This document shows, piece by piece, positions 1 to 64,000 of a stretch of 64,000 nucleotides of DNA. Made by a program: the position numbers and the translations under genes. A model generated the notes under the pieces. The model was not told the origin of the DNA. It worked only from the letters and a program-made list of their open reading frames with translations, and made no database searches. The DNA comes from Stieleria bergensis (lineage in GTDB: Bacteria; Planctomycetota; Planctomycetia; Pirellulales; Pirellulaceae), in the NCBI GenBank assembly GCA_007745635.1, contig CP036272.1:6811566-6875565 (forward strand). The letters are read 5' to 3'. Numbering within the stretch: the first letter of the stretch is position 1; every line of letters starts with the position of its first letter.

Positions 1-678
1 GTGCGGCGACAAATGCCGAACGCCGTTGTATTCGCCCTTCCCAAAACTCTGCATGCATTCAAGAAACTGATCCTTGCTGACAAAGGGATACAGTCCCATC
101 GCGGTGGTGTGATAGTGCGACGGACTGACTCCGGGATTGTCGAACGAGTTGATGTCATAGACTTCCCACTTTGACCAGTGAAGGTGGTGTGGAATTGGGT
201 TCAGGTTATCAAACTTCTTCGAGACAATCGGCCAAGTGATGTGACCAAAGAGTTCTTTCGCGAACGCGGTGACCTTCTGACCCATCACTGCTTCCGGATT
301 GGCGGTGATCAAATCTTGCAGCGAGATGACTTGGCCGCTGGGAGTCAGAACGTGTGATTCACCTTCACGAAACGGAGCTTTGTTGGTTCGCGTATCAACC
401 ACACCGGTGACAATCGGAACCGTGCAGCACATCCACAGCTCATCCAGTCCTGTCCCGTTCATGTAGTCCGGGTAATACGATTTCGCATCCAGTCGAAGGC
501 GTTTTCCTGGCGTGCAAAAGGTACGGCCAGCGTAGCGGTGCAGCAACTGAAACACACCGTCATTCTGATTCAGGCAGTCGTCAAGAATCGAATCTGATCC
601 TCCACTCGCTCCATCGATCACATCTTGTTGTGGGTACTCGTGCAGTTTATCCGCGAGAATTGACTGGGAAGAAGCCAT
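1..678 (-). CDS. Cupin-like hypothetical protein, 3' end outside window
   Basis: The frame is open from an ATG at 676-678 to the left edge of the window, so only the first 226 residues are visible. There is no signal peptide, so the product is probably cytoplasmic. The visible part holds an HHLHW motif, then a run ending in EVYDI and a phrase SHYHTTAMGLYPF. Clustered His residues next to a Lys-Trp-Glu segment resemble the metal-binding cupin of class I mannose-6-phosphate isomerase-like proteins. This is a resemblance only, because the second half of the domain is missing. It is divergent from the esterase gene at 1029, leaving a 350-base spacer for two promoters. I am confident that it is coding and unsure of the function. 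Confidence 0.6.
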   Translation of the reverse strand, partial: MASSQSILADKLHEYPQQDVIDGASGGSDSILDDCLNQNDGVFQLLHRYAGRTFCTPGKRLRLDAKSYYPDYMNGTGLDELWMCCTVPIVTGVVDTRTNKAPFREGESHVLTPSGQVISLQDLITANPEAVMGQKVTAFAKELFGHITWPIVSKKFDNLNPIPHHLHWSKWEVYDINSFDNPGVSPSHYHTTAMGLYPFVSKDQFLECMQSFGKGEYNGVRHLSPH

Positions 679-1028
679 GTGCAATGCGCCTCAAGGGGTC
701 CAAGTGAGTGTGTCAAATCCAAAATTTGGACAGGTTCGGTCTTTTGATTTTGCTCAATCACGCCAAAGATGGAAAAACGGGGTCATCCGGCGTGATTGTG
801 AGTCGTGAATTGTAGAAGAAACCTTGCTCAGAGGGAATGGAACGTCGAGTCGCAGCGGCGAATCAATTTCGTTTGTTTGGCGGGAAAATGTTCGTTCCCC
901 GCACTGCAGTCAACTGGCGACCAATCCGGGGCGATCGGTTGTAGTAGAATAGCACCCCCTGCATCCCCATTCTCCCACCACGCTCGAGCGTCCCTGCTCC
1001 CGCCGCGTTTGCATTCAAAGGCTCATCG
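679..1028. other. Divergent intergenic spacer
   Basis: This spacer separates the leftward cupin-like gene from the rightward esterase gene and should carry both promoters. I see no convincing -35/-10 pair, no stable hairpin and no credible small gene. A short open frame at 805-1044 has no coding character. Confidence 0.5.
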
Positions 1029-2144
1029 ATGGTTTATCGCTTGATTCAGCTCTTGCTGCCTGTGCTCCTGATCAACTGCCCCACGTTGCTGGAAGCTAAA
1101 ACCGTCAAGGTCTTCATCCTGTCGGGACAGTCCAACATGGAAGGCAAAGGCAACCCGGCTCACCTCGACACCTACAAAAATGACCCGCTGATCCAGCCAT
1201 CCTACGCTTCGCTGAAGGACGGCCAGGGGTGGAAGCAGCGTGACGATGTTTGGATCACTTATCCCTCCAAGAGCTCTGGCGCCAAACATGGGCCGCTGAG
1301 CGTAGGCTATGGCACCAAAGGCGAAGACTCCATTGGGCCTGAATTCGGTTTTGGTCATGCGATCGGTGACGCGATTGATGAACCGATCCTGATCATCAAA
1401 GTCGCCTGGGGCGGCAGAAGCATTCACAAACCCTTTCGTCCGCCAAGCGCTTTGCCATCGGATGATGAACTCAAACAGATGGCGATCGATGCGAAACTAA
1501 AGTTTGATGCGCAAATGGAAAGCTACCAAGCCAAGCAGAAGGAGGGCAAGAAGGCCAGAAAACCGAAACCAGCTCCGACCTTTGCAGAACTTAAACAACA
1601 GTTTGGAGAGAGCTATCGACAACTGATCCAGCACACCAAGGAAGAGCTTGCGACCATCGACGAGAAGTTCCCGGCGCTGAAAGGTTACGAACCTGAAATC
1701 GCTGGATTTGTCTGGCACCAAGGCTTTAACGACAAGATTCGTGCCGAATACCGCGAGACCCAATACGCCGACTACACGAAATGGTTGGCAGCATTCATTC
1801 GCGATGTCCGCAAGGATCTTGAGGCACCACAGATGCCCTTCATCATTGGTGAACTCAGCACTGGCGGAATCCCAAGTCGCGGCGATTTTCAACTCGCGCA
1901 AGCCAACACCGCCAAGCTACCAGAATTCAAAGGCCGAGTGGTCTTTGTCCCAACGGCCGAGTACTACGACACCCGCGCTGACGAACTGTATCAACAGGGA
2001 TTCTGGAAAGGCACTGAAGAACAGAAAGCTCAGTGGCAGGCAGTTGGCAACGATCGTCCCTATCACTACCTCGGTTCTGGAAAAACGTACTACCTGAAAG
2101 GCCGTGCGTTCGCTAACGCAGTGCTAGAAGTGATGGCCCACTAG
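1029..2144 (+). CDS. Secreted SASA-family carbohydrate esterase
   Basis: This 371-residue protein belongs to the SASA/DUF303 (sialate O-acetylesterase-like) family of SGNH hydrolases, which remove O-acetyl groups from sugars. Residues 1-23 form a signal peptide, so it acts in the periplasm or outside. The nucleophile block GQSNM is at residues 33-37 (Ser35). A late block FVWHQGFND supplies the conserved Trp-His-Gln-Gly pattern of the family. A lysine-rich insert lies around residues 150-180 between catalytic blocks and looks like a surface loop. The start at 1029 is the ATG that gives a full leader; no strong ribosome site is visible. It lies 92 bases upstream of the ceramidase gene on the same strand, so the two may be co-transcribed. 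Substrate cannot be read from sequence. Confidence 0.88.
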   Translation: MVYRLIQLLLPVLLINCPTLLEAKTVKVFILSGQSNMEGKGNPAHLDTYKNDPLIQPSYASLKDGQGWKQRDDVWITYPSKSSGAKHGPLSVGYGTKGEDSIGPEFGFGHAIGDAIDEPILIIKVAWGGRSIHKPFRPPSALPSDDELKQMAIDAKLKFDAQMESYQAKQKEGKKARKPKPAPTFAELKQQFGESYRQLIQHTKEELATIDEKFPALKGYEPEIAGFVWHQGFNDKIRAEYRETQYADYTKWLAAFIRDVRKDLEAPQMPFIIGELSTGGIPSRGDFQLAQANTAKLPEFKGRVVFVPTAEYYDTRADELYQQGFWKGTEEQKAQWQAVGNDRPYHYLGSGKTYYLKGRAFANAVLEVMAH

Positions 2145-2236
2145 CGCCATCTAACAGCACACAGCGCCATCAAACGCCGCGCGCACCTGATGAACACCCA
2201 GCCGAAACGCCACATTCTTCATGAGCCTTCAAGACG

Positions 2237-4366
2237 ATGCACTTCCTCTTGCGAATCCTTCCACTGTGTTTGCTGTTTGTCCCAGCGGTCGCCCATGCTG
2301 AACTCCTGGCTGGCGCTGCTGTCGTTGACGTGACTCCGCAAACGTTTCCCGTGCTTGTCAACGGAGGCATGACCAGCAGGTCAATCAGCAAGGTCAGCTC
2401 GCGTTTGCACGCCCGCGGCTTGGCACTTTCCGATGGACAGACAACGCTGGTCATTGTCGTCGTTGACAGCTGCATGATGCCCCGACCACTGATCGACAAA
2501 GCCAAGCAACTGGCCTCTTTGAAAACCGGCATTCCGACAGATCGGATGCTGATCTCTGCCACACACACCCATAGCGCCGGATCTTGCATGGGCGCCCTTG
2601 GAACGGAGCCTGATCCAAACTATGTCCCGTTCCTGACGACCAGCTTGGCCGACACCATTGCCAAAGCAGCGGACAACTTGGCTCCCGCTCAAATCGGCTT
2701 TGCCAGGATTGATGCCGCCGAATTTACCGCCCTGCGTCGTTGGATCCGGCGTCCGGACCGCGTGGTCAATGATCCCTTTGGCAATCCGACAGTACGCGCC
2801 AACATGCACGCCGGAGCCAAACCTGACGATGTCACAGGAGAATCTGGCCCAGAGGATCCAGAACTGTCACTGATTTCCGTGCAGACTCCAGACGGCAAAC
2901 CTATCGCGGTGCTGGCGAACTTCTCCATGCATTACTTTGCCGGGCAGTCCGGCATCAGCGCGGATTACTTTGGATTGTTTTGCGCTGGTCTGAAACAAAA
3001 GCTCGCGCCGCAATCTGACTTCGTCGGCATCATGTCACACGGGTGCAGCGGAGACATCTGGCGGCGAGATTACACGGATCCAGATTCGTGGACGCAACTG
3101 GCCACCGTTGATGACTACGCCAACGGACTCGTCGAACGGGCGATCAAAGCGTACCAAACCATCCAGCATCGCCGGGACGTTGACCTGGCGATGGCCGAAC
3201 GACGAATGAAGTTGCGTTACCGAGTCCCCGATCAACAGCGTCTGGAATGGGCCAACCGAATCGTCTCTGAAATGGGTGACAGACCTCCCAAAACGCAAGA
3301 AGAGATCTATGCACGCGAACAACTGTTCTTGCACCAGCGGCAGGAAACCGAGGTCGTGGTACAGGCCTTGCGGGTCGGTGACATCGCTATCGCCACAACG
3401 CCCAATGAAACCTATGCCATCACGGGTCTGCGTCTTAAAGCAACAAGCCCGCTGGCCAACACGATGGTGATCGAACTGGCCAATGGAGGCGACGGCTACA
3501 TTCCACCCCCAGAGCAATTCCCCTTGGGTGGTTACAACACCTGGCCAGCTCGTTCAGCAGGCCTGGAGGTTACGGCGGAACCCAAGATTGTCGAAGCTGG
3601 CATGGATTTGCTAGAACAGGTTTGCGATCAACCGCGTCGTGAACCACAACTTAGCCGCGGACCGGCCTCTAACGCGATCGCAGCATTGAATCCCGTTGCC
3701 TGGTATCGGCTGGATGAGTTTACTGGCCCGCGTGCAGTTGATTCCAGCGGACACCATCACGATGCCATCTACGAAGCAGGAGTCACTTGGTACCTGGCCG
3801 GTCCACACTCAAAGCGATTCTGCCTAAACGGGCAAACCAATCGTTCAGCCATGTTCGCCGGCGGGCGTTTACAAGCTCGCATGCCCCAAATCGCCGACCG
3901 CTATTCGATTTCATTGTGGTTTTGGAACGGCATGCCGATCGACGGTCGTGACGTCACCGGCTGGCTGTACTCACGCGGCCGCGACCATGGCGCATCTGCC
4001 TACTCGGAACACCTAGGCATTGGCGGCTCAAGCGGTAACCCTGGTCGCCTGATCTTTCAGTCCGGCGACAAACCCAATGACGTTGTTGCTGGAACGACAG
4101 TCATCCCACGTTGGAAATGGCAGCACGTTGTGTTCGTTCGGGAGGGAGCGTCCATCCGAATCTACCTCAACGGCAAACTGGAGCTTCAAGCAACAGCGGC
4201 CAATGAATTCCCCCAAGGCTTTGACCGGTTGTTTTTCGCAGGCAGTAGCTCCAATCGTGCAAACTGGGAGGGACGACTAGACGAGATCGCTTTGTTTGAT
4301 CGTCCTCTCACGGCCAAAGAAATCAACACGTTAGCCCCCTCGCAAACAGAGGCTGATGTTCGCTAA
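2237..4366 (+). CDS. Secreted neutral ceramidase-like protein with C-terminal LamG domain
   Basis: This is a 709-residue exported protein. Residues 1-21 are a signal peptide. Residues about 22-460 match the neutral/alkaline non-lysosomal ceramidase N-terminal domain, with the THTHS zinc-site motif at 109-113 and a SHGCSGDIW block where that family has its active-site loop. Family members hydrolyse the N-acyl bond of ceramides, but many bacterial homologues of this domain have no tested substrate. Residues about 475-700 form a LamG/concanavalin-like fold, starting at a WYRLDE motif, with an SISLWFW strand and a terminal GRLDEIALFDRPLT strand typical of planctomycete LamG add-ons; it probably binds carbohydrate. 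The fused lectin domain suggests a glycoconjugate target. It follows the SASA esterase gene on the same strand. Confidence 0.85.
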   Translation: MHFLLRILPLCLLFVPAVAHAELLAGAAVVDVTPQTFPVLVNGGMTSRSISKVSSRLHARGLALSDGQTTLVIVVVDSCMMPRPLIDKAKQLASLKTGIPTDRMLISATHTHSAGSCMGALGTEPDPNYVPFLTTSLADTIAKAADNLAPAQIGFARIDAAEFTALRRWIRRPDRVVNDPFGNPTVRANMHAGAKPDDVTGESGPEDPELSLISVQTPDGKPIAVLANFSMHYFAGQSGISADYFGLFCAGLKQKLAPQSDFVGIMSHGCSGDIWRRDYTDPDSWTQLATVDDYANGLVERAIKAYQTIQHRRDVDLAMAERRMKLRYRVPDQQRLEWANRIVSEMGDRPPKTQEEIYAREQLFLHQRQETEVVVQALRVGDIAIATTPNETYAITGLRLKATSPLANTMVIELANGGDGYIPPPEQFPLGGYNTWPARSAGLEVTAEPKIVEAGMDLLEQVCDQPRREPQLSRGPASNAIAALNPVAWYRLDEFTGPRAVDSSGHHHDAIYEAGVTWYLAGPHSKRFCLNGQTNRSAMFAGGRLQARMPQIADRYSISLWFWNGMPIDGRDVTGWLYSRGRDHGASAYSEHLGIGGSSGNPGRLIFQSGDKPNDVVAGTTVIPRWKWQHVVFVREGASIRIYLNGKLELQATAANEFPQGFDRLFFAGSSSNRANWEGRLDEIALFDRPLTAKEINTLAPSQTEADVR

Positions 4367-4381
4367 ACTCGATCCCTGGCG

Positions 4382-4489
4382 TCACTCTTCCCGGCAGAAC
4401 TGCTGGGCGGTGCAGGGGTGCTCCTCGAGCCATTGCTGAAACGCTTGCTGTCGCCCATCATGCTGGATGAACCATGGTAAAACCGTCAT
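4382..4489 (-). CDS. Possible 35-residue small protein
   Basis: An ATG at 4487-4489 opens a 35-codon frame on the minus strand ending in TGA at 4382-4384. The peptide begins MTVLPWFIQHD and contains QQWLEEHPC, with Gln, Trp and acidic residues that look more like protein than random frame. It sits alone in the 171-base gap between the ceramidase and lipid kinase genes, convergent to the first. There is only a weak GCGGG element before the ATG. No family is recognised, and it could be chance. Confidence 0.25.
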   Translation of the reverse strand: MTVLPWFIQHDGRQQAFQQWLEEHPCTAQQFCREE

Positions 4490-4537
4490 CCCGCTTGGCA
4501 ACGATCTTGATGGATACGGACCTTCCCACACCCTAAG

Positions 4538-5467
4538 ATGATGAGCATGCCAAACGCGAGCAGATGGATGCGGCTGATTGTGAACGGAAAAGCAGCATCG
4601 GACCCTTTGTTACGTCCCGCGATTTCAGCAGTCCGCGACCTAGGACATCAAGTGGAAGTCCGCGTGACCTTCGAAAACGGTGACGCGGCGAGGTACGCCG
4701 GCGAAGCTGCCAGCGAGGGAGTGTAGGTCGTGGTTGCTGCTGGCGGTGACGGCACCATCAACGAAGTTGCTGGCGGACTCCTGGCGACAGGCATCTCAGG
4801 GAACACTGCCATGCGCGTCATTCCCTATGGGACCGCCAATGATTTTGCGACCGGAACAGGAGTGCTGAAAGGCGATCCACTCAAAGCGCTGCGTTTAGCG
4901 GCCACAGGTGCCGCCACACCGATCGATGTCGGCAAGGTGAATGAGCACATTTTTGTCAATGTCGCCAGCGGTGGCTTCGGTGCAGAAGTGACCGCCAACA
5001 CACCACCCCAGTTAAAGAAAGCGATCGGTGGCGCAGCTTACTCGCTGATGGGGATCGTGACAGCTGCCAAAATGAGTCCCTACCAGTGCCGGTTCACTGC
5101 TCCCGATGGCACAACGGAGGACGGAACCGTGTTGATCATGGCTGTTGGCAACGGGCGACAAAGTGGCGGAGGGTACCAAGTCACGCCACATGCCTTGCTG
5201 AATGACGGCCTGCTGGATGTCGTTGTGATCCATGACGCAGAGATCACCCAACTGGGCACAGTGCTGGGCGAGCTGCTGGACTTGCAAGCCAAGTCCAATC
5301 AGTTTGTCTCGTACCGTCAGGTTGCCTCGCTGGAGCTTGAGTCAACAACACCGCTACAGTTAAACCTCGATGGCGAGCCTTATCGCGGGACGCGTTTTCA
5401 CTTCACCGTGATGCCCGGCGCTCTTCCGTTTATCCTGGGACCGGACGCTCCACTGAAGACCAACTGA
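4538..5467 (+). pseudogene. YegS/DAGK-type lipid kinase interrupted by in-frame TAG
   Basis: Read through one TAG codon at 4724-4726, this frame gives about 309 residues, the normal size for YegS-like lipid kinases, which phosphorylate lipids such as phosphatidylglycerol or diacylglycerol at the membrane. The first 62 codons encode the opening beta-alpha unit, starting near LIVNGKAASDP. Directly after the stop comes the nucleotide-binding signature AAGGDGTINEV, then PYGTANDFATG and the C-terminal DGEPYRGTRFHF block. Both halves are in the same frame, so a single base change (for example GAG or CAG to TAG) explains it. A GTG at 4730 could restart translation, but that product would lack the first strand and helix of the kinase domain. 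Options are a true pseudogene, amber read-through, or a sequencing error. Confidence 0.85.
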
Positions 5468-5509
5468 TTGGACAACCCAAGGCACTGTTAGCGCCAATTT
5501 GAAATCAAG

Positions 5510-5767
5510 CTAAGCCGGTGGCTCGCTCTCGGGGCCTTCTTCAAACCCGATGAAGGCCACTTGCAGATCGGCAACGCCAGCGAGTGAACGTATCCATTCC
5601 CAGTACTCGCGATCCTGCTGCTTGGAATCACTTTCCAGCACGATGGCGCATTTGTTGTCCTGGACAACCCCCACCGTGATCATCGGGTCAGCACGCAGCA
5701 AGCGTAGCAATTCATCGCGATCAGAGATCTCGGATTCAAAGGTGATGACTAATCCGCTGGTTGGCAT
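5510..5767 (-). CDS. NapD-like small protein
   Basis: This 85-residue cytoplasmic protein starts at an ATG at 5765-5767. The order of elements, an opening SGLVITFES strand, a helix DRDELLRLLR, a strand VGVVQDNKCAIVLESDS, a helix, then GVADLQVAFIGFEE, matches the ferredoxin-like fold of NapD, the chaperone that binds the Tat leader of periplasmic nitrate reductase. No nap genes are nearby, so a role with another Tat substrate is possible; DUF1501 and DUF1552 proteins with twin-arginine-like leaders are frequent in this window, but the link is speculative. The fold assignment rests on pattern only. It is convergent with the lipid kinase gene, 42 bases away. Confidence 0.6.
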   Translation of the reverse strand: MPTSGLVITFESEISDRDELLRLLRADPMITVGVVQDNKCAIVLESDSKQQDREYWEWIRSLAGVADLQVAFIGFEEGPESEPPA

Positions 5768-6183
5768 TTTTTGTAGCCACTGGTTGGATTGGATTTAGAA
5801 TGATTGATCTCAACAGCCTGGCACCTGATGGTACCACAGATGGCTTTCGCGTGTCGCTCTCGGTGGCATTCCAGGGGACTAGCCAAGCCGCCGGGTTCCG
5901 GAAAAGCGGCTTGAGCTGCCCTCCTTTCTCTGGCTCGCATTGGGACAATGCCTTTCCGCGGTGCAAAGCAACGTAGAGCGCGTGCTTGCACCAATGATTT
6001 GAAAATCATCAGGTAAGCGACGGTAGGGCGTGTGATTGCACGCACCCTACGAATTCAATCCAGGTCCGAAGGAATCCCAATGGCCTCCAGAAAACCCGTT
6101 AGCGGCCAAAATGAAAAGCAGTTCCAAATGGTGCCAGAGTGCCAGTTAGGCGATCGTCAGCCAAACGCGACGTCCTGGCGGGA
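5768..6183. other. Spacer with palindromic elements
   Basis: This 416-base gap lies between two leftward genes and has no credible coding frame. Its right half (about 5960-6050) is built of imperfect inverted repeats, listed separately. The left part should contain the promoter of the NapD-like gene. Confidence 0.5.
5960..6050. repeat. REP-like palindromic element, copy 1
   Basis: Two imperfect hairpins lie side by side. The first pairs GGTGCAA near 5960 with TTGCACC at 5986-5992. The second, 6023-6050, starts GTAGGG and ends CCCTAC with a partly paired stem. The 11-base word CGTGCTTGCAC at 5981-5991 recurs twice, in inverted orientation, at 30374-30438. A word this long shared between two intergenic sites 24 kb apart, always inside a palindrome, points to a dispersed extragenic repeat family rather than chance. 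Confidence 0.5.
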
Positions 6184-6942
6184 CTAGTAGCGCACTCGAA
6201 AGTCGTTCTGTCCAGACACGTCCGTGCCTCGCATCAGATACACCGTTCGTTTGGACAAATCCAATGGTCCCGCCGGATCCGATGGCGTGGCCTCGCTGTG
6301 ACGATACACTGACGATGTTGGCATGTATCGCAAAGTCATGCCACGGCGTGAATGATCAGACTGATTCGCTTCCGAGCCGTGATAGAGATACACATCATGA
6401 AGCGACATCTCGCCGGGTTGCAAGATAATATCCACGGCTTCTGATTCATCAAATGCCGCTTCATCGAGCTCCAGATTCAGAGCAATATTAGCCGCATCGC
6501 TGTGGTTGTGCTGAGCCAGTTGCCGGGATCGATGTGAACCGGGAATCACGCGCAAGCAACCGTTCTCAGGCGTCGACGCATCCAACGCAATCCACACGGT
6601 GCAGGTTGCCAAGGGTCTGATCGGCCAGTATTCACCGTCTTGATGCCAGGGAGTGCGCGTGCCAACTTTCGCCGGCTTGGCAAAGAAGCTGGAATTCCAT
6701 AACGCGAAATCGCTGCCAATGACCTGTTCAACCATGTCTAACAGCTCAGGTCGCCGAGCAACATTCAAGAACCAAGGATCGAACGCCAACAGTGCAGAAC
6801 AGTAATCATGATACTCCGGATGACGAGCGACCAACCGCGTGTGTGCATCACGAATCTCGTCCAGAGTCGCGTCATCAAAGCGGAACGAGGGCGTGACGTA
6901 TCCGTCACGATGGTACTGTTCAATTTCAGAAGGGGTTAACAT
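6184..6942 (-). CDS. Phytanoyl-CoA dioxygenase (PhyH) family protein
   Basis: This 252-residue cytoplasmic protein belongs to the Fe(II)/2-oxoglutarate dioxygenases of the PhyH family, which hydroxylate small molecules. The iron ligands are visible: His100 and Asp102 in WHQDGEYW, and His188 in YLYHGSEANQS; Arg199/Arg200 just after fits the 2-oxoglutarate salt bridge. Family members include ectoine hydroxylase and many enzymes of unknown substrate, so the exact reaction is not readable. It is the last gene of a leftward operon: the TRAP large permease gene ends 52 bases upstream. That context suggests the dioxygenase acts on the compound taken up by the transporter. No signal peptide is present. 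Confidence 0.85.
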   Translation of the reverse strand: MLTPSEIEQYHRDGYVTPSFRFDDATLDEIRDAHTRLVARHPEYHDYCSALLAFDPWFLNVARRPELLDMVEQVIGSDFALWNSSFFAKPAKVGTRTPWHQDGEYWPIRPLATCTVWIALDASTPENGCLRVIPGSHRSRQLAQHNHSDAANIALNLELDEAAFDESEAVDIILQPGEMSLHDVYLYHGSEANQSDHSRRGMTLRYMPTSSVYRHSEATPSDPAGPLDLSKRTVYLMRGTDVSGQNDFRVRY

Positions 6943-6994
6943 GAGCTTGCTTAAAGAGATCGAAATTTAACAGTGGCATAACACGGAGCAATCA

Positions 6995-8272
6995 TCACTT
7001 CACCAGCAGACTTGGCAACCAAAGGCTGAATGCGGGAATGAACGTGATCAACAATAACGTGATTAAGAGCGGAATCAAAAACGGCACCGTGCCACGCGTC
7101 ACCGTTTGAACAGAGCTACCGGTGACCGAACTAAGCACATACAGCACCAGCCCAACCGGAGGCGTCAAAAGCCCCAGGACCAAGTTAAGAATCATCACGA
7201 TCCCCAGATGCAGCGGATCGATGCCAAACTCCAGCGCGGCCGGCATTAGCACCGGAACGGTGATCAACAGCCCCGCCACGGGCTCAAGAAACATTCCCGT
7301 CAGCAATAAAGCAACGTTGATCAGCAGCAGAAACACGATCGGGTTGTCAGTGAACTGGAGCATCGCCTCAGTCACCGCTTGCGGCCCCTGTTCCCGGGCA
7401 ATCACCCAGCCGAACAGTCCCGCGGCGGCGACGATCAACATGATCGATCCCGTCGTGGATGTCGTCTTGACCAGCACGCCACGGAAGGCTTTGAAAGACA
7501 ACGAGCGGTAACAGAGGCTTAGAATCAGCACCCAGATCACCGCTGCTGCCGCAGCTTCTGTGGGAGTAAAAATCCCGCCCAAAATTCCGCCCAGAATGAT
7601 CACCGGTGTCAGCAGGACGGGCAGCGCTGACGTAATGGCTTTGGAAACGGGCATGTCTTGGCCGCCCGCTTCCTCGGGCACGGGATTCCTCTTGGCCTCT
7701 CGATAGACGAACAAACAAAGGATCGACGTGAGAACCAACGCGGGTAGCACGCCCGCGAAAAACAAAGCTCCTACCGAGACGCCCGCCGAGACCGCATAAA
7801 CGATCGCAGGAATACTCGGTGGCATGATCGGACCGATCAACGATGACGCACCTGTCAGGCCGAGCGCAAACTTTTCGTCATAGCCGCGTTTCTTCATCGC
7901 CGGCACAAGCACAGATCCCAATCCAGCTGCATCAGCGATCGCAGCGCCGCTCATCCAAGAAAACGTCAGGCTACTGAACACGTTCACAAAGCCCAGGGCG
8001 CCGGGAATCTTCTTGAATAACGTCAGTAACATTCGAAACAGACGATCAGCAAGACCGCCAGCGTTACTGAGATAGCCAGTCATGATGAATAACGGCACCG
8101 CCAGCAGCGGGAACGAATCGACCGAACCGACCGTCTGCTGAAGCGCAACACCCATCGTAATGTCCGGCGACCAAACCACATAAACAAGGCACGGCGTCAG
8201 CATGCTAAACGCAACGGGCACGCGCAGGATCAAAAGCGCGAGCATCGCGATGACTAATCCACCAAGTATCAT
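6995..8272 (-). CDS. dctM: TRAP transporter large permease subunit DctM
   Basis: This 425-residue integral membrane protein is the DctM (large, 12-13 helix) subunit of a tripartite ATP-independent periplasmic transporter, which uses a sodium or proton gradient to import organic acids or related solutes. It has hydrophobic segments throughout, the PLFIMTGYLSNAGG segment and PIMPPSIPAIVYA segment typical of the family, and a TPPVGLVLYV block near the end. The ATG at 8270-8272 is preferred over an upstream start because it begins directly at the first helix and overlaps the stop of dctQ by four bases (ATGA, 8269-8272), indicating translational coupling. Length agrees with the family. Confidence 0.93.
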   Translation of the reverse strand: MILGGLVIAMLALLILRVPVAFSMLTPCLVYVVWSPDITMGVALQQTVGSVDSFPLLAVPLFIMTGYLSNAGGLADRLFRMLLTLFKKIPGALGFVNVFSSLTFSWMSGAAIADAAGLGSVLVPAMKKRGYDEKFALGLTGASSLIGPIMPPSIPAIVYAVSAGVSVGALFFAGVLPALVLTSILCLFVYREAKRNPVPEEAGGQDMPVSKAITSALPVLLTPVIILGGILGGIFTPTEAAAAAVIWVLILSLCYRSLSFKAFRGVLVKTTSTTGSIMLIVAAAGLFGWVIAREQGPQAVTEAMLQFTDNPIVFLLLINVALLLTGMFLEPVAGLLITVPVLMPAALEFGIDPLHLGIVMILNLVLGLLTPPVGLVLYVLSSVTGSSVQTVTRGTVPFLIPLLITLLLITFIPAFSLWLPSLLVK

Positions 8273-8892
8273 GCGCTCTGCTCCATTTCCAATTGAAACC
8301 CTTCTTCTTCCACATGGACGTCGCGGGGAATCGGTTTTCCCGTCACCCAAACTTGAAACAGATCCAACAGGTTATGCACTGCCATCAGCAGCAGCCCGAT
8401 CATGCCCGCGCCGTACCAACAGCTTTTCGGCACACCCAGCCCCGGCGATCCCACTTTGCCAACGTACCAAACGAAGCGAGCACCGCCGATCATTAGCAAC
8501 AAGCAAGCGGCAACCACCACCACATAACCCAGGCATTCAATGAACAGCTTTCCTCGTTCACCGACTCGTGACGAAACCATGTCCACTGCGATATGACGCC
8601 CCTCGGCCATGACGAATGCGGCCGAGATGAATGTCATCCAGATCAAGGCAAGCCTCGCGACCTCCTCGCTCCACTGAAACGGATCCGACAAGACATAACG
8701 AGCAAACACATGCGTCCCCATTGTGACCACGATCAGCAGCAAGAACAAACATGCGACCGTCTTTTCGCCCAGCACGATCCAGCGAGTCAACGTCGCCAGC
8801 CTGCTCGCCGGACCGGCGCCAGTTGGCTTAGCATTCGATTCTGATGGAGCGTCCGCTGCTAGCGACTCAACTCCAGTCTTATTCGTGTTCAT
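8269..8892 (-). CDS. dctQ: TRAP transporter small permease subunit DctQ
   Basis: This 207-residue membrane protein has four hydrophobic segments between about residues 38 and 175, matching the DctQ small subunit that bridges the substrate-binding protein and DctM. The family-typical phrase FARYVLSDPFQWSEE follows the first helix. The N-terminal 35 residues and C-terminal 25 residues are polar and longer than in many DctQ proteins. It overlaps the upstream dctP stop (8889-8892) and the downstream dctM start (8269-8272) by four bases each, so the three subunits are made in fixed order from one message. Confidence 0.92.
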   Translation of the reverse strand: MNTNKTGVESLAADAPSESNAKPTGAGPASRLATLTRWIVLGEKTVACLFLLLIVVTMGTHVFARYVLSDPFQWSEEVARLALIWMTFISAAFVMAEGRHIAVDMVSSRVGERGKLFIECLGYVVVVAACLLLMIGGARFVWYVGKVGSPGLGVPKSCWYGAGMIGLLLMAVHNLLDLFQVWVTGKPIPRDVHVEEEGFQLEMEQSA

Positions 8893-9908
8893 TCATCATC
8901 CTCCTGCGATCGTTCTGCGGTGATGCGATTGTAGACATCGCTGAACGCAAAGCCTTTGGAAAAGTAATCTCGGCATCGTTGGCGGAACGCATCCACGTCG
9001 ACGTCTTCGACAATCTGCATCGTTCCGTCCACTCGCCATTCGTCGATCAGCCGTTTTTCGTCCTTGATCAACCCAGCGTAAACCTCGTTCCCCAGTTCCT
9101 GGATGGATTCGAGTAGTGCTTTCTGCTGATCAGCTGTCAGGCGTTTCCACTTGCGTTCGTTGACTAGAATCTGCAACGACGACTGGATGTGACCGGTCAG
9201 ATTCAGACACTCCTGGACTTCGTGAAAACCCATCGACTTGATCACTGGCACCGGGTTCTCTTGGCCGTCGGCAATCCCCTGCTGTAAAGCAAGATAGACT
9301 TCGCTAAATGAAATTGGCATGGGACTTGCGCCAAGCGCCTCGCCGGAAGCTTGAAAGATCCTTGCCGCGGGCGAGCGCAGTCGAAAACTCTTTAGATCAT
9401 TCGGATGGCGAATGGGAACATTCGATGTCACATGCCGTGACCCATAAGCCCAGGTATCCAGCACGCGCACGTCATACTTTTTGCGTAGCGCCTCCCACTC
9501 AGGAGCCATTTCATCGCTTCGAGCGATTTCCAGCATGTGGTCAAGATCGCGAGAGACGAACGCGGCGTCCAGAACACCAATCGGTGGATGCCACATCCCC
9601 AGAAACGATGGACCTGAGATGACCAGGTCAATCTCTCCAGCGACCAACTGCTCAAGCAATTCAGATTCGCTGCCGAGCTGTGACGCTGGATAGACCGTGA
9701 CATCAAGATGGTCAGTCTTCGCACGAAGCCGCTCGGACAGAAACTCTGTCCCATAGGTATGCGTGGGCGAGTTGACTTCATAAACATGGCCCATTCGCAA
9801 CATCACCGTTTCGTCTCCGGCTTGTTGAGAATCACAGCCACAGAGCAACAAAATGGGAAGCAGCAACAGCGGGCATAGCCATCGATCAAGCAGAGAGTCA
9901 TTTATCAT
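8889..9908 (-). CDS. dctP: TRAP transporter substrate-binding lipoprotein DctP
   Basis: This 339-residue protein is the extracytoplasmic solute receptor of the TRAP system. A lipoprotein leader ends in LCGC with the lipidated Cys at residue 25, so it is anchored rather than free. The mature part has the DctP fold markers: an early GHVYEVNSP segment, YPASQLGSESELLEQL, and the ligand-binding stretch FRLRSPAARIF whose arginine usually pairs with a substrate carboxylate. This supports an organic acid-type ligand, but which one cannot be told. It is the first gene of the operon dctP-dctQ-dctM-phyH and is followed by dctQ with a four-base overlap. Confidence 0.92.
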   Translation of the reverse strand: MINDSLLDRWLCPLLLLPILLLCGCDSQQAGDETVMLRMGHVYEVNSPTHTYGTEFLSERLRAKTDHLDVTVYPASQLGSESELLEQLVAGEIDLVISGPSFLGMWHPPIGVLDAAFVSRDLDHMLEIARSDEMAPEWEALRKKYDVRVLDTWAYGSRHVTSNVPIRHPNDLKSFRLRSPAARIFQASGEALGASPMPISFSEVYLALQQGIADGQENPVPVIKSMGFHEVQECLNLTGHIQSSLQILVNERKWKRLTADQQKALLESIQELGNEVYAGLIKDEKRLIDEWRVDGTMQIVEDVDVDAFRQRCRDYFSKGFAFSDVYNRITAERSQEDDE

Positions 9909-10349
9909 TCACTAAAATCCACTTGCAAAAGGTCGCCACGATCAGAGGGGTTGGCATGTTGTCGGCGGTCCCTATTCCGTGCGGTGAAATGGTTCCACTT
10001 GCTTCACTGAATCGTTGGCCCGCCACAATCAACGTTGTTCCATACGATTCATCAAAGACCGCTCTGCAAAAGACGTGGCGAATCAGGCCCTGGATGAATC
10101 GAGGATCTTAGCATACTTCGAATGCATTCACATCGTGGGGTCTCTCTGGCCGACAAAGGATTAGAGCCAGAATTTTGTGGCTTGGAATGGACGGTTCAAT
10201 CCCCCCGAAGGTCAACCAACGAAGGCACCGAGATCTCGGACTTGCCTCGAATCATTGAGCAAGCAACTTGAATGAAAGACTGCCACTGCTCGTCCGGCAC
10301 CTTGCCCCACGGGGCGATGACGGGGATGCGAACAGTGTTTCGCCAACGC
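9909..10349. other. Spacer with two short unclear frames
   Basis: The gap holds the dctP promoter region and the 3' flank of the DUF1501 gene. Two short frames look partly protein-like: 9923-10111 (+, containing NRWPATINVVPYDSSK) and 10196-10387 (-, containing IPVIAPWGKVPDEQWQSF, overlapping the DUF1501 gene end). Neither has a clear ribosome site or a family I recognise. They may be remnants of lost genes. Confidence 0.3.
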
Positions 10350-11753
10350 TCAGGCGATGATCTCTTTGACCACTCTGCCGTGCACATCGGTCAACCGAAA
10401 ATCTCGACCGCTGTAGCGGTAGGTCAGTTTTTCGTGATCCAGACCCATCAGATGCAAGATGGTGGCGTGCAGGTCGTGAACATGCACTTTGTTTTCGACA
10501 GCAGCGAAACCGAATTCATCCGTTGCACCGTAAGCCATGCCCCCCTTGACGCCTCCACCGGCCAGCCACATGGAAAAACCATGATGGTTGTGATCGCGAC
10601 CGTTACCGTTCTCGGCAACAGGCGTGCGACCGAATTCCCCCCCCCAGACAATCAGCGTGTCTTTCAGGAGATCGCGTTGTTTTAAGTCATTGATCAACGC
10701 GGCGATTGGCTGGTCTACATTTTTGGCTTTATCAGCGTGCGACTTGATGTTTCCATGATCGTCCCATGGTTGCCCGTTGCCGTAATAAACCTGCACCATC
10801 CGAACACCGCTTTCAACCAAACGTCGTGCAGCCAAGCAACCTTTGGCAAACTGTCCTGAGCCATAGGCATCGAGGGTTTGCTTGGTTTCTTTGCCCAGAT
10901 CAAAAACACCCTGGGCCTCGGCCTGCATGCGAAATGCCATCTCCAACGATTCGATTCGGGCGTCCAAGCGGTTGTCTTGACCACCGCGTTGCTCCAAGTG
11001 AATCTGATTCATCTTGGTCAGCAAGTCTAACTGCTGACGCTGTGCCGCTTTGGTCAGATGCGAATTGCTAATGTGCTCAATGACCCGTTTGGGATCGACG
11101 TCTTTAGCGTGATTGATGTGGGTTCCTTGGAAGACCCCTGGCAGAAAACTGTTACTCCAGAGCTGCGGCCCGACCACCGGCTTGCCGGGGCAAAGCACCA
11201 CAAACCCAGGCAAGTTTTGATTCTCCGTTCCCAAACCGTATAACAACCACGATCCCATGGCGGGGCGTGTCGGCTGCGTTTCACCACTGTTCATCATCAG
11301 CAATGACGGTTCATGGTTGGGAATATTGGTGTGCATTGATCGAATCACACAAAGATCATCAATGCACTCGCCGACTTTTGGAAAAAGATCACTGACCTCC
11401 AATCCTGACTCGCCGTAGCGTCGAAACTTGAACGGTGACATGAGCAGACCACCGGTCCTTCGCTCTGTCTTCAGGTCGGCCCCTGGTGGACGTTTGCCAT
11501 TGTATTTTTCAAGTGCCGGTTTTGGATCAAACGTATCGACTTGCGACGGGCCACCATTCATAAAAAGGTGAATGATGTGTTTCGCGCGAGGCGCAAAATG
11601 AGTGGGTTTGGGATCAAGCACTCCAGCTGTCGATGCACCAAGCGTTTGGTCCTGGGCCAGAATGCCAGCCAAACCGAGTGACCCTAAACCAATCCCCATT
11701 CGCTGGAGGGATTCACGTCGATTCAAAGCGGGGTTGGGCTGAATGTATTGCAT
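10350..11753 (-). CDS. DUF1501 protein with twin-arginine-like leader
   Basis: This 467-residue protein is of the DUF1501 family, abundant in planctomycetes and related to the alkaline phosphatase/sulfatase superfamily fold. The leader has Arg-Arg at residues 12-13 (NRRESLQRMG) followed by a hydrophobic stretch, as in Tat substrates, so folded export is likely. Family marks are HLFMNGGPSQVDTFDPKP near residue 65, the VWGGEFGRTPVAEN segment and a GRDHNHHGFSMWLAGG block, whose His and Asp residues would form a metal site. It lies 53 bases downstream of the cytochrome-domain gene 11807-14980 and is surely in the same operon. Enzymatic function is not established to my knowledge. Confidence 0.92.
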   Translation of the reverse strand: MQYIQPNPALNRRESLQRMGIGLGSLGLAGILAQDQTLGASTAGVLDPKPTHFAPRAKHIIHLFMNGGPSQVDTFDPKPALEKYNGKRPPGADLKTERRTGGLLMSPFKFRRYGESGLEVSDLFPKVGECIDDLCVIRSMHTNIPNHEPSLLMMNSGETQPTRPAMGSWLLYGLGTENQNLPGFVVLCPGKPVVGPQLWSNSFLPGVFQGTHINHAKDVDPKRVIEHISNSHLTKAAQRQQLDLLTKMNQIHLEQRGGQDNRLDARIESLEMAFRMQAEAQGVFDLGKETKQTLDAYGSGQFAKGCLAARRLVESGVRMVQVYYGNGQPWDDHGNIKSHADKAKNVDQPIAALINDLKQRDLLKDTLIVWGGEFGRTPVAENGNGRDHNHHGFSMWLAGGGVKGGMAYGATDEFGFAAVENKVHVHDLHATILHLMGLDHEKLTYRYSGRDFRLTDVHGRVVKEIIA

Positions 11754-11806
11754 GGAAAGACTTTGCTTTAAGATTCGTCTAGGGAACTGATTTTCACAGA
11801 ACGAGA

Positions 11807-14800
11807 TTAATCGACATACATCAATTCGTTGCTACCGAGCAGCACTTGGGCATAGCTTTGCCAACGCGTCAATTTATCCTCGGCAGCTTTCTCACCGGCC
11901 AGGTAATCCAATCCCAGCTGCAGCTCAGGCTGACTTGGCGAACGACCGTAGGCCAACTGAAAGGCGCGTTCAATTCTGGACGAATCATCCGCTGGTGCTT
12001 CGGTGTGCAAACGTTCCGCGAACGCTTTCGCCCGGTTGATCATGAAGGGGCTATTGAGCACAAACAGCTGTTGCTGTGGGACCGTGGTCTCGGTTCGCTT
12101 CGAACTCGTGATGTTCGCGTCGGGAAAATCAAACAACCGTAACAGGCTGTCCAATTCGTGGCGACTGATCTTTGCATAAACGGTTCTTCGCACGTTATTG
12201 GCATCGCTTAACTTTGTCGACGGCCCCTCCATGGTTCGATCCAACTGGCCAGAGACATCCAGCACGGAATCTCGCCATGCTTCAACATCAAGACGTCGGC
12301 GATTGGCTCGCCAAAGGAATCGATTGTCTGCGTCAACTTCCCGATTTGTCGCGTTGCTATCGGCGGCAAGACGGTAGGTCGCAGAAAGCATGATCTCGCG
12401 GTGCAACTGCTTCACGGACCATCCATTTTCGATGAACCTGGATGCGAGGTAATCCAGCAGAGCAGGGTGGGTAGGTGCTTCACCGAGGTTTCCAAAGTTA
12501 CTGGGCGTGCCAACGATCCCACGTCCAAAATGGTGCTGCCAAATCCGATTGACCATCACTCGTGCCGTCAGCGGGTTGTCGGGACTGGCAATGGCATTGG
12601 CCAGTTCAAGCCGCCCACTACCGGACGTGTACGATGAACGCTGCTCGCCGGCAAGAATTCTCAAGAACCGGCGCGGCGCGACTTCGCGCTGGCGAGCGGG
12701 GTTCCCGCGAACGAACACCTTCATGTCAGCAGGCCGACTCTCGGTGTAAGCGTGAGCAATGGGATACATGGATGGCGCCGAGCTTTTTGCTGTTTCGACG
12801 GCAGCCTTCAACGCAACCAACTGTTCCTTGGCAGGCCCCTCCAGAAACTTCTCTAGCTCCTTATCTGGCACAGCCAATGGTCCATCTTTTCCCAACACCA
12901 AATTCAACAGTGGCTGTCGTGTCGGTTTTTCGGTGTAGATGCAAAACTGCACGCTGGCTTGTTCACCACAGCCGCCTTGGTCAGAGCCGCTATTATCCAA
13001 GCCACCAACCGCTTCGAATCGATCGTAGCCCTCCGGTACATCAAACACGATGGTCGATTCCGCATGGACGCCGATCCCCTCTGGATACGCTTTTCCACCA
13101 ACGCGAATGGGCTGACCTGAGTGGTTTGTGTTCACTCGGGGCTGACCACCTTCGTGCCGCTTCCACTTCAGTTCAGACAGCTTCAACTCACCTTTCTCTC
13201 CGATCAGCTTCGGTGAAATCCAATCGGCGTGGTCACAACTTTTGCCGTTCCCGCCATCGTTAACAACCAGATACAGTTCTTTTGCACCGCGAATGTCCGC
13301 CGCGATCTTCGCCGTTGGCCGAGCTTTGGTCACCGTCCGCGTGACAAAACGAGGACTGCCAGGCGTGTGAGGAAGCCCTTGACCGCTGGAGTTGCGATCA
13401 ACCAAACCATCTCGCAGACGGATCTCAAGGTCAACAAGATCCTGAAATTGCTTGGCGAGGTCCTTTACTTGATCGAGGGACTTGGCATCCTTTTCCTTTG
13501 CCGGATCGAGGGTGAAGTCGTACCAAGGATCTAACGCGGAGACTTTCCCTTTCTGCTTGGGATCCAGAAAACCAACCCATCGGTTCAACAGGTACTCGTT
13601 CAGTGAACTGCTTTCAGCGATCTCCTTTTTCGCGTTGTTGTTTCCATCCGCTTGAGCGAGGCGAACGCGCCAAGCAGCGACCATGTAATCCGCGATTTGA
13701 TCCACCCGCGTTTCCGCTTCAGCAACCTTTGCTTCGGCAAAGAACTTCTTGACGCCCTCCTCCGCTTGCTTGATGACTTTTTGACCCTCGTTGTAGTTCG
13801 CAATTTCTTCCTGCGAACAGAGCGGCGCGTTATGCAGCTTGGAGCTATTAAAGATGCCCGCGAGCGAATAGTAATCCTGCGTGGGAATCGGATCGAACTT
13901 ATGGTCATGACAACGGGCACAAGACACCGTCAATCCCAAGAAACCACGCGTCAACGTGTCAACGCGATCGTCCAATTCGTCGGCCATCGCCTTCGCTTTA
14001 TCGCTGTTCTTATAGTACTGTGCACCGAGCCCAAAGAAGCCAAGTGCAATCAAGTGGTCGTGATTGCCTTCAGCCCTGGGCCCCACCAAATCGCCGGCCA
14101 CTTGCAACCTGACGAACTCGTTGTACGGCAGGTCAGAATTGAAGGCTCGAATGACCCAATCGCGATAACGATAGCCATTGGTGTTCGCTCGTACCGAGAA
14201 CGTATGCGCTTGATCTTCGGCATAGCGTGCAACATCCAACCAGTAACGTCCCCAGCGTTCTCCATAATGCTCCGAATCAAGCAACCGATCCACCAAGGCT
14301 TCAAAAGCCAACGGCGAATCATCGTTCACAAATTTTTCAACCTCCTGAGGCGTCGGCGGCAAACCGATCAGGTCAAAGGTTGCTCGGCGAATCAAGACTC
14401 GCTTGCTGGCCGGACCAACAGGAGACAAACCAAGCTGTTCGAGCTTGGACAGCGTAAAGTAGTCGATCTTGCTGGTCGGCCAATCCTTGCGTTTCACGCT
14501 TGGCAAGGCAGCTCGCTGAACCGGTTGGAACGACCAGAACTTTCCCGCTTCGTCAAAGTCGATTGCTGTTTCAGGAACGGATGTGTCATCGCGTGGATCA
14601 GGCGCACCCATCTCAATCCACTTCTTAAAATCTTCGATCACCGCGTCCGGGAGCTTGCCCTTGGGCGGCATCTCAAAACCATCGTAGTTCAGAGCGTCAA
14701 TCAACAAACTTTCATCGACATTGCCAGGCACAATCGCTGGTCCCGAATCACCACCCTGCTGGGCAGCCGCTTTGGAATCGAGCTTTAACCCGCCTTGGAT

Positions 14801-14980
14801 ATTCTTGGCCTGCAAAGAATGGCATTGATCGCAGTGTTCAACCAAAACGGGACGGATCCGAGTTTCAAAAAACTCGATCCCTTCTGCCGTAGGCGCATTG
14901 GTTTCATCGCCGATCACACAACAAGGAAACACAGCCCAGGTCAGCAAGATCCATGGAGTCACCCATCGAATCGGATTCAT
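11807..14980 (-). CDS. Secreted cytochrome-domain DUF1549/DUF1553 protein with NPCBM module
   Basis: With the start at the ATG 14978-14980 the protein has 1057 residues; this start gives a proper signal peptide, while an upstream start at 15082 adds 34 residues of poor character. Order of parts: signal peptide 1-24; PSCyt1-type domain with heme-like motif CDQCH (Cys50, Cys53, His54); DUF1549 with a second motif CARCHDHKFDP; a long charged middle; an NPCBM-type carbohydrate-binding module recognisable from YPEGIGVHAESTIVFD; and DUF1553 near the C terminus with NRIWQHHFGRGIV. It is presumably a periplasmic c-type heme protein that binds sugar polymers. The DUF1501 gene follows in the same operon. 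The reaction is unknown. Confidence 0.9.
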   Translation of the reverse strand: MNPIRWVTPWILLTWAVFPCCVIGDETNAPTAEGIEFFETRIRPVLVEHCDQCHSLQAKNIQGGLKLDSKAAAQQGGDSGPAIVPGNVDESLLIDALNYDGFEMPPKGKLPDAVIEDFKKWIEMGAPDPRDDTSVPETAIDFDEAGKFWSFQPVQRAALPSVKRKDWPTSKIDYFTLSKLEQLGLSPVGPASKRVLIRRATFDLIGLPPTPQEVEKFVNDDSPLAFEALVDRLLDSEHYGERWGRYWLDVARYAEDQAHTFSVRANTNGYRYRDWVIRAFNSDLPYNEFVRLQVAGDLVGPRAEGNHDHLIALGFFGLGAQYYKNSDKAKAMADELDDRVDTLTRGFLGLTVSCARCHDHKFDPIPTQDYYSLAGIFNSSKLHNAPLCSQEEIANYNEGQKVIKQAEEGVKKFFAEAKVAEAETRVDQIADYMVAAWRVRLAQADGNNNAKKEIAESSSLNEYLLNRWVGFLDPKQKGKVSALDPWYDFTLDPAKEKDAKSLDQVKDLAKQFQDLVDLEIRLRDGLVDRNSSGQGLPHTPGSPRFVTRTVTKARPTAKIAADIRGAKELYLVVNDGGNGKSCDHADWISPKLIGEKGELKLSELKWKRHEGGQPRVNTNHSGQPIRVGGKAYPEGIGVHAESTIVFDVPEGYDRFEAVGGLDNSGSDQGGCGEQASVQFCIYTEKPTRQPLLNLVLGKDGPLAVPDKELEKFLEGPAKEQLVALKAAVETAKSSAPSMYPIAHAYTESRPADMKVFVRGNPARQREVAPRRFLRILAGEQRSSYTSGSGRLELANAIASPDNPLTARVMVNRIWQHHFGRGIVGTPSNFGNLGEAPTHPALLDYLASRFIENGWSVKQLHREIMLSATYRLAADSNATNREVDADNRFLWRANRRRLDVEAWRDSVLDVSGQLDRTMEGPSTKLSDANNVRRTVYAKISRHELDSLLRLFDFPDANITSSKRTETTVPQQQLFVLNSPFMINRAKAFAERLHTEAPADDSSRIERAFQLAYGRSPSQPELQLGLDYLAGEKAAEDKLTRWQSYAQVLLGSNELMYVD

Positions 14981-15355
14981 TTTAACGTTCGTATGAAGCA
15001 TCCAACTGGTCGCCAGGTAGGAAGACAGAATTGTCAGGCAGGGCGGGGAAAGCAGTTGTCGCGTGGAATTGATTGGCGGCAACTCTTAGGGAGGGGCTCC
15101 TATTCTAACAACAATTTGAAGAATTCTCTGCACCAATTTTTCCCTCGCGAAATTCGGCAATTCTTTGCTCGTTTTCAACGCAATGCCGCCCGAAGACCGC
15201 GTCAGACACCACTCCCCCTGTAGCGGCGACGGCTCTGGGTCAGCAAGCAATCTGCCGGGCCATTCACCTGTCGCCCGCTGCACCAATGACGGCCAGTCCC
15301 TGTGAGTGCTAAGATCAGAAACTTCTCGTTGAGCTGAACCATCTACTGGACTGCG
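14981..15355. other. Divergent intergenic spacer
   Basis: This spacer lies between the leftward cytochrome-domain gene and a rightward small membrane protein gene. No convincing coding frame, hairpin or consensus promoter stands out. Confidence 0.45.
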
Positions 15356-15952
15356 ATGAATACTCAATTCTTCCTAACGATCTTAAGTGGCATTCTTGCC
15401 GTCAGTGCCGCGGTCGCAACGATCTTATTAAAGCGTTTACTCAACCGCCGGGACGCCACCCCAGCGGGACCGTCTGCAGATTCTAAAATCAATCCCTACG
15501 CGCCGCCGTCGACGCTAGAGAATCCGGCTAACACGGACACAGACGCCGCCTTCCCAACATCCAGTCCCCCTTTACGAAGCGTGCTACTCACTCCAGTGGC
15601 GACCGTCGTCATGGGAACCGGCGCTGGGATCGTCTCACGCTTGCTGCGACCCTATGCAAACGTCGATGGAGCACATTACGACGCGCTTGGGGCTTTGCTG
15701 ATACTATTGGTCGGTTGCCTGATCCTGATCAGCCTGAACCGAGGGACCCCAGGCCCACTCGGCCACTGGCTTTACCAATTAGAAAATTTTGCGATGTGGT
15801 CTGGGTTTGCCTGTGGATGGTCGCTGATAAACGGTGCCTTCTGGGCAGACATGATCGCCGTCAGCCTCGCATGGTGCCTAGGCTGTGCAGTGTTCGGCAG
15901 TCTGGTTTTGCTGGCATTGCAATGGTTGCGGCGACGTCGACACTCGACTTGA
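15356..15952 (+). CDS. Hypothetical membrane protein with NPYAPP motif
   Basis: This 198-residue protein has an N-terminal membrane helix (residues about 5-25), a short polar linker with the motif NPYAPP, and then four hydrophobic segments between about 75 and 190. The NPYAPP signature followed by several helices recurs in uncharacterised planctomycete membrane proteins. It ends with a basic tail (RRRRHST). No catalytic residues are evident. It stands alone between two cytochrome/DUF1501 modules of opposite orientation. The start ATG at 15356 is followed at once by a plausible signal-anchor. Confidence 0.7.
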   Translation: MNTQFFLTILSGILAVSAAVATILLKRLLNRRDATPAGPSADSKINPYAPPSTLENPANTDTDAAFPTSSPPLRSVLLTPVATVVMGTGAGIVSRLLRPYANVDGAHYDALGALLILLVGCLILISLNRGTPGPLGHWLYQLENFAMWSGFACGWSLINGAFWADMIAVSLAWCLGCAVFGSLVLLALQWLRRRRHST

Positions 15953-16303
15953 AACGGGACAATGCCGTTCGATCGGATTGGTACCGCTTGAGGCATTCAG
16001 AGAACATGGCGAAATCAAAGCGCGTGCAAGCCCCGGGAAGTCCATCGCTCCGCTGAATGCACTTGCGGAAACCCTTCCCGATGATGATGCCTGCCACATT
16101 ACAGGACGACAGTTCGAGCGGGATGTTCAGGCGTGCTGGTTCATCGAAGCCATGTGATTGTCTGGCAATTGCAGCAAGCACGTTTGGGAAGCTGGAATCC
16201 TGTGGCATGATGCGTCGCGCTCTGATAAGCTAACAGGCGATGAGTGGCTCCATTGAAGCCTCTCATTCCCGCCACTCCCTCACCCACCGCGCAAGGAACA
16301 TCG
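15953..16303. other. Intergenic spacer
   Basis: This 351-base gap precedes the DUF1549 operon. Short frames on both strands show no family features. The last bases carry the ribosome site of the next gene (AAGGA, about ten bases before the ATG at 16304). Confidence 0.45.
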
Positions 16304-17968
16304 ATGTCACGTTCATGCGTTTTAATCTTCGTGGGACTTGTCGTCGGAAGCATGACCCTGCATGCGTCCCCGTTACCAGCCACGGAACCGCTTCACCAGC
16401 AAGTGGATGCGTTGATTGAATCCCATCCAGACTTTCGCGCCCCTGCGGCGGCGCGAACCGATGACGCTTCATTCCTACGGCGCATTCATCTGGATCTGGC
16501 TGGATCGATCCCCAGCGCCACTGAAGTCCGAGAGTTTCTCGCGGACCAATCGCCCGACAAACGCGCAAAACGGATCGACAAACTGCTGGAATCGCCGCAG
16601 TACGCACGGCGGATGCAGCATGTGTTCGACGTCATGCTGATGGAGCGTCGACCGAGCATTCACATCAAGGTGCAACCGTGGCAAGACTATCTGCGCGAGT
16701 CGTTTTTGCAGAACAAATCGTGGCTGGACCTGTCACAGGAGATCCTCGCTGCGGACGGAGTCGACGAACAAACGCGTCCTGCGGCGCGCTTCCTGCTGGA
16801 TCGTGAACTCAAGATTGACAGCGTCACCCGTGACGTCGGTCGCCTCTTTCTGGGACGCGACCTGGAATGCGCTCAGTGTCATGACCATCCAGCAATCGAC
16901 GATTACCTTCAACGTCACTATTACGGAATCGCAGCGTTCATCAACCGCAGTTACATCTTCAAGGACCCCAAAACAAAACAGTCTTTGATCGGCGAAAAAG
17001 CGGAAGGCGAAATTGAATTCACATCGGTTTTTACCGATGAAAAGGACGAAACTTCACCGAGGATCCTGGATGCGCCGCCGATCTCCGATCCGCCCAACGG
17101 CGATGAGCTCTACAAGATCAAACCGGAAAAGAATGTGCGATCGGTTCCGATCTACAGCCGTCGCTTACAGCTCGCAAAATCAATCACTGATCCGTCGAAC
17201 CGGTCGTTTCGATTAAACATTGCCAATCGCATCTGGGCAATGATGATGGGTCGTGGGCTGGTAGAACCACTGGACATGTGGCATGAGGACAACCCACCGT
17301 CACACAACGAGCTTCTTGACCGGCTCGCTGATTCACTCTTGCAACATGACTATGACCTGAAATACCTGATCCGTGAACTGGCGTTATCCAAAACGTACCA
17401 GCGAAGCAGTCAGAGCCACCCACCGGTAAGTCTCGATCCCGGACAAACAACTGACTATTCGGTTGCAATTCTAAAACCTTTATCACCTGAGCAACTGGCC
17501 TGGTCGATGATGCAAGCCACCGGCTTGGTCGATCAACAAGTTGCAACACTGGTTGCCAAGCAAAGAAAGGCCGACGATCCCCAGCTTGCAGATGATCCGG
17601 TTTGGCAAGAAAACGCGCTCAACACGGCGCTGCGATCCAACACGGAAATCTTTGCCAAAGTCTTTGGCCACGAGGGCGTCCGGAATGATGGGTTCGATGC
17701 CTCGGCAGACCAAGCATTGTTCCTTCGCAACGGCGATTTACTGCAGCGTTGGGTCACGCTTAAGAATGGACTTTCAGATCGATTGACTGCTCTCGACAAC
17801 GACCAAGTTGCCGAAGAATTCTACCTGTCGATCTTCTCTCGGTTGCCAACTGCCGAGGAAGCACAGCCCATCGCCGATCTGCTGGATCAGAGCAAGCAAC
17901 GCAAAATCGATCTACAGCATTTGGTATGGGCCGGGCTGACGTCCAGCGCCTTTCGCTTTAACCACTGA
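16304..17968 (+). CDS. Secreted DUF1549/DUF1553 protein, compact form
   Basis: The ATG at 16304 is chosen because a GCAAGGA ribosome site lies about ten bases upstream and it begins a signal peptide; an in-frame ATG at 16244 adds 20 unlikely residues. The 554-residue product has DUF1549 at about 28-240 with a heme-like CAQCH (Cys189, Cys192, His193) inside CAQCHDHPAIDDY, then DUF1553 with IANRIWAMMMGRGLVEP and a late LFSRLPTAEEA-type element. It lacks the separate N-terminal cytochrome domain seen in the 1057-residue relative at 11807-14980, so this is the short architecture. It starts a three-gene operon with a DUF1501 gene 25 bases downstream and a WD40 gene. Confidence 0.9.
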   Translation: MSRSCVLIFVGLVVGSMTLHASPLPATEPLHQQVDALIESHPDFRAPAAARTDDASFLRRIHLDLAGSIPSATEVREFLADQSPDKRAKRIDKLLESPQYARRMQHVFDVMLMERRPSIHIKVQPWQDYLRESFLQNKSWLDLSQEILAADGVDEQTRPAARFLLDRELKIDSVTRDVGRLFLGRDLECAQCHDHPAIDDYLQRHYYGIAAFINRSYIFKDPKTKQSLIGEKAEGEIEFTSVFTDEKDETSPRILDAPPISDPPNGDELYKIKPEKNVRSVPIYSRRLQLAKSITDPSNRSFRLNIANRIWAMMMGRGLVEPLDMWHEDNPPSHNELLDRLADSLLQHDYDLKYLIRELALSKTYQRSSQSHPPVSLDPGQTTDYSVAILKPLSPEQLAWSMMQATGLVDQQVATLVAKQRKADDPQLADDPVWQENALNTALRSNTEIFAKVFGHEGVRNDGFDASADQALFLRNGDLLQRWVTLKNGLSDRLTALDNDQVAEEFYLSIFSRLPTAEEAQPIADLLDQSKQRKIDLQHLVWAGLTSSAFRFNH

Positions 17969-17993
17969 ACACTCAGGTTGCCGGAGAAAACTG

Positions 17994-19253
17994 ATGCGAA
18001 GAGACGAGGACTGCAACAGGTTCGACCATCTGATCGCCCGCCGAAACCTCTTGATCGGGGCGGCGACAGGCGTGATTGGAATGGGGGTGCTGAGTCAAGC
18101 ATCCAATGCTGCGCGTTTAGAGCAGAAACAAAAACGAATCTTGCAAATCTACCTGCAAGGCGGCGTGAGCCAGCTGGAATCCTGGGATCCCAAACCTGGC
18201 ACCAAGTATGGCGGGCCGTTTCAAGCGATTCCAACCTCGGTCCCCGGAATCCATGTCTCAGAGCTCTTGCCACACACGGCAAAACGCATGCATTTGCTCT
18301 CAATCGTCAGAAGCATCAATTCGAAAATTGGTGATCATCGCCAGGGCATGCTGTTCATGGAAAAGGGACGACGAGCGGGTGAGTATCCGTACTTTGGCTC
18401 CGTTGCGTCTCGGTACCTTGCGCCAGCTGACAGCGAATTGCCTGGCTACATTCATATCACCAAGCGTGGCATCAACGATTCGACCGCAGCGTTCCTGGGC
18501 GCCAGACACGGTCAATTGAAAATACTAGGCGTTCAGCCTCCAGAGAACCTTGATGCTCCACCGGCAATCGACGCGTCCGCGGACCTGGCAAGAGAACAAC
18601 TGCGTGTTCAGTTCAACCAACGGTTTTCCCAGCAACGCTCGCGAGCACTGACCGACGTGTACAACAGCTCCTACGAGCAGGCCGCCAAACTGATGCACCG
18701 CAAGGGAATGTTTGAGGGACAAGAATCCGAACGGGATCTTGATCGCTACGGTCGTCATGATTTTGGGCGCCACTGCTTGCTTGCTCGAAGCTTGTTGGAA
18801 AACGGCGCGACGTGTGTCAAAGTCACGCACCATGGCTACGACACCCATGCAGAGAACTTCAACTTCCACCTGGAGCAGCTTGGTGAATTCGATAAAACCT
18901 TTTCAATGCTGCTGGACGACATTCACGACCGAGGCATGCTCGACAGCACGTTGATCATGGTTTATTCCGAAATGGGACGCACACCCAAAATCAACACAAA
19001 GTACGGCCGCGACCACTGGGGCACTGCTTGGTCGATGGCGATGGGCGGTTGCGGGATTCAGCCAGGAGCGATTGTTGGCAAGACCAGCCAAGACGGAACC
19101 AAAGTCACCGATCGAGAAGTCGACGCCGGACATTTGTTCCATACCTATCTATCGGCGCTGGGACTCGATTCGACCGAGGACCATGACTTTCCAGGACGAT
19201 CCATTCCGATTGCCGATCCGGCCGCCGACCCAATCGAGGAGTTGCTGTCATGA
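17994..19253 (+). CDS. DUF1501 protein with twin-arginine-like leader
   Basis: This 419-residue protein is the DUF1501 partner of the preceding DUF1549/1553 protein. The leader reads LIARRNLLIGAATGVIGMGV, a twin-arginine pair ahead of a hydrophobic stretch, as for Tat export. It shows the family's early YLQGGVSQLESWDPKPG motif (phosphatase-like fold) and the late VYSEMGRTPKIN and GRDHWGTAWSMAMGG blocks. It is about 50 residues shorter than the homologue at 10350-11753. Its stop overlaps the ATG of the WD40 gene by four bases (19250-19253), so their production is coupled. Confidence 0.91.
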   Translation: MRRDEDCNRFDHLIARRNLLIGAATGVIGMGVLSQASNAARLEQKQKRILQIYLQGGVSQLESWDPKPGTKYGGPFQAIPTSVPGIHVSELLPHTAKRMHLLSIVRSINSKIGDHRQGMLFMEKGRRAGEYPYFGSVASRYLAPADSELPGYIHITKRGINDSTAAFLGARHGQLKILGVQPPENLDAPPAIDASADLAREQLRVQFNQRFSQQRSRALTDVYNSSYEQAAKLMHRKGMFEGQESERDLDRYGRHDFGRHCLLARSLLENGATCVKVTHHGYDTHAENFNFHLEQLGEFDKTFSMLLDDIHDRGMLDSTLIMVYSEMGRTPKINTKYGRDHWGTAWSMAMGGCGIQPGAIVGKTSQDGTKVTDREVDAGHLFHTYLSALGLDSTEDHDFPGRSIPIADPAADPIEELLS

Positions 19254-20317
19254 ACCGAAGTGCAACCATCGACCCGGCAAACATTCACCAAGTCAATGAA
19301 TTCAAACATCCGAATCCACTGACCACGCTCAAAGCCGATCCCACCGGACGCTTCGTCGCCGCCGGTGCTCAAGACTTGGACATCCAGTTATGGAATTTGA
19401 ACGACGGTCATTTGGAAACGCTTACCGGACACAAAAGCTGGGTCCGATCGATCGATTTTTCAGCAGACGGAAGCCGCATGTACACCGCATGCTGGGCAGG
19501 AACAGTCAAGATCTGGGACCTCGCAGGCCCGAGTCCTGAACTGATTCGTTCGCTGCAAACGCATCAAGGCTCGACACGCTGTGTTCGAGTCAGCCCGGAC
19601 GGGAAAGCAATCGCCACCTGTGGCAACGATCTGTTGGTCAAAGTCTGGGATATCGAAAGCGGCCAACGGAGACAACAATTTGATGGCCACCAGCGGCACG
19701 TCTACGGTGTCGACTTTCACCCCGACGGAGAACATCTGGTCTCACAAGACTTAATGGGTGTCTCATTTGTTTGGAATCTCAAGACGAATCAGCAACAAAG
19801 GACGATCGATGCCAGCATGATGACGGGCTACGACAAAAAGTTTGCCGCCGACATGGGAGGCGCTCGAGACCTTCGCTTCAATGCCGATGGGACTCAGTGG
19901 GCCAGTGCCGGGATCACGAAAGTCGTCAACTCTTTTGCCGGTATTCAAGATCCAATCATTGTGGTGTTTGACTGGGAAACGGGCCAAGCCACTCGGCAAC
20001 TAAAAGCCGCTGATAAATTCAAAGGAGTCGCATGGGGAGTGCAATTTCACCCCCAAGGATTCATCATCGGCGCGGGAGCCGAAAAATCCGGCAAAGGCGA
20101 ACTCTGGTTCTACAATGTGGAACAGGACGAAGCCTTTCACACGTTCGCCATGAAGAGTGCCGCCCGCGGATTGGATCTTGTCGGCAAGGACCGCCTAGCC
20201 GTCGCACATGCTGATGGTGCCATGCGCTTGTATCAAATGACCGAACCGGCAAGCAGTGACTCGGACGAGGAAAAACCGACCGAGACCGCCAAGGCTGAAC
20301 AGAAAGAAAAGCAGTGA
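19250..20317 (+). CDS. WD40 repeat protein coupled to DUF1501 gene
   Basis: This 355-residue protein is a beta-propeller of WD40 repeats. At least three clear blades are visible: one ending TVKIWDLAG, one ending LLVKVWDIESG and one ending VSFVWNLKTN, each preceded by a GH dipeptide; later blades are divergent. There is no recognisable signal peptide, so it would act in the cytoplasm unless exported with its partners. The last 25 residues are highly charged (Glu/Lys rich). The ATG overlaps the DUF1501 stop by four bases. WD40 proteins are scaffolds, which fits a role holding the module's proteins together or aiding their assembly, though that is inference. Confidence 0.88.
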   Translation: MNRSATIDPANIHQVNEFKHPNPLTTLKADPTGRFVAAGAQDLDIQLWNLNDGHLETLTGHKSWVRSIDFSADGSRMYTACWAGTVKIWDLAGPSPELIRSLQTHQGSTRCVRVSPDGKAIATCGNDLLVKVWDIESGQRRQQFDGHQRHVYGVDFHPDGEHLVSQDLMGVSFVWNLKTNQQQRTIDASMMTGYDKKFAADMGGARDLRFNADGTQWASAGITKVVNSFAGIQDPIIVVFDWETGQATRQLKAADKFKGVAWGVQFHPQGFIIGAGAEKSGKGELWFYNVEQDEAFHTFAMKSAARGLDLVGKDRLAVAHADGAMRLYQMTEPASSDSDEEKPTETAKAEQKEKQ

Positions 20318-20369
20318 GAACCGTTTGAGCCAGCCCGTCGTGGCAGCAGCCACTCCATTGAACGGTGAT

Positions 20370-20389
20370 CGGTTATTGCCAACCGTTTT
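20370..20389 (+). terminator. Weak candidate intrinsic terminator
   Basis: CGGTT at 20370-20374 pairs with AACCG at 20381-20385 over a six-base loop and is followed by TTTT. It lies 53 bases after the WD40 stop, at the convergent junction with gltS. The five-pair stem is weak, so this is only a candidate. Confidence 0.25.
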
Positions 20390-20397
20390 GCAACCAT

Positions 20398-21600
20398 TCA
20401 AAGCGGTTGCTGCAAAGCCGGCAAGGCGATGAAGAACTTGATGATCAACGCATTGAGCAAGTCAATGAAGAACGCTCCCACCAGCGGGACCACAAGAAAG
20501 GCTTTGAACGAGGGTCCGTACTTCGCGGTGACGGCGTTCATATTGGCAATCGCGACCGGCGTTGCCCCCATTCCCAGTCCGCAAAAACCAGCAGCAATCA
20601 CTGCGGCGTCGTAGTCCTTGCCCATGACCCGAAAAATGATGAAGACGGCGAACAGCGTGATCACCAGGACTTGCACGTTCAAAATCACAAAGATCATGCC
20701 GAAGGAACTGGAGATCGATGCCAAGTCCATGCTCATCAGGCTCATCGCTAAAAACAGCTGAAGCGCAATGTCGCCCACGTGACCGTAGTCACCTTCGCAG
20801 AGCGGCTTGCCCCGTTTATCAGCAAGATTCGTCACGACAATGCCGATGAGCATTGCGGTCAGAAAACCGGGCAGCTTGATATTGTTCGAGAACAGCCAGC
20901 GATTGACCAGCTCACCAAGCGAGAGGCAGATCGCAAGCACAAACAGCACGCCAAAGGAACGCCGCATCGATAGCGGCTCCTCAACGTGCTCTTGATCCTC
21001 GTCGGTGACACTCTCTTTTGCAGCGGACGAAAGGTTGTTCTTTTTCACCAACAGTTCAGCAACCGGGCCGCCGATGATCCCTCCGGCGACCAAACCAAAG
21101 GTTGCAAATGCAATTCCAATGACTTGCGCGTTTTGCAATCCCGCAGCAGCGGCCTCCTGGCCCCAGGCAATCGCCGTCCCATGGCCACCGGCCAACGAAA
21201 CACTGCCAGCAAAGAGCCCATAGGCGGGCCGCGCCCCAAAAGCAGAGGCCATCAGGACTCCGGTCACGTTCTGAATGACCAGGAACACAGCGGCACAAGC
21301 CACCATGATGCAAAGTGCCTTGCCGCCTGATCGAAGCCGCGAGAACTTCGCGGAAATTCCAATGGTGGTAAAAAAGACCATCAGCAACGTGTCGCGAATC
21401 GCCATGTCGAAGCTGATCTTCGGACCACCTGCGGCGCCAATCATCGCCACGATGATGCTGCAGAGCAATCCGCCAGTCACCGCAACGGGAATGCTGTACT
21501 TGGTCAACAAACTAACGCGCTGCGTCATCTGTTGCCCGACCCACAGAACCAAGATTGCCAGAATGACAATGTCAGAACCTTTGACGATGATCTCTTGCAC
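20398..21600 (-). CDS. gltS: Sodium/glutamate symporter GltS
   Basis: This 400-residue polytopic membrane protein matches the ESS family glutamate:Na+ symporter in length and pattern. Two inverted halves of about five helices each are visible, each with a glycine-rich re-entrant stretch: GSVSLAGGHGTAIAWG in the first half and AAGFCGLGMGATPVAIANM in the second, both typical of GltS. A charged linker around residues 205-225 joins the halves. It imports L-glutamate with sodium across the inner membrane. It stands downstream of the DUF6288 gene with a 215-base gap, so probably has its own promoter. Confidence 0.93.
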   Translation of the reverse strand: MQEIIVKGSDIVILAILVLWVGQQMTQRVSLLTKYSIPVAVTGGLLCSIIVAMIGAAGGPKISFDMAIRDTLLMVFFTTIGISAKFSRLRSGGKALCIMVACAAVFLVIQNVTGVLMASAFGARPAYGLFAGSVSLAGGHGTAIAWGQEAAAAGLQNAQVIGIAFATFGLVAGGIIGGPVAELLVKKNNLSSAAKESVTDEDQEHVEEPLSMRRSFGVLFVLAICLSLGELVNRWLFSNNIKLPGFLTAMLIGIVVTNLADKRGKPLCEGDYGHVGDIALQLFLAMSLMSMDLASISSSFGMIFVILNVQVLVITLFAVFIIFRVMGKDYDAAVIAAGFCGLGMGATPVAIANMNAVTAKYGPSFKAFLVVPLVGAFFIDLLNALIIKFFIALPALQQPL

Positions 21601-21815
21601 GTTTAAATCCTACCTTGGCTCCTACTTTAACCCGTGACCGCCAACAACGACACCAGTCAACCTCAGGGTATACAGGATCCTGCAACGAACAACCCATTGC
21701 GTCACCACGATCGAGAGATCTGATTGACGCGTTGGTCGGTATCACGCCTCGACATCCCTTGGCCTTCAGCTCAATCAAGGTTGCCCGCCGGTGCACACCT
21801 TGCGAAGCACGTCAT

Positions 21816-24245
21816 TCACAGGCCCAAGGTTTTCAGTGCCGGTCGCTCCGTTGCCCCTTGCAGGTTCTTGATCGTCTGCCGAACAACGTTGGCCTTGTCG
21901 CGGCTCAGATTCTTGGGGAAGTCCGTTTCCTCATGCTCGAAATAATTCGCCGTCGCCTCAAGCTGAGGAATCACCCGCTGGGCATGCGCACCGTAGCTCT
22001 CAAGCATCTTCATGACCTGCACGATGCGTTTCTGGCTGCCGTGCTTCTTTTGTGTTCGTGCGTAGTCGGCCAACAGCTCGATGCCCTCGTCAATCCGATG
22101 CTGCGCGAACAGCTTTAAGCCGGCATTTTGAATGCCATCGGCGAACATGATCCCGCTGGGAGCAGGTTCGACAATCGCCTTGTGGATTGACGGAAGAAGC
22201 GGCTGCAGTTCATCGAAACGAAGGTTGTCATAAACGGAACTGAAACTCCCTCGCGCACGACCATCTTCATTCAAAAGTCCAGCTCGCACGGCGTGAAGCA
22301 ACAACTGACGATCAACACCATCAAGCGAGCGGCCAAGCAATCCGCCCCGTGTATTAAACAGAGCAAAGGACAGGTAACGCTGTTCCATGTTGCGAGGATC
22401 TTGCGGCGATGCGCTGCGAGCCAAACGCTGCAGCATGATCGGAATCGCTGGCTTCGCAGGCTGTCCGATTCCGGCAAGCGCGTCTGCGGCTAAGACGCGA
22501 AGCCATAGATCGTCGGCTTGCAAGGTCTTGACCAAGGCTGGAACCGCCGCAACACCTCGTCCCCGTTGCAGCTGCAGCGCCTGACATGCACCATAGCGAG
22601 AAGACAGGTCTGGCGATTCAAGCAAGGCCACTAGCGACTCGGACACGTCCTCTTTTCGACGCCCCAGAGCTTCGGCCGCCCGTTGACGAACGGTTGGAGA
22701 CCAATTGGACAAGCGTTCCAACAGTTGCACGGTGGTCAGTGAATCGTAGAAACGATTGCGATCATTATTGCTCCAGCCGCGACCATCAGCGACCAGAGAC
22801 CATGCGGTGTCGGAGTCGACTTCAGCAATCACTGGCTTTCCCTTACCGGTCAGGTAAAGCTGCTCTCTGGGAGTCGCGTAGGCCAACAAGAAGGCTCCCG
22901 TACAGTCCCAGCCCCGATAGCTGTCCGGCCGTGATTGCGGAGGACCTTGATGAATGAACGTGCCGTCCCAGCGACGTGCCAGATCAAAGTACCAACCGCC
23001 ATACTCATTCATCCACGCCCCCGTCGCATGATGACCAGACCGCGCGATGCCAGGCATCGCCCACAGCAGATTGAAAAAGTTCCCGGTGTGCCCGCAGTCG
23101 CGTTCCGGCCCATGACAGGCGACGCTCATGCGCGAGAAATATTCAGCGTGTTCGGCTTCACCAAGCAAGTCAAACAACACTGCAGCCATGCCGTTTTTCC
23201 CATTGTCATCATGGGTTTGAATCCAGGGATGATGGTCGCCATAAGGAATCGCACCTTTACCGGAATAGAACCGCAACAGCTTGGCGCTCTTTTCAATGGC
23301 ATCGGCGACCTCTGGATCATTGATGCCAGCCTTGCGAGCCATCACAAGGCCAATGGTCAGTGGAAGGCCCGGTGCATTCATCATCCCATAACCACCAAGT
23401 CGCCCGTCGCTCTGTACAAACCGATGCCCCCAGGAGCCGACATCACTTTGACCAAGAGCCGCCTCCATTGACAACCGCCGCAAGCCAGGCAGCACCGATT
23501 CATCACCCGTTGCCATCACGTATTCTGAAAGAAACAGGATGACATAACCGTAGTGCCAAGTCTTGTAACCGCTGGTGGTGAACTTCGAGGCCCACTCGGC
23601 TTCCCGCTTGATCAGCGGCAGGTGTTGCTTTTGGCCACTGGCTAGTAAAGCCAACGCGTTAAGCGATCGAGTGATTGGAACAGCACGATAGGATGGACTG
23701 GCCACACGATCGGCCAACGACGCCACGCCAAGCTCAAGAACACGCTCCGATTTCGGGCAATCCCAAGGAGCCGTTGCGCTGTAACTTCCCAGCACAGGAA
23801 TCTTCAACAACACGTTCTCGGTGTTTCCATCACGCCAACGAAGGAGGCTGAGCTGTCCTTGCCCAGCTTTGGTTTCAGCTTCCGATATCGCTTTGCCAAA
23901 ACGAACACGGGGGTCGCCTTCAAATTCTTTTCCACTGAGACCAAGGATCACATCGCCGACGCGCAGAACTCCATCGGCCGGAGACCCCGAGTCGACTTTC
24001 GTGATGCGGATTTGCCGGGCCGCACTTGTCTCCAGTCGGTGACTGTAGATCCAACCGCGAGCACCGGTTGGGCCTAAGTTCCAATCGTGGGAAAAGCCAG
24101 ACGGGATGCTGTCGCCTTGCGTAAAGTCGGGTTGATCCGCGTCGGGTCCTCCGCCAGCAGCCGAAACACTGTCGGCAAATGCGAGGCATGTGAAAAGCCA
24201 AACGACGGCCAAAGCGCGATGGAGAGATTTGTAATGAAGAGTCAT
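21816..24245 (-). CDS. Secreted DUF6288 protein with PDZ and HEAT-repeat regions
   Basis: This 809-residue protein has a signal peptide (1-29), then a PDZ-like domain at about 70-150 (SPADGVLRVGDVILGLSG is the ligand-loop region). Residues about 165-480 form an alpha-helical barrel-like domain with repeated short motifs such as WASKFTTSGYKTWHYGY, WGHRFVQSDGRLGGYG and GHTGNFFNLLW, with many Trp, His and Gly residues, characteristic of the DUF6288 family. Residues about 540-660 are HEAT-like repeats (VRQRAAEALGRR, LRVLAADALAGIG). The barrel resembles the (alpha/alpha)6 folds of some glycoside hydrolases and lyases, so a role on polysaccharides is possible but unproven. It lies downstream of the double SASA gene on the same strand. 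Confidence 0.75.
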   Translation of the reverse strand: MTLHYKSLHRALAVVWLFTCLAFADSVSAAGGGPDADQPDFTQGDSIPSGFSHDWNLGPTGARGWIYSHRLETSAARQIRITKVDSGSPADGVLRVGDVILGLSGKEFEGDPRVRFGKAISEAETKAGQGQLSLLRWRDGNTENVLLKIPVLGSYSATAPWDCPKSERVLELGVASLADRVASPSYRAVPITRSLNALALLASGQKQHLPLIKREAEWASKFTTSGYKTWHYGYVILFLSEYVMATGDESVLPGLRRLSMEAALGQSDVGSWGHRFVQSDGRLGGYGMMNAPGLPLTIGLVMARKAGINDPEVADAIEKSAKLLRFYSGKGAIPYGDHHPWIQTHDDNGKNGMAAVLFDLLGEAEHAEYFSRMSVACHGPERDCGHTGNFFNLLWAMPGIARSGHHATGAWMNEYGGWYFDLARRWDGTFIHQGPPQSRPDSYRGWDCTGAFLLAYATPREQLYLTGKGKPVIAEVDSDTAWSLVADGRGWSNNDRNRFYDSLTTVQLLERLSNWSPTVRQRAAEALGRRKEDVSESLVALLESPDLSSRYGACQALQLQRGRGVAAVPALVKTLQADDLWLRVLAADALAGIGQPAKPAIPIMLQRLARSASPQDPRNMEQRYLSFALFNTRGGLLGRSLDGVDRQLLLHAVRAGLLNEDGRARGSFSSVYDNLRFDELQPLLPSIHKAIVEPAPSGIMFADGIQNAGLKLFAQHRIDEGIELLADYARTQKKHGSQKRIVQVMKMLESYGAHAQRVIPQLEATANYFEHEETDFPKNLSRDKANVVRQTIKNLQGATERPALKTLGL

Positions 24246-24383
24246 GAATCAAACATTTCAAGATGGAGGTGGACTGCTGAGGGGATCGTGTCGTTTGCGC
24301 CCCGTTTTTCTCTAGCCGAGCCGTGGTGTCGGTTCAGCGATGCTTGGCAACAGCCCTTGTCGGCACTGACCAGCATCGTGAAT

Positions 24384-26018
24384 TCACTTTGACAGAGCTT
24401 CGGTTGCCAGGAGTTCGCCAAGTCGCTTCACCGCGTTGGCGTTCATCAACAGGTTTCGGTCAAGTGGCAAGTCATTTCCGATGATCAAGGCCTTGAGATG
24501 AGCGTCGCCTGCGGCCAAGTCACGCAACTCCGACGGAACATCGATCTTGCTCAGGTTTTCATTGGGGAAGGGCGGTTGCAAACTGACCAACCACCGCAAG
24601 CTTGGCGAATGAAGGTCCAGGCGAGATTGCGTGATGATTGATGACAGACCACTGACAGCGTTCTTCTTGTAGCCATGAATGCACATGTCGTTTTCACCCA
24701 TGTGATACACGACACCTGCCAATTCAACGTCATGCCCTTTGTCTTTCAACTCTGCAACACTGCCCTCAACAAAGGAGATAAACGCTTTGTACAGGTTGCG
24801 ATCTTTGGCAAGAGAGCCCTGGGGTGTCCAATCCAAGATCTGGCTGCCACTATGCGTGAACTTGGCAATCGCGATGGGGCTGTCGCTTTTTACGCTGACT
24901 TGATGGGCAAAACTAAGCTCCGGCCCAAAGGTGTCATAAAAGCCAGTCGGCCCCAAGGCCTCCCAGCCATTGGAAACACTGACGCCGCCACCGATGCTGT
25001 ACTTGAATGCAATGCCCTTGTTGTCTTGCAACAGTGCATCTCCCTTGATCTCCTGGATAAATGCCCGCTCACCTTCCATGTTGCGATGACCGGCCAGAAC
25101 ATACAGTTTGATTTTCGCCTTCTCTTGATACGGCCATTCCACCAGCGCAGGCCGTCCCGGACTGTCTTTTCCAATGTTGGCCAAATAAGCCTTGGCGTAC
25201 CCCATGCCATGCCCCAACTGGCCTAAGGTCCCAAAGTGATAATGCAGTCCTGTCCGATTGCTAACCGTCATGCCGTTGTGATTATTGGGAATGTACTGAA
25301 CCAGTGCATCTCGCCCACAAGCGGCCTTCTGACCTTGGCTCAGTTCATCCATCCGCTGACGGTTATCCATTCCCCAAACCGATTTGCAATGCAATTCGCC
25401 GATATAGAAACGCAGATCTTTGACGCCAAGATCACGACGCCAAGACTTGATGAAATGGCTTAGGTTGTCTCCATAGGCCTTTCGATAGTCGTCGTTGAAC
25501 ATATCGTTTTCGCCTTGGTGCCACATCAAGCCTTCGATTCGATAGTCAACGCCCTGCTTGTCGAGCTCTGCGAGTGAGTCCTTGACCAGTTTCAAGGCTT
25601 TGGGGTACAGCTTGAACCCTCCGGGATGATCTGGATTCCAGTCTTCACCGAGGGTGGTTCCACCCACGGCACACTTAATGATGGCGATCGGTGCCTTGAC
25701 CTGCTTACGAATTTCGCGGCTAAAGCTTAGCTCAGGGCCGACCCAGTTATTCACCGACTTTAGCTTCACCCAGCCGTTGGACAAATGCGCATCGTTGCGG
25801 CCCATGTTGTAACTGTAGAGCACATCGGTTTGCTCTTCGTCCAAACCATGGAAGGGCGGAAAGTTTGCCACCTTACTGACATGCGAATCAGCGCCTTCCA
25901 TGTTGGATTGGCCGGCGAAGATAAACACTCGCAACGTCTGATCGTCATCCGCATTCAGCATGCCGGTCCAAAGGGACACCAGCGATAACACCACCAAGCT
26001 CATCAAGAGTTTCTGCAT
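24384..26018 (-). CDS. Secreted protein with two SASA esterase domains, second one lacking Ser
   Basis: The ATG at 26016-26018 is preferred: it follows a GGTGAAG ribosome site and begins the signal peptide, giving 544 residues. Domain 1 (about 30-285) has the nucleophile block GQSNM at 36-40 and the WHQGEND block at 166-172, so it should be an active sugar O-acetylesterase. Domain 2 (about 303-530) repeats the layout, but its block reads GHRNM at 310-314, with Arg in place of the catalytic Ser, while YHMGEND is kept. Domain 2 is therefore probably a binding or structural copy. The gene lies between the DUF1592 and DUF6288 genes on the same strand. Confidence 0.87.
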   Translation of the reverse strand: MQKLLMSLVVLSLVSLWTGMLNADDDQTLRVFIFAGQSNMEGADSHVSKVANFPPFHGLDEEQTDVLYSYNMGRNDAHLSNGWVKLKSVNNWVGPELSFSREIRKQVKAPIAIIKCAVGGTTLGEDWNPDHPGGFKLYPKALKLVKDSLAELDKQGVDYRIEGLMWHQGENDMFNDDYRKAYGDNLSHFIKSWRRDLGVKDLRFYIGELHCKSVWGMDNRQRMDELSQGQKAACGRDALVQYIPNNHNGMTVSNRTGLHYHFGTLGQLGHGMGYAKAYLANIGKDSPGRPALVEWPYQEKAKIKLYVLAGHRNMEGERAFIQEIKGDALLQDNKGIAFKYSIGGGVSVSNGWEALGPTGFYDTFGPELSFAHQVSVKSDSPIAIAKFTHSGSQILDWTPQGSLAKDRNLYKAFISFVEGSVAELKDKGHDVELAGVVYHMGENDMCIHGYKKNAVSGLSSIITQSRLDLHSPSLRWLVSLQPPFPNENLSKIDVPSELRDLAAGDAHLKALIIGNDLPLDRNLLMNANAVKRLGELLATEALSK

Positions 26019-26159
26019 TGTCTTCACCTGTCTCCAAATCGGGTTGTCTCTCTGAGTCACGCAAGCGCCACCACAGTCACACGGAATCGTTTCCTAAATC
26101 CCAAGCCATCAACTGATCACGCAACCTTCACCGATCGCGTGACGCGCCAGAGTATTTCG

Positions 26160-28757
26160 TTATTTCGTACGAAAGACTTCGCTATCAACCAGTTCAACGA
26201 TCAGGTCAGCAAACTTGAGGTCGTTTTCGCCAGCGGCAACCACGATGCCTGAGACGATCTGTCTCTCGCGATAATTGAGCGAACGACCGGTTGCGTAGGT
26301 CATTAACTTCTCAGACAAACAGCCAGCAAATCGCGTGGGTTTGGCAACGAGGTATTTTTTCAAGTCGGTCACATCACGCAAGTCCTCACCCGAGGGCAGC
26401 GTTCCGGTTGCGTCGATTGGTAATCCGTCGGCGCGTTTGCTTTTGCCATCTTGTTCGGTATAGACCGGATAGGTCTCTCTCCAACGACCGATGGGGTCAA
26501 AGTTCTCGAGTACAAACCCGAGCGGATCGATTTCCCGATGGCAGGCGGCACAGGATGGCTCAGCCATGTGTGCAGCCAGTCTTGCCTTTGGCGATGTCGC
26601 ACCTGCCGTATCAGGGGTAAGCGCTGGAACGGCCTTCGGTGGCTCCGGCGGCGGCGATCCCAGAATGTTCTCTAGCAACCAGACGCCACGAAGCACCGGC
26701 TGGGTATCAACCCCATTGGCCGTCGCCATCATGATCGCTGGCATCGATAACAATCCGCCGACTCGTCCTTCAGGATCAACAGCAACCTGCTTCATCGCCT
26801 TGCTGGTTTTCTGCTTTCCCTTTTTGGCTGTCGCCTTAAAGCTTGGCAGGTCGTAGATTTCTCGCCCCACGGCTTCATTGGTGAAGACAAAATCAGGAGC
26901 AATCAGTTGGGTGACGCTTTGGTTTCTATCCAACACATGCTGAAACGTCATCACGACTTCTTTGCGCATGCCCTGGCGATGGTCATTGCTAAACAAACGG
27001 ATCAACCGCGCGTCCGGCATCAAACGATCAACCGCATCGAGGCCAAGCCACTGACTCGTAAAATCCTCAGCAAAGGTGTTGGAGTTCTTCAGTAGGCGAC
27101 GGGTCTGTTTTTCCAGCTCGCCTGAGCTTGAAAGGCGTCCTGATTCGGCCAGCTTCAACAGCGTTTCATCAGGCGGTGCTGAGGTTAAGAAATACGACAG
27201 CCTGCTCGCAAGTTCATGATCAGAGAGCTGTCCCGGACCGATACTGCGATACAGAAACGCGGGCGAAATCAGCGCTGTGCGGACTGCCAGGTGCAAGCCA
27301 TCATCGAGCGACCCTGTTTTTTGATGCTCTCTTTGGACCAGTTTTGTGTACCGATCGATTTCAGCTTGCGTCGGAGCGCGTCGAAACGTTGAACGCAGAA
27401 ATTTCGCCAGAAAGCGTTGCAAAGCGGCTTGGTCGAAGCGGTCAGCGAGTTCGCCAACAAACTGCTCTCTCTTTCTAGCCAATCGCTGCTGATCACGGTC
27501 TTGGTATTGAGCCATGGGGCCAGTGATCCGAAGACGCTCGATGGCGATGAAAGGGCCTTCTTCGAAAAACTTATAGACCAATGTCTCACCGCTTGAAACC
27601 GCGTTACTGGACACGGATTTAACGGCTTGCTTCAGGGCGTCACTGCCTGGCTGGAGCGGCGGCACGTCCAAGTCCTTGCTCGCCATCACTTCCTTCAGAC
27701 GCTCCCAACCGCTTCCACCACGTGCCGGAGAGCGGAGTTTTTTCCAGGCCGCAGCGATCTCTGGTTCTTGCACCAACAGCGTTTCCAAGAACTTGGTATA
27801 TGCCGCTTTGTCTTCGTAATCAAATGGGCCATTCGCATAACGCATGCGAATCGTCGCACCAGCATCAAGACCGATTTCAAATTCGAATGTCTGTTTCGGT
27901 CCAGGCTTAATCCGCAGTGAACTTTGCTTCGCTTCGTCGCCGGTCATTTGAGTCGCTTCGACCAGCAAGGCTGGCACAGGCTTCGATGCGTTGCGTGGAT
28001 CGAAGCTAGACGCCGTGATTTCGATTCGGTAGCGTCCACTGACAGGAGCTTCAAACTTCGTCGGCCAAGTCGCATGCCGGTTCACGTTCGTTCCCGAGGA
28101 TGCAAGTCGCATCGCCCCATCGATCAGGCAAGCTGAAGAATAGCTGATCACAAGGTCCTTCGCAGGGACATCAAAGGTCTTGATTGACACCGTTTTTCGC
28201 GGGGGCGGGAAAAACTGATCAGCGATCTGCGTTGCTGCATCCGCCATGGATTCCAAGTGCGAGGCAGCAATCACCAAGGCCTCGCCTTGGTTGTCAAAGC
28301 CATGTTGTTGATTGTCTGGAGGAAATCCAGCGGGCAGCGAGTAATCCGTTAACCCGAAGATTTGGGAAACCGTGTTGGCGTACTCGCGACCGCTTAAACG
28401 ACGGAGCGGAGTGCCGCCGAGCGGACTGTTGTCGATCAGCGTTTTATCTAACCAATCCAAAACAACGCGGCGATCAGCCTCGCTGGGTTGATCCATGTCC
28501 ACCGGTGGCATGATCTTCTTTTCGATCATGGTATGAACCAGCTCCAGCGACTTGACGGCGTCAGGCTGGTTCCAGGATGAAGCCTCCAGCGGAAGAACAA
28601 AATCGCCTTCAGCTGCCGAGCGATCATGGCAATCCATGCAGAACTCCTGCAGCACCGCCCTTGCGTCCCGCTTACCTTTTCCTTCAGCCCAGCACTGAAC
28701 CGACGACCAAAACATCACGGTGGCGATCAGAACAAAAACACCCTTACGACCAAGCAT
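26160..28757 (-). CDS. Secreted cytochrome-domain DUF1592-type protein
   Basis: The ATG at 28755-28757 follows a GAGGGAT site and begins a signal peptide, giving 865 residues. The order is PSD-type cytochrome domain with CMDCH (Cys40, Cys43, His44), DUF1587 (REYANTVSQIFGL), a carbohydrate-binding-like middle, DUF1595/DUF1592 (ELASRLSYFLTSAPPDE), DUF1588 with a second heme-like motif in CAACHREIDPLGFVLENF, and DUF1585 at the end. Such proteins are taken to be exported c-type heme proteins with no known reaction. The start lies inside the end of the upstream DUF1552 gene (14-base overlap), so the two are translated together. Here the DUF1552 gene comes first, the reverse of the pair at 32317-35915. 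Confidence 0.9.
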   Translation of the reverse strand: MLGRKGVFVLIATVMFWSSVQCWAEGKGKRDARAVLQEFCMDCHDRSAAEGDFVLPLEASSWNQPDAVKSLELVHTMIEKKIMPPVDMDQPSEADRRVVLDWLDKTLIDNSPLGGTPLRRLSGREYANTVSQIFGLTDYSLPAGFPPDNQQHGFDNQGEALVIAASHLESMADAATQIADQFFPPPRKTVSIKTFDVPAKDLVISYSSACLIDGAMRLASSGTNVNRHATWPTKFEAPVSGRYRIEITASSFDPRNASKPVPALLVEATQMTGDEAKQSSLRIKPGPKQTFEFEIGLDAGATIRMRYANGPFDYEDKAAYTKFLETLLVQEPEIAAAWKKLRSPARGGSGWERLKEVMASKDLDVPPLQPGSDALKQAVKSVSSNAVSSGETLVYKFFEEGPFIAIERLRITGPMAQYQDRDQQRLARKREQFVGELADRFDQAALQRFLAKFLRSTFRRAPTQAEIDRYTKLVQREHQKTGSLDDGLHLAVRTALISPAFLYRSIGPGQLSDHELASRLSYFLTSAPPDETLLKLAESGRLSSSGELEKQTRRLLKNSNTFAEDFTSQWLGLDAVDRLMPDARLIRLFSNDHRQGMRKEVVMTFQHVLDRNQSVTQLIAPDFVFTNEAVGREIYDLPSFKATAKKGKQKTSKAMKQVAVDPEGRVGGLLSMPAIMMATANGVDTQPVLRGVWLLENILGSPPPEPPKAVPALTPDTAGATSPKARLAAHMAEPSCAACHREIDPLGFVLENFDPIGRWRETYPVYTEQDGKSKRADGLPIDATGTLPSGEDLRDVTDLKKYLVAKPTRFAGCLSEKLMTYATGRSLNYRERQIVSGIVVAAGENDLKFADLIVELVDSEVFRTK

Positions 28758-30030
28758 CGATCCCTCGCTTGGTTTCAGAGAAGGAATCGACAGGGGAACC
28801 GAGTTGCTTGAGGATAGAAACAAACACGTCGCCAAGTTGCTGTCCACGCGCATCCTTGGGGTCGGCCGCCAGATGCTGGCCGTGCTTCAATCCACCGCCT
28901 GCGACAATCGTCGGAAGGTCACGGTTGGAGTGCCGACTGGCATCACCCATCCCGGTCCCAAACATCACCACAGTTGTGTCTAACAAAGGCTGGCCGTCCG
29001 CATCCGTCTTTTCTTTCAGTTGCGAGATAAATCTGGCCAGACACCTCATGTGCTCGGTCTCGACGCGGACTAAATCGCGAATCAAATCAGCATCGTTGCC
29101 ATGATGCGACAACGCGTGATAACCGGCGCGAACCGTCTGTCCGTCAATCGTAAAGACCTGACCCAACCCGGCAATGAACAGAGTCGCGACGCGGGTTGCA
29201 TCGGTTTGCAAAGCCAACGCCATCAAGTCAAACATGATTTGCTCGCACTCCAGCATCAGCGTTGGCGCCACTGGGTCATAAGCGGGCAGCTCGTAATCGA
29301 CCTCCACGGTCTCATCGGCCAAGTGGTTTAACTGTCGACTCATCCGTTGCTCAAGTTCTCGCAGTGACGTGAAGTATTCCGAGAGCTTCTGCTTGTCGTC
29401 TTTCCCCACCGCTCGCGCCAGTTGCTTGGCGTCTTCTTGCACCAAGTCCAGCGCGCTGCGACCACTTTTGAGAAGGTATTCACTTCGCTCACGATCATCG
29501 GCAGTGGCGAAGAGTTTTCGATAGACCACGCTTGGCCGATTGATCATCGGCAGGGGAACGCCCCCTCGCGTGTAAACCATCCGCTGTATACTTGGGATGC
29601 CTCCGGCGCAAAGCTGAAGTGATTCGAAACGCGTCGACGTTCCAATCGTCTCCGCAGCAATCTGATCCAACGTGACATCCCCGACGCGTTGACCGCAAAG
29701 ATAATTGTCCCAGTTGCGATGCCCATTTGCCGCACGATGATCGAACCCTGAAAACACGGTGAAGTCTTTCCGATGTTGCTCGAGCGGTTTCAGCAACGTG
29801 GTCGTTTCGTACTGGTGCCCCGTTTGCTTGGGATAAAACGCTTGACGATAAAGGCCCAGGTTGGAACCCACACAGATCAGGCGCTTCGCGGTTCCCTCGG
29901 ATGATTCATGACCGGTTGCCTTGCCCACCTCCCCAGCCATTGCCGAGGGAGCCGATTGCAGCGCTGGCAGTGTCAGCGTCAAGCCGCCCGACTTCAACAG
30001 GAAGCGCCGATTTTTGCGATCTGGTTTCAT
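28744..30030 (-). CDS. DUF1552 protein with basic/twin-arginine-like leader
   Basis: The ATG at 30028-30030 gives 428 residues and starts MKPDRKNRRFLLKSGG, with Arg-Arg at 8-9 before a hydrophobic run, as in Tat leaders; an upstream in-frame start at 30195 adds 55 unlikely residues. DUF1552 is a planctomycete-enriched family found beside DUF1592 proteins. Visible marks are RLICVGSNLGLYRQAFYP near the N terminus, VFSGFDHRAANGHRN, the FIAGLGQVFTIDGQTVRAGY region and VVMFGTGMGDASRHSNRDL near the end. The overall pattern resembles the phosphatase/sulfatase-like DUF1501 fold. It is first in a two-gene operon with the DUF1592 gene. Confidence 0.9.
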   Translation of the reverse strand: MKPDRKNRRFLLKSGGLTLTLPALQSAPSAMAGEVGKATGHESSEGTAKRLICVGSNLGLYRQAFYPKQTGHQYETTTLLKPLEQHRKDFTVFSGFDHRAANGHRNWDNYLCGQRVGDVTLDQIAAETIGTSTRFESLQLCAGGIPSIQRMVYTRGGVPLPMINRPSVVYRKLFATADDRERSEYLLKSGRSALDLVQEDAKQLARAVGKDDKQKLSEYFTSLRELEQRMSRQLNHLADETVEVDYELPAYDPVAPTLMLECEQIMFDLMALALQTDATRVATLFIAGLGQVFTIDGQTVRAGYHALSHHGNDADLIRDLVRVETEHMRCLARFISQLKEKTDADGQPLLDTTVVMFGTGMGDASRHSNRDLPTIVAGGGLKHGQHLAADPKDARGQQLGDVFVSILKQLGSPVDSFSETKRGIDAWS

Positions 30031-30179
30031 GATGATCCAAAAGAAGATGTAGCTGGCGGCAGAGCGGCCAAGGTGGGACAAACGAGGGTGGGGCGGAGGA
30101 CAGTGTTGATGACTTCGATTCAGCACCCAAGTCAGCTCCCATTGTACACACAGCCCTCCCTTCACACGATGAACGTGTT

Positions 30180-30596
30180 TCAATTGAGCAGACAAAAAGA
30201 TCGAACGAGGACCGCTTCGAACCGGAATGACTCGATCGGTTTGGCGCGATCAAACACAATCGTCTTCTGGAGAGCCCCAGAAAGCCCAAACGTCGAGGTC
30301 GCAGGCCTCTGATCGTTAAAATCAAACTTCCCAGCAAGCTCGTGCCGAACTTCGGCAGGCAGTCCGTGGGGTACGTGCTTGCACCGACAAATCACCTGCA
30401 ATCGCCTTGTTTCTGAGGCATTGGTGCGTGCAAGCACGGCAACCTGCGAACTCAATCCCGCGACCGTGGCAACGGCTGTGTTTGGCCGCTGTCCCTGGGT
30501 GTGAAACACCTTCGGCGTTCGCGGAATGCGAGCCGAGCTGGCCTGGCAAGCTTTAGGGACTGCGACGGTTACCAAAAGCCGCCAAACCTTCCGCAT
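30180..30596 (-). pseudogene. Possible gene remnant overlapping palindromic repeat
   Basis: A 138-codon frame on the minus strand has protein-like stretches (LPAEVRHELAGKFDF and KTIVFDRAKPIESFRFE) but also a run of basic, irregular sequence that coincides with the inverted repeat at 30374-30438. I recognise no family. The abrupt end after FRFEAVLVRSF and the lack of a ribosome site make a truncated or decaying gene more likely than an intact one. It could also be chance. Confidence 0.3.
30374..30438. repeat. REP-like palindromic element, copy 2
   Basis: CGTGCTTGCAC at 30374-30384 and its exact reverse complement GTGCAAGCACG at 30428-30438 form an 11-base inverted repeat flanking 43 bases. 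The same word occurs at 5981-5991 in another intergenic palindrome. Confidence 0.5.
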
Positions 30597-30732
30597 TCAA
30601 GCGGTTATTCGCGGCAAACCGATCAAAGCAATGATTCAGGTTCGATTGTGACGATGCTGCGTCAAGCAACTGCTGCGCGAGTTCTGCGCGTGGCGACGCT
30701 TCCCAACGTTCAGACGCATCCCAGGGCGAAAC

Positions 30733-31965
30733 ATGTTCAAGCCGTTGTCGACGATTCTCTGCCTGCTTGGCTGCCTTTTGCTGGTAGGCGCGCATTCGAC
30801 TCCTGTTCACGCACAGGGGTTTGGCATTGAATTGCTAAATACCGCAATGCCCGTCTCGGGCGGGATGGCGGGGACCAGTATCGCTCGCCCTTTGGACATC
30901 ACCTCGGCGATCAACGGTAATCCCGCAGCTCTGCGACAACACCACGGCACAAAGTTCTCCTTCAGTGGGACCTGGATCGAACCAACATTCAATGTGGCCA
31001 ACGCAGGGAACCATCCGCTGTTTGGCGTGACCCCTTTTCCGCAAAACAAATCCGAAGCCCAGGGAGTTGCAGCTGGCAACATCGGGTGGACGCGAGAACT
31101 TGGCGAGCTCGGCTTACCGGCAACGTTGGGTGTTGCCCTGGTCGCTGGGGCCGGGGCGGGATCTGACTTTAGGCATGTCCCCGAATCTAACGGGACCTAT
31201 GCCAGTATTTTGGCACTGGACATTATCAGCAGTGCTGCTGTGGACGTAACGGATCGGCTCAGCGCTGGAGCATCGATCATTCTGTCGAACACAACACTTG
31301 CAGGTCCCTTCGTCGGATCGACGGGTGCGTCGTACGATTATGGACTGCGTGGATCATTGGGCGTCACTTATGACGTGATGCCAGAGACGACCGTCGGTTT
31401 CTACTGGAAAACCAAGGTCGGTTACACCTTCAACAACCTCGTAAACTTCGGTGGCGGGTTTCAGGACGTCTCGCTCGACCGACCAGAGACGTTTGGTTTT
31501 GGTCTGGCCGATAGCTCGCTGATGAATGGCAAGCTGTTGTTGGCCATCGACGCAACCTATTTAGTGTATTCTGAGACGTCTCTGCTGAGAGCCTTTTACG
31601 AAGATCAGTGGGGCATCCAGCTTGGTGCACAGTATTCATGCACCGATCGACTTCGCTTGCGACTCGGCTATGCCTGGGCTGAAAATGCGATGCGGGACAT
31701 TGTGCCGGGTTCCGGTGGCGGAGTCGCCCCACCGGGCGGTGCTGAGCACATTCAGTACGTTCAATCACTCTTTCCAGCGTTCAATGAGCATCGGATCAGT
31801 GGTGGCATTGGGGTTCGCCACGTACTTCCTGGCGTGCACTTTGACATGAATGCTGGAGGAATGTTCGAGGACTCGCAGACGTTTGGTGACACGACGACGT
31901 CGCTTGCCTCGTACTGGGTGGGCGGCGGCCTGACCTTTGAATTCTGCCGCGGATCAATGCGATAG
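30733..31965 (+). CDS. Outer membrane protein, OmpP1/FadL/TodX-like
   Basis: This 410-residue protein has a signal peptide (about 1-27, cut after AHA or HAQ) and then the N-terminal FadL-like plug: MPVSGGMAGTSIARPLDITSAINGNPAALR has the AGTS...GNPA pattern of transporters for hydrophobic compounds (quoted here only as a combined description of residues 39-68). The rest is a series of alternating beta strands with glycine-rich turns up to a terminal strand GGLTFEF. FadL proteins let long-chain fatty acids or aromatics cross the outer membrane. It is flanked by two divergent DUF1552/DUF1592 operons. The exact ligand is unknown. Confidence 0.8.
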   Translation: MFKPLSTILCLLGCLLLVGAHSTPVHAQGFGIELLNTAMPVSGGMAGTSIARPLDITSAINGNPAALRQHHGTKFSFSGTWIEPTFNVANAGNHPLFGVTPFPQNKSEAQGVAAGNIGWTRELGELGLPATLGVALVAGAGAGSDFRHVPESNGTYASILALDIISSAAVDVTDRLSAGASIILSNTTLAGPFVGSTGASYDYGLRGSLGVTYDVMPETTVGFYWKTKVGYTFNNLVNFGGGFQDVSLDRPETFGFGLADSSLMNGKLLLAIDATYLVYSETSLLRAFYEDQWGIQLGAQYSCTDRLRLRLGYAWAENAMRDIVPGSGGGVAPPGGAEHIQYVQSLFPAFNEHRISGGIGVRHVLPGVHFDMNAGGMFEDSQTFGDTTTSLASYWVGGGLTFEFCRGSMR

Positions 31966-32316
31966 CCGTTGATTCGTTGCCAAACACGTCGCTTTCATCC
32001 GATCGCATTGCGTTGCCAGCGGTTGACGTCTGACAGTCTGTGGGTCATCGCTTAACGACAGCACTCGCATTGCATGCCATCAACGCTGATTTCGACCGGG
32101 GGTGGGCTTCCCAGCAGGGGGCCAAAGGAGCGATTGAGAACGATATCGTTCAGATCGACTATAATGACCCTCCGCCTACCATTTCGTTCAGTGTTCTGCC
32201 CCGCCATGCTTGTTGCCGCCTGGTAGTTTCCAGCTGCGGCAGAGTCCTCAGAACCCAGCTGAACCAACCACTCGATACTCTCATTTGGCCGGTCCGGCCT
32301 CGTCCGGCCCGGGTCA
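31966..32316. other. Leader region of DUF1592-DUF1552 operon
   Basis: No gene is seen in this 351-base stretch. It contains the operator-like palindrome and TATAAT described separately, leaving a leader of about 150 bases before the ATG at 32317. A GC-rich inverted stretch (GGCCGGTCCGGCC near 32287) lies close to the start and could fold in the message. Confidence 0.45.
32134..32165 (+). promoter_or_regulatory. Candidate promoter with 14-base palindromic operator
   Basis: A perfect palindrome GAACGATATCGTTC lies at 32138-32151, immediately before a consensus -10 hexamer TATAAT at 32160-32165. A TTGAGA at 32134-32139 resembles a -35 hexamer but the spacing of 20 is longer than ideal. The palindrome would lie between the two boxes, the classic place for a repressor site. 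The target operon is DUF1592-DUF1552 at 32317. Confidence 0.4.
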
Positions 32317-34329
32317 ATGCTCACCATGCAAATCCATCGACATGCGAGGCGACTGGTCGCCGGTTTAACGATTCTCATCCTCGCTCAGTGCCTTTCAGAA
32401 ACGCACGGGGAGGCGCCCGTTGAATTGATCTCCCAGCGCTGTCTGGATTGCCATACGGGCGATGAAGCGGAGGCTGGCATTGACTTGGAATCGCTCCTCG
32501 AGCAAACCACTGCATTGGACGTCAACAACCATCAGCTGGTAGAAAAGTGGGTCAAGATTGAAGCAGCAATCCTGGACCAGCGGATGCCGCCCGAGGGTGA
32601 AGACCCGCTGTCTGAGAATGAACGGAAACTCGTCCAAGATTGGTTTCATCGCCAATTCGTTCTAAAGAATGGTCAGCCTCATATTGGGCCCACGCCGCTG
32701 CGCCGGCTCACTCATTATGAGTTCATCAACACGGTCGAGGATTTACTGGGCGTCCAACTTCGTGCGGACTACAACATCTTGACCAGCGTCAATGTGGAAA
32801 AGAGCTTCGTCGAAAAGATCCTGCCGCTTGAAGTTCCTGGGGAAAGCGGTTTCGTCAACGATGCTCATGCTCTCGCATCACAGCCCTTTGCGATTCAGCA
32901 ATACATCAGGTGCATTGACTTTGCATTGTCCAGGGTCAAGGAAGACGGCGATTCGTTGCAACGACTGTTTGGACTCGATCGCCTGCCAGATCAACTTTCC
33001 GACCAGCAACTGCGCCAGATTGCCAAGCACTTCCTCCATCGTGCCCTCCGCGGACAAGCGACTGACGAACATGTCAAACAGGCGATGGCTGTTTACACTC
33101 AAGCCATCGCAGCGGGCACTGAACAGCAGTCTGCCCTGAAGGCAATGATGCGCACGGGATTACTGCTGCCGGAATTCTACTATCGACTTGAATCAAACGA
33201 AGCCAAATCAACGCCTTACGAAATCGGCGACCATGAATTCGCAACGCGGCTGGCTTACTTTCTGACCAGCTCTACGCCTGACGATCAGTTGCTGGACGCT
33301 GCGGATGCTGGCACACTTCGTTCACCCGCGGTGCTTGAGCAACAGATTGTTCGGCTACTCAATCACCCACGCCGCATCGCGCTTTCCGAACGTTTCGCCG
33401 CCCAGTGGATCGAGTTTGATGAACTGATCAACGATTCCCAGTCAGGCAGCAACGGCATCTCGACCACCAGCCGAGCTCAGTACGACGAGATGCTGTATTT
33501 CTTTGACGAACTGTTTCGGTCCAACCGGAGCGTGCTCGACATCGTGGACTCGGACTGGACGTACATCAGTCGCTACAACATGGGCCAGTATGGCAAAGAC
33601 CAGTTCAAATCGCGTCAACCGTTTGACCAGGGCATGGCCGATGTACTCGCTCATCGCCGTTTAACGGGAGCCCAGCGGCGCGGAATCGAATCCATTTATG
33701 ACCCACCAACCCTGCAGACGGTGACGGGCGATCGCTACGGCGGAGTGATCACATCTGCCGCTGTCATGCGACTAACATCAGCGCCTGCACGTACCAGCCC
33801 GGTACGCCGAGGCGTTTGGTTGCTTGACAAAATCCTTGGCAACAAATTAGAAGCGCCAGAGAACGTTCCTCCGATCGACCAAGCGATCGGCTCCTTACCA
33901 AAGGCAAACCCCAGCAAGCTGGAGATCCTGAAAGCCCATACGGAAATGGAGAGCTGCATGGTTTGCCACAAAACGATTGACCCGCTTGGCATCGGCCTAG
34001 AAAACTTCGATCCAACAGGTCGCTGGCGGACAGAGTATCGTGATCAACAACCGGTGGTCAGCACGGGAGTGCTACCGGGCGGCAATGAGTTTTCTTCGCC
34101 ACGCGAACTGAAATTGCAGTTGCTGGAAATCTATCAAGAGCAGATCGTTCGCAACTTCATTCGCCGATTGCTCTCCTATGCCATTGGTCGCTCGCTAAAG
34201 CCCTACGACCGGGTCACGGTGGACCATCTCTATGAACGTGTTGTCGAGGCGGACTTCAAGAGTGGTGCTGTGATCCGGGAGATCATTGCCTCGCCGCAGT
34301 TTCAATCAAGACAGGACAAAGAACGATGA
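32317..34329 (+). CDS. Secreted cytochrome-domain DUF1592-type protein, short form
   Basis: This 670-residue protein has a signal peptide, with ATG choices at 32317 and 32326 (the second gives a slightly shorter leader). The cytochrome-like motif CLDCH is at Cys42, Cys45, His46. It then shows DUF1587 (LTHYEFINTVEDLLG), DUF1595/DUF1592 (EFATRLAYFLTSSTPDDQ), DUF1588 with CMVCHKTIDPLGIGLENF, and DUF1585 at the end (SYAIGRSLKPYDR). It lacks the carbohydrate-binding-like middle present in the 865-residue relative at 26160-28757. The stop overlaps the next ATG by four bases (34326-34329), so it is coupled to the DUF1552 gene. It probably lies in the periplasm as a heme protein of unknown activity. 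Confidence 0.9.
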   Translation: MLTMQIHRHARRLVAGLTILILAQCLSETHGEAPVELISQRCLDCHTGDEAEAGIDLESLLEQTTALDVNNHQLVEKWVKIEAAILDQRMPPEGEDPLSENERKLVQDWFHRQFVLKNGQPHIGPTPLRRLTHYEFINTVEDLLGVQLRADYNILTSVNVEKSFVEKILPLEVPGESGFVNDAHALASQPFAIQQYIRCIDFALSRVKEDGDSLQRLFGLDRLPDQLSDQQLRQIAKHFLHRALRGQATDEHVKQAMAVYTQAIAAGTEQQSALKAMMRTGLLLPEFYYRLESNEAKSTPYEIGDHEFATRLAYFLTSSTPDDQLLDAADAGTLRSPAVLEQQIVRLLNHPRRIALSERFAAQWIEFDELINDSQSGSNGISTTSRAQYDEMLYFFDELFRSNRSVLDIVDSDWTYISRYNMGQYGKDQFKSRQPFDQGMADVLAHRRLTGAQRRGIESIYDPPTLQTVTGDRYGGVITSAAVMRLTSAPARTSPVRRGVWLLDKILGNKLEAPENVPPIDQAIGSLPKANPSKLEILKAHTEMESCMVCHKTIDPLGIGLENFDPTGRWRTEYRDQQPVVSTGVLPGGNEFSSPRELKLQLLEIYQEQIVRNFIRRLLSYAIGRSLKPYDRVTVDHLYERVVEADFKSGAVIREIIASPQFQSRQDKER

Positions 34330-35915
34330 CCAAGAACGCCTATCAAATTTCCCGACGTCATCTTCTGCGTGGGACAGCCGCTGCGATCGGTCTGCCGCTG
34401 CTGGACATCATGTCGCCTGCAATCGCTTCGCCAGCGGCTCGTGCGAAAGAACAAGCCGCAGCCAAACGACTCTGTGTCCTGTACAAAGGATGCGGCGTGT
34501 TTCCGCATGCTTGGGACATCCCCAGTGGAACGGAGACCGAGTTCGAACTCTCCAGCTTGTTGCAGCCTTTGGCAAACGTCAAGGATGACATTCTGATCCT
34601 TCGTAACCTGGATCACATCTTTGGCAACAACAACGGTGGTCACCTCGTCGCTCCCTCGCTAAGCACGACCGGCGCACTGCCCGATCGGCAGCGCAAGAGC
34701 TACCACAGCATTGACCAAATCGTTGCGGATCAAATTGGAAACGAAACGCCGATCAAGTCGCTGCAAATGACGGCGGACTCGCTGTGGAGAGCACATCCCT
34801 GGATCAACTACCTGTCACACGACGAACAGGGAACACCGATCGCGCCGGACAGAGACCCTGGACTGGTGTTTGACAAGCTTTTTCGTGGGATGAACTCCCG
34901 GCCGTACCGAGAACGAACCCGGAGCGTGTTGGACTCGGTTCGCGAGAGTTCTGGCGATGTGTTGCGAAAAGCGAGCACCGATGACCGCGAAGTCCTCTCG
35001 CGGTACTTTGATTCCATTCGAGATCTCGAAAAACAGCTCGACTCCTTCGATGGAGGATCGGACAAGACACGTGACGACAAAATCAGGCAGCTTGATGATT
35101 TTACGATTGAGGCCGAGCTTCCCGGTAAGATCAAAGCGATGCTGGACTTGATCGCGCTGAGCTTCTGGACCGACAGCACGCGTGTTTCCAGCCTGATGAT
35201 GGCCAACACCAACAGTCGCTGCACATACAGCTTCCTGGGCTTGAACGAGGAAATGCACTACATGTCGCATTACGTTCGCAACCGAGGCATCTTGCCATCG
35301 TTCAATAAAGTCAACCAGTGGCACACCGCTCAGTTCGCCTATCTGGTCGAGAAACTCAAAGGCTATCCAGAAGGGCAGGGCAACATCCTGGACAACTCGA
35401 TCGTCTTGTTCATGTCCGGGATCAAACACGGAGACTATCACACGCTGACAGACATCCCAGTGATTCTGGCCGGCAAAGGCGGCGGCACGATTAGCACCGG
35501 ACGCCATGTTCGCTATCCAGAACCGACGCCGTTTCCCAACCTGCTATTGACGCTAACCAATCTGATGGGCGTCGAACGGGACAAGGTCGGTGAAAGCACC
35601 GGAACACTGGAAGGGATCGAAAAGCCAGCGGGCTTCCCGATGTCAGTTGTCGATGATGGATCATGGCAGGTCTCCAGCGACGACGGCAAAACGGTGCTGG
35701 TGCGCGGACTGCTGACCGTTAGCGATGACATCAACGACACCAATGCCTATTACCTGCTTCTGTCAGACAAATCAAAACTGGAGATTCGCGTCCCCTTTAT
35801 GGTGATTCACCGACTGGTCTTTGATGCCAAGGTAGGACGGGTCGTCGAAATCAAGGGAACCTGGGGAACCCACCAAGGCAGGAAAGTCATCACAGGCCTG
35901 GAATATCAAAAGTAG
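34326..35915 (+). CDS. DUF1552 protein with extra C-terminal OB-like domain
   Basis: This 529-residue protein starts with a twin-arginine-like leader (ISRRHLLRGTAAAIGLPLL), then the DUF1552 region: LCVLYKGCGVFPHAWDIPSG, a LRNLDHIFGNNNGGHLV segment, and VLFMSGIKHGDYHTLTDIP near residue 370. DUF1552 proteins are usually about 420-450 residues; here about 88 residues follow (about 442-529). That tail alternates strands (VLVRGLLTV, AYYLLLSD, KLEIRVPF, RVVEIKGTWGTHQGRKVI) in a manner like an OB-fold ligand-binding domain. The gene is translationally coupled to the DUF1592 gene through ATGA at 34326-34329. Confidence 0.88.
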   Translation: MTKNAYQISRRHLLRGTAAAIGLPLLDIMSPAIASPAARAKEQAAAKRLCVLYKGCGVFPHAWDIPSGTETEFELSSLLQPLANVKDDILILRNLDHIFGNNNGGHLVAPSLSTTGALPDRQRKSYHSIDQIVADQIGNETPIKSLQMTADSLWRAHPWINYLSHDEQGTPIAPDRDPGLVFDKLFRGMNSRPYRERTRSVLDSVRESSGDVLRKASTDDREVLSRYFDSIRDLEKQLDSFDGGSDKTRDDKIRQLDDFTIEAELPGKIKAMLDLIALSFWTDSTRVSSLMMANTNSRCTYSFLGLNEEMHYMSHYVRNRGILPSFNKVNQWHTAQFAYLVEKLKGYPEGQGNILDNSIVLFMSGIKHGDYHTLTDIPVILAGKGGGTISTGRHVRYPEPTPFPNLLLTLTNLMGVERDKVGESTGTLEGIEKPAGFPMSVVDDGSWQVSSDDGKTVLVRGLLTVSDDINDTNAYYLLLSDKSKLEIRVPFMVIHRLVFDAKVGRVVEIKGTWGTHQGRKVITGLEYQK

Positions 35916-35974
35916 CCCCGCTCGTAAAGCCACTTCCGGCATCACACCGGTGCATCACATGGAGCCAGCAAACC

Positions 35975-36547
35975 TTGAAGGATCAATCCGTAACGGACAA
36001 ACGCTTGACTCGTTTGCTGTACATTGTCCCGGTTGCCATGACCGTGGCTTTGGCGTTGATGGGACGAAACGGGTGGTGCCCTCAGGGAGATCCATTGCCT
36101 TGGTCGCTAGACATCTGGTCCCCGCATAACTCTCAGCACTTGTTGGATGCTTACTCTCTATCACACATCCAACACGGCATCGGGCTGTTTCTCTTGCTTG
36201 GCCTGATCAGCAAAGGGCGTCTTTCGTTCGGCTGGAAGGCCGTTATTGTTGCAGCGATCGAGGCTGGATGGGAAGTTCTGGAGAACACGCCGCTGATCAT
36301 CAATCGCTATCGCGAAGCCACCATCTCACTGGATTACTTTGGCGATAGCATTAGCAACTCATTGAGTGATTACCTCATGTGCTTGCTGGGACTGTTCGTC
36401 GCCGACAAACTTGGCTGGAAGTGGTCACTGACCCTCTTTGTGACCTTGGAAACCATCAGTTTGATCTGGATCCGGGACAGTCTCTTGCTGAACATCATTA
36501 TGTTAGTCTATCCCAATGATGTGATTCGCCAGTGGCAGTCTCCCTAA
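35975..36547 (+). CDS. DUF2585-family membrane protein
   Basis: This 190-residue membrane protein matches the DUF2585 (UPF0314) family: the second hydrophobic segment is followed by MGRNGWCPQGDPLPWS, then WSPHNSQHLLDAYSLSHIQH, the family's most conserved stretch with many His, Ser and Asn residues facing one side of the membrane, and a later EVLENTPLIINRYR. The only start in frame is TTG at 35975, with GGAG about 13 bases upstream; an ATG at 35959 is in another frame. The molecular role of the family is not known. It follows the DUF1552 gene by 59 bases and may be part of that transcript. Confidence 0.8.
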   Translation: MKDQSVTDKRLTRLLYIVPVAMTVALALMGRNGWCPQGDPLPWSLDIWSPHNSQHLLDAYSLSHIQHGIGLFLLLGLISKGRLSFGWKAVIVAAIEAGWEVLENTPLIINRYREATISLDYFGDSISNSLSDYLMCLLGLFVADKLGWKWSLTLFVTLETISLIWIRDSLLLNIIMLVYPNDVIRQWQSP

Positions 36548-37036
36548 CGTCCCATCGATGACTCAATCGTTCCCCTCTAGCGACGCGGAGACAAGACTTG
36601 GGATCATTTTCCTTGAAGAACGGCAGAACTGGAACGACAAGACAAAGCGAATCACCGTCACCTGGGACTCCCCACTGTGCCAACGCACCCACGGGAACCG
36701 TGCACCGACAGCTGAACGCCGCCGCCGACTTGTCTTTCCACAGCAAAGTGAATCCACTCCCATCGCCTTCGACGTGCGGATGACGATCAAGGCTCATGGA
36801 ATCAGCATTATTCCCAACCCTCGATCGGGCCTCTGCGAAACGGCCTGCTTTGCCCAGATCGTTGCTGTCCAGCTGTCTGCCGAAGGTTGCCAGGCTCTGC
36901 CGGATCTCGTAGCCTTCAACGGGCGTCTTGTTGAAAGTCGATTGTGTGTACAATTGCCCCCGTGCCAGTGTGGCTTTGACCGATGCCCTTCCGATTGCCA
37001 GTTCGCGGCAATCGAACTCTCCAGCTAGGCCTTCGC
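36548..37036. other. Spacer with overlapping frames on both strands
   Basis: Two long open frames cross this gap in opposite directions (36558-37028 on + and 36498-37058 on -). Neither shows a family motif, signal peptide or ribosome site, and the minus frame runs into both neighbours. At most one can be real; I cannot decide and would annotate neither. The plus frame ends eight bases before the next start, which slightly favours it. Confidence 0.3.
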
Positions 37037-38455
37037 ATGAGATTCGCCGTCGTCTCACTCCTTCTGCTTACGCCTTTCGTGGCGACGGCGGACTATGCCA
37101 TCGTGGTTTCCCAAGCAACGCACTCCGACCCGCAGTGGAAGTCGGTTGTTGACGCGTTAGTGGAAAAGTATCCCGATGCCGAGATTCATCCCTACACTGA
37201 TGATGTCACTGAGGCGTTGGGCACGCTACGAAAACAGCACCCGCGAAAGACCTGCTTTGTCGCCACACCGACTGAAGCCAACCGAGCGTTCGTCGCTGCT
37301 GTGCACACGCTGACGCGAACGTTTGACGATGATCCATACACTGACACGCAGTGGGGGATTCTGACGGGGTACGATGCCGCCAACGCGTTGCGAATTGCCA
37401 GGCACCAGGTGCCGCTGACAATCAACAACGTTTCCTCAGGAACCGAAGTCGCATTGGAAATGTGCAACCAGGGCGTTTGGTATGACGAACTGGTGAAGCA
37501 CAAAAAAGTCAGCCGGCAAAAGGACGGTGTCCGCCAGGAAGAGCGTGGACCAGCCGACACCACCGCAGCGCTTGCTGAAACTCTGACCTCGCAATCCACT
37601 GACCTGTTCGTCACCTCTGGCCACGCGACGGAGCGAAACTGGCAAATCGGCTTCAGTTACAGGAACGGCTACTTCCAATCCAAAGACGGCTTAATGTTCG
37701 GTAAGCCCACCACGGGCGATCGCTTTGAGATCGAATCGACGAATCCCAAAGTCTACCTGCCGATCGGCAACTGCTTGATGGGACACATCGATGGCCCCGA
37801 TGCGATGGCGCTGGCCTGGATGAACCGTGTTGGCGTCAAACAAATGATTGGCTACACGGTGGTGACTTGGTACGGGTATGGCGGCTGGGGCGTGCTGGAT
37901 TACTTCGTTGAGCAGCCAGGGCGCTATTCAATGAACGAAGCCTTCCATGCCAATCATCATGCACTGATTCATCGCCTGGACACCTACTTCGATGATGCCG
38001 TCGATACAAAGCTAGTGGTAGGATCACGGCAAATGGTTCGAGCAACTCCCAATGCTGACGGACGCCAACAATCGCTTACGTCACAAGATGCTGCTGGATT
38101 ACTATGGGACCGAGACACGGTCGCCTTTTACGGTGATCCGGGTTGGTCAGCCACGATGGCCGATCGCAGCAAGGCCTTCGATCAAACACTCACAATCGAA
38201 GGCGACACATACACATTGACAATCATCCCCAATCGCGGCGAAAAATCCTTTGAACCCATCAACACCAACGGTGCCCAGCGCGGCTGGCGTCCCATCGTGG
38301 AACTGCTGCCTCATCGCATTGGCGATGTGAACGTTCTCTCTGGCGCGGACTTAAAACCGGTCATCACCGATGACTTTGTCCTGATCCCAAATCCCAAGCG
38401 ATGCGATCCAGGCCGCAAGTATGAAATCACCTTCACTGCAAAGCGACTTCCATAA
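37037..38455 (+). CDS. Exported hypothetical protein with clan CD-like His/Cys pair
   Basis: The ATG at 37037 opens a clear signal peptide (1-18), giving 472 residues; an earlier ATG at 36983 adds 18 poor residues. The core resembles caspase-fold (clan CD, gingipain C25-like) peptidases: a strand ends in LFVTSGHATE (His196), and a second strand ends in VYLPIGNCLMGHID (Cys246), with spacing of 50 residues. A following AMALAWMNRVGVKQMIGYTV helix-strand unit also fits C25-like proteins, where a 'GAVAVIGST'-type strand occurs. The first 150 residues look like another Rossmann-like domain; a C-terminal beta region follows. No peptidase of this exact type is known to me, so protease activity is inference. 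Confidence 0.65.
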   Translation: MRFAVVSLLLLTPFVATADYAIVVSQATHSDPQWKSVVDALVEKYPDAEIHPYTDDVTEALGTLRKQHPRKTCFVATPTEANRAFVAAVHTLTRTFDDDPYTDTQWGILTGYDAANALRIARHQVPLTINNVSSGTEVALEMCNQGVWYDELVKHKKVSRQKDGVRQEERGPADTTAALAETLTSQSTDLFVTSGHATERNWQIGFSYRNGYFQSKDGLMFGKPTTGDRFEIESTNPKVYLPIGNCLMGHIDGPDAMALAWMNRVGVKQMIGYTVVTWYGYGGWGVLDYFVEQPGRYSMNEAFHANHHALIHRLDTYFDDAVDTKLVVGSRQMVRATPNADGRQQSLTSQDAAGLLWDRDTVAFYGDPGWSATMADRSKAFDQTLTIEGDTYTLTIIPNRGEKSFEPINTNGAQRGWRPIVELLPHRIGDVNVLSGADLKPVITDDFVLIPNPKRCDPGRKYEITFTAKRLP

Positions 38456-38578
38456 AAGGTGCCACACGCACTCGCTTCAGACGATTATCAACCACTCGGC
38501 CATCAGACGCTGCCTCGCAGCTGCGCCGCACTTTGAATCCAACTCCGACGACGAACCTCATTTGACCTTTCCTCCGCC

Positions 38579-39931
38579 ATGCTGATCCAACACCGCCCCA
38601 ATCTTTTTTGCTTGTTAGCAACGACCTTGCTGTTGTTCAGCTGCCAAGCAACCGCACAAGAGCACACCAAACTGTTCGCCTACATCGGCACATTTAGTTC
38701 GCCGCTGAAGGACATGTTGCCAACTCAAGTTGACCTGCCGCCTGGCAACGGGCGCGGCATTCATACCTTTGAGGTCAATCAGCAAACGGGTGACCTGAAA
38801 CCGATTGGAGTGACCGAACTGGGAACCAGCCCCAGTCGCTTGGCAGTCAGCGCCGACGGAACGCGACTTTACTCCGCCAACGAGACCGATCGATACAACG
38901 GCACAGAAGAAGGCACCGTTAGCGCGTTCGAGCTTGACAAGACAACCGGCGGCTTAAGACTGATCAACACGGTCCCCTCGGGCGGTGCAGGCCCCACCTA
39001 TGTCAGCTTTCATCCCACAGGCCGCTTCCTGTTGGTGGCAAACTACTTTGGCGGTTCCGTCTCAGTGCTTCCGATCAAAGAAGACGGGCGACTGGGAGCG
39101 GCCACGGACGTCAAAGTGATGGAAGGCAAGATCGGCCCTACGGTGGCGACCAACGCGCCACCGGGAAGCAAAGCGTTTAGCGGACATGATCGCACACACG
39201 CGCACATGATCGAATCTGATCCGTCGGGTAAGTTTGTGCTGCATGTCGATCTGGGCATGGATCGAATTTTCGTTTGGAAGTTTGACGCTGAAACCGGGAC
39301 GCTTAGCCCCGCCGAACAACCCTTCGTCAGCCTGCCCCCAGGCGATGGCCCCAGACACTTTCACTTCCATCCCAACGGCCAATGGTTTTATTCGATCCAG
39401 GAAGAAGGATCCACACTGGTGCTGTTCGACTACGACGGAAAAACCGGTCGACTGACGCAACGACAGACGATTTCAACGCTGCCACCAGGCTATGCAGGCA
39501 GCAATTTCTGTTCAGAGATTCAGATTTCGCGCGATGGACGATTCGTCTATGCCGGCAATCGATTGCATGACAGCATCGGTCTCTTTTCGATCGGCAAGGA
39601 CGGCACACTGAACTATGTGACAGAGACATGGACGCGAGGCAATTACCCACGTAGTTTCAGCTTTGATCCCTCCGGTCGATTTCTGTACTGTGGAAACCAG
39701 CGTGCCGACCACGTGAGCATCTTTGCCGTTGATCGACAGACGGGCAAGCTAGAGTTCACCGGACGTTACATCCCCGTCGGCAACCCATCGCACGTCACCT
39801 TTGCCCAGGCCACCCCTGATCATAACGGCAAAGGCGATCAGCAGCGCAAACGGAATCCAACCGCCACCGCATTTTCGCAACCCTCTGATTCATTCAAAGC
39901 AATCCGGACGGACCCGAATAGGGGACAGTGA
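38579..39931 (+). CDS. Secreted lactonase-family (6-phosphogluconolactonase-like) beta-propeller
   Basis: This 450-residue protein has a signal peptide (1-26) and the seven-bladed propeller of the lactonase family (Pgl type, PF10282-like). Repeated blade motifs are visible: FAYIGTF near the N terminus, RLAVSADGTRLYSANE, YVSFHPTGRFLLVANYFGG, DGPRHFHFHPNGQWFYSIQE, FVYAGNRLHDSIGLFSI and FDPSGRFLYCGNQRADHVSIF. The HAHMIESDPSGKFVLHVD segment holds the conserved His residues of this family. Cytoplasmic relatives hydrolyse 6-phosphogluconolactone; with a signal peptide the substrate here is more likely another lactone or a related extracellular compound. The last 35 residues are a polar tail not typical of the fold. 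Confidence 0.87.
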   Translation: MLIQHRPNLFCLLATTLLLFSCQATAQEHTKLFAYIGTFSSPLKDMLPTQVDLPPGNGRGIHTFEVNQQTGDLKPIGVTELGTSPSRLAVSADGTRLYSANETDRYNGTEEGTVSAFELDKTTGGLRLINTVPSGGAGPTYVSFHPTGRFLLVANYFGGSVSVLPIKEDGRLGAATDVKVMEGKIGPTVATNAPPGSKAFSGHDRTHAHMIESDPSGKFVLHVDLGMDRIFVWKFDAETGTLSPAEQPFVSLPPGDGPRHFHFHPNGQWFYSIQEEGSTLVLFDYDGKTGRLTQRQTISTLPPGYAGSNFCSEIQISRDGRFVYAGNRLHDSIGLFSIGKDGTLNYVTETWTRGNYPRSFSFDPSGRFLYCGNQRADHVSIFAVDRQTGKLEFTGRYIPVGNPSHVTFAQATPDHNGKGDQQRKRNPTATAFSQPSDSFKAIRTDPNRGQ

Positions 39932-39974
39932 TTGACGGTGCGGTTCCAAGACGGCTTCAGTCAGAGCCGAGCGT

Positions 39975-40868
39975 CTAGTTGGACATCGCCTGGGATTCCT
40001 CAAGTGCTGCCAGCAGCTCGTCGGCGACTTCGTCAAGATCCCTCTGACTCAGCTGCAACAGTTGCAGAATACGGGGATCCACCTCATCCGTTTCGACGGT
40101 CCCGGTGAATCCGATTCCCAACCGAGCTGCCATCACGTCCGCAACATGCACGACGGCTGAAAATGGTAGTGTGTCCTCTTCACAGCTCAACGGATCATGA
40201 TGCGTTCCAGCCACATCGACTAGGAACTTGGGGAACTGCCATTTACGACAGATGCCAGCGCCGAAGTCTTCGTGGGTTGCACCTAGAATCCTTGCTTCAG
40301 CATCGCGAAAGGTGATTGGCTCGCGATCGAGCGACAGAGCAGCGATCATTTTGGCAAACTCCTCGCGGTGGATCTGCATCTCAATGATCACACCGATGTC
40401 ATGAATGATCCCTGCAAGGTATGCCTGGTCCGGTCTGCCACGGCGACTTCTTTTCATCAACAGACTGGCAGCGGTTGCCACGGCGACAGAATGCGACCAC
40501 AGTTCAGACGGATGGAATCCACCGGCCAAAGCATCCACCATGAATAGTCTGTGGCAACTTCCCGCAACCGCCAAGTTGCGGACTGAAGTGAATCCCAACA
40601 TCGTCACCGCCTGCTGAAGCGAATCGACTTCGCCGGGCAATCCAAAGAACGAAGAATTAACCGTCTTTAGAATTCGTGAAGTAAGAGCGGGGTCCTGTTC
40701 GATCTTGTTGTAGAAATCTGCTGCCAGCGCTTGCTCATCATCAACCAAACTCATGATTTCCATTGCCACCTTCGGCAATGCAGCGAGGTTATTGACCCTA
40801 TCAAGCGTCCAGGCAATGACGGGTGCAGGCTCGGGCGTCCCTTCAGGGATCCTTCCTAAATCAATCAT
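39975..40868 (-). CDS. HDOD-domain signalling protein
   Basis: This 297-residue cytoplasmic protein consists mostly of an HDOD domain (about 25-215), a relative of HD phosphohydrolases that usually lacks the metal-binding set and serves in signalling. The opening NNLAALPKVAMEIM, the IEQDPALTSRILKTVNSS motif and VTMLGFTSVRNLAV are typical. The later LAGIIHDIGVIIEMQI keeps an HD pair, and FGAGICRKWQFPKFLV follows. HDOD proteins influence motility, cell cycle or c-di-GMP responses in other bacteria. It is last in a leftward operon; its ATG overlaps the stop of a small membrane protein gene by four bases (40865-40868). Confidence 0.9.
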   Translation of the reverse strand: MIDLGRIPEGTPEPAPVIAWTLDRVNNLAALPKVAMEIMSLVDDEQALAADFYNKIEQDPALTSRILKTVNSSFFGLPGEVDSLQQAVTMLGFTSVRNLAVAGSCHRLFMVDALAGGFHPSELWSHSVAVATAASLLMKRSRRGRPDQAYLAGIIHDIGVIIEMQIHREEFAKMIAALSLDREPITFRDAEARILGATHEDFGAGICRKWQFPKFLVDVAGTHHDPLSCEEDTLPFSAVVHVADVMAARLGIGFTGTVETDEVDPRILQLLQLSQRDLDEVADELLAALEESQAMSN

Positions 40869-41152
40869 GAGGTTCCTTCCTTCTGCCGTGATTTCTTCGA
40901 TTCACCGACGGTTAACGTGACCAAACCGCGATGCAGATTCGAGCTCTTTGGTGGATGGGATGCCAATGGCTTGGCAATGAAAGACCGCTCAGCGATGAAA
41001 CGGTTCACCTGCAGCGTGTTGCTGAATTCGTTAGCGACGCGATGGCTTAGAGCGGGAGAGACCGTAAGCGTCTGCACAATGAGTGCCAGAAGCGCAAAGC
41101 ACAGCCAATGCCACCTCGAGTCGCAAGCCGTTTCAGAGAAAGTGTTTGTCAT
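40865..41152 (-). CDS. Small single-pass membrane protein upstream of HDOD gene
   Basis: With the ATG at 41150-41152 (preceded by GGATCAAACG as ribosome site) the product has 95 residues; an ATG 12 bases upstream is also possible. One hydrophobic segment, WLCFALLALIVQTLTVSPAL, spans about residues 15-35, followed by a basic, Ser-rich periplasmic or cytoplasmic tail. It has no recognisable domain. The four-base overlap with the HDOD gene argues for a functional tie, perhaps as a membrane anchor or sensor partner, but this is inference. Confidence 0.6.
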   Translation of the reverse strand: MTNTFSETACDSRWHWLCFALLALIVQTLTVSPALSHRVANEFSNTLQVNRFIAERSFIAKPLASHPPKSSNLHRGLVTLTVGESKKSRQKEGTS

Positions 41153-41173
41153 CGTTTGATCCATCAGATACGT

Positions 41174-41500
41174 TCACCATTGATACGCGACGCTGTCGCC
41201 GGTGTTCACAAGCAATCGACGCTGTGCATCAACACTGAAGAACACAGGATGTCTACCAAGGACGAGCAAGTTTCCTGAATCACGACGCTTACGAAAAGTG
41301 GGCTGCAGGGTCCTGAACGCATCGCCTGAAGGGCCGCCGAAACGATTGTTGCCGAACCGGTGAACAATAGGTTTGATTTCCAACACAACAAGCAATACTT
41401 CCTCCAGTGCCCGTTCTCCCTCACCTTGCACCGGAACTTGATTGACAGCCGGGAACGGACTGATTGCATCAGCACCGCTAGAAGCACTCAGTTCAATCAC
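41174..41500 (-). CDS. Hypothetical protein, first gene of HDOD operon
   Basis: This 108-residue frame ends nine bases before an ATG of the small membrane protein gene, in the same direction, which supports it as a real operon member. The peptide has no signal or membrane segment. It holds an acidic-hydrophobic helix ERALEEVLLVVLEIK and a C-terminal part with LLVLGRHPVFFSVDAQRR that looks like beta strands. No family is recognised. The start could be further inside. A shadow frame on the other strand exists, so coding status is moderate. Confidence 0.45.
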   Translation of the reverse strand: MIELSASSGADAISPFPAVNQVPVQGEGERALEEVLLVVLEIKPIVHRFGNNRFGGPSGDAFRTLQPTFRKRRDSGNLLVLGRHPVFFSVDAQRRLLVNTGDSVAYQW

Positions 41501-41911
41501 AACGAAGGATGGTTCTGTCGATTTCTATACCGAAGGGGCTCCGATCCACCGCGGACGACGGTTTGCTTCCGCATCATGGAACACGGTTTTATCCATTCGG
41601 TTCCGATAGCAAGCTAGGCAGCGATGCCATCACTGCGGCAACGAGATCACAGCGATCCAGCGTGCGTCTGACAGAGACGGTTTCGGGATGACAAAATAGT
41701 TCAGGTAGAAAACACGTCGTTTCATGGTTTTCCAATGCAATCTCAGTAAGATTGGTTGCTTCCCCACTTTGCTTTGGCGGCTTTCCTGGTCGCATGCTTG
41801 ACCGGTACGTTTGATGAGGCCACCTGTCTGCCTGATCCACCTATGCTCCAAGCGTGAGTGCTTGCCCACCGCCCCTGCGGCCCACCATCCTATCGCTGAG
41901 TAACGCCTCAA
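41501..41911. other. Divergent spacer between HDOD operon and sulfatase
   Basis: This 411-base gap should carry promoters for both sides. A minus-strand frame at 41589-41840 has a protein-like C-terminal half (RRTLDRCDLVAAVMASLPSL), but no ribosome site or known family; it may be a small gene or chance. Nothing else is seen. Confidence 0.35.
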
Positions 41912-43423
41912 GTGCTTCGTCCACTACTGATCACCGCCTTCACGTTTAGCCTGCTCACGCAGCTTATCAGCCCACTGGCCTCCTATGCGGTGGCAGAGCA
42001 GAACCAACGACCCAATCTTTTGTTTGTGATTGCGGATGATTGCACGCACCTGGATCTCGGTTGTTATGGAGGTCAGGCACACACGCCAAACATCGATCGC
42101 CTCGCAGAACAAGGTCTGCGGTTTACTCGGTGCTTCCAAACCACCGCAATGTGCTCGCCTACTCGGCACACGCTCTACACAGGACTCTATCCAGTCAAAT
42201 CGGGCGCATGGACGAATCATACCTTCGTTTATCCCGATGTAAGCAGCATTGCCCATGACTTAAAGCCATTGGGCTACCGTGTTGCGCTGTCTGGTAAAAC
42301 ACACATCAACCCACCCTCTGCTTTTCCGTTTGAGTATTCTGCGCTTCCCAAGAAGAATCAAAGCCGAGAATCGGTGATTGACTTTCAGGCCGTTGAAAAA
42401 CTGTTCAGTGACTCCAAAGCGGCGGGCACTCGATTCGCCTTATTCGCCTGCTCCAACGAACCGCATGGTCCCTATACCAAAGGCAAGGAATACCGAAAGC
42501 GATACGACCTGGCAACCCTTAAGCTACGCCCCAACTTTGTCGACACACCAGCGACTCGCATTGAGTATCGCAACTATTTAGCAGAGATCACCTTCTTTGA
42601 TGCTGAAGTGGGTCGGCTTTTGAAGTTGCTAAAAAGACATGGCCACGCCGACAACACACTGGTCGTCGTCGTCAGTGAGCAAGGCAGCGCATTCCCCGGT
42701 GGCAAGTGGACCTGTTATGACAAAGGATTGCAATCAGCAATGATTGCCAGGTTACCAGGCAAGATCGCAGCCAACCGCACGACTGCGGCGATGGTTGAGT
42801 ACGTGGACCTGGTGCCAACCTTTGTCGAAGTTGCCGGAGGTCAACCGCGTGGGGAACTCGACGGGCGATCCTTTCTGCCGGTGCTGAGCGGAGAAACAGA
42901 CCAGCACAAGTCGGTTGTCTACGGCGTCCAAACGTCGCGAGGGATCTTTAATGGGCCACCGCACTATGCGATCCGCTCGATCCGCAACGATCGATTTAAG
43001 CTCGTGCTGAACCTTTCTCACGAGCAAACGTTTCAGAACTATGTCGTGAAGCACCCGTTCTTTTTGGAATGGAAACAAAAAGCTGCCACCGGAGATGCTC
43101 ACGCAGCGGCACGAGTGAAGGCTCATAGTACTCGACCAGCCATTGAATTCTACGACGTCCTGAACGACCCTTTGGAAATGCATAACCTTGCCGAGGCGAC
43201 AGAGCATGCCGACACGATCCAACAGCTTCGCGATCAACTTCAAGACTGGATGAAGTCGCAAGGTGACCGCGGGTTGGAAACGGAACTGGAAGCCTATACG
43301 CGGATGACTCGCGGCAATCCGGAGGTAAAGAAATTCCACGACACTCACGGGTTGGTCAATGAAACCTTGTTTGGCCAACCGCGCCCCGCTGGCAAGCCAC
43401 TGTTCTCCAAAGATTCACAATGA
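41912..43423 (+). CDS. Secreted FGly sulfatase
   Basis: This 503-residue protein has a GTG start at 41912 followed by a signal peptide (about 1-28). The type I sulfatase signature is present: NLLFVIADDCTHLDLGCYGG carries the metal-binding Asp pair (about 42-43), and Cys81 in CSPTRHTLYTG is the residue converted to formylglycine. GKTHINPPSAF holds the conserved Lys-x-His. Sulfatases of this type with the 'DCTHLDLG' opening resemble the heparan N-sulfatase branch, but substrate cannot be fixed from sequence. It should cut sulfate esters or sulfamates from marine polysaccharides outside the inner membrane. It is followed after 75 bases by a second sulfatase. Confidence 0.93.
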   Translation: MLRPLLITAFTFSLLTQLISPLASYAVAEQNQRPNLLFVIADDCTHLDLGCYGGQAHTPNIDRLAEQGLRFTRCFQTTAMCSPTRHTLYTGLYPVKSGAWTNHTFVYPDVSSIAHDLKPLGYRVALSGKTHINPPSAFPFEYSALPKKNQSRESVIDFQAVEKLFSDSKAAGTRFALFACSNEPHGPYTKGKEYRKRYDLATLKLRPNFVDTPATRIEYRNYLAEITFFDAEVGRLLKLLKRHGHADNTLVVVVSEQGSAFPGGKWTCYDKGLQSAMIARLPGKIAANRTTAAMVEYVDLVPTFVEVAGGQPRGELDGRSFLPVLSGETDQHKSVVYGVQTSRGIFNGPPHYAIRSIRNDRFKLVLNLSHEQTFQNYVVKHPFFLEWKQKAATGDAHAAARVKAHSTRPAIEFYDVLNDPLEMHNLAEATEHADTIQQLRDQLQDWMKSQGDRGLETELEAYTRMTRGNPEVKKFHDTHGLVNETLFGQPRPAGKPLFSKDSQ

Positions 43424-43498
43424 AGCGTCGACATCGCAGGGCAACATGAAAACGGCTTGCCCCTTCACTGATCACTCCTTTATCAATTGACTTCCATC

Positions 43499-45124
43499 AT
43501 GGTTTATGGCAACACGCGAACCATCACTCAACTCGTCTGCTTTGCGTTTCTCCTTGCAGCCTGGCAACCAACACCAGCGACTGCGGAACGTCCTAATGTT
43601 GTCATCATCTTGGCGGATGACATGGGATACTCCGACATCGGTTGCTATGGCGGCGAGATCGAGACACCCAATCTTGACGCGTTGGCAGACCATGGACTGC
43701 GTTTCACTCAGTTCTACAATACGGCGCGATGCTGCCCGACACGAGCTGCACTCATGACCGGATTGCATCAGCATCAAACGGGAATCGGTCACATGACCGA
43801 GACACCGCAGGGCCCTCGCAAGGACGATCGCCCAGCATATCAAGGCTATCTGAATCGGCATTGCGTGACGATGGCAGAGGTCCTTCAACCCGCTGGCTAT
43901 CACACCTACATGGCTGGCAAATGGCACCTTGGTTATCACGGCAAAGAGAAGTGGCCTCGCCAGCGCGGGTTTGAACACTTCTATGGTTCCATTGCCGGGG
44001 TCACCAGCTATTTCAAGCCGCAGGGCGGTCGTGGTGTGATGCTGGAAAACGAAAAGCTCGATCCACCCCTGGATCCGGACTACTACACGACCGACGTTTT
44101 CACGGATTACGCATTGCGTTTCATCGAAGAACAGGACGACGATGCGCCGTTCTTTTTGTATCTGGCTTATACGGCACCGCACTGGCCGCTGCATGCTCGC
44201 CAAGAAGACATTCAGAAATACGTGGGCAAGTACCGGGACATTGGCTGGGACCGACTTCGCCAGCAGCGCCTGCGCAAGCAAAAACAACTCGGCATCGTCG
44301 ACCAGGCCACCACGTTACCGCCGCGGGACAAAGGGGTTCGCGCATGGAGCAAATTGACCGATCAGCAGAAGGAACAGCTCGATTATCGCATGGCCGTCTA
44401 CGCAGCGATGGTCGATCGAATGGATCAAAACATTGGCCGCCTGGTCGCATCGCTGAAAGACCAGGAAAAACTGGACAACACACTCCTGGTCTTTCTGTCC
44501 GACAATGGCGGCTGTGCCGAACCGTACAAGGATCTTGGTGGCGGTCGATTTAGCGACATCAATGACCCCGATCAATCTGGGGCCATCAGCTATGGACAAG
44601 GCTGGGCAAACGCAAGCAACACACCGTTTCAAAAATTCAAAGTCTTTAGCCACGAAGGCGGCATCTCGACTCCGCTGGTGATCCACTGGCCAGCCGGACT
44701 GAAGACCACACCAGGAACAATCACGTCGCATCCCTCTCAGTTAATCGACTTGATGCCAACGATTTTAGAAGTCACCGGAGCGGACTATCCCGAGCGGTTT
44801 GCCGACCATCCAATCCATCCGCTGGAAGGCAACAGCCTTGCTAGACTGCTAAACGGTGAAGCCTGCCAACCCGCGCCGTGGATGTACTGGGAACACTCCG
44901 GGCACAAAGCGGTTCGACACGGTGACTTCAAGGCGCTGTTACCACGCCGAGAGAAAGCCTGGCAACTTTATCACCTTGCCAATGACCGTCAGGAAACGAT
45001 CAACTTGGCCTCCACGGAACCAGCGCGACTTGCCAAGATGGCCGCCAAGTGGCAAACCTGGGCAGATCGAGTCGGTGTGACGCAGCAAGCAAAACCCACG
45101 CCAACCACAAACTCGGCAAAGTAA
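43499..45124 (+). CDS. Secreted arylsulfatase-type FGly sulfatase
   Basis: The ATG at 43499 gives 541 residues with signal peptide 1-29; a TTG four codons upstream is less likely. Metal-binding Asp residues lie in IILADDMGYSDIGCYGGE (about 40-46). The formylglycine site is Cys78 in CCPTRAALMTG (C-x-P-x-R). Further marks are AGKWHLGYHG and the VFLSDNGGCAEPY block with Asp-Asn. The order and length fit the arylsulfatase A/AtsA branch, with the long insert between residues 245 and 320 typical of it. It sits directly after another sulfatase, and the two probably act on one sulfated substrate. Maturation needs a formylglycine-generating enzyme not present in this window. Confidence 0.94.
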   Translation: MVYGNTRTITQLVCFAFLLAAWQPTPATAERPNVVIILADDMGYSDIGCYGGEIETPNLDALADHGLRFTQFYNTARCCPTRAALMTGLHQHQTGIGHMTETPQGPRKDDRPAYQGYLNRHCVTMAEVLQPAGYHTYMAGKWHLGYHGKEKWPRQRGFEHFYGSIAGVTSYFKPQGGRGVMLENEKLDPPLDPDYYTTDVFTDYALRFIEEQDDDAPFFLYLAYTAPHWPLHARQEDIQKYVGKYRDIGWDRLRQQRLRKQKQLGIVDQATTLPPRDKGVRAWSKLTDQQKEQLDYRMAVYAAMVDRMDQNIGRLVASLKDQEKLDNTLLVFLSDNGGCAEPYKDLGGGRFSDINDPDQSGAISYGQGWANASNTPFQKFKVFSHEGGISTPLVIHWPAGLKTTPGTITSHPSQLIDLMPTILEVTGADYPERFADHPIHPLEGNSLARLLNGEACQPAPWMYWEHSGHKAVRHGDFKALLPRREKAWQLYHLANDRQETINLASTEPARLAKMAAKWQTWADRVGVTQQAKPTPTTNSAK

Positions 45125-45232
45125 AAACGCGCTGCCCCGCTCGAAGCAGTCGCCCGCTAAGCAAAGCTGCGGTGCGCTAACCGTTGCCCCGTGCATTTGA
45201 AGCTTCGCCTGATCCGCCATCACAGGCTCTCA

Positions 45233-46036
45233 CTAGACAGTTGCTTTTTGGCGCAGGCCGCGCCAGCCAACCCAGCCGCGCCAACCGACCCAGCAAAGAG
45301 CAACTTGCCCGGCCAAGAGCCAGATGACAAGCACCGTCACGGCAAGACAAACGTGAAAGATGGAACGCTCCATCCTGACAAAGAACAAATGACTGGCTTC
45401 CCGCGTGCGTTCAATGGTCTCCGCAAGATTGGCGAGACGCTCATCGACATCGGTCAGCGTGAGAACCAGTTTGGCTGACAACCTGACAATCGCATCGACG
45501 TTCTTCTGCAACTCAAAGGCAATGGATTCGTTCTCGATCGCTTCCAAGCTGTCGCTCAGTGTCGAGACCTTTTGCCGGACGGTTCCAATCTTGCCTAACA
45601 GGCCACGGGTATCCGGTCTTTCTAAATCAAACCCAAGCGTCTCGGCAGATTCGGAAACACGCTGGAGCAGTTCGATCGAAGACTCCGCCGTGGCGAGCCA
45701 TTGATCGGTTCTCACGACCGTCGTCGTGATCGCCTGGGAATGTTTTCGCAACTTGCCTCGCACCACTGCTTTCTTGATGTCGACCTCGGCAAGAAGTTCC
45801 TTGAGCTCTGTCTCCAGTTCGATGGTGGTGATTCTTGCATCAGCGACCTGCTTGCCAACACGAGTCACGCTCTCTTGGAAGGCGACAAAGGTCTGGTCAA
45901 TCGCTTGGTCAACCTGCTGGTTAAAGGTCTGCACGCGAGCATGACCAACCCACACGCCACCGACGGCAACCACACTGAGCAGGGAACCGAACAGCCCGAA
46001 TACAAACGCGAGCACGCGACAAAATTTACCAATCAT
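45233..46036 (-). CDS. Hypothetical coiled-coil membrane protein
   Basis: This 267-residue protein has a membrane helix at about 8-30, a long central region (35-225) of heptad-like helices rich in Glu, Lys, Ala, Val and Leu (for example ITTIELETELKELLAEVDIK), and a second membrane helix at about 228-248 (IFHVCLAVTVLVIWLLAGQV). A basic/Trp-rich tail with two WVGWRG-type copies follows. This layout puts the coiled coil in the periplasm between two membrane anchors. Functions of such proteins in planctomycetes are not known; a structural role in the envelope is a guess. Confidence 0.75.
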   Translation of the reverse strand: MIGKFCRVLAFVFGLFGSLLSVVAVGGVWVGHARVQTFNQQVDQAIDQTFVAFQESVTRVGKQVADARITTIELETELKELLAEVDIKKAVVRGKLRKHSQAITTTVVRTDQWLATAESSIELLQRVSESAETLGFDLERPDTRGLLGKIGTVRQKVSTLSDSLEAIENESIAFELQKNVDAIVRLSAKLVLTLTDVDERLANLAETIERTREASHLFFVRMERSIFHVCLAVTVLVIWLLAGQVALCWVGWRGWVGWRGLRQKATV

Positions 46037-46068
46037 GATGATTGCTCGCTAAGGAGACTTGATTTTCG

Positions 46069-46209
46069 ATGCCGGTTTCGATGCCGGATGCCCCGACCCT
46101 TACGGCCCTGACAGAGCTTGATCTTGACGCTGAAGGAGACATTTCCGTAGTCGCTGGCATTGCTGCGGCCCGACGGGCGATCCAGACGTGCAGCGGCTAC
46201 AGATTCTAG
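46069..46209 (+). CDS. Possible 46-residue small protein
   Basis: ATG at 46069 is preceded by AAGGAG about 12 bases upstream and opens a 46-codon frame ending in TAG. The stretch LTELDLDAEGDISVVAGIAA is protein-like and acidic. No family is recognised. The spacing is a little long for a ribosome site, and the frame may be a remnant of a larger gene. Confidence 0.25.
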   Translation: MPVSMPDAPTLTALTELDLDAEGDISVVAGIAAARRAIQTCSGYRF

Positions 46210-46231
46210 CATCCGTCAGCCCCCGAATCGG

Positions 46232-46390
46232 TTAGAACCGATGTTTCTCAATCCAATGGACGCTTTCCCTGATCAACTCTTTGAGAGGATCGATTTCAGA
46301 ACACCGCCATGTCATCCGCCACCAGTCGACGAGTCGACGAAAGTGATGCAAGGCGAGCAGGGCAAGACGAGCCCAGACAGACCATGCCAC
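46232..46390 (-). CDS. Possible 52-residue small amphipathic protein or gene remnant
   Basis: A GTG at 46388-46390 opens a 52-codon frame ending in TAA at 46232-46234. The C-terminal half reads EIDPLKELIRESVHWIEKHRF, described here as an amphipathic helix, after a Trp/Arg-rich stretch. No upstream stop-free extension exists, so it may be the end of a decayed gene. No ribosome site is visible. Confidence 0.22.
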   Translation of the reverse strand: MAWSVWARLALLALHHFRRLVDWWRMTWRCSEIDPLKELIRESVHWIEKHRF

Positions 46391-46518
46391 TGGACATCAA
46401 GTGACCGCCGCGTTTCTTTGTGGTTCGTTCCATTTCCTGAATTCCAACCAGGATGGGAGCGATACAATCTTGTGACCACGGCGTGGAAACCCCCAGGCAG
46501 ATTGAACCGGAGAAACGA

Positions 46519-47877
46519 ATGCGTTACTTGCAACTCATCATGGCATGTCTTATCGGCATGCCCCTCACTTCAATTGCTGTCAGTGAGGAACCCTCCCCTG
46601 AGTCCGTCTTTGAGACACGATTGAAACCGATTTTTGATTCGCCTGATCCATCAAGTTGCATTCAATGCCATCTGTCTGCGGTTGACCTAAAAGACTACAT
46701 CCTGCCATCCAGCCGGGAAACGTTTCTCTCGCTACGGGCTCAAGGGCTGATCGACACCAAGCGTCCCGATGAGTCAAAAATCCTGCACTTGATTGCAATG
46801 GGCGACTCCGATCCCGACGCGCTCTCCAAACGCATTCACGCCAAAAATCGCCAAGCAGAATTCGCAGCGTTCTCACATTGGATCAAAGCCTGTTGCCAAG
46901 AGGCTGACTTGCTGGCCGCCCAACCAGCATCGGAATCGGCGACAGCAGGCCCCAGCGTGACGGATGAAGTGATTCGCCACGCGCGAAAGGATCGCGTTCT
47001 TGATTCGTTTGTGCGAAACGTCTGGTCCCAGCGGATGCGATGCTTTCCCTGTCACACTCCAGGTGAACTTGATCCCAGCAACCCATTGCATCAAAAACCG
47101 ATCGAGCGTCACCGAGAATTTGTCAAGCGATATGGCGCTCGGATGAATCTCTTCAAAGACACACCGCTCAGCACCATGCGATCACTGATCGCCAGTAGTC
47201 AGAAACGCCATGACAGTCGTTTGCCGCTGATTAATCTTGATCAGCCTTCGAAGAGCTTATTGATCCAAAAGCCGACGGCCAAACTGCCCGCCAAGGGCGC
47301 CGACGGCAAGCTTGGCAGGCCGTCTTCTGAGATTCCGGTATCGCACATGGGTGGCATCAAAATGCACGCCGGCGATCAATCCTACAAGGCTTGGCTGCAC
47401 TGGCTAGGAGACTACGCCGCGTCGGTCTCGGGAAACTATCATTCCGCCGATGAACTGCCTGCTGACAACTGGTATCCGACGCAACACGTTGTCCGCATCA
47501 AGGGCATCCCGGAATCCTGGCCCAACCTGTCAAAGGTTCAGGTCTTTGTCCATCGCTGGGACGAATCAGCCAATGACTGGATGGCACGCCCGGTCGCGTT
47601 CACGCAGGCTCTGGTCACACCACGCAAGATCCTGAACGGTTCGCTTTTTGTGATCGCCAAGTCCGACGCCAGAAAAGACTTGGATCCCTCCGGCATCACG
47701 CTTCAACCGGGAAAGATCCAGCTTCGCCTTTACCGCGATCATGGCGACCGACTCGACCAAGCCCCGACTCTGCTGCTGAACGATCGTGCGGCGGACGCTA
47801 CAGCAACGTTGCAGGCAACGTTTGGCGTTGGGTTTAAACAGGCTGACATTGTCGACAGCATTGACCCATTAAAGTGA
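46519..47877 (+). CDS. Secreted protein with two CxxCH heme-like motifs
   Basis: The ATG at 46519 follows CCGGAG and gives a 452-residue protein with signal peptide 1-21; an earlier ATG at 46453 is unlikely. Two c-type heme motifs are present: CIQCH at 47-51 and CFPCH at 175-179. The first lies in a planctomycete cytochrome-like opening (FETRLKPIFDSPDPSSC), the second after VLDSFVRNVWSQRMR. Residues about 290-450 form a beta-rich domain without a recognised family. Unlike the other cytochrome-domain genes here, it has no DUF1501 or DUF1552 partner beside it. It is probably periplasmic and may carry electrons or bind metal; the role is unknown. Confidence 0.78.
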   Translation: MRYLQLIMACLIGMPLTSIAVSEEPSPESVFETRLKPIFDSPDPSSCIQCHLSAVDLKDYILPSSRETFLSLRAQGLIDTKRPDESKILHLIAMGDSDPDALSKRIHAKNRQAEFAAFSHWIKACCQEADLLAAQPASESATAGPSVTDEVIRHARKDRVLDSFVRNVWSQRMRCFPCHTPGELDPSNPLHQKPIERHREFVKRYGARMNLFKDTPLSTMRSLIASSQKRHDSRLPLINLDQPSKSLLIQKPTAKLPAKGADGKLGRPSSEIPVSHMGGIKMHAGDQSYKAWLHWLGDYAASVSGNYHSADELPADNWYPTQHVVRIKGIPESWPNLSKVQVFVHRWDESANDWMARPVAFTQALVTPRKILNGSLFVIAKSDARKDLDPSGITLQPGKIQLRLYRDHGDRLDQAPTLLLNDRAADATATLQATFGVGFKQADIVDSIDPLK

Positions 47878-47962
47878 CGCGGCTGCCAAACAGCATCCAC
47901 TCAAGACGCCGAACGGGGAATCGCTGCTCAGCGAACGCGCGATTCAACCTAGCGGCGACGCA

Positions 47963-48973
47963 TCAATAGTCGCCCTGGATCATTTCATGACCGGCACGTG
48001 TTCCCAGCGCGTGCCAGATCGAAAGATCAATCGACTCGGTCACACTGCGCACCGATCCGTCAAGAAACGCCGATTGCACCAGGCCAGAGTGATAGCTACG
48101 TGAGGTAATCATTGCATACGTTGGATTACCGGAGTTCCCATCGCGTCCTTCCTGCCATGAGTTGTAATCCATCTCCTCATAGAAGGCGCCGTCGGTGTAA
48201 GTCACTCGCGTATTCGGGGCAAGTGAGACAGTGAAACCAGTGTGGTGCACGCGTCCATCAGGCCATTCAGTGTGACCGGTGTTCTTGAACTGAGCTCCGC
48301 TGGCAACAATCGCTTCGGCTTCAGCCTGTGTGGTTGGCATGGCCGTTGTCGTTGGCCCTCCGTTGCGAGTGTACGGTGTCCAAGCCTTCACTTCACTGAT
48401 CAACAGCGTTGTGCTTGTTCCGTCCAGGCAGTCACGGAAGCCGAGAAAGCTATCCGGATAAAACATGCCTTCACCGCCACGACGCGTTGCCGGATCAAAA
48501 ACGAACCAACGCCCGAGATTAAAACCGTACGTGGTCGGGAATAACGAAGGTCGTCCGTCGCTAAAAACCCGTACTCGATAACCACCGGGATCAGAGGGAC
48601 AGGAAAAGGTCGGAACTTTGACACCATCAATCTCAGGTTGTGAATCCCAACCGAGTGACAGGTCAACTAAGTCGCGCAGATTGGACTCTTCGATATAGTT
48701 CAAGATTCGCCCATGAACGCCCCAAGCTTGGTTGTTCCCCGTCGCGTTCACCCTTAGGTCAACCACCGTCGAGGCGGGGAACTTCTTGAATGCTGACTCA
48801 TAGTTGTGACAGGCAAGGGCAAGCTGTTTGAGATTGTTCGAGCAAGACATGCGACGCGCGGCTTCACGGGCGGCCTGAACCGCCGGCAGCAAAAGACCAA
48901 CAAGGATGCCAATGATCGCAATGACGACAAGAAGCTCGATAAGTGTGAAACCACCCTGGCGATGAGTTTTCAT
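47963..48973 (-). CDS. DUF1559 protein with type IV pilin-like N terminus
   Basis: This 336-residue protein begins with a prepilin leader: cleavage is expected between Gly8 and Phe9 in GGFTLIELLVVIAIIGILVG, with Glu13 as the conserved Glu5 of the mature form. The helix continues through LLPAVQAAREAARRMSCSNN, the standard DUF1559 opening. The family is greatly expanded in planctomycetes and ends in H-x-G...DGSVR motifs, here SAFLDGSVRSVTESIDLS. These proteins are thought to be pseudopilins or surface fibre subunits. It stands alone, with a long spacer upstream (48974-49701) that should hold its promoter. Confidence 0.92.
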   Translation of the reverse strand: MKTHRQGGFTLIELLVVIAIIGILVGLLLPAVQAAREAARRMSCSNNLKQLALACHNYESAFKKFPASTVVDLRVNATGNNQAWGVHGRILNYIEESNLRDLVDLSLGWDSQPEIDGVKVPTFSCPSDPGGYRVRVFSDGRPSLFPTTYGFNLGRWFVFDPATRRGGEGMFYPDSFLGFRDCLDGTSTTLLISEVKAWTPYTRNGGPTTTAMPTTQAEAEAIVASGAQFKNTGHTEWPDGRVHHTGFTVSLAPNTRVTYTDGAFYEEMDYNSWQEGRDGNSGNPTYAMITSRSYHSGLVQSAFLDGSVRSVTESIDLSIWHALGTRAGHEMIQGDY

Positions 48974-49701
48974 AAAACGCTTGAAGCAAATTCTAGAGGA
49001 GTAAGTGAGACCACCACCACACTGGCGATTGGATCGTCCCTGGCGACCTCATGTCATAAGCACATCGCATGCCAATCATCAAATTCAGTCAAACTGCGGC
49101 GGCGCTACAACCGGCACGGCATTGGCGGCGAATCTTTCGCCACCGGTGGCGGAAATTCATCCGCCAAACATCCTGCACCACCTCTCCCCCAGGCGAACAG
49201 GAACGTTGGCAAACGGCTGCCTAAACTCGCGGTTTCACTCGCTGAGTCAACTGAATGCAGTGCATCGAGTCCCACAGAACTCCTAAGAGGCAAAGCGAAC
49301 GGAACTCAAGCCGCCCCAATGGTCGCCGATGATTCGGATGCAACGGGCAACGTCACAGGTTCAATGGCCCGCTGACGGCATCAAACCAAGAGAAAATAAC
49401 TCAGGATCTGCACCGGTCAAGCAATCATTCTGGGACAGCCACACAGGTCGCTCACATTCCCAAGCGATCAGCCAGCAAATTCATCAACGGGGACTTGCCA
49501 ATGAAAGCGTTGGGCCGAAGAATTCCCAACCATCAACTTGTTTTGCTGGCGGTTTGATCTTCCTGCACAACAGCCAGGATCGCTGGTAGGCGGCCCCCAT
49601 CCTGAAGGCAGGATCGGGGCAATTGACTCTGCCGATTCCTTCCGCGACGATACCTTTTGTCAGTTCGAAATCTGCCCGCCACAATCATCGTGGATCACCC
49701 C
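48974..49701. other. Long divergent spacer
   Basis: This 728-base region separates the DUF1559 gene (-) and the metallopeptidase gene (+). Frames on either strand have Ser/Arg/His-rich, non-coding character. The only structure seen is the hairpin at 49593-49620. The base composition does not differ clearly from its surroundings. Confidence 0.4.
49593..49620. repeat. Strong hairpin near metallopeptidase gene
   Basis: GCCCCCATCCTG and CAGGATCGGGGC form a 12-base stem with one mismatch over an AAGG loop. No T-run follows on either strand, so it is not a standard terminator. It lies about 80 bases before the ATG at 49702 and would be within the 5' leader of that gene. Confidence 0.5.
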
Positions 49702-50619
49702 ATGAACAAACCCCTTGCGATCGCCCTCCTAAGCATCACTTTGATCGCCTCGGCGACCAGCGCAGAGCCGCCTGAAACCATTCGCCCGGCCTTGGTTGTG
49801 AGCGCGGTGCCCCAGGAAATCAGAGATCAGTTTGCACTGAAGGATTTTTACCAACAGTGCCTTGTGGTTGGGGGCATGCCGATCGTAGCGTCAAACAAAG
49901 TCCATCCAAGCGCGATCAGTGAAGCGGCAATCATCGTCTCATCGATGCTCAAGAAACGCCCCGACATTCTGCGCCAGTTAGCTGCGAATCGAATTCGCCT
50001 GACCGTGATGGCAACTTCTGAACGAACCTGTGATGTGCCAGAGCACGCTGACCTGACACCGAAAGACTACTGGAACCGACGCGCGCGCGGATTGGGTGCA
50101 ACGCGTGCTCGCCCGAGTGTCTCCTGTGGTGAAGAGAACGTGCTGAATCTCAACGGCGATCCCTATGATGCAGAGAGCATTCTGATTCATGAGTTCGCTC
50201 ATGCGATTCACCTGATGGCCCTTCGCGACTTGGATGATGGCTTTCAGGCGAAGCTGGATCGATGTTATCAATCAGCGATCCAAAATGGACGCTGGAAGGA
50301 GACGTATGCGATCTCGAACGATCGAGAGTACTGGGCAGAAGGCGTCCAAAGCTGGTTCGATTGCAATCGCGAAAACGATTCGGTTCATAATCACGTCAAC
50401 ACACGAGACGAACTGAAACAGCACGATCCCGAACTGTACGCTCTGGTTCAATCGACCTTTATCGATCAGTCGTATCGTTACCTGCGTTCGGATGCACCCC
50501 AACGGAAGCAGGAGCCACACTTAAAGAGCCTCAATCGCCAGACCATGCCTTCGTTCCGCTGGGAGCGTCAGGAGAAACAAGCGACGAAGGAACCGACCTC
50601 GCCAGCCGCCGCTAACTGA
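49702..50619 (+). CDS. Secreted HEXXH metallopeptidase-like protein
   Basis: The ATG at 49702 begins a signal peptide (1-21); product 305 residues. The zinc site HEFAH is at 163-167, and YWAEGVQSWFD puts Glu213 46 residues later, the spacing and motif of gluzincin-type peptidases such as the anthrax lethal factor-like (ATLF) domain. The preceding SVSCGEENVLNLNGDPYDAES segment also fits that group. A polar, Lys/Gln-rich tail ends the protein. Substrate is unknown. It ends 22 bases before the M24 peptidase gene, so the two may form an operon. Confidence 0.78.
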   Translation: MNKPLAIALLSITLIASATSAEPPETIRPALVVSAVPQEIRDQFALKDFYQQCLVVGGMPIVASNKVHPSAISEAAIIVSSMLKKRPDILRQLAANRIRLTVMATSERTCDVPEHADLTPKDYWNRRARGLGATRARPSVSCGEENVLNLNGDPYDAESILIHEFAHAIHLMALRDLDDGFQAKLDRCYQSAIQNGRWKETYAISNDREYWAEGVQSWFDCNRENDSVHNHVNTRDELKQHDPELYALVQSTFIDQSYRYLRSDAPQRKQEPHLKSLNRQTMPSFRWERQEKQATKEPTSPAAAN

Positions 50620-50641
50620 TCAAGTATCGAAGCATCACACC

Positions 50642-52000
50642 ATGAGCAAACCAGCTGCCTTTCAAACTGCGTTTTCAACGACTGAATTTCGACGACGGCG
50701 TGAACTCGTTTGCGAAACGATCGGCCGTGCCACCGCCGTCATTCAAGGTGCATCGGCGACAGGAGCGATGGATCGCTTTCGCCAACACAACGATTTCTTT
50801 TATCTCTGTGGCGTGGAGGTTGCCAATGCTTATCTCACTCTCAACGGAACCACCAAGGAATCCACACTGTACCTGGTCGGCCAAGATCGGCATCTCGCTG
50901 AACAAGAAGGAGCGGAGCTCAACAGCGATGACGCTGAAACAGCCATTCGGCTGACCGGAGTCGATCACGTCAAGCCCATCACGGCTCTGGAACCGGATCT
51001 CAAGAGCTGCGATGTCGTGTACACGTGCCATCAAGCAGCTGAAGGCCGGCAAGCGTGCCAGGATTCGCTCAATGGCGCTGCGAAACGGTTGAATCAAGAT
51101 CCCTGGCGTGTCGCCCCGCCCGCGGAACAAGCCTTCATCGAATTGATCGAACAACGCTGTGCTCCCGTGGCAATCAAAGACCTGTCCACGACCATTCTGG
51201 AAATGCGGCGATCGAAGTCCGCCGAAGAAATCACGGTCATGCGCGAGGCCGGACGCATTGCAGCTGTGGCGATCGCCGAAGCGATCAAATCGACAAAGGC
51301 TGGCTTATTCGAATCCGACCTTGCGGCCGTTGCCGAACTGATCTTCCTGACCAGCGGAGCGACTGGAGGAGGCTATCGACCGATTGTCGCTAGCGGCGAC
51401 AACATCTGGAACTTGCACTATTTCCGCAACGATTCGCGGCTAACTGACGGCGACCTTGTGCTGTTTGACTACGCGCCGGACTTACACAACTACACCAGTG
51501 ACATTGGACGGATGTGGCCGGTCAGCGGCCGCTATCTACCGTGGCAAAAAGAGCTTTACGATCTGGTCGTTGACTATCATCTCACGCTACTGGACATCAC
51601 TCGCCCAGGCATGACTCCGATTGAAGTCCGACAAAAAGCAGCCGCGAAACTCTCCTCCAGAGTGGCCAACACTCACTGGTCAAAACCATCCTTCGCCAAC
51701 GCCGCCGAAAAGCTATTGGCAACCAGTCGAGCAATGACACACGCGGTAGGCATGGCCGTTCATGATGAAGGTGGCTATCAAGATGACCAAACTCCACTCC
51801 AACCCGGATGCGTGTTCGCGCTGGATCCTCAGCTTTGGGTTCCCAAAGAAAGGCTCTACTTCCGCGTGGAAGACTGTGTGTTGGTCACCGATGGCGGCCT
51901 GGAGAACTTGACTCCCAATGTTCCTCACAGCAGTCACCAGATCGAAGAACTGATCAGAGAGCCCGGACTTCTGCAGCTCCAACACAAAGAACTCGAGTGA
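50642..52000 (+). CDS. M24-family aminopeptidase P-like protein
   Basis: This 452-residue cytoplasmic protein has the creatinase-like N-terminal domain (about 10-175) and the pita-bread M24 domain (about 185-445). The metal-site pattern is D276 and D287 (GDLVLFDYAPDLHNYTSDIG), H367 (MTHAVGM) with H374 following, D395 (VFALDPQLW) and E410 (FRVEDCVLVTD). In active aminopeptidase P the fourth ligand is Glu within an 'EPG' motif; here it is Asp395 in DPQ. That is a conservative but unusual change and may alter metal choice or activity. The likely role is removal of N-terminal residues before proline from peptides. It follows the metallopeptidase gene by 22 bases. Confidence 0.9.
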   Translation: MSKPAAFQTAFSTTEFRRRRELVCETIGRATAVIQGASATGAMDRFRQHNDFFYLCGVEVANAYLTLNGTTKESTLYLVGQDRHLAEQEGAELNSDDAETAIRLTGVDHVKPITALEPDLKSCDVVYTCHQAAEGRQACQDSLNGAAKRLNQDPWRVAPPAEQAFIELIEQRCAPVAIKDLSTTILEMRRSKSAEEITVMREAGRIAAVAIAEAIKSTKAGLFESDLAAVAELIFLTSGATGGGYRPIVASGDNIWNLHYFRNDSRLTDGDLVLFDYAPDLHNYTSDIGRMWPVSGRYLPWQKELYDLVVDYHLTLLDITRPGMTPIEVRQKAAAKLSSRVANTHWSKPSFANAAEKLLATSRAMTHAVGMAVHDEGGYQDDQTPLQPGCVFALDPQLWVPKERLYFRVEDCVLVTDGGLENLTPNVPHSSHQIEELIREPGLLQLQHKELE

Positions 52001-52022
52001 CAAATCGCCTCTGGCAAGAGAC

Positions 52023-53312
52023 TCAGGGAGCTGCGTGCAAGACGCGTCTGGTTTGTGTTGGATCAATGAACAGCAAGAGTAAGCCACCGGCCAATTGAAT
52101 CCCGACCAGCACCCAGAAAAACCCTTGCATGGAAAACGCTGATTCCATCAGCCCCGCCGAAGAGGCGCCCAAGCCGTTGGACAGATTCAGCATTGCCATG
52201 TAAGCGGTGAACTGAGTTGCCGCGACCGGTGGCCAAGCGATTTCCATGAACATCGAAAACATTGACACCTGAAAAAAGCCTTGCAGCATCGCGGATAGCA
52301 GAAACAACGAAGACACCACCGTCGCCTCGGCCCACCAGGACATCAACAGTCCATGCAGCCCCCAGGTGATCGCCATCAGTGACAACGCAGTGAACAGAGC
52401 GCGTTTGGGTCCCAACAGTGAGGCAATCAAACCGCCTGCCACCGAACCGCCCAGCCCGAACCAGACCGACAGGCCGCCTTCCAAAGTCAAGTAGTCTGAC
52501 GTCGACCAGCCAAGCTCTTCTTTCATGTACACGGGCCAGACAATCAGGTAAGCATTAGTGCAAATCAATGAGGTCAGGGCAAAGACTGCTGCTAACCAAG
52601 ATGATCGGACGGAAAACGATTTGCCCAGCTTGGCAAACAACTCCTTTACAGAGGCCCTTTCTTCATCTGCATCCTCCGCTCCGTAAGTCCCCAGAGCGAC
52701 GAAGCGATCCTGTCGCCTCTCGCGGAACAGTAACGGAAACAACGCAATGAAAAACAGGATGCCAATCTGCAAAGAGACCGCCGCCACGATCCCGCTGGTG
52801 AGTAACAAACCGCCTAGAAAATAGGAGCCGACATAGCTACCTGCATACGAGGAACCATACATGAACCCGTTGGCAATCCCCCGTTTCTCTGGCGGCAATT
52901 GATCGATCGCCATCGCATCAACGGAGACGTCTTGCAAGGAGGCAAACGTGTTTGCCAGGAGGATGACAATGCTAAGCGCCTTCAGACTGGCTGATAGATC
53001 TGGAATGAACAGCAGCGAAGCCAAGCTGAGCATGATGCCCGTCTGTGCAGCCAGGATCCAGGGCCTGCGCCGACCCATTCGATGAAATCGAAACCGATCA
53101 ACGAACGGCCCCCACACCCATTTCAAAGACCATGGCCAACTGACCAACGCAATGGTCACGCCGATTGCCGCTGTCGAAACTCCCTGATCAATCAGATAAG
53201 TCTTTAAACCAACACGCACGAATCCGTCCGGAATGCCCTGAGCAGCATACAGCAGACAAAGCGTGGTGATACAAATGCCGGGCGACCGATCAAGCGTTTT
53301 CAAGTGATTCAC
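52023..53312 (-). CDS. MFS permease, AmpG/PAT-like
   Basis: This 429-residue membrane protein has 12 hydrophobic segments. The first is followed by AAQGIPDGFVRVGLKTYLID, and the first loop carries KWVWGPFVDRFRFHRMGRRR, a pattern of the AmpG/PAT (peptide-acetyl-CoA transporter) branch of the major facilitator superfamily. The SLQDVSVDAMAIDQLPPEKRG loop between helices 4 and 5 is also typical of AmpG-like proteins, which in other bacteria import muropeptides. The substrate here is unknown. It is convergent with the M24 gene, 22 bases away. Confidence 0.85.
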   Translation of the reverse strand: MNHLKTLDRSPGICITTLCLLYAAQGIPDGFVRVGLKTYLIDQGVSTAAIGVTIALVSWPWSLKWVWGPFVDRFRFHRMGRRRPWILAAQTGIMLSLASLLFIPDLSASLKALSIVILLANTFASLQDVSVDAMAIDQLPPEKRGIANGFMYGSSYAGSYVGSYFLGGLLLTSGIVAAVSLQIGILFFIALFPLLFRERRQDRFVALGTYGAEDADEERASVKELFAKLGKSFSVRSSWLAAVFALTSLICTNAYLIVWPVYMKEELGWSTSDYLTLEGGLSVWFGLGGSVAGGLIASLLGPKRALFTALSLMAITWGLHGLLMSWWAEATVVSSLFLLSAMLQGFFQVSMFSMFMEIAWPPVAATQFTAYMAMLNLSNGLGASSAGLMESAFSMQGFFWVLVGIQLAGGLLLLFIDPTQTRRVLHAAP

Positions 53313-53410
53313 TAGCCAATCCTATCCTTCCGTGTTCTCTGATCGATCCATGCCTGTGCGCTGCCGCATCCATCGAACAAGCAAACCTAACGCTGATTGT
53401 CGCCGCGAAG

Positions 53411-54121
53411 CTATTCCTTTCGAAAACGCAACAGATAATTTTCCTTGAACGACGGAATCTCAACTTCCTCGACAAGAGAAAACCCAGCCGCTTCAATCTC
53501 TTTGCGAAACACTTCCTTGCCCGCGCGAACATGACCGAGCGTCCAGTCTCGGGTCTGTCCTGGAATCCGCTCGAAGTCGATCACAACCATCGTGCCCCCA
53601 GGCTTGAGCGCTTTGTAAATCGACGCCAGAGTCGATTGCGGAAATTCAAAGTGATGGTAGGTATCACAAACAAAGACGAAATCCACTGACGCTGCAGGAA
53701 GCCTGACTGAACGATCCGTGCCGAGCACACAAGTGATGTTTTGAACCCTGTCAGCGTCTGATTGCTTGTTGATGTGTTGCAAGAAATTCGTCGAGAGATC
53801 GACGGCATAAACCCAACCTTGATCACCCACTTCATTGGCAAACAATCGACTGTAAAAGCCTGTGCCGGCACCGATGTCCGCGACCGTCATGCCGGGTTGA
53901 ATCTGACACGCCGACAACACACGTTCTCGAGCAGAAAACACTTCACGACTCTCAACCTCAAAGCGTCCAATCCACTCTTGGACATCGAGCGTGGTGTCAA
54001 GAAACCGTTCATTGATCCCCGGCTTGACACTTTCTGCGGAAGGCTGAGTGGCCTCCTGAGCGGTCAGCGAGCTGGCGGAAGAAAGAAAAACAATTGCAAA
54101 CAGCAGCGGTAATGGCTTCAT
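53411..54121 (-). CDS. Class I SAM-dependent methyltransferase with signal peptide
   Basis: With the ATG at 54119-54121 the product has 236 residues and opens with MKPLPLLFAIVFLSSASSLT, a clear export signal cut near residue 21; further upstream ATGs at 54181 and 54136 only lengthen the leader. The methyltransferase fold is complete: motif I VADIGAGTGFYSRLF (about 80-94), VYAVDLSTNF for the acidic residue of motif II, VDFVFVCDTYHHFE and KPGGTMVVIDFER. SAM is made in the cytoplasm, so an exported enzyme of this class is odd, yet such 'secreted' methyltransferases recur in planctomycetes. It may be anchored by an uncut leader facing the cytoplasm. Confidence 0.83.
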   Translation of the reverse strand: MKPLPLLFAIVFLSSASSLTAQEATQPSAESVKPGINERFLDTTLDVQEWIGRFEVESREVFSARERVLSACQIQPGMTVADIGAGTGFYSRLFANEVGDQGWVYAVDLSTNFLQHINKQSDADRVQNITCVLGTDRSVRLPAASVDFVFVCDTYHHFEFPQSTLASIYKALKPGGTMVVIDFERIPGQTRDWTLGHVRAGKEVFRKEIEAAGFSLVEEVEIPSFKENYLLRFRKE

Positions 54122-54280
54122 CGTTGGCAGATCCATAGGCGAGAACTCAGCGAAAAGCCAATTATAGGCAAATCCATCCATCCTGCATTGCCTTTCTTTT
54201 GACGCACCGATCTGGCACGGAAAAACACTCAGGAAAACGACACACAGGACTGGCCAGTTGACCGTCGCAATTCACCGGCA

Positions 54281-54340
54281 ATGGCATCGCAAACAATGCC
54301 ATCGCATACAATGGCATGGCATACAATGGCATCGCATACA
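54281..54340. repeat. Four 15-base tandem repeats
   Basis: Units of 15 bases (consensus ATGGCATCGCATACA) occur four times in a row at 54281-54295, 54296-54310, 54311-54325 and 54326-54340, with one or two changes each, and a partial fifth copy follows. The array lies between the exported methyltransferase gene and the OprB porin gene, both leftward. Read on the minus strand it would give YAMPL-type pentapeptide copies in an open frame (54162-54377), but that frame has no other coding support. It could vary by replication slippage. Confidence 0.75.
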
Positions 54341-54392
54341 ATGGCTTGGAGGCGATCGATTGGATCAAAACAGGCAAGACACCCGACGACGC

Positions 54393-55694
54393 TTAGAATG
54401 CGGCTCGCAGACGAACACCGAACAGTGCCAGAACGTCTTGGCTGGGATCGAGCGCTGGGTCAACGATCAGCTGAAGGTCAGGTGTCACGGCCAAGTACTG
54501 GGTGAGCTGGAATCGATAGAAAGCCTCGCTGGTGAACTGATCTTGTAGCGTCCCATCAGCGGGCTTGCCAAAGCTGAGGCCAAGACCAGCGACATCATTG
54601 TTTTCACGACGCAGCCCCAAACCAGTGCTGAAGGTCGTCTGCATCAATGCAGCGTCGCCATCTGAGTAGCCGAATCGGAAGAACGGCAACCACTTTTCGT
54701 CAAGGTACTTTTGCGCCGTGAAGGCGACGCCCCAACCTTCCGGAGTGCCCGCGTCTTGTCTTGCATCGGTGTGCCACAGCGTGGCATGGATGTTATCCAG
54801 ATAGAGACGATCTCGGGATGAGGTGAGTCCAAGTTCCAGATAACTGAAGTACTCGTTGTCGCGGAAGAAGGTGTTAAAACCAGCGAGCGTTGGCTGGCCG
54901 TTGGCGTCGGCAAATCCACTTTGCAGGTACACGTGATCGGTCAGCATCGCACCGGCAGCGATTCCCAGGCCTTGATTTGGAACGGCAATTGTTGGATTGG
55001 TCGAAAACCCCAGATTGATAAAATGAGTGAGCGGATTGATCATGCCATAGACATCAATAAAATCCGTCACGTCAATCTTGCCAATCGCGAACACCAAGTC
55101 CCGTTCACAGAGAGACTGTTTCCAGTAGAGGTTTGTCACCCCGTAATTGAATTCACTGAAGAACGTTCCCGTTGGCAAGATCGAACCCGCTTCAAACCCA
55201 AGATCGAAGGGCGTAATCTCCGTCCCCATTCGGTGACGATTCTCGCCTTTGAACACCAGTTGTCCGGGTTGATTGGTACCGAGACCAAGCAGCGTCCACT
55301 GGCCATAAACACGCACCAACCCGCTTGCAGCATCCCGCTGCCCCAGGCTGCTAGAGGCGGTTTGATAAAACATCGATTCATCGATGCTCAACTGCAATCT
55401 GCAGGTCTCGTCCAACCGGGTTTTGAACTCAAACCAAGGCTCAGCGCACCGCTGGAGTCGATGGCACCGAAACTGGGGAACACTAACAGCGTTGTCTTCG
55501 GCCAACTGCCCGCCGACGCTGGAGGGACCGCCGAACGGTTCAACACTTTGGTAGGTTCCCAACGCTTGATTGTTTGAATCAAGACGCGACGGCGATGCGA
55601 TATCCTGTGCCGACAACCAGGACGCTTCTCCAATGCCAATGACAAGGAACGCCAGTGCTGCTAACCAGGGCATGGACGGATGCGGTGAACTCAT
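54393..55694 (-). CDS. Carbohydrate-selective outer membrane porin, OprB family
   Basis: This 433-residue protein has a signal peptide (about 1-30) and a beta-barrel with alternating strands up to a C-terminal phenylalanine (GVRLRAAF), as in outer membrane porins. OprB marks are the FKGENRHRMGTEITPFDLG region, LYWKQSLCERDLVFAIGKIDVTDF (given in two blocks: LYWKQSLCERDL and FAIGKIDVTDF) and the NPTIAVPNQGLGIAAGAM segment. OprB porins pass sugars through the outer membrane, which suits a lineage that breaks down polysaccharides. It is separated from its downstream neighbour by the tandem repeat array. Confidence 0.88.
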   Translation of the reverse strand: MSSPHPSMPWLAALAFLVIGIGEASWLSAQDIASPSRLDSNNQALGTYQSVEPFGGPSSVGGQLAEDNAVSVPQFRCHRLQRCAEPWFEFKTRLDETCRLQLSIDESMFYQTASSSLGQRDAASGLVRVYGQWTLLGLGTNQPGQLVFKGENRHRMGTEITPFDLGFEAGSILPTGTFFSEFNYGVTNLYWKQSLCERDLVFAIGKIDVTDFIDVYGMINPLTHFINLGFSTNPTIAVPNQGLGIAAGAMLTDHVYLQSGFADANGQPTLAGFNTFFRDNEYFSYLELGLTSSRDRLYLDNIHATLWHTDARQDAGTPEGWGVAFTAQKYLDEKWLPFFRFGYSDGDAALMQTTFSTGLGLRRENNDVAGLGLSFGKPADGTLQDQFTSEAFYRFQLTQYLAVTPDLQLIVDPALDPSQDVLALFGVRLRAAF

Positions 55695-55840
55695 ACCACC
55701 GCCTTCGGCAGCGAACAGCAGACAGATTCAGCCCATCAAACCGGGTATCGATTATTCCATGTGAGTTAGACGGTTGTACCGACAAGGCAGTTCTGTCGCC
55801 CAGAGTTTGGCATGAATGCAACCTGTGACCTGCGACGGAG

Positions 55841-56455
55841 CTAGTGCTTCAGATGGCCGATCAACGCCGTGGAGCCTCTGCCCACTTGTTCGCAAGTTGC
55901 CACCGCATCGCCGAAATCAACGTCCAGCGGCTCAACGCGATCGGCTTTCAAGACGGCCACCTTGCCGGACCAGGGATCTGGAGACCCCGGCAAGTACACT
56001 GCCACGACCCCAGCTTCATCGTCTCGTTCGGTCTCGAAACCAAGTCGCAAGCACTCATCGAAGCGAACGACGACCGGCTTCATCTGAGCCTTGGCATGAT
56101 CACCACCAATGCTGTCAGCCATCAGATCTTTGATGATCGTGTAACGAGGAAAAAACATCGCCAGCTTCTTTTCGAAGATCGCCGAAACGTTCCGGCTGAA
56201 CGACCAGCGTGCCAGCAGTCCAGCGGCAAAGCAAAGCAGCAGCAACAGTGCAATCGACAACGCAAAGAGCAACGCAATGCCACTGGGTGTCTTCACGAAC
56301 CCTGGAAGCAATTCTCCCAACGTTGTCGCGAGCGACATGACAATGGGGACAATCTGTCCGATTAGCGCGCCGATGACGATCAATGGCAACAGAAACAGCA
56401 ATCCACCAATTGCCGTGGTCCGCAAGAATCGGATGGGATTGGTTCGTTGATTCAT
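55841..56455 (-). CDS. DUF502-family membrane protein
   Basis: This 204-residue protein matches the DUF502 family: an N-terminal membrane segment (about 11-33, LRTTAIGGLLFLLPLIVIGA), a second (about 58-82), and a soluble C-terminal beta domain of about 110 residues with ARWSFSRNVSAIFEKKLAMF, PVVVRFDECLRLGFETE and VAVYLPGSPDPWSGKVAVL as family-typical blocks. The role is unknown; the pattern suggests a membrane-bound regulator. A gap of 104 bases separates it from the broken BNR gene downstream. Confidence 0.88.
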   Translation of the reverse strand: MNQRTNPIRFLRTTAIGGLLFLLPLIVIGALIGQIVPIVMSLATTLGELLPGFVKTPSGIALLFALSIALLLLLCFAAGLLARWSFSRNVSAIFEKKLAMFFPRYTIIKDLMADSIGGDHAKAQMKPVVVRFDECLRLGFETERDDEAGVVAVYLPGSPDPWSGKVAVLKADRVEPLDVDFGDAVATCEQVGRGSTALIGHLKH

Positions 56456-56559
56456 AAGAGGTCACAAGCCGAAAAGGGATCTTTCGAACCGAATGGCTGT
56501 CCCCCAGTGAGGACAGCGTCACCATCTGATTCTGCTCCATAGGGTAGCAGGAAACTTGC

Positions 56560-59500
56560 CTACTGACTCAGTGCGTTAAGCTTTGCTGCGGCCGGCTTGA
56601 CTGCATTCTGGTAAGCCTCGGTGGCTGCCTGCAGTTCCTGCTGGATCGCTGCATACTTGGCTTTCATTCCGCCAGTTACCGGCCCCTCGGTCATCTCCAT
56701 CATCTGATGCAGCCAAGTCAGCTTTGAGAACGCTTTTGCGGGCAAGTTGATGGTTTCAGCCAGCGTTCTGCCAGTGGGCACGAAGGCTGATTCATAAGTG
56801 GAGGCCGCCTCTGCGATGATTTGGCTCTGTTTCTCGGCCTCAGCGAGCACAGTTGCATCAACGCCCTTACCCTGCAGTGCTTTGACTTGCGCTGCGGACG
56901 CCTCGCTTAGCTCCAGTGCTGCGATCACGTTATTGGTGTTCTTGATGACCGTCTGGTGCAGATCCAACCAGAACACCATGCGGGCATCGGTTTGCTCACG
57001 CGTGTAGGGTTCATTCGGGTTGATCCGAAGTTCAAATTGACGTTCTTGTGAAACGCCATCCACTGTGAGACGAGCCGTGTAAGTGCCCGGCTTGGCAATC
57101 GGCAGAATCGGCGTCGGCGGGCGATTGGGAACCGTTGGCGGCGCAGGATAACGCATGTCCCAAACGAAGCGATTCAACCCAGCATCATGCGCGTCATCGC
57201 CAGGGGCTGCATAGCGAAGCCTGAGCTGGTTCTGGCCATAGGTGATGATCTGGTCACCCGATTCATCCAGGATGGTGATACTCACATCCTTGACCCCTTC
57301 GACCAATCTAAAATACATCATCACACCGAGCGGCTTGGCATCACCGGCGTCGACGAATTTGCGTTTCTTTTCACCGTTGACGACACCGAGTTCGTAATAG
57401 ATGTGAGACGGACGCATGTTTTGAATAAAGTACTTCTTCATGCCACCGGGATCGCCACCGGGTGCATAGCTCATCCACCAGCTGAAGCCAAAACGAGTGT
57501 GATCCTGTACCGAGTACAGATAGGCTGGCTGATCGGCGACTTGCTGGCAGCATTCACGCAACGGGGTGAGATCATCCAGCACCCAGAAGCCTCGGCCATT
57601 GGTCGCAACCACTAAGTCATTGTCTTTCACGCGAAGGTCCGTGATCGGCACAACTGGCATCTTCTTACGAATTGACTTCCACGTCGTTCCATCATCGACC
57701 GACGCCATCACACCTCGATCGGTTGCCAAGTAAAGCAGGCCCTTTACCTGAGGATCCTCGCGGAGGGTGTACGTCGGCAGATCCTTGGGCAAGTCACCGT
57801 TGATGCTGGTCCAAGTCTTGCCAAAATCGGTTGTCTTGAAAACATAGGGTGCATAGTCGTCGGCGGTGTTGTAGCGTGAGATCGCCACATACAGCGTGCC
57901 AGCGTCATGCGGAGAGGCTTCCAGCGAACGTATGTAGGCGTAATCTGGCAACTCGGGAATGGAGCGATCCTGCCATCTCTGTCCCCCATCCATCGTCACA
58001 TGAATCATCCCATCATCGGAACCCGCCCACAGCACGCCTTTCTGCAATGGCGATTCTGCCAATCGCGTGATCGTGCTGTAGATCTCTTGGCCAAAGTATT
58101 CGGGCAGCCAAGGAGTTCCGGTGATGACTTGCTTGTCTGGATGGTTACGAGTCAGATCGGGGCTGATTTGCTCCCAGTTCATCCCTTCGTCTCGCGTTCG
58201 GAACACAACCTGTGCACACGCATAAATCGTATTCGGATCGTGCTGGGAAATGATGAAGGGAGAGTCCCACTGGAAACGGAACTTGAGGTCGGAGGCATTC
58301 TGGCCGAAGATCGGCTCAGGCGAAATGTTTCGCACTTCGCTTTGCCCGGTGGTCAAATTGTTCTTCGTGAAGGGACTGCCACCGCCCAGCGGCGTTCCAC
58401 TGGCCATGCTGTAAACGATGTTAGGATCATTCGGATTGGGAATCACATCACCGGTCTCTCCATTGCCGACGATGGTAGTTTCATAACCCGAGATGCCGCC
58501 CCATCGAGACGCACTTGGCACCTTATAGGCCAAGATATCCTGGGAGTTGCCATAAACGTTGTAGGGGAACTGATCATCGGTATGCACGCGATAAATCTGA
58601 CTGATCTTTTGCGTGTATTGCTGAGACCAACTGAGGCCGCCGTTCAGGGTCACCTGCACGCCTCCATCACAGGTCGCGATCATGCGATTTGCATCGTTTG
58701 CATCGATCCAAACATCATGAAAGTCATCCTTAATGCCTGGCTCCACCGTCCAGTTTTTGCCAGCGTCTTGGGAAGAGAAAATGCGATTGTTGGGGCTTCA
58801 GAGCTGATCGGCGTTGGACGGGTTGGCATAGATGTGTGTGTAGTAAAAGGGCCGACCAATGATTTGGAAAAAGTCGCTGACCAGACTCCACGTTTGAGCT
58901 CGGTCATCGGAGCGGTACAGGCCTGGCTTGGTCTCCGAATCAATTAGCGCGTAAAGGCGATTTGGATCGGCTGCCGACATCGTTAACCCCTGGCGCCCGC
59001 GACCGCCCTCGGGTAATCCTTCCGCGTAGGTAAATTCGGTCCACGTTTCGCCTCCATCGGTTGTTTTCCAAAGCCCGCTATCGGGCCCTCCCGTTTTCGG
59101 GCCCCACGCCTTGCGTTCAAACTCCCAAATCGCGGCATACAGTTCCTGAGGGTTGGCCGGATTCATGACCAAGTCAATCACGCCTGCCTGGTCACTTTTG
59201 AAGAGCACTCGTTTCCAACTCTTGCCACCATCTGTTGTGCGATACACTCCGCGTTCCGGATTGGGACCGAAGGCATGCCCATAAACGCCAACGTAAACGA
59301 TGTCAGGATTCGTCGGATGGATGCGAACTTGGGAGATATGATGCGACTCCTCCAGTCCCAAATGCGTCCAGGTTTCGCCGCCGTCGTCTGACCTGTAGAC
59401 CCCATCGCCCCAGCTGACGTTGTTCCGCATCTGAGGTTCGCCCATCCCGACGTACATGATGTCTGGGTTACTTGGAGCGATCGCAACTGCGCCCACCGAA

Positions 59501-59808
59501 CTGCTTTGAAACTGACCATCACCCAGTGGCATCCAGGTCAGACCTGCGTCAATGGTTTTCCAGAGGCCGCCAGAGGCACCAAAGTAAAAGACATTTTTGT
59601 TGATTGGATGTCCGATCACGGCAGAACCGCGATTGCCCATCATGGGACCTATGAAACGCCAGATCATGGCATCGGTATTGGGCTGTTGCTTCGCAGGAGC
59701 CGCTACACGGGGAATCGGTTGCGGTCTTTGGGGTCCTTGAGCAAACGTCGCAACCGCCCAACTGGTGACCAAGCAAGCCACTGTAAACCTAAACATATAA
59801 TCTCTCAT
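56560..59808 (-). pseudogene. BNR/VPS10-sortilin-like secreted propeller protein with in-frame TGA
   Basis: Reading leftwards from the ATG at 59806-59808, a signal peptide (MFRFTVACLVTSWAVATFAQ) opens a long beta-propeller of BNR/Asp-box repeats (SDDGGETWTHLG, TTDGGKSWKRVLF, TTDGGETWTEF) as in VPS10/sortilin-like or YVTN/BNR proteins. After residue about 335 (PSNADQL) comes a TGA at 58798-58800. The same frame continues with SPNNRIFSSQDAGKNW, then propeller blades, a domain with FELRINPNEPYTREQTDARM and a helical tail to the stop at 56560. A single TGG to TGA change would explain the interruption. With the stop read as Trp the protein would have about 1082 residues. Known relatives are uninterrupted; function is unknown. 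Confidence 0.87.
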
Positions 59809-59902
59809 TGATCGTCTCGCCTCTGGCATCCCGTTTCAATGGGTACGGTTGGTAACTTTAGAATCTTGTGATGATCTCGCTGCCGCTTTGCGTCCCCAGT
59901 GT

Positions 59903-60484
59903 TCACCAGATCGGTCTTTTAATGGACTCTGAAATAGCACGGACAGAACCGTCCCTCCACGCAACGTGAACAGCCCTTGACTGATCGCTGCGTGAGGTCA
60001 TCCCGGCATCAGTCGCTCGTTGATCGCTCTTGCCTTCCTGCTGAGAACTGAATTCAATGCCCCAGTTCCCGCCAGCATGGCGATCAAGCACTTGATCGTT
60101 GGGCGTAAAGGTCGTCGCTAAACCACCATTGACGACCATCGCACCGTCACCGATTGCCTCCATTCTTGGGTCATCACCCAACCAAGTGCCAAAATTCACG
60201 CCATAGGTCTGAGGAGCGACATGAGGTTTTCCGTCCTTAAGACGAATCCGATGATTGGGTTCAGACGGACACAAGTCCGTCAAAATTTGCAACGCCGTCA
60301 CACCGCTGTCGACCTGTTGGCGCAAATCACGATCCATCTGGATTCGCTCGGAATCGGAACCCTGTTCCAAAATCGAGATCACAACGACAGAAAACAGTGC
60401 TTCAGTGATCGTGAACGCAGACATGCCGCAAACTTTTTTCAGCTGGCGCGACACTGAGTCTCGATCGATCGCCTCTGATTCCAT
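59903..60484 (-). CDS. Shortened, divergent DUF1559-like protein
   Basis: From the ATG at 60482-60484 this frame gives 193 residues (a start at 60424 is also possible). It keeps parts of the DUF1559 plan: a prepilin-like AFTITEALFSVVVISILE (Glu kept at position +5-like site), then a direct jump to a CPSEP cysteine block, TYGVNFGTWLGDDP and the closing VAWRDGSVRAISESI. Compared with the intact 336-residue relative at 47963-48973, about 80 residues between helix and CPS block are missing and the end is cut after PIW. The leader lacks the usual Gly before Phe. It is either a minimal variant or a decaying gene. Confidence 0.6.
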   Translation of the reverse strand: MESEAIDRDSVSRQLKKVCGMSAFTITEALFSVVVISILEQGSDSERIQMDRDLRQQVDSGVTALQILTDLCPSEPNHRIRLKDGKPHVAPQTYGVNFGTWLGDDPRMEAIGDGAMVVNGGLATTFTPNDQVLDRHAGGNWGIEFSSQQEGKSDQRATDAGMTSRSDQSRAVHVAWRDGSVRAISESIKRPIW

Positions 60485-60889
60485 AAAAGAGCCCGAGCAC
60501 CTGTCATTGACCTTTGATTTAAAGGAAAGGGATCGAAGGATGTCCAAAGTATAGTTGACACGACAACCGTGCGGATGTCTTTCCTGCGTCACTTTTCCTT
60601 TCATCGCTAGGCACTTGGCAAACATGGACCTGAGCGAAGCGTGCCCCACCGCTGGGCACGCGAATCCAGATTCGCTGCCAAGTGATCGTTCGCTCGCGAG
60701 GCGTTGAGACGCGAAATCGACTTGGGTTTGCCATTTCTTGGGCCTCCAGGGCGGCCAAGCCCCGAGCCATACGCACCGAGAGATTTGGGTACAATAGTCA
60801 CACGTGCTCTTGACCACCCTCCTGGTCTCAAAAGAACTCGCTTCTTTAAACGGAGCCGCCCCGCCACCCGCTACCTCGCGACGTTACTC
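60485..60889. other. Spacer upstream of DUF1501 remnant
   Basis: This 405-base region between the shortened DUF1559 gene (-) and a DUF1501 remnant (+) shows no credible gene. Open frames extending through it on both strands look non-coding. Confidence 0.4.
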
Positions 60890-61150
60890 ATGTTCTCACG
60901 CCGACAGTTGCTCCAGCAAACCATCGACTCGGTCGGCGGACGAAGCGCTGCCGGCTTGCTTGCGGAGTCAAATCGGCGTCATTCAACGGGAAAAACAGCC
61001 GCAATCCGTTGCCTCTTTCCACTGAAAACGAGATGCGTCAGTCACCTGTTCACCCCTCGTGATCCGCTTCAAGGCGACTTGACCGCGATGTCAAGCACGG
61101 TCGTCAAAGACATTTCGACGTCGTTCGTTCGGTTCATTCACCCAAAGTAG
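60890..61150 (+). pseudogene. N-terminal remnant of a DUF1501 gene
   Basis: An ATG at 60890 opens an 87-codon frame whose beginning, MFSRRQLLQQTIDSVGGRSA, is a degraded twin-arginine leader of the DUF1501 type. Further on, LFPLKTRCVSHLFTPRDP aligns with the family's opening block (in the intact gene at 10350-11753: FAPRAKHIIHLFMNGGPSQV), keeping the Phe-Pro and His-Leu-Phe positions but losing the Gly-Gly-Pro-Ser. It stops at 61148-61150, only 50 bases before the next cytochrome-domain gene. It looks like the leftover 5' end of a module partner, replaced by the DUF1501 gene at 63897. Confidence 0.55.
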
Positions 61151-61199
61151 ATTTCGTTGACCGCGCCCGATGGCTCGGATGATCGGTCAGCCCATTGTT

Positions 61200-63893
61200 A
61201 TGAAACCAATACTCATCTCCCAACTCGCATTGGCGACCGTTTGGCTGCTGACAGGTTCGCTGGCCGTTGCTGATCAAGACAGCAAAATCGTTTTTGAAAA
61301 ACAGATCCGCCCGATACTGAAACAGCACTGTTTTCATTGTCACGGTGAGGAGGAAGAGGTCAGCGCGGGCCTTGATTTACGACTCCGGCGTTTTCTTGCT
61401 CAAGGCGGTGACTCCGGTGCGGCCATCATACCGGGCGATCCAGAAAACAGTTTGTTGATCGAGGTCTTGCGATCGGGCCAGATGCCCGAGGGCAAAGACA
61501 AGCTGCCGGATCAGGAAATTGACTTGATTGCTAAATGGATTCAGCAAGGCGCACCGACGGCGCGCAGCGAGCCAGAAACGGTCGCCGAACTGGACGCCTT
61601 CACCGAAGAAGAACGCAACTGGTGGTCATTGCAACCCATTGCCGCGCCCCAGGTGCCTGCAGCCAATGAACTGACCGATTCAACGAATCCAATCGATCGA
61701 TTCATCGCTCGGTCGCTGCAGCAGTCAGGCCTGACCTTTTCACCCGCTGCCGATGCTCGAACGCTGATCCGCCGCCTGCAATTTGATTTGACGGGTTTAC
61801 CGCCAACGCCAGACGAGATCACTGCCTTTACCGAACAGTCGAAAGACGCTCCCGAGTCCGCATACCGATCCTTGCTAGAACGATTGTTGAACTCGCCAGC
61901 GTACGGTGAGCGCTGGGCCCGACACTGGCTGGACATCGCTGGCTATGCGGATTCAAACGGGTTCGACGAGAAAGATGTCGTTCGCGAACATGCCTGGAGA
62001 TATCGCGACTATGTGATTCGATCGTTAAACAACGACAAGCCCTACGACCAGTTCATACGCGAACAGCTTGCCGGTGATGAGATCGCGGCTTCGCTGGGCA
62101 TGCATGCGAATTCACCAGAGGAACAAGATCGCGCGCGGTATGCTGAATTGCTGACCGCCACTGGCTTTCTACGCATGGCGCCCGATGGTTCCGTTAGCCA
62201 AAACAACATCACCACACGCAATCAATGCGTCGCCGACACGATCAAAATCATCAGCACGACGCTGTACGGCATGACCATTGAATGCGCCCAATGCCACAAT
62301 CACCGCTATGATCCGATCACTCAGGCAGACTACTACAGCCTGCGGGCGATTTTCGATCCGGGGTTCGATGTGCCCCGTTGGCGTGTTCCCAAGAATCGCT
62401 TGGTTTCCTTGCAGACCAAGCAGCAAGCCGAACAAGCGGCAAACATTGAAAAGGAAGCCAAGAAGATCGACGCGGAACGCAACGCTCAACAGAAACAGTT
62501 CATCGCTGAAGTGCTGGAAAAGGAACTCGCGAAACGCGATGAAGCCATTCGAGACGACCTGCGTGTCGCCTACAACTCCAACGCCAAGCAACGCACGAAA
62601 GAACAGACGAAGTTGCTTTCAGAGCATCCCAGCATCAACAAACTCAGCGCTTCGAGTCTGTATCTGTATGACAGCACCTACAAAACCAAGCATGCGGCAA
62701 CGCTCAAGGAAATTGCCGCTCGCGCCCAGGCCATCCGTGACACCAAACCAACTGAAGAATTCGTCCACGCGTTCACAGAGTTAGCCAACGATCCGAAAGC
62801 TGTTGTGACCACTCATGTCTTTTTCCGTGGCAACCCAGAGGCACCGAAGGAAAAGGTTTTGCCCAGTGACTTATCCGTGCTGGCAAGCTGGCGATCGACA
62901 GAACTGGCTGAATTTAGTGATGCAGTGCCGACGACCGGTCGGCGACTAGCGTTTGCACGATCAGTGACCGATGGCAGGCATCCGTTGCTGGCCCGAGTGA
63001 TCGTGAACCGAGTTTGGAAGCATCACTTTGGACGCGGACTGGTCTCCTCAGCCGGCGACTTCGGCGTCTTAGGTGAACGTCCCTCGCATCCCGAATTACT
63101 GGATTGGCTGGCCACTGAATTCATGGAATCGGGCTGGAGCTTAAAAGCGCTTCATCGCTTGATCCTGACCAGCCAAACCTGGCAGCAGTCCTCCAAGCGA
63201 TCGAAGCGAGGTGATCAGATCGATCCCGACAATCAATTGCTTAGCCGCCAAAAGACTCGGCGACTAGAAGCCGAAGCGCTGCGAGATGCGTTGCTGGCCG
63301 TGACCGGAAAGCTGAATCGCAAACCCTTCGGGCCGCCGATCCCTGTGATGCCGACGACAGATGGTTCAATCGTCGTCGGCAACGACACGACCGATAGCGC
63401 GGGACGACAAACGGGAAAGTACATTCCACTCCATGGCGAAGAGTATCGCCGCAGCATCTATGTGCAGGTTCGCCGCAGTCGCCCGCTGGACCTATTGACG
63501 ACATTTGACGCTCCCAGCATGACGGACCCCAACTGCATCTCGCGGCCTGAAACAACCGTCAGTCCGCAGAGTCTCCTCATGATGAACAACTCTGGCATGC
63601 GAGCTCACGCCAGACACTTCGCGCAGCGATTACAAAACACTGGGCCTCCCGATCAGGACTCTCAGATTCGGACGGCGTTTGAACTGTGCTACGGTCGCAA
63701 GGCAAGCGAAACGGAAATCGCCAATTCCAAAAACTTCATCAACGCACAACAGCAGTACTACAAAGACAACCCAGCCAAATTCGAAAACGAATCGGGTCCG
63801 GCTGAAAAGGAGAATGCCTCCGCACAAGCCTTGGCACTCGCCGCGTTTTGTCATGCTCTCCTAAGCACCAACGAATTCCTCTACATCGATTGA
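61200..63893 (+). CDS. Secreted cytochrome-domain DUF1549/DUF1553 protein
   Basis: The ATG at 61200 begins a signal peptide (1-24) and gives 897 residues; an ATG at 61170 adds ten poor residues. Parts in order: PSCyt1-type domain with CFHCH (Cys44, Cys47, His48) and PEGKDKLPDQEIDLIAKWI; DUF1549 with PYDQFIREQLAGDEI; a second heme-like motif in CAQCHNHRYDPI; a coiled-coil-like charged segment around 415-530 (many Lys/Glu); DUF1553 with NRVWKHHFGRGLVS and ETTVSPQSLLMMN. It has no NPCBM module, unlike the relative at 11807-14980. It is presumably exported and heme-bearing. The DUF1501 partner starts four bases after its stop. Confidence 0.92.
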   Translation: MKPILISQLALATVWLLTGSLAVADQDSKIVFEKQIRPILKQHCFHCHGEEEEVSAGLDLRLRRFLAQGGDSGAAIIPGDPENSLLIEVLRSGQMPEGKDKLPDQEIDLIAKWIQQGAPTARSEPETVAELDAFTEEERNWWSLQPIAAPQVPAANELTDSTNPIDRFIARSLQQSGLTFSPAADARTLIRRLQFDLTGLPPTPDEITAFTEQSKDAPESAYRSLLERLLNSPAYGERWARHWLDIAGYADSNGFDEKDVVREHAWRYRDYVIRSLNNDKPYDQFIREQLAGDEIAASLGMHANSPEEQDRARYAELLTATGFLRMAPDGSVSQNNITTRNQCVADTIKIISTTLYGMTIECAQCHNHRYDPITQADYYSLRAIFDPGFDVPRWRVPKNRLVSLQTKQQAEQAANIEKEAKKIDAERNAQQKQFIAEVLEKELAKRDEAIRDDLRVAYNSNAKQRTKEQTKLLSEHPSINKLSASSLYLYDSTYKTKHAATLKEIAARAQAIRDTKPTEEFVHAFTELANDPKAVVTTHVFFRGNPEAPKEKVLPSDLSVLASWRSTELAEFSDAVPTTGRRLAFARSVTDGRHPLLARVIVNRVWKHHFGRGLVSSAGDFGVLGERPSHPELLDWLATEFMESGWSLKALHRLILTSQTWQQSSKRSKRGDQIDPDNQLLSRQKTRRLEAEALRDALLAVTGKLNRKPFGPPIPVMPTTDGSIVVGNDTTDSAGRQTGKYIPLHGEEYRRSIYVQVRRSRPLDLLTTFDAPSMTDPNCISRPETTVSPQSLLMMNNSGMRAHARHFAQRLQNTGPPDQDSQIRTAFELCYGRKASETEIANSKNFINAQQQYYKDNPAKFENESGPAEKENASAQALALAAFCHALLSTNEFLYID

Positions 63894-63896
63894 ACC

Positions 63897-64000
63897 ATGA
63901 GTCACTCACGACGACATTTCTTGCAAAGCAGTTACGGCGCCGGACTGGTGGCGTTGGCAACACTGATGGACGACCGAGAGTCACTTGCCAATCCGAAGAT
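63897..64000 (+). CDS. DUF1501-type protein, N terminus only (right edge)
   Basis: The ATG at 63897 lies three bases after the stop of the cytochrome-domain gene. The visible 34 residues begin MSHSRRHFLQSSYGAG, a twin-arginine leader. The position after a DUF1549/1553 gene and the leader type make a DUF1501 protein very likely, but the family core lies outside the window. Confidence 0.7.
   Translation, partial: MSHSRRHFLQSSYGAGLVALATLMDDRESLANPK

Follow-up and report, generated by a model that had tools for sequence, protein, structure and literature searches.

The five gene pairs found in the window (the whole 64,000-nucleotide stretch analysed here, from the genome of the marine bacterium Stieleria bergensis) are best read, at a probability of roughly 0.55, as copies of an ancient two-protein periplasmic module that has duplicated as a unit, and in which a partner with an alkaline-phosphatase (AP) fold is combined with a partner carrying c-type haem motifs. 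What is new in this work is that both halves of the module are, judging from profile comparisons, homologous across the pair types. Five separately named families are thereby joined into one two-part module, and a result obtained in one branch informs the others. All five pairs described in an earlier note on this DNA exist, although the fifth DUF1501 gene, which does belong to that family, lies almost wholly beyond the window. The genes are the following (window coordinates, Pfam assignments):

10350–11753, minus strand: module 1 DUF1501 protein (E 3.9e-152), 467 aa, RR leader, without CxxCH
11807–15082, minus strand: module 1 haem-motif partner, 1091 aa, with PSCyt1, PSCyt2, an NPCBM insert and PSD1
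16244–17968, plus strand: module 2 core protein, 574 aa, with PSCyt2 and PSD1, without PSCyt1, single CxxCH
17994–19253, plus strand: module 2 DUF1501 protein (E 5e-85), 419 aa
19250–20317, plus strand: WD40 protein without CxxCH, its ORF overlapping the end of the module 2 DUF1501 gene
26160–28853, minus strand: module 3 haem-motif partner, 897 aa, with PSD3/PSD5/PSD4/PSCyt3/PSD2 and a weak PSCyt1
28744–30030, minus strand: module 3 DUF1552 protein (E 3.4e-67), RR leader, 428 aa from the likely start
32317–34329, plus strand: module 4 haem-motif partner, 670 aa, with PSCyt1, PSD3, PSD5, PSD4, PSCyt3 and PSD2
34326–35915, plus strand: module 4 DUF1552 protein (E 6.9e-64), 529 aa
61170–63893, plus strand: module 5 haem-motif partner, 907 aa, with PSCyt1, PSCyt2 and PSD1
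63897–64000, plus strand: first part of the module 5 DUF1501 gene (whole ORF at genome positions 6875462–6876901)

The haem-motif partners of modules 1, 3, 4 and 5 contain two CxxCH motifs each and that of module 2 contains one; the PSCyt1 match in module 3 is weak (23.0 bits, cut-off 22). The NPCBM insert region of module 1 matched solved CBM-type and F5/8-type chains, and its DUF1501 protein has an additional, sub-threshold match to the Pfam Sulfatase family (19.2 bits, cut-off 25). In module 4 the DUF1552 start and the stop of its partner overlap by 4 nt. The longest ORF of the module 3 DUF1552 gene extends to 30195 (28744–30195); the likely start at 30030 agrees with the earlier note.

After merging of split matches, the 7.107-Mb single-contig genome holds 61 PSD1, 64 DUF1501, 47 PSD4 and 47 DUF1552 genes, together 219 genes and about a hundred copies of the two-gene unit. 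The rule that mixed pairs do not occur was borne out genome-wide: 109 DUF1501 and DUF1552 genes lie no more than 8 kb from a core gene, and for every one of them the nearest same-strand core was of the expected type (DUF1800 being treated as an expected partner of DUF1501). Label shuffling gave a mean of 55.8 and a maximum of 77, and chance adjacency was therefore dropped as an explanation. Viewed from the core side there is one exception, a PSD1 gene whose DUF1501 gene, at 4047 bp, is by a narrow margin more distant than a DUF1552 gene at 3999 bp. The genes had also been said to overlap or nearly touch, which is mostly so: with longest ORFs, an overlap or a gap of at most 60 nt was found in 46 of the 60 one-to-one PSD1–DUF1501 pairs and 37 of the 45 PSD4–DUF1552 pairs. 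PSCyt2 and PSCyt3 genes each adjoin one constant partner family, a pattern reported in PMC5615132 and found here as well.

The division into a CxxCH partner and a partner with a twin-arginine leader proved equally fixed. CxxCH is present in 61/61 PSD1 and 47/47 PSD4 core proteins, with the core motif invariant among aligned members (50/50 and 47/47), and is absent from the partners (0/64 DUF1501, 0/47 DUF1552). Conversely, an RR followed by an uncharged stretch opens 64/64 DUF1501 and 45/47 DUF1552 proteins; as controls, 6/61 PSD1, 5/47 PSD4 and 3/29 sulfatase proteins have one.

Profile comparison linked DUF1501 with DUF1552 at E 6e-18 (8e-15 without leaders) and PSD1 with PSD4 at E 1e-20 over the full length and 1.8e-10, over 80 columns, without PSCyt1. 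DUF1800 matched PSD1 (E 2.1e-7) and PSD4 (E 9.2e-7); these two values and that of 1.8e-10 each apply to a single comparison. Reversed and unrelated control profiles reached a probability of at most 1.8%, and weak direct cross-matches between the family profiles add to the evidence. Similarity of the leaders or of PSCyt1 was dropped as the source of the homology, as the trimmed profiles still match. On these grounds DUF1501 and DUF1552 form one AP-superfamily lineage, and PSD1, PSD4 and the CxxCH-free DUF1800 another, which we propose as a DUF1800/PSD superfamily. The pair types are thus not separate systems: each half of one type has its homologue in the other, and in the DUF1800–DUF1501 pair as well. 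In low-threshold alignments the core CxxCH of PSD1 and that of PSD4 fall, with low confidence, near one DUF1800 segment, no more than a hint of haem-site homology.

Partner distances are correlated, with a Mantel r of 0.82 for PSD1–DUF1501 and 0.76 for PSD4–DUF1552 (permutation maxima 0.28 and 0.31); for the pairs with a single CxxCH (n = 16), r is 0.64, slightly above the permutation maximum of 0.55. The partner trees resemble each other without matching fully: in only 21/60 and 17/45 pairs do both partners have the same nearest paralogue. On a tree with 137 labelled rows and 4 states, the type of partner changes seven times. Co-divergence of this kind shows joint duplication, not contact; inheritance of the pairs as a unit is supported.

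An AlphaFold2 model of the module 3 DUF1552 protein (pLDDT 79, pTM 0.74) has as its best fold match an iota-carrageenan sulfatase (E 1e-4, TM 0.37, rmsd 11), and its 14 best matches (E up to 0.001, probability 0.96–1.00) are mostly named sulfatases. The similarity is modest, with a TM of about 0.37 and a large rmsd. Other matches were LtaS, YejM and phosphoglycerate mutase, which we take to be AP-superfamily members. DUF1501 joins the fold through its profile link, the one enzyme-partner model being that of DUF1552: against the 29 sulfatases of this genome the DUF1501 profile scored E 3.8e-9 (2e-10 on the global path) and the DUF1552 profile E 1.1e-5. Searches of solved structures by sequence gave no relative for the DUF1552 proteins of the window or the DUF1552 profile; for DUF1501 they yielded nothing beyond sulfatases at marginal E values (0.71 with the single sequence, 0.022 with the profile).

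The nucleophile of the AP superfamily is Ser, Thr or Cys (formylglycine). In the present families a His is invariant instead (64/64 DUF1501, 47/47 DUF1552); it occupies one shared alignment column, and no other residue is invariant across the three enzyme branches. In three of four alignment settings the DUF1501 His aligns with the sulfatase nucleophile Cys, a match from low-threshold and global paths, the strict setting falling short of the region; the DUF1552–sulfatase alignment does not place the His there. The sulfatase motif C/S-x-P-x-R was not found, DUF1501 having no C-x-P-x-R at the aligned place, whereas the same pattern search recovered it in 26 of the 29 sulfatases. Both DUF1501 groups have kept a D-x-H and a D-H; in DUF1552 the Asp is conserved in neither motif. 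Of the "alkaline-phosphatase-like enzyme" proposed in the earlier note the fold thus stands, and with the sulfatase-type nucleophile missing the term applies to the fold and not to a demonstrated activity. Given the invariant His, in DUF1501 at the place of the sulfatase nucleophile, DUF1501 and DUF1552 are probably not ordinary phosphatases or sulfatases.

The PSD4-type partner of module 4 gave a confident, all-helical model with no fold relative in the PDB (best E 0.17) or in a viral fold library (best E 0.038, at a probability of 0.10). By sequence, the PSD4 proteins of the window have no solved relatives, and the PSD4 profile found only marginal cytochrome c chains (E 0.28 and 0.7). PSCyt1 is sometimes encoded on a separate gene or linked to the core through WD40, and binding-type domains occur in a minority of copies. 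One invariant His and one partner without a solved-fold match turn a diffuse problem into an experimentally tractable one.

From the computed homology, co-divergence, motifs and leaders we infer the complex, its metal, its chemistry and its substrate as follows. DUF1501 or DUF1552, an AP-superfamily protein with a Tat-type leader and probably a metalloenzyme, would be the catalytic subunit, with the invariant His as attacking group or additional metal ligand. The partner, of the DUF1800/PSD superfamily, has in the PSD branches a core c-type haem motif (PSCyt2 or PSCyt3), to which an N-terminal PSCyt1 domain usually adds another. It would dock to the AP-fold protein and pass electrons; where binding domains are inserted, it may direct the enzyme to a polymer, for instance a sulfated polysaccharide. 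The three branches (PSD1–DUF1501, PSD4–DUF1552 and DUF1800–DUF1501) would each have retained their own partner, and this descent would explain the partner rule. Against this reading count the unpaired genes of some relatives, the differences between the partner trees, the weak proximity to sulfatase genes, the small share of copies with binding-type domains, the dependence of the His alignment on the path used and the modest fold similarity of DUF1552. In addition, DUF1800 lacks CxxCH (0/31 frames), so that haem is not a general requirement of the module and the DUF1800 branch needs no electron transfer.

The same module might instead be purely hydrolytic, a phosphatase, sulfatase or esterase with a His nucleophile whose haem protein only senses or stabilises. 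We regard this as unlikely: the AP-superfamily fold, the profile link to sulfatases and the CxxCH-free DUF1800 pair agree with it, but the invariant core haem motif of PSD1 and PSD4 would be needless in a mere stabiliser. It is similarly doubtful that the two proteins are co-inherited through one pathway and act apart, without binding each other; such a separation would suit the orphan genes in relatives and the non-identical partner trees, while the mostly overlapping or touching genes, the correlated divergence and the rarity or absence of partner switching speak against it. Somewhat more improbable is an AP-fold partner that has lost its nucleophile and its activity and serves the haem protein as a metal- or ligand-binding scaffold, for instance in organisation of the cell envelope or endomembranes. 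The absence of the usual nucleophile fits this, as does the link of DUF1501 clusters to intracellular membranes of the PVC group (Kamneva 2012, as cited in PMC4452313); however, the His is invariant, the D-x-H and D-H of DUF1501 would suit a metal site, and specialisation is suggested by the presence of dozens of divergent copies within a single genome. A bolder extension of the two-protein module, which we hold to be rather improbable, is a new enzyme class: an AP-fold metalloenzyme in which His, perhaps by binding a redox metal, has taken the position of the nucleophile, and which is electrically connected to a c-haem protein of novel fold, its repertoire of about a hundred copies being substrate-specific and serving oxidative attack on marine polymers.

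Gene adjacency itself is largely published. He et al. (2017, PMC5615132) described PSCyt/PSD neighbourhoods in freshwater Verrucomicrobia, with CBMs and sulfatase neighbours, and suggested a carbohydrate-related role; DUF1501 and DUF1552 are mentioned three times each in its text, though not in the parts consulted, and these contain, unlike the present work, no pair-type homology, DUF1800 link or active-site analysis. PMC5122149 reports a DUF1800–DUF1501 operon beside bacterial chitin synthases that resembles our pairs in its adjacent genes, the twin-arginine motif of DUF1501 and joint transfer, and differs in that the DUF1800 frames examined here lack the CxxCH of the PSD partners. For Rhodopirellula baltica, PMC2754498, citing Studholme et al., counts PSD1 and PSC2, the same Pfam domains as here, at 41 copies apiece and suggests a redox role; the part of PMC2754498 consulted does not describe a partner rule. 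The literature found assigns no tested function to these families. A sulfatase gene lies within 4 kb of 16 of the 64 DUF1501 genes (8.8 expected; 48 of 5000 shifts reached that count) and near 8 of the 47 DUF1552 genes (6.5 expected, not significant). Sulfatase clustering was rejected as proof of a sulfated-glycan role, the enrichment being weak.

The expected co-occurrence of partners held only in part across other genomes: those examined contained no mixed pair, but in some relatives the genes often stand apart, with 14 of 19 rechecked PSD1 loci and 13 of 80 DUF1552 loci unpaired. Frequent separation was among the outcomes that the earlier note had listed as refuting its view. The complex is consequently not obligatory everywhere, or the partner is located elsewhere. 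The idea that orphan PSD1 genes share one fixed substitute partner was rejected, as the neighbours vary (one or two scanned at 7 of the 14 orphans) and include a desaturase, an amidohydrolase, a fatty acid synthesis protein, DUF7133, PPC and WD40. DUF1501 adjoins DUF1800 in all 30 best-scoring DUF1800 loci. A fusion joining core and enzyme in a single chain was set aside: in one relative, DUF1552 is located inside a long open frame, but the preceding stretch contains withheld letters. The records of DUF1552 relatives come from Planctomycetota, Verrucomicrobiota, Acidobacteriota, Poribacteria and Armatimonadota.

All five paired modules recognized in the earlier note are present in the window according to their Pfam domains, three combining PSD1 with DUF1501 (modules 1, 2, and 5) and two PSD4 with DUF1552 (modules 3 and 4); the DUF1501 of module 5 is genuine but lies almost wholly past the window end. 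After merging of split hits, the genome contains 61 PSD1, at least 64 DUF1501 (127 of 170 candidates scored), 47 PSD4, and 47 DUF1552 genes. When partners were assigned, with one divergent PSD4-type gene and two genes of the relative DUF1800 also taken in, the expected partner was nearest for all 109 enzyme-type genes having a same-strand core (PSD1, PSD4, or DUF1800) gene within 8 kb (61 DUF1501-PSD1, 2 DUF1501-DUF1800, and 46 DUF1552-PSD4), compared to a mean of 55.8 and a maximum of 77 expected-type pairings upon label shuffling. No partner lay within this 8 kb range for one gene each of DUF1501, DUF1552, and PSD4, and for one PSD1 a DUF1552 at 3999 bp is nominally closer than its own DUF1501 at 4047 bp. 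One-to-one pairing within 5 kb united 60 of 61 PSD1 and 45 of 47 PSD4 genes with a partner, with the core gene ahead of the enzyme gene in 53 of the 60 PSD1 and 32 of the 45 PSD4 pairs. Directly downstream of module 1 (6184-9908, minus strand) lie genes for a PhyH dioxygenase and the TRAP transporter proteins DctM and DctP.

Among the matches listed for 14 genomes, taken from 39 sampled planctomycete genomes and all containing a DUF1800 match, no mixed pairs were seen. The lists covered 150 of 221 DUF1501 and 150 of 176 PSD1 matches, with DUF1501 candidates partly scored in three genomes and two DUF1552 rows below the cut-off removed. In these lists all 43 PSCyt3 (i.e., PSD4-type) genes had a DUF1552 partner, 43 of 44 DUF1552 genes had a PSCyt3 partner (the single exception is not judgeable), and a DUF1501 occurred within 8 kb of 118 of 150 PSD1 rows. 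Direct examination of 19 of the 32 apparently unpaired PSD1 loci revealed that five do adjoin a DUF1501, one on the opposite strand; the other 14 lack their own DUF1501 within ca. 7 kb, one of them containing an opposite-strand DUF1501 fragment that belongs to another PSD1. Two unpaired PSD1 genes of a relative (loci L127 and L143) are located next to DUF7133-HEAT proteins, one of which bears its own cytochrome c domain. Only 1 of 38 listed DUF1800 rows adjoined a DUF1501 because the lists are incomplete; the fetched loci correct this figure, a same-strand DUF1501 adjoining DUF1800 at all 30 best-scoring DUF1800 loci (25 genomes). In a scan of named genomes, in which 80 of 565 confirmed DUF1552 loci were kept, 63 had a same-strand upstream PSD4 gene, spaced by at most 130 nt in 59 cases. 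The remaining 17 had no upstream PSD4 and no PSD1 or DUF1800 neighbor; for 13 of these, 4.5 kb or more of sequence is available upstream (and for one of them <1 kb downstream), and these 13 derive from Verrucomicrobiota, Poribacteria, and Acidobacteriota records. As to the strict pairing rule proposed previously, no mixed pair came to light, but the partners are not inseparable, separation being common in some lineages.

At the level of sequence profiles, both halves show homology across the pair types. DUF1501 matched DUF1552 with E = 6e-18 (8e-15 with leaders cut off), PSD1 matched PSD4 with 1e-20 (1.8e-10 over 80 columns without the common PSCyt1 domain), and DUF1800 matched PSD1 (2e-7, 223 columns) and PSD4 (9e-7, 111 columns), each E-value applying to one comparison. 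Control profiles (reversed, sulfatases, and opposite partner families) gave probabilities of at most 1.8%. Pfam cross-hits with E up to 0.001 were few (PSD2 2, DUF1800 1, and PSD5 1 for 50 PSD1 members; PSCyt2 1 and DUF1800 1 for 47 PSD4 members), with further ones below the cut-off. The core CxxCH is invariant in 50/50 PSD1 (11 further members were omitted for size) and 47/47 PSD4 aligned members; none of 31 DUF1800 frames has any CxxCH.

Distances between paralogues correlate between partners, with a Mantel r of 0.82 for 60 PSD1 pairs (permutation maximum 0.28) and 0.76 for 45 PSD4 pairs (0.31); for the PSD1 pairs with a single CxxCH (n = 16) and the remaining 44, r was 0.64 (0.55) and 0.78 (0.52), respectively. 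The nearest paralogue agrees between partners in only 21/60 PSD1 and 17/45 PSD4 pairs and, therefore, the partner trees are similar, not identical. On a quick enzyme tree (LG+G4, no bootstrap; 140 rows, 137 labeled by partner type) seven changes of partner type suffice, all DUF1800-linked DUF1501s fall on one side of a single branch (SH-aLRT 99), and the single-CxxCH label requires five changes. Duplication of the pairs as units is the simplest account.

One protein of each half was modeled:
32317-34329, plus strand, PSD4-type protein of module 4
28744-30030, minus strand, DUF1552 protein of module 3

The matches of the DUF1552 model (pLDDT 79, pTM 0.74) are sulfatases and further enzymes of the alkaline phosphatase (AP) superfamily; the fit is modest (TM ca. 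0.37, large rmsd). Against 29 sulfatases of the same genome, the DUF1501 profile gave E = 3.8e-9 in its C-terminal half (2e-10 for a full-length global path) and DUF1552 a weaker 1.1e-5. In three of four alignment settings, the fourth stopping short of this region, an invariant His of DUF1501 falls, ungapped, on the sulfatase Cys that serves as the nucleophile. This His is the sole residue conserved at 100% across the three enzyme branches in a joint alignment (61 PSD1-linked and 31 DUF1800-linked DUF1501, 47 DUF1552); in a wider DUF1552 alignment it reaches 98% (75/76 rows). Direct DUF1552-sulfatase alignment did not place the His on the Cys, so for DUF1552 the claim rests on its alignment with DUF1501. 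Both families are, therefore, described here as proteins of the AP fold whose active site is altered, rather than as phosphatases or sulfatases. The DUF1552 at 34326-35915 is, with 529 aa, 77 residues longer than the genome median (452 aa), and its extra C-terminal part has no Pfam match.

The PSD4 model is confident (AlphaFold2, pLDDT 85, pTM 0.88) and mostly helical. Foldseek found no match in PDB (best E 0.17, probability 0.08) or BFVD and a profile search yielded marginal cytochrome c chains only; a lack of matches does not establish that the fold is new. The presence of the N-terminal PSCyt1 motif varies, a single CxxCH occurring in 17 of the 61 PSD1 proteins; for four of these, a separate nearby gene encodes a PSCyt1-like domain, in one case together with repeats that a crude pattern marks as WD40-like. 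In two relatives a neighboring WD40 protein bears a PSCyt1-like domain, and a 1733 aa protein of the genome itself unites PSCyt1, WD40, and the PSD1 core in a single chain, which suggests that these three function jointly. A minority carries binding-type inserts (Laminin_G_3 3, NPCBM 2, and F5/8 C 2 in 50 PSD1; PA14 3, Laminin_G_3 2, and CBM60 1 in 47 PSD4). Additional genes surround five single-CxxCH PSD1 genes (L007, L018, L042, L137, and L141), encoding separate PSCyt1-like proteins and large proteins; at the three loci scanned (L007, L137, and L141) the latter have a PPC domain, one just below cut-off.

Two neighbor rules were already described for Verrucomicrobia by He et al. (2017; PMC5615132). 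PMC5122149 describes the DUF1800-DUF1501 pair together with a Tat motif, and PMC5587647 the proximity of DUF1501 to WD40 genes in Planctomycetes; PMC4452313 cites Kamneva (2012). A literature search, with subscription papers mostly outside its reach, found no paper uniting these families or discussing the His. Homology, co-inheritance, motifs, leaders, and the altered residue were computed for the module; we infer a metal, a complex, electron flow, and a polymer substrate. Scoring of 150 of 229 candidates gave at least 153 sulfatase-domain matches in the genome, a few of which fall within a single reading frame; these matches are weakly enriched near DUF1501 (16/64 within 4 kb vs. 8.8 expected) and not significantly so near DUF1552 at 4 kb. 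Finally, module 3 and a SASA-type carbohydrate esterase (24384-26060) have a DUF6288 protein with HEAT repeats (21816-24245, minus strand) as their neighbor.
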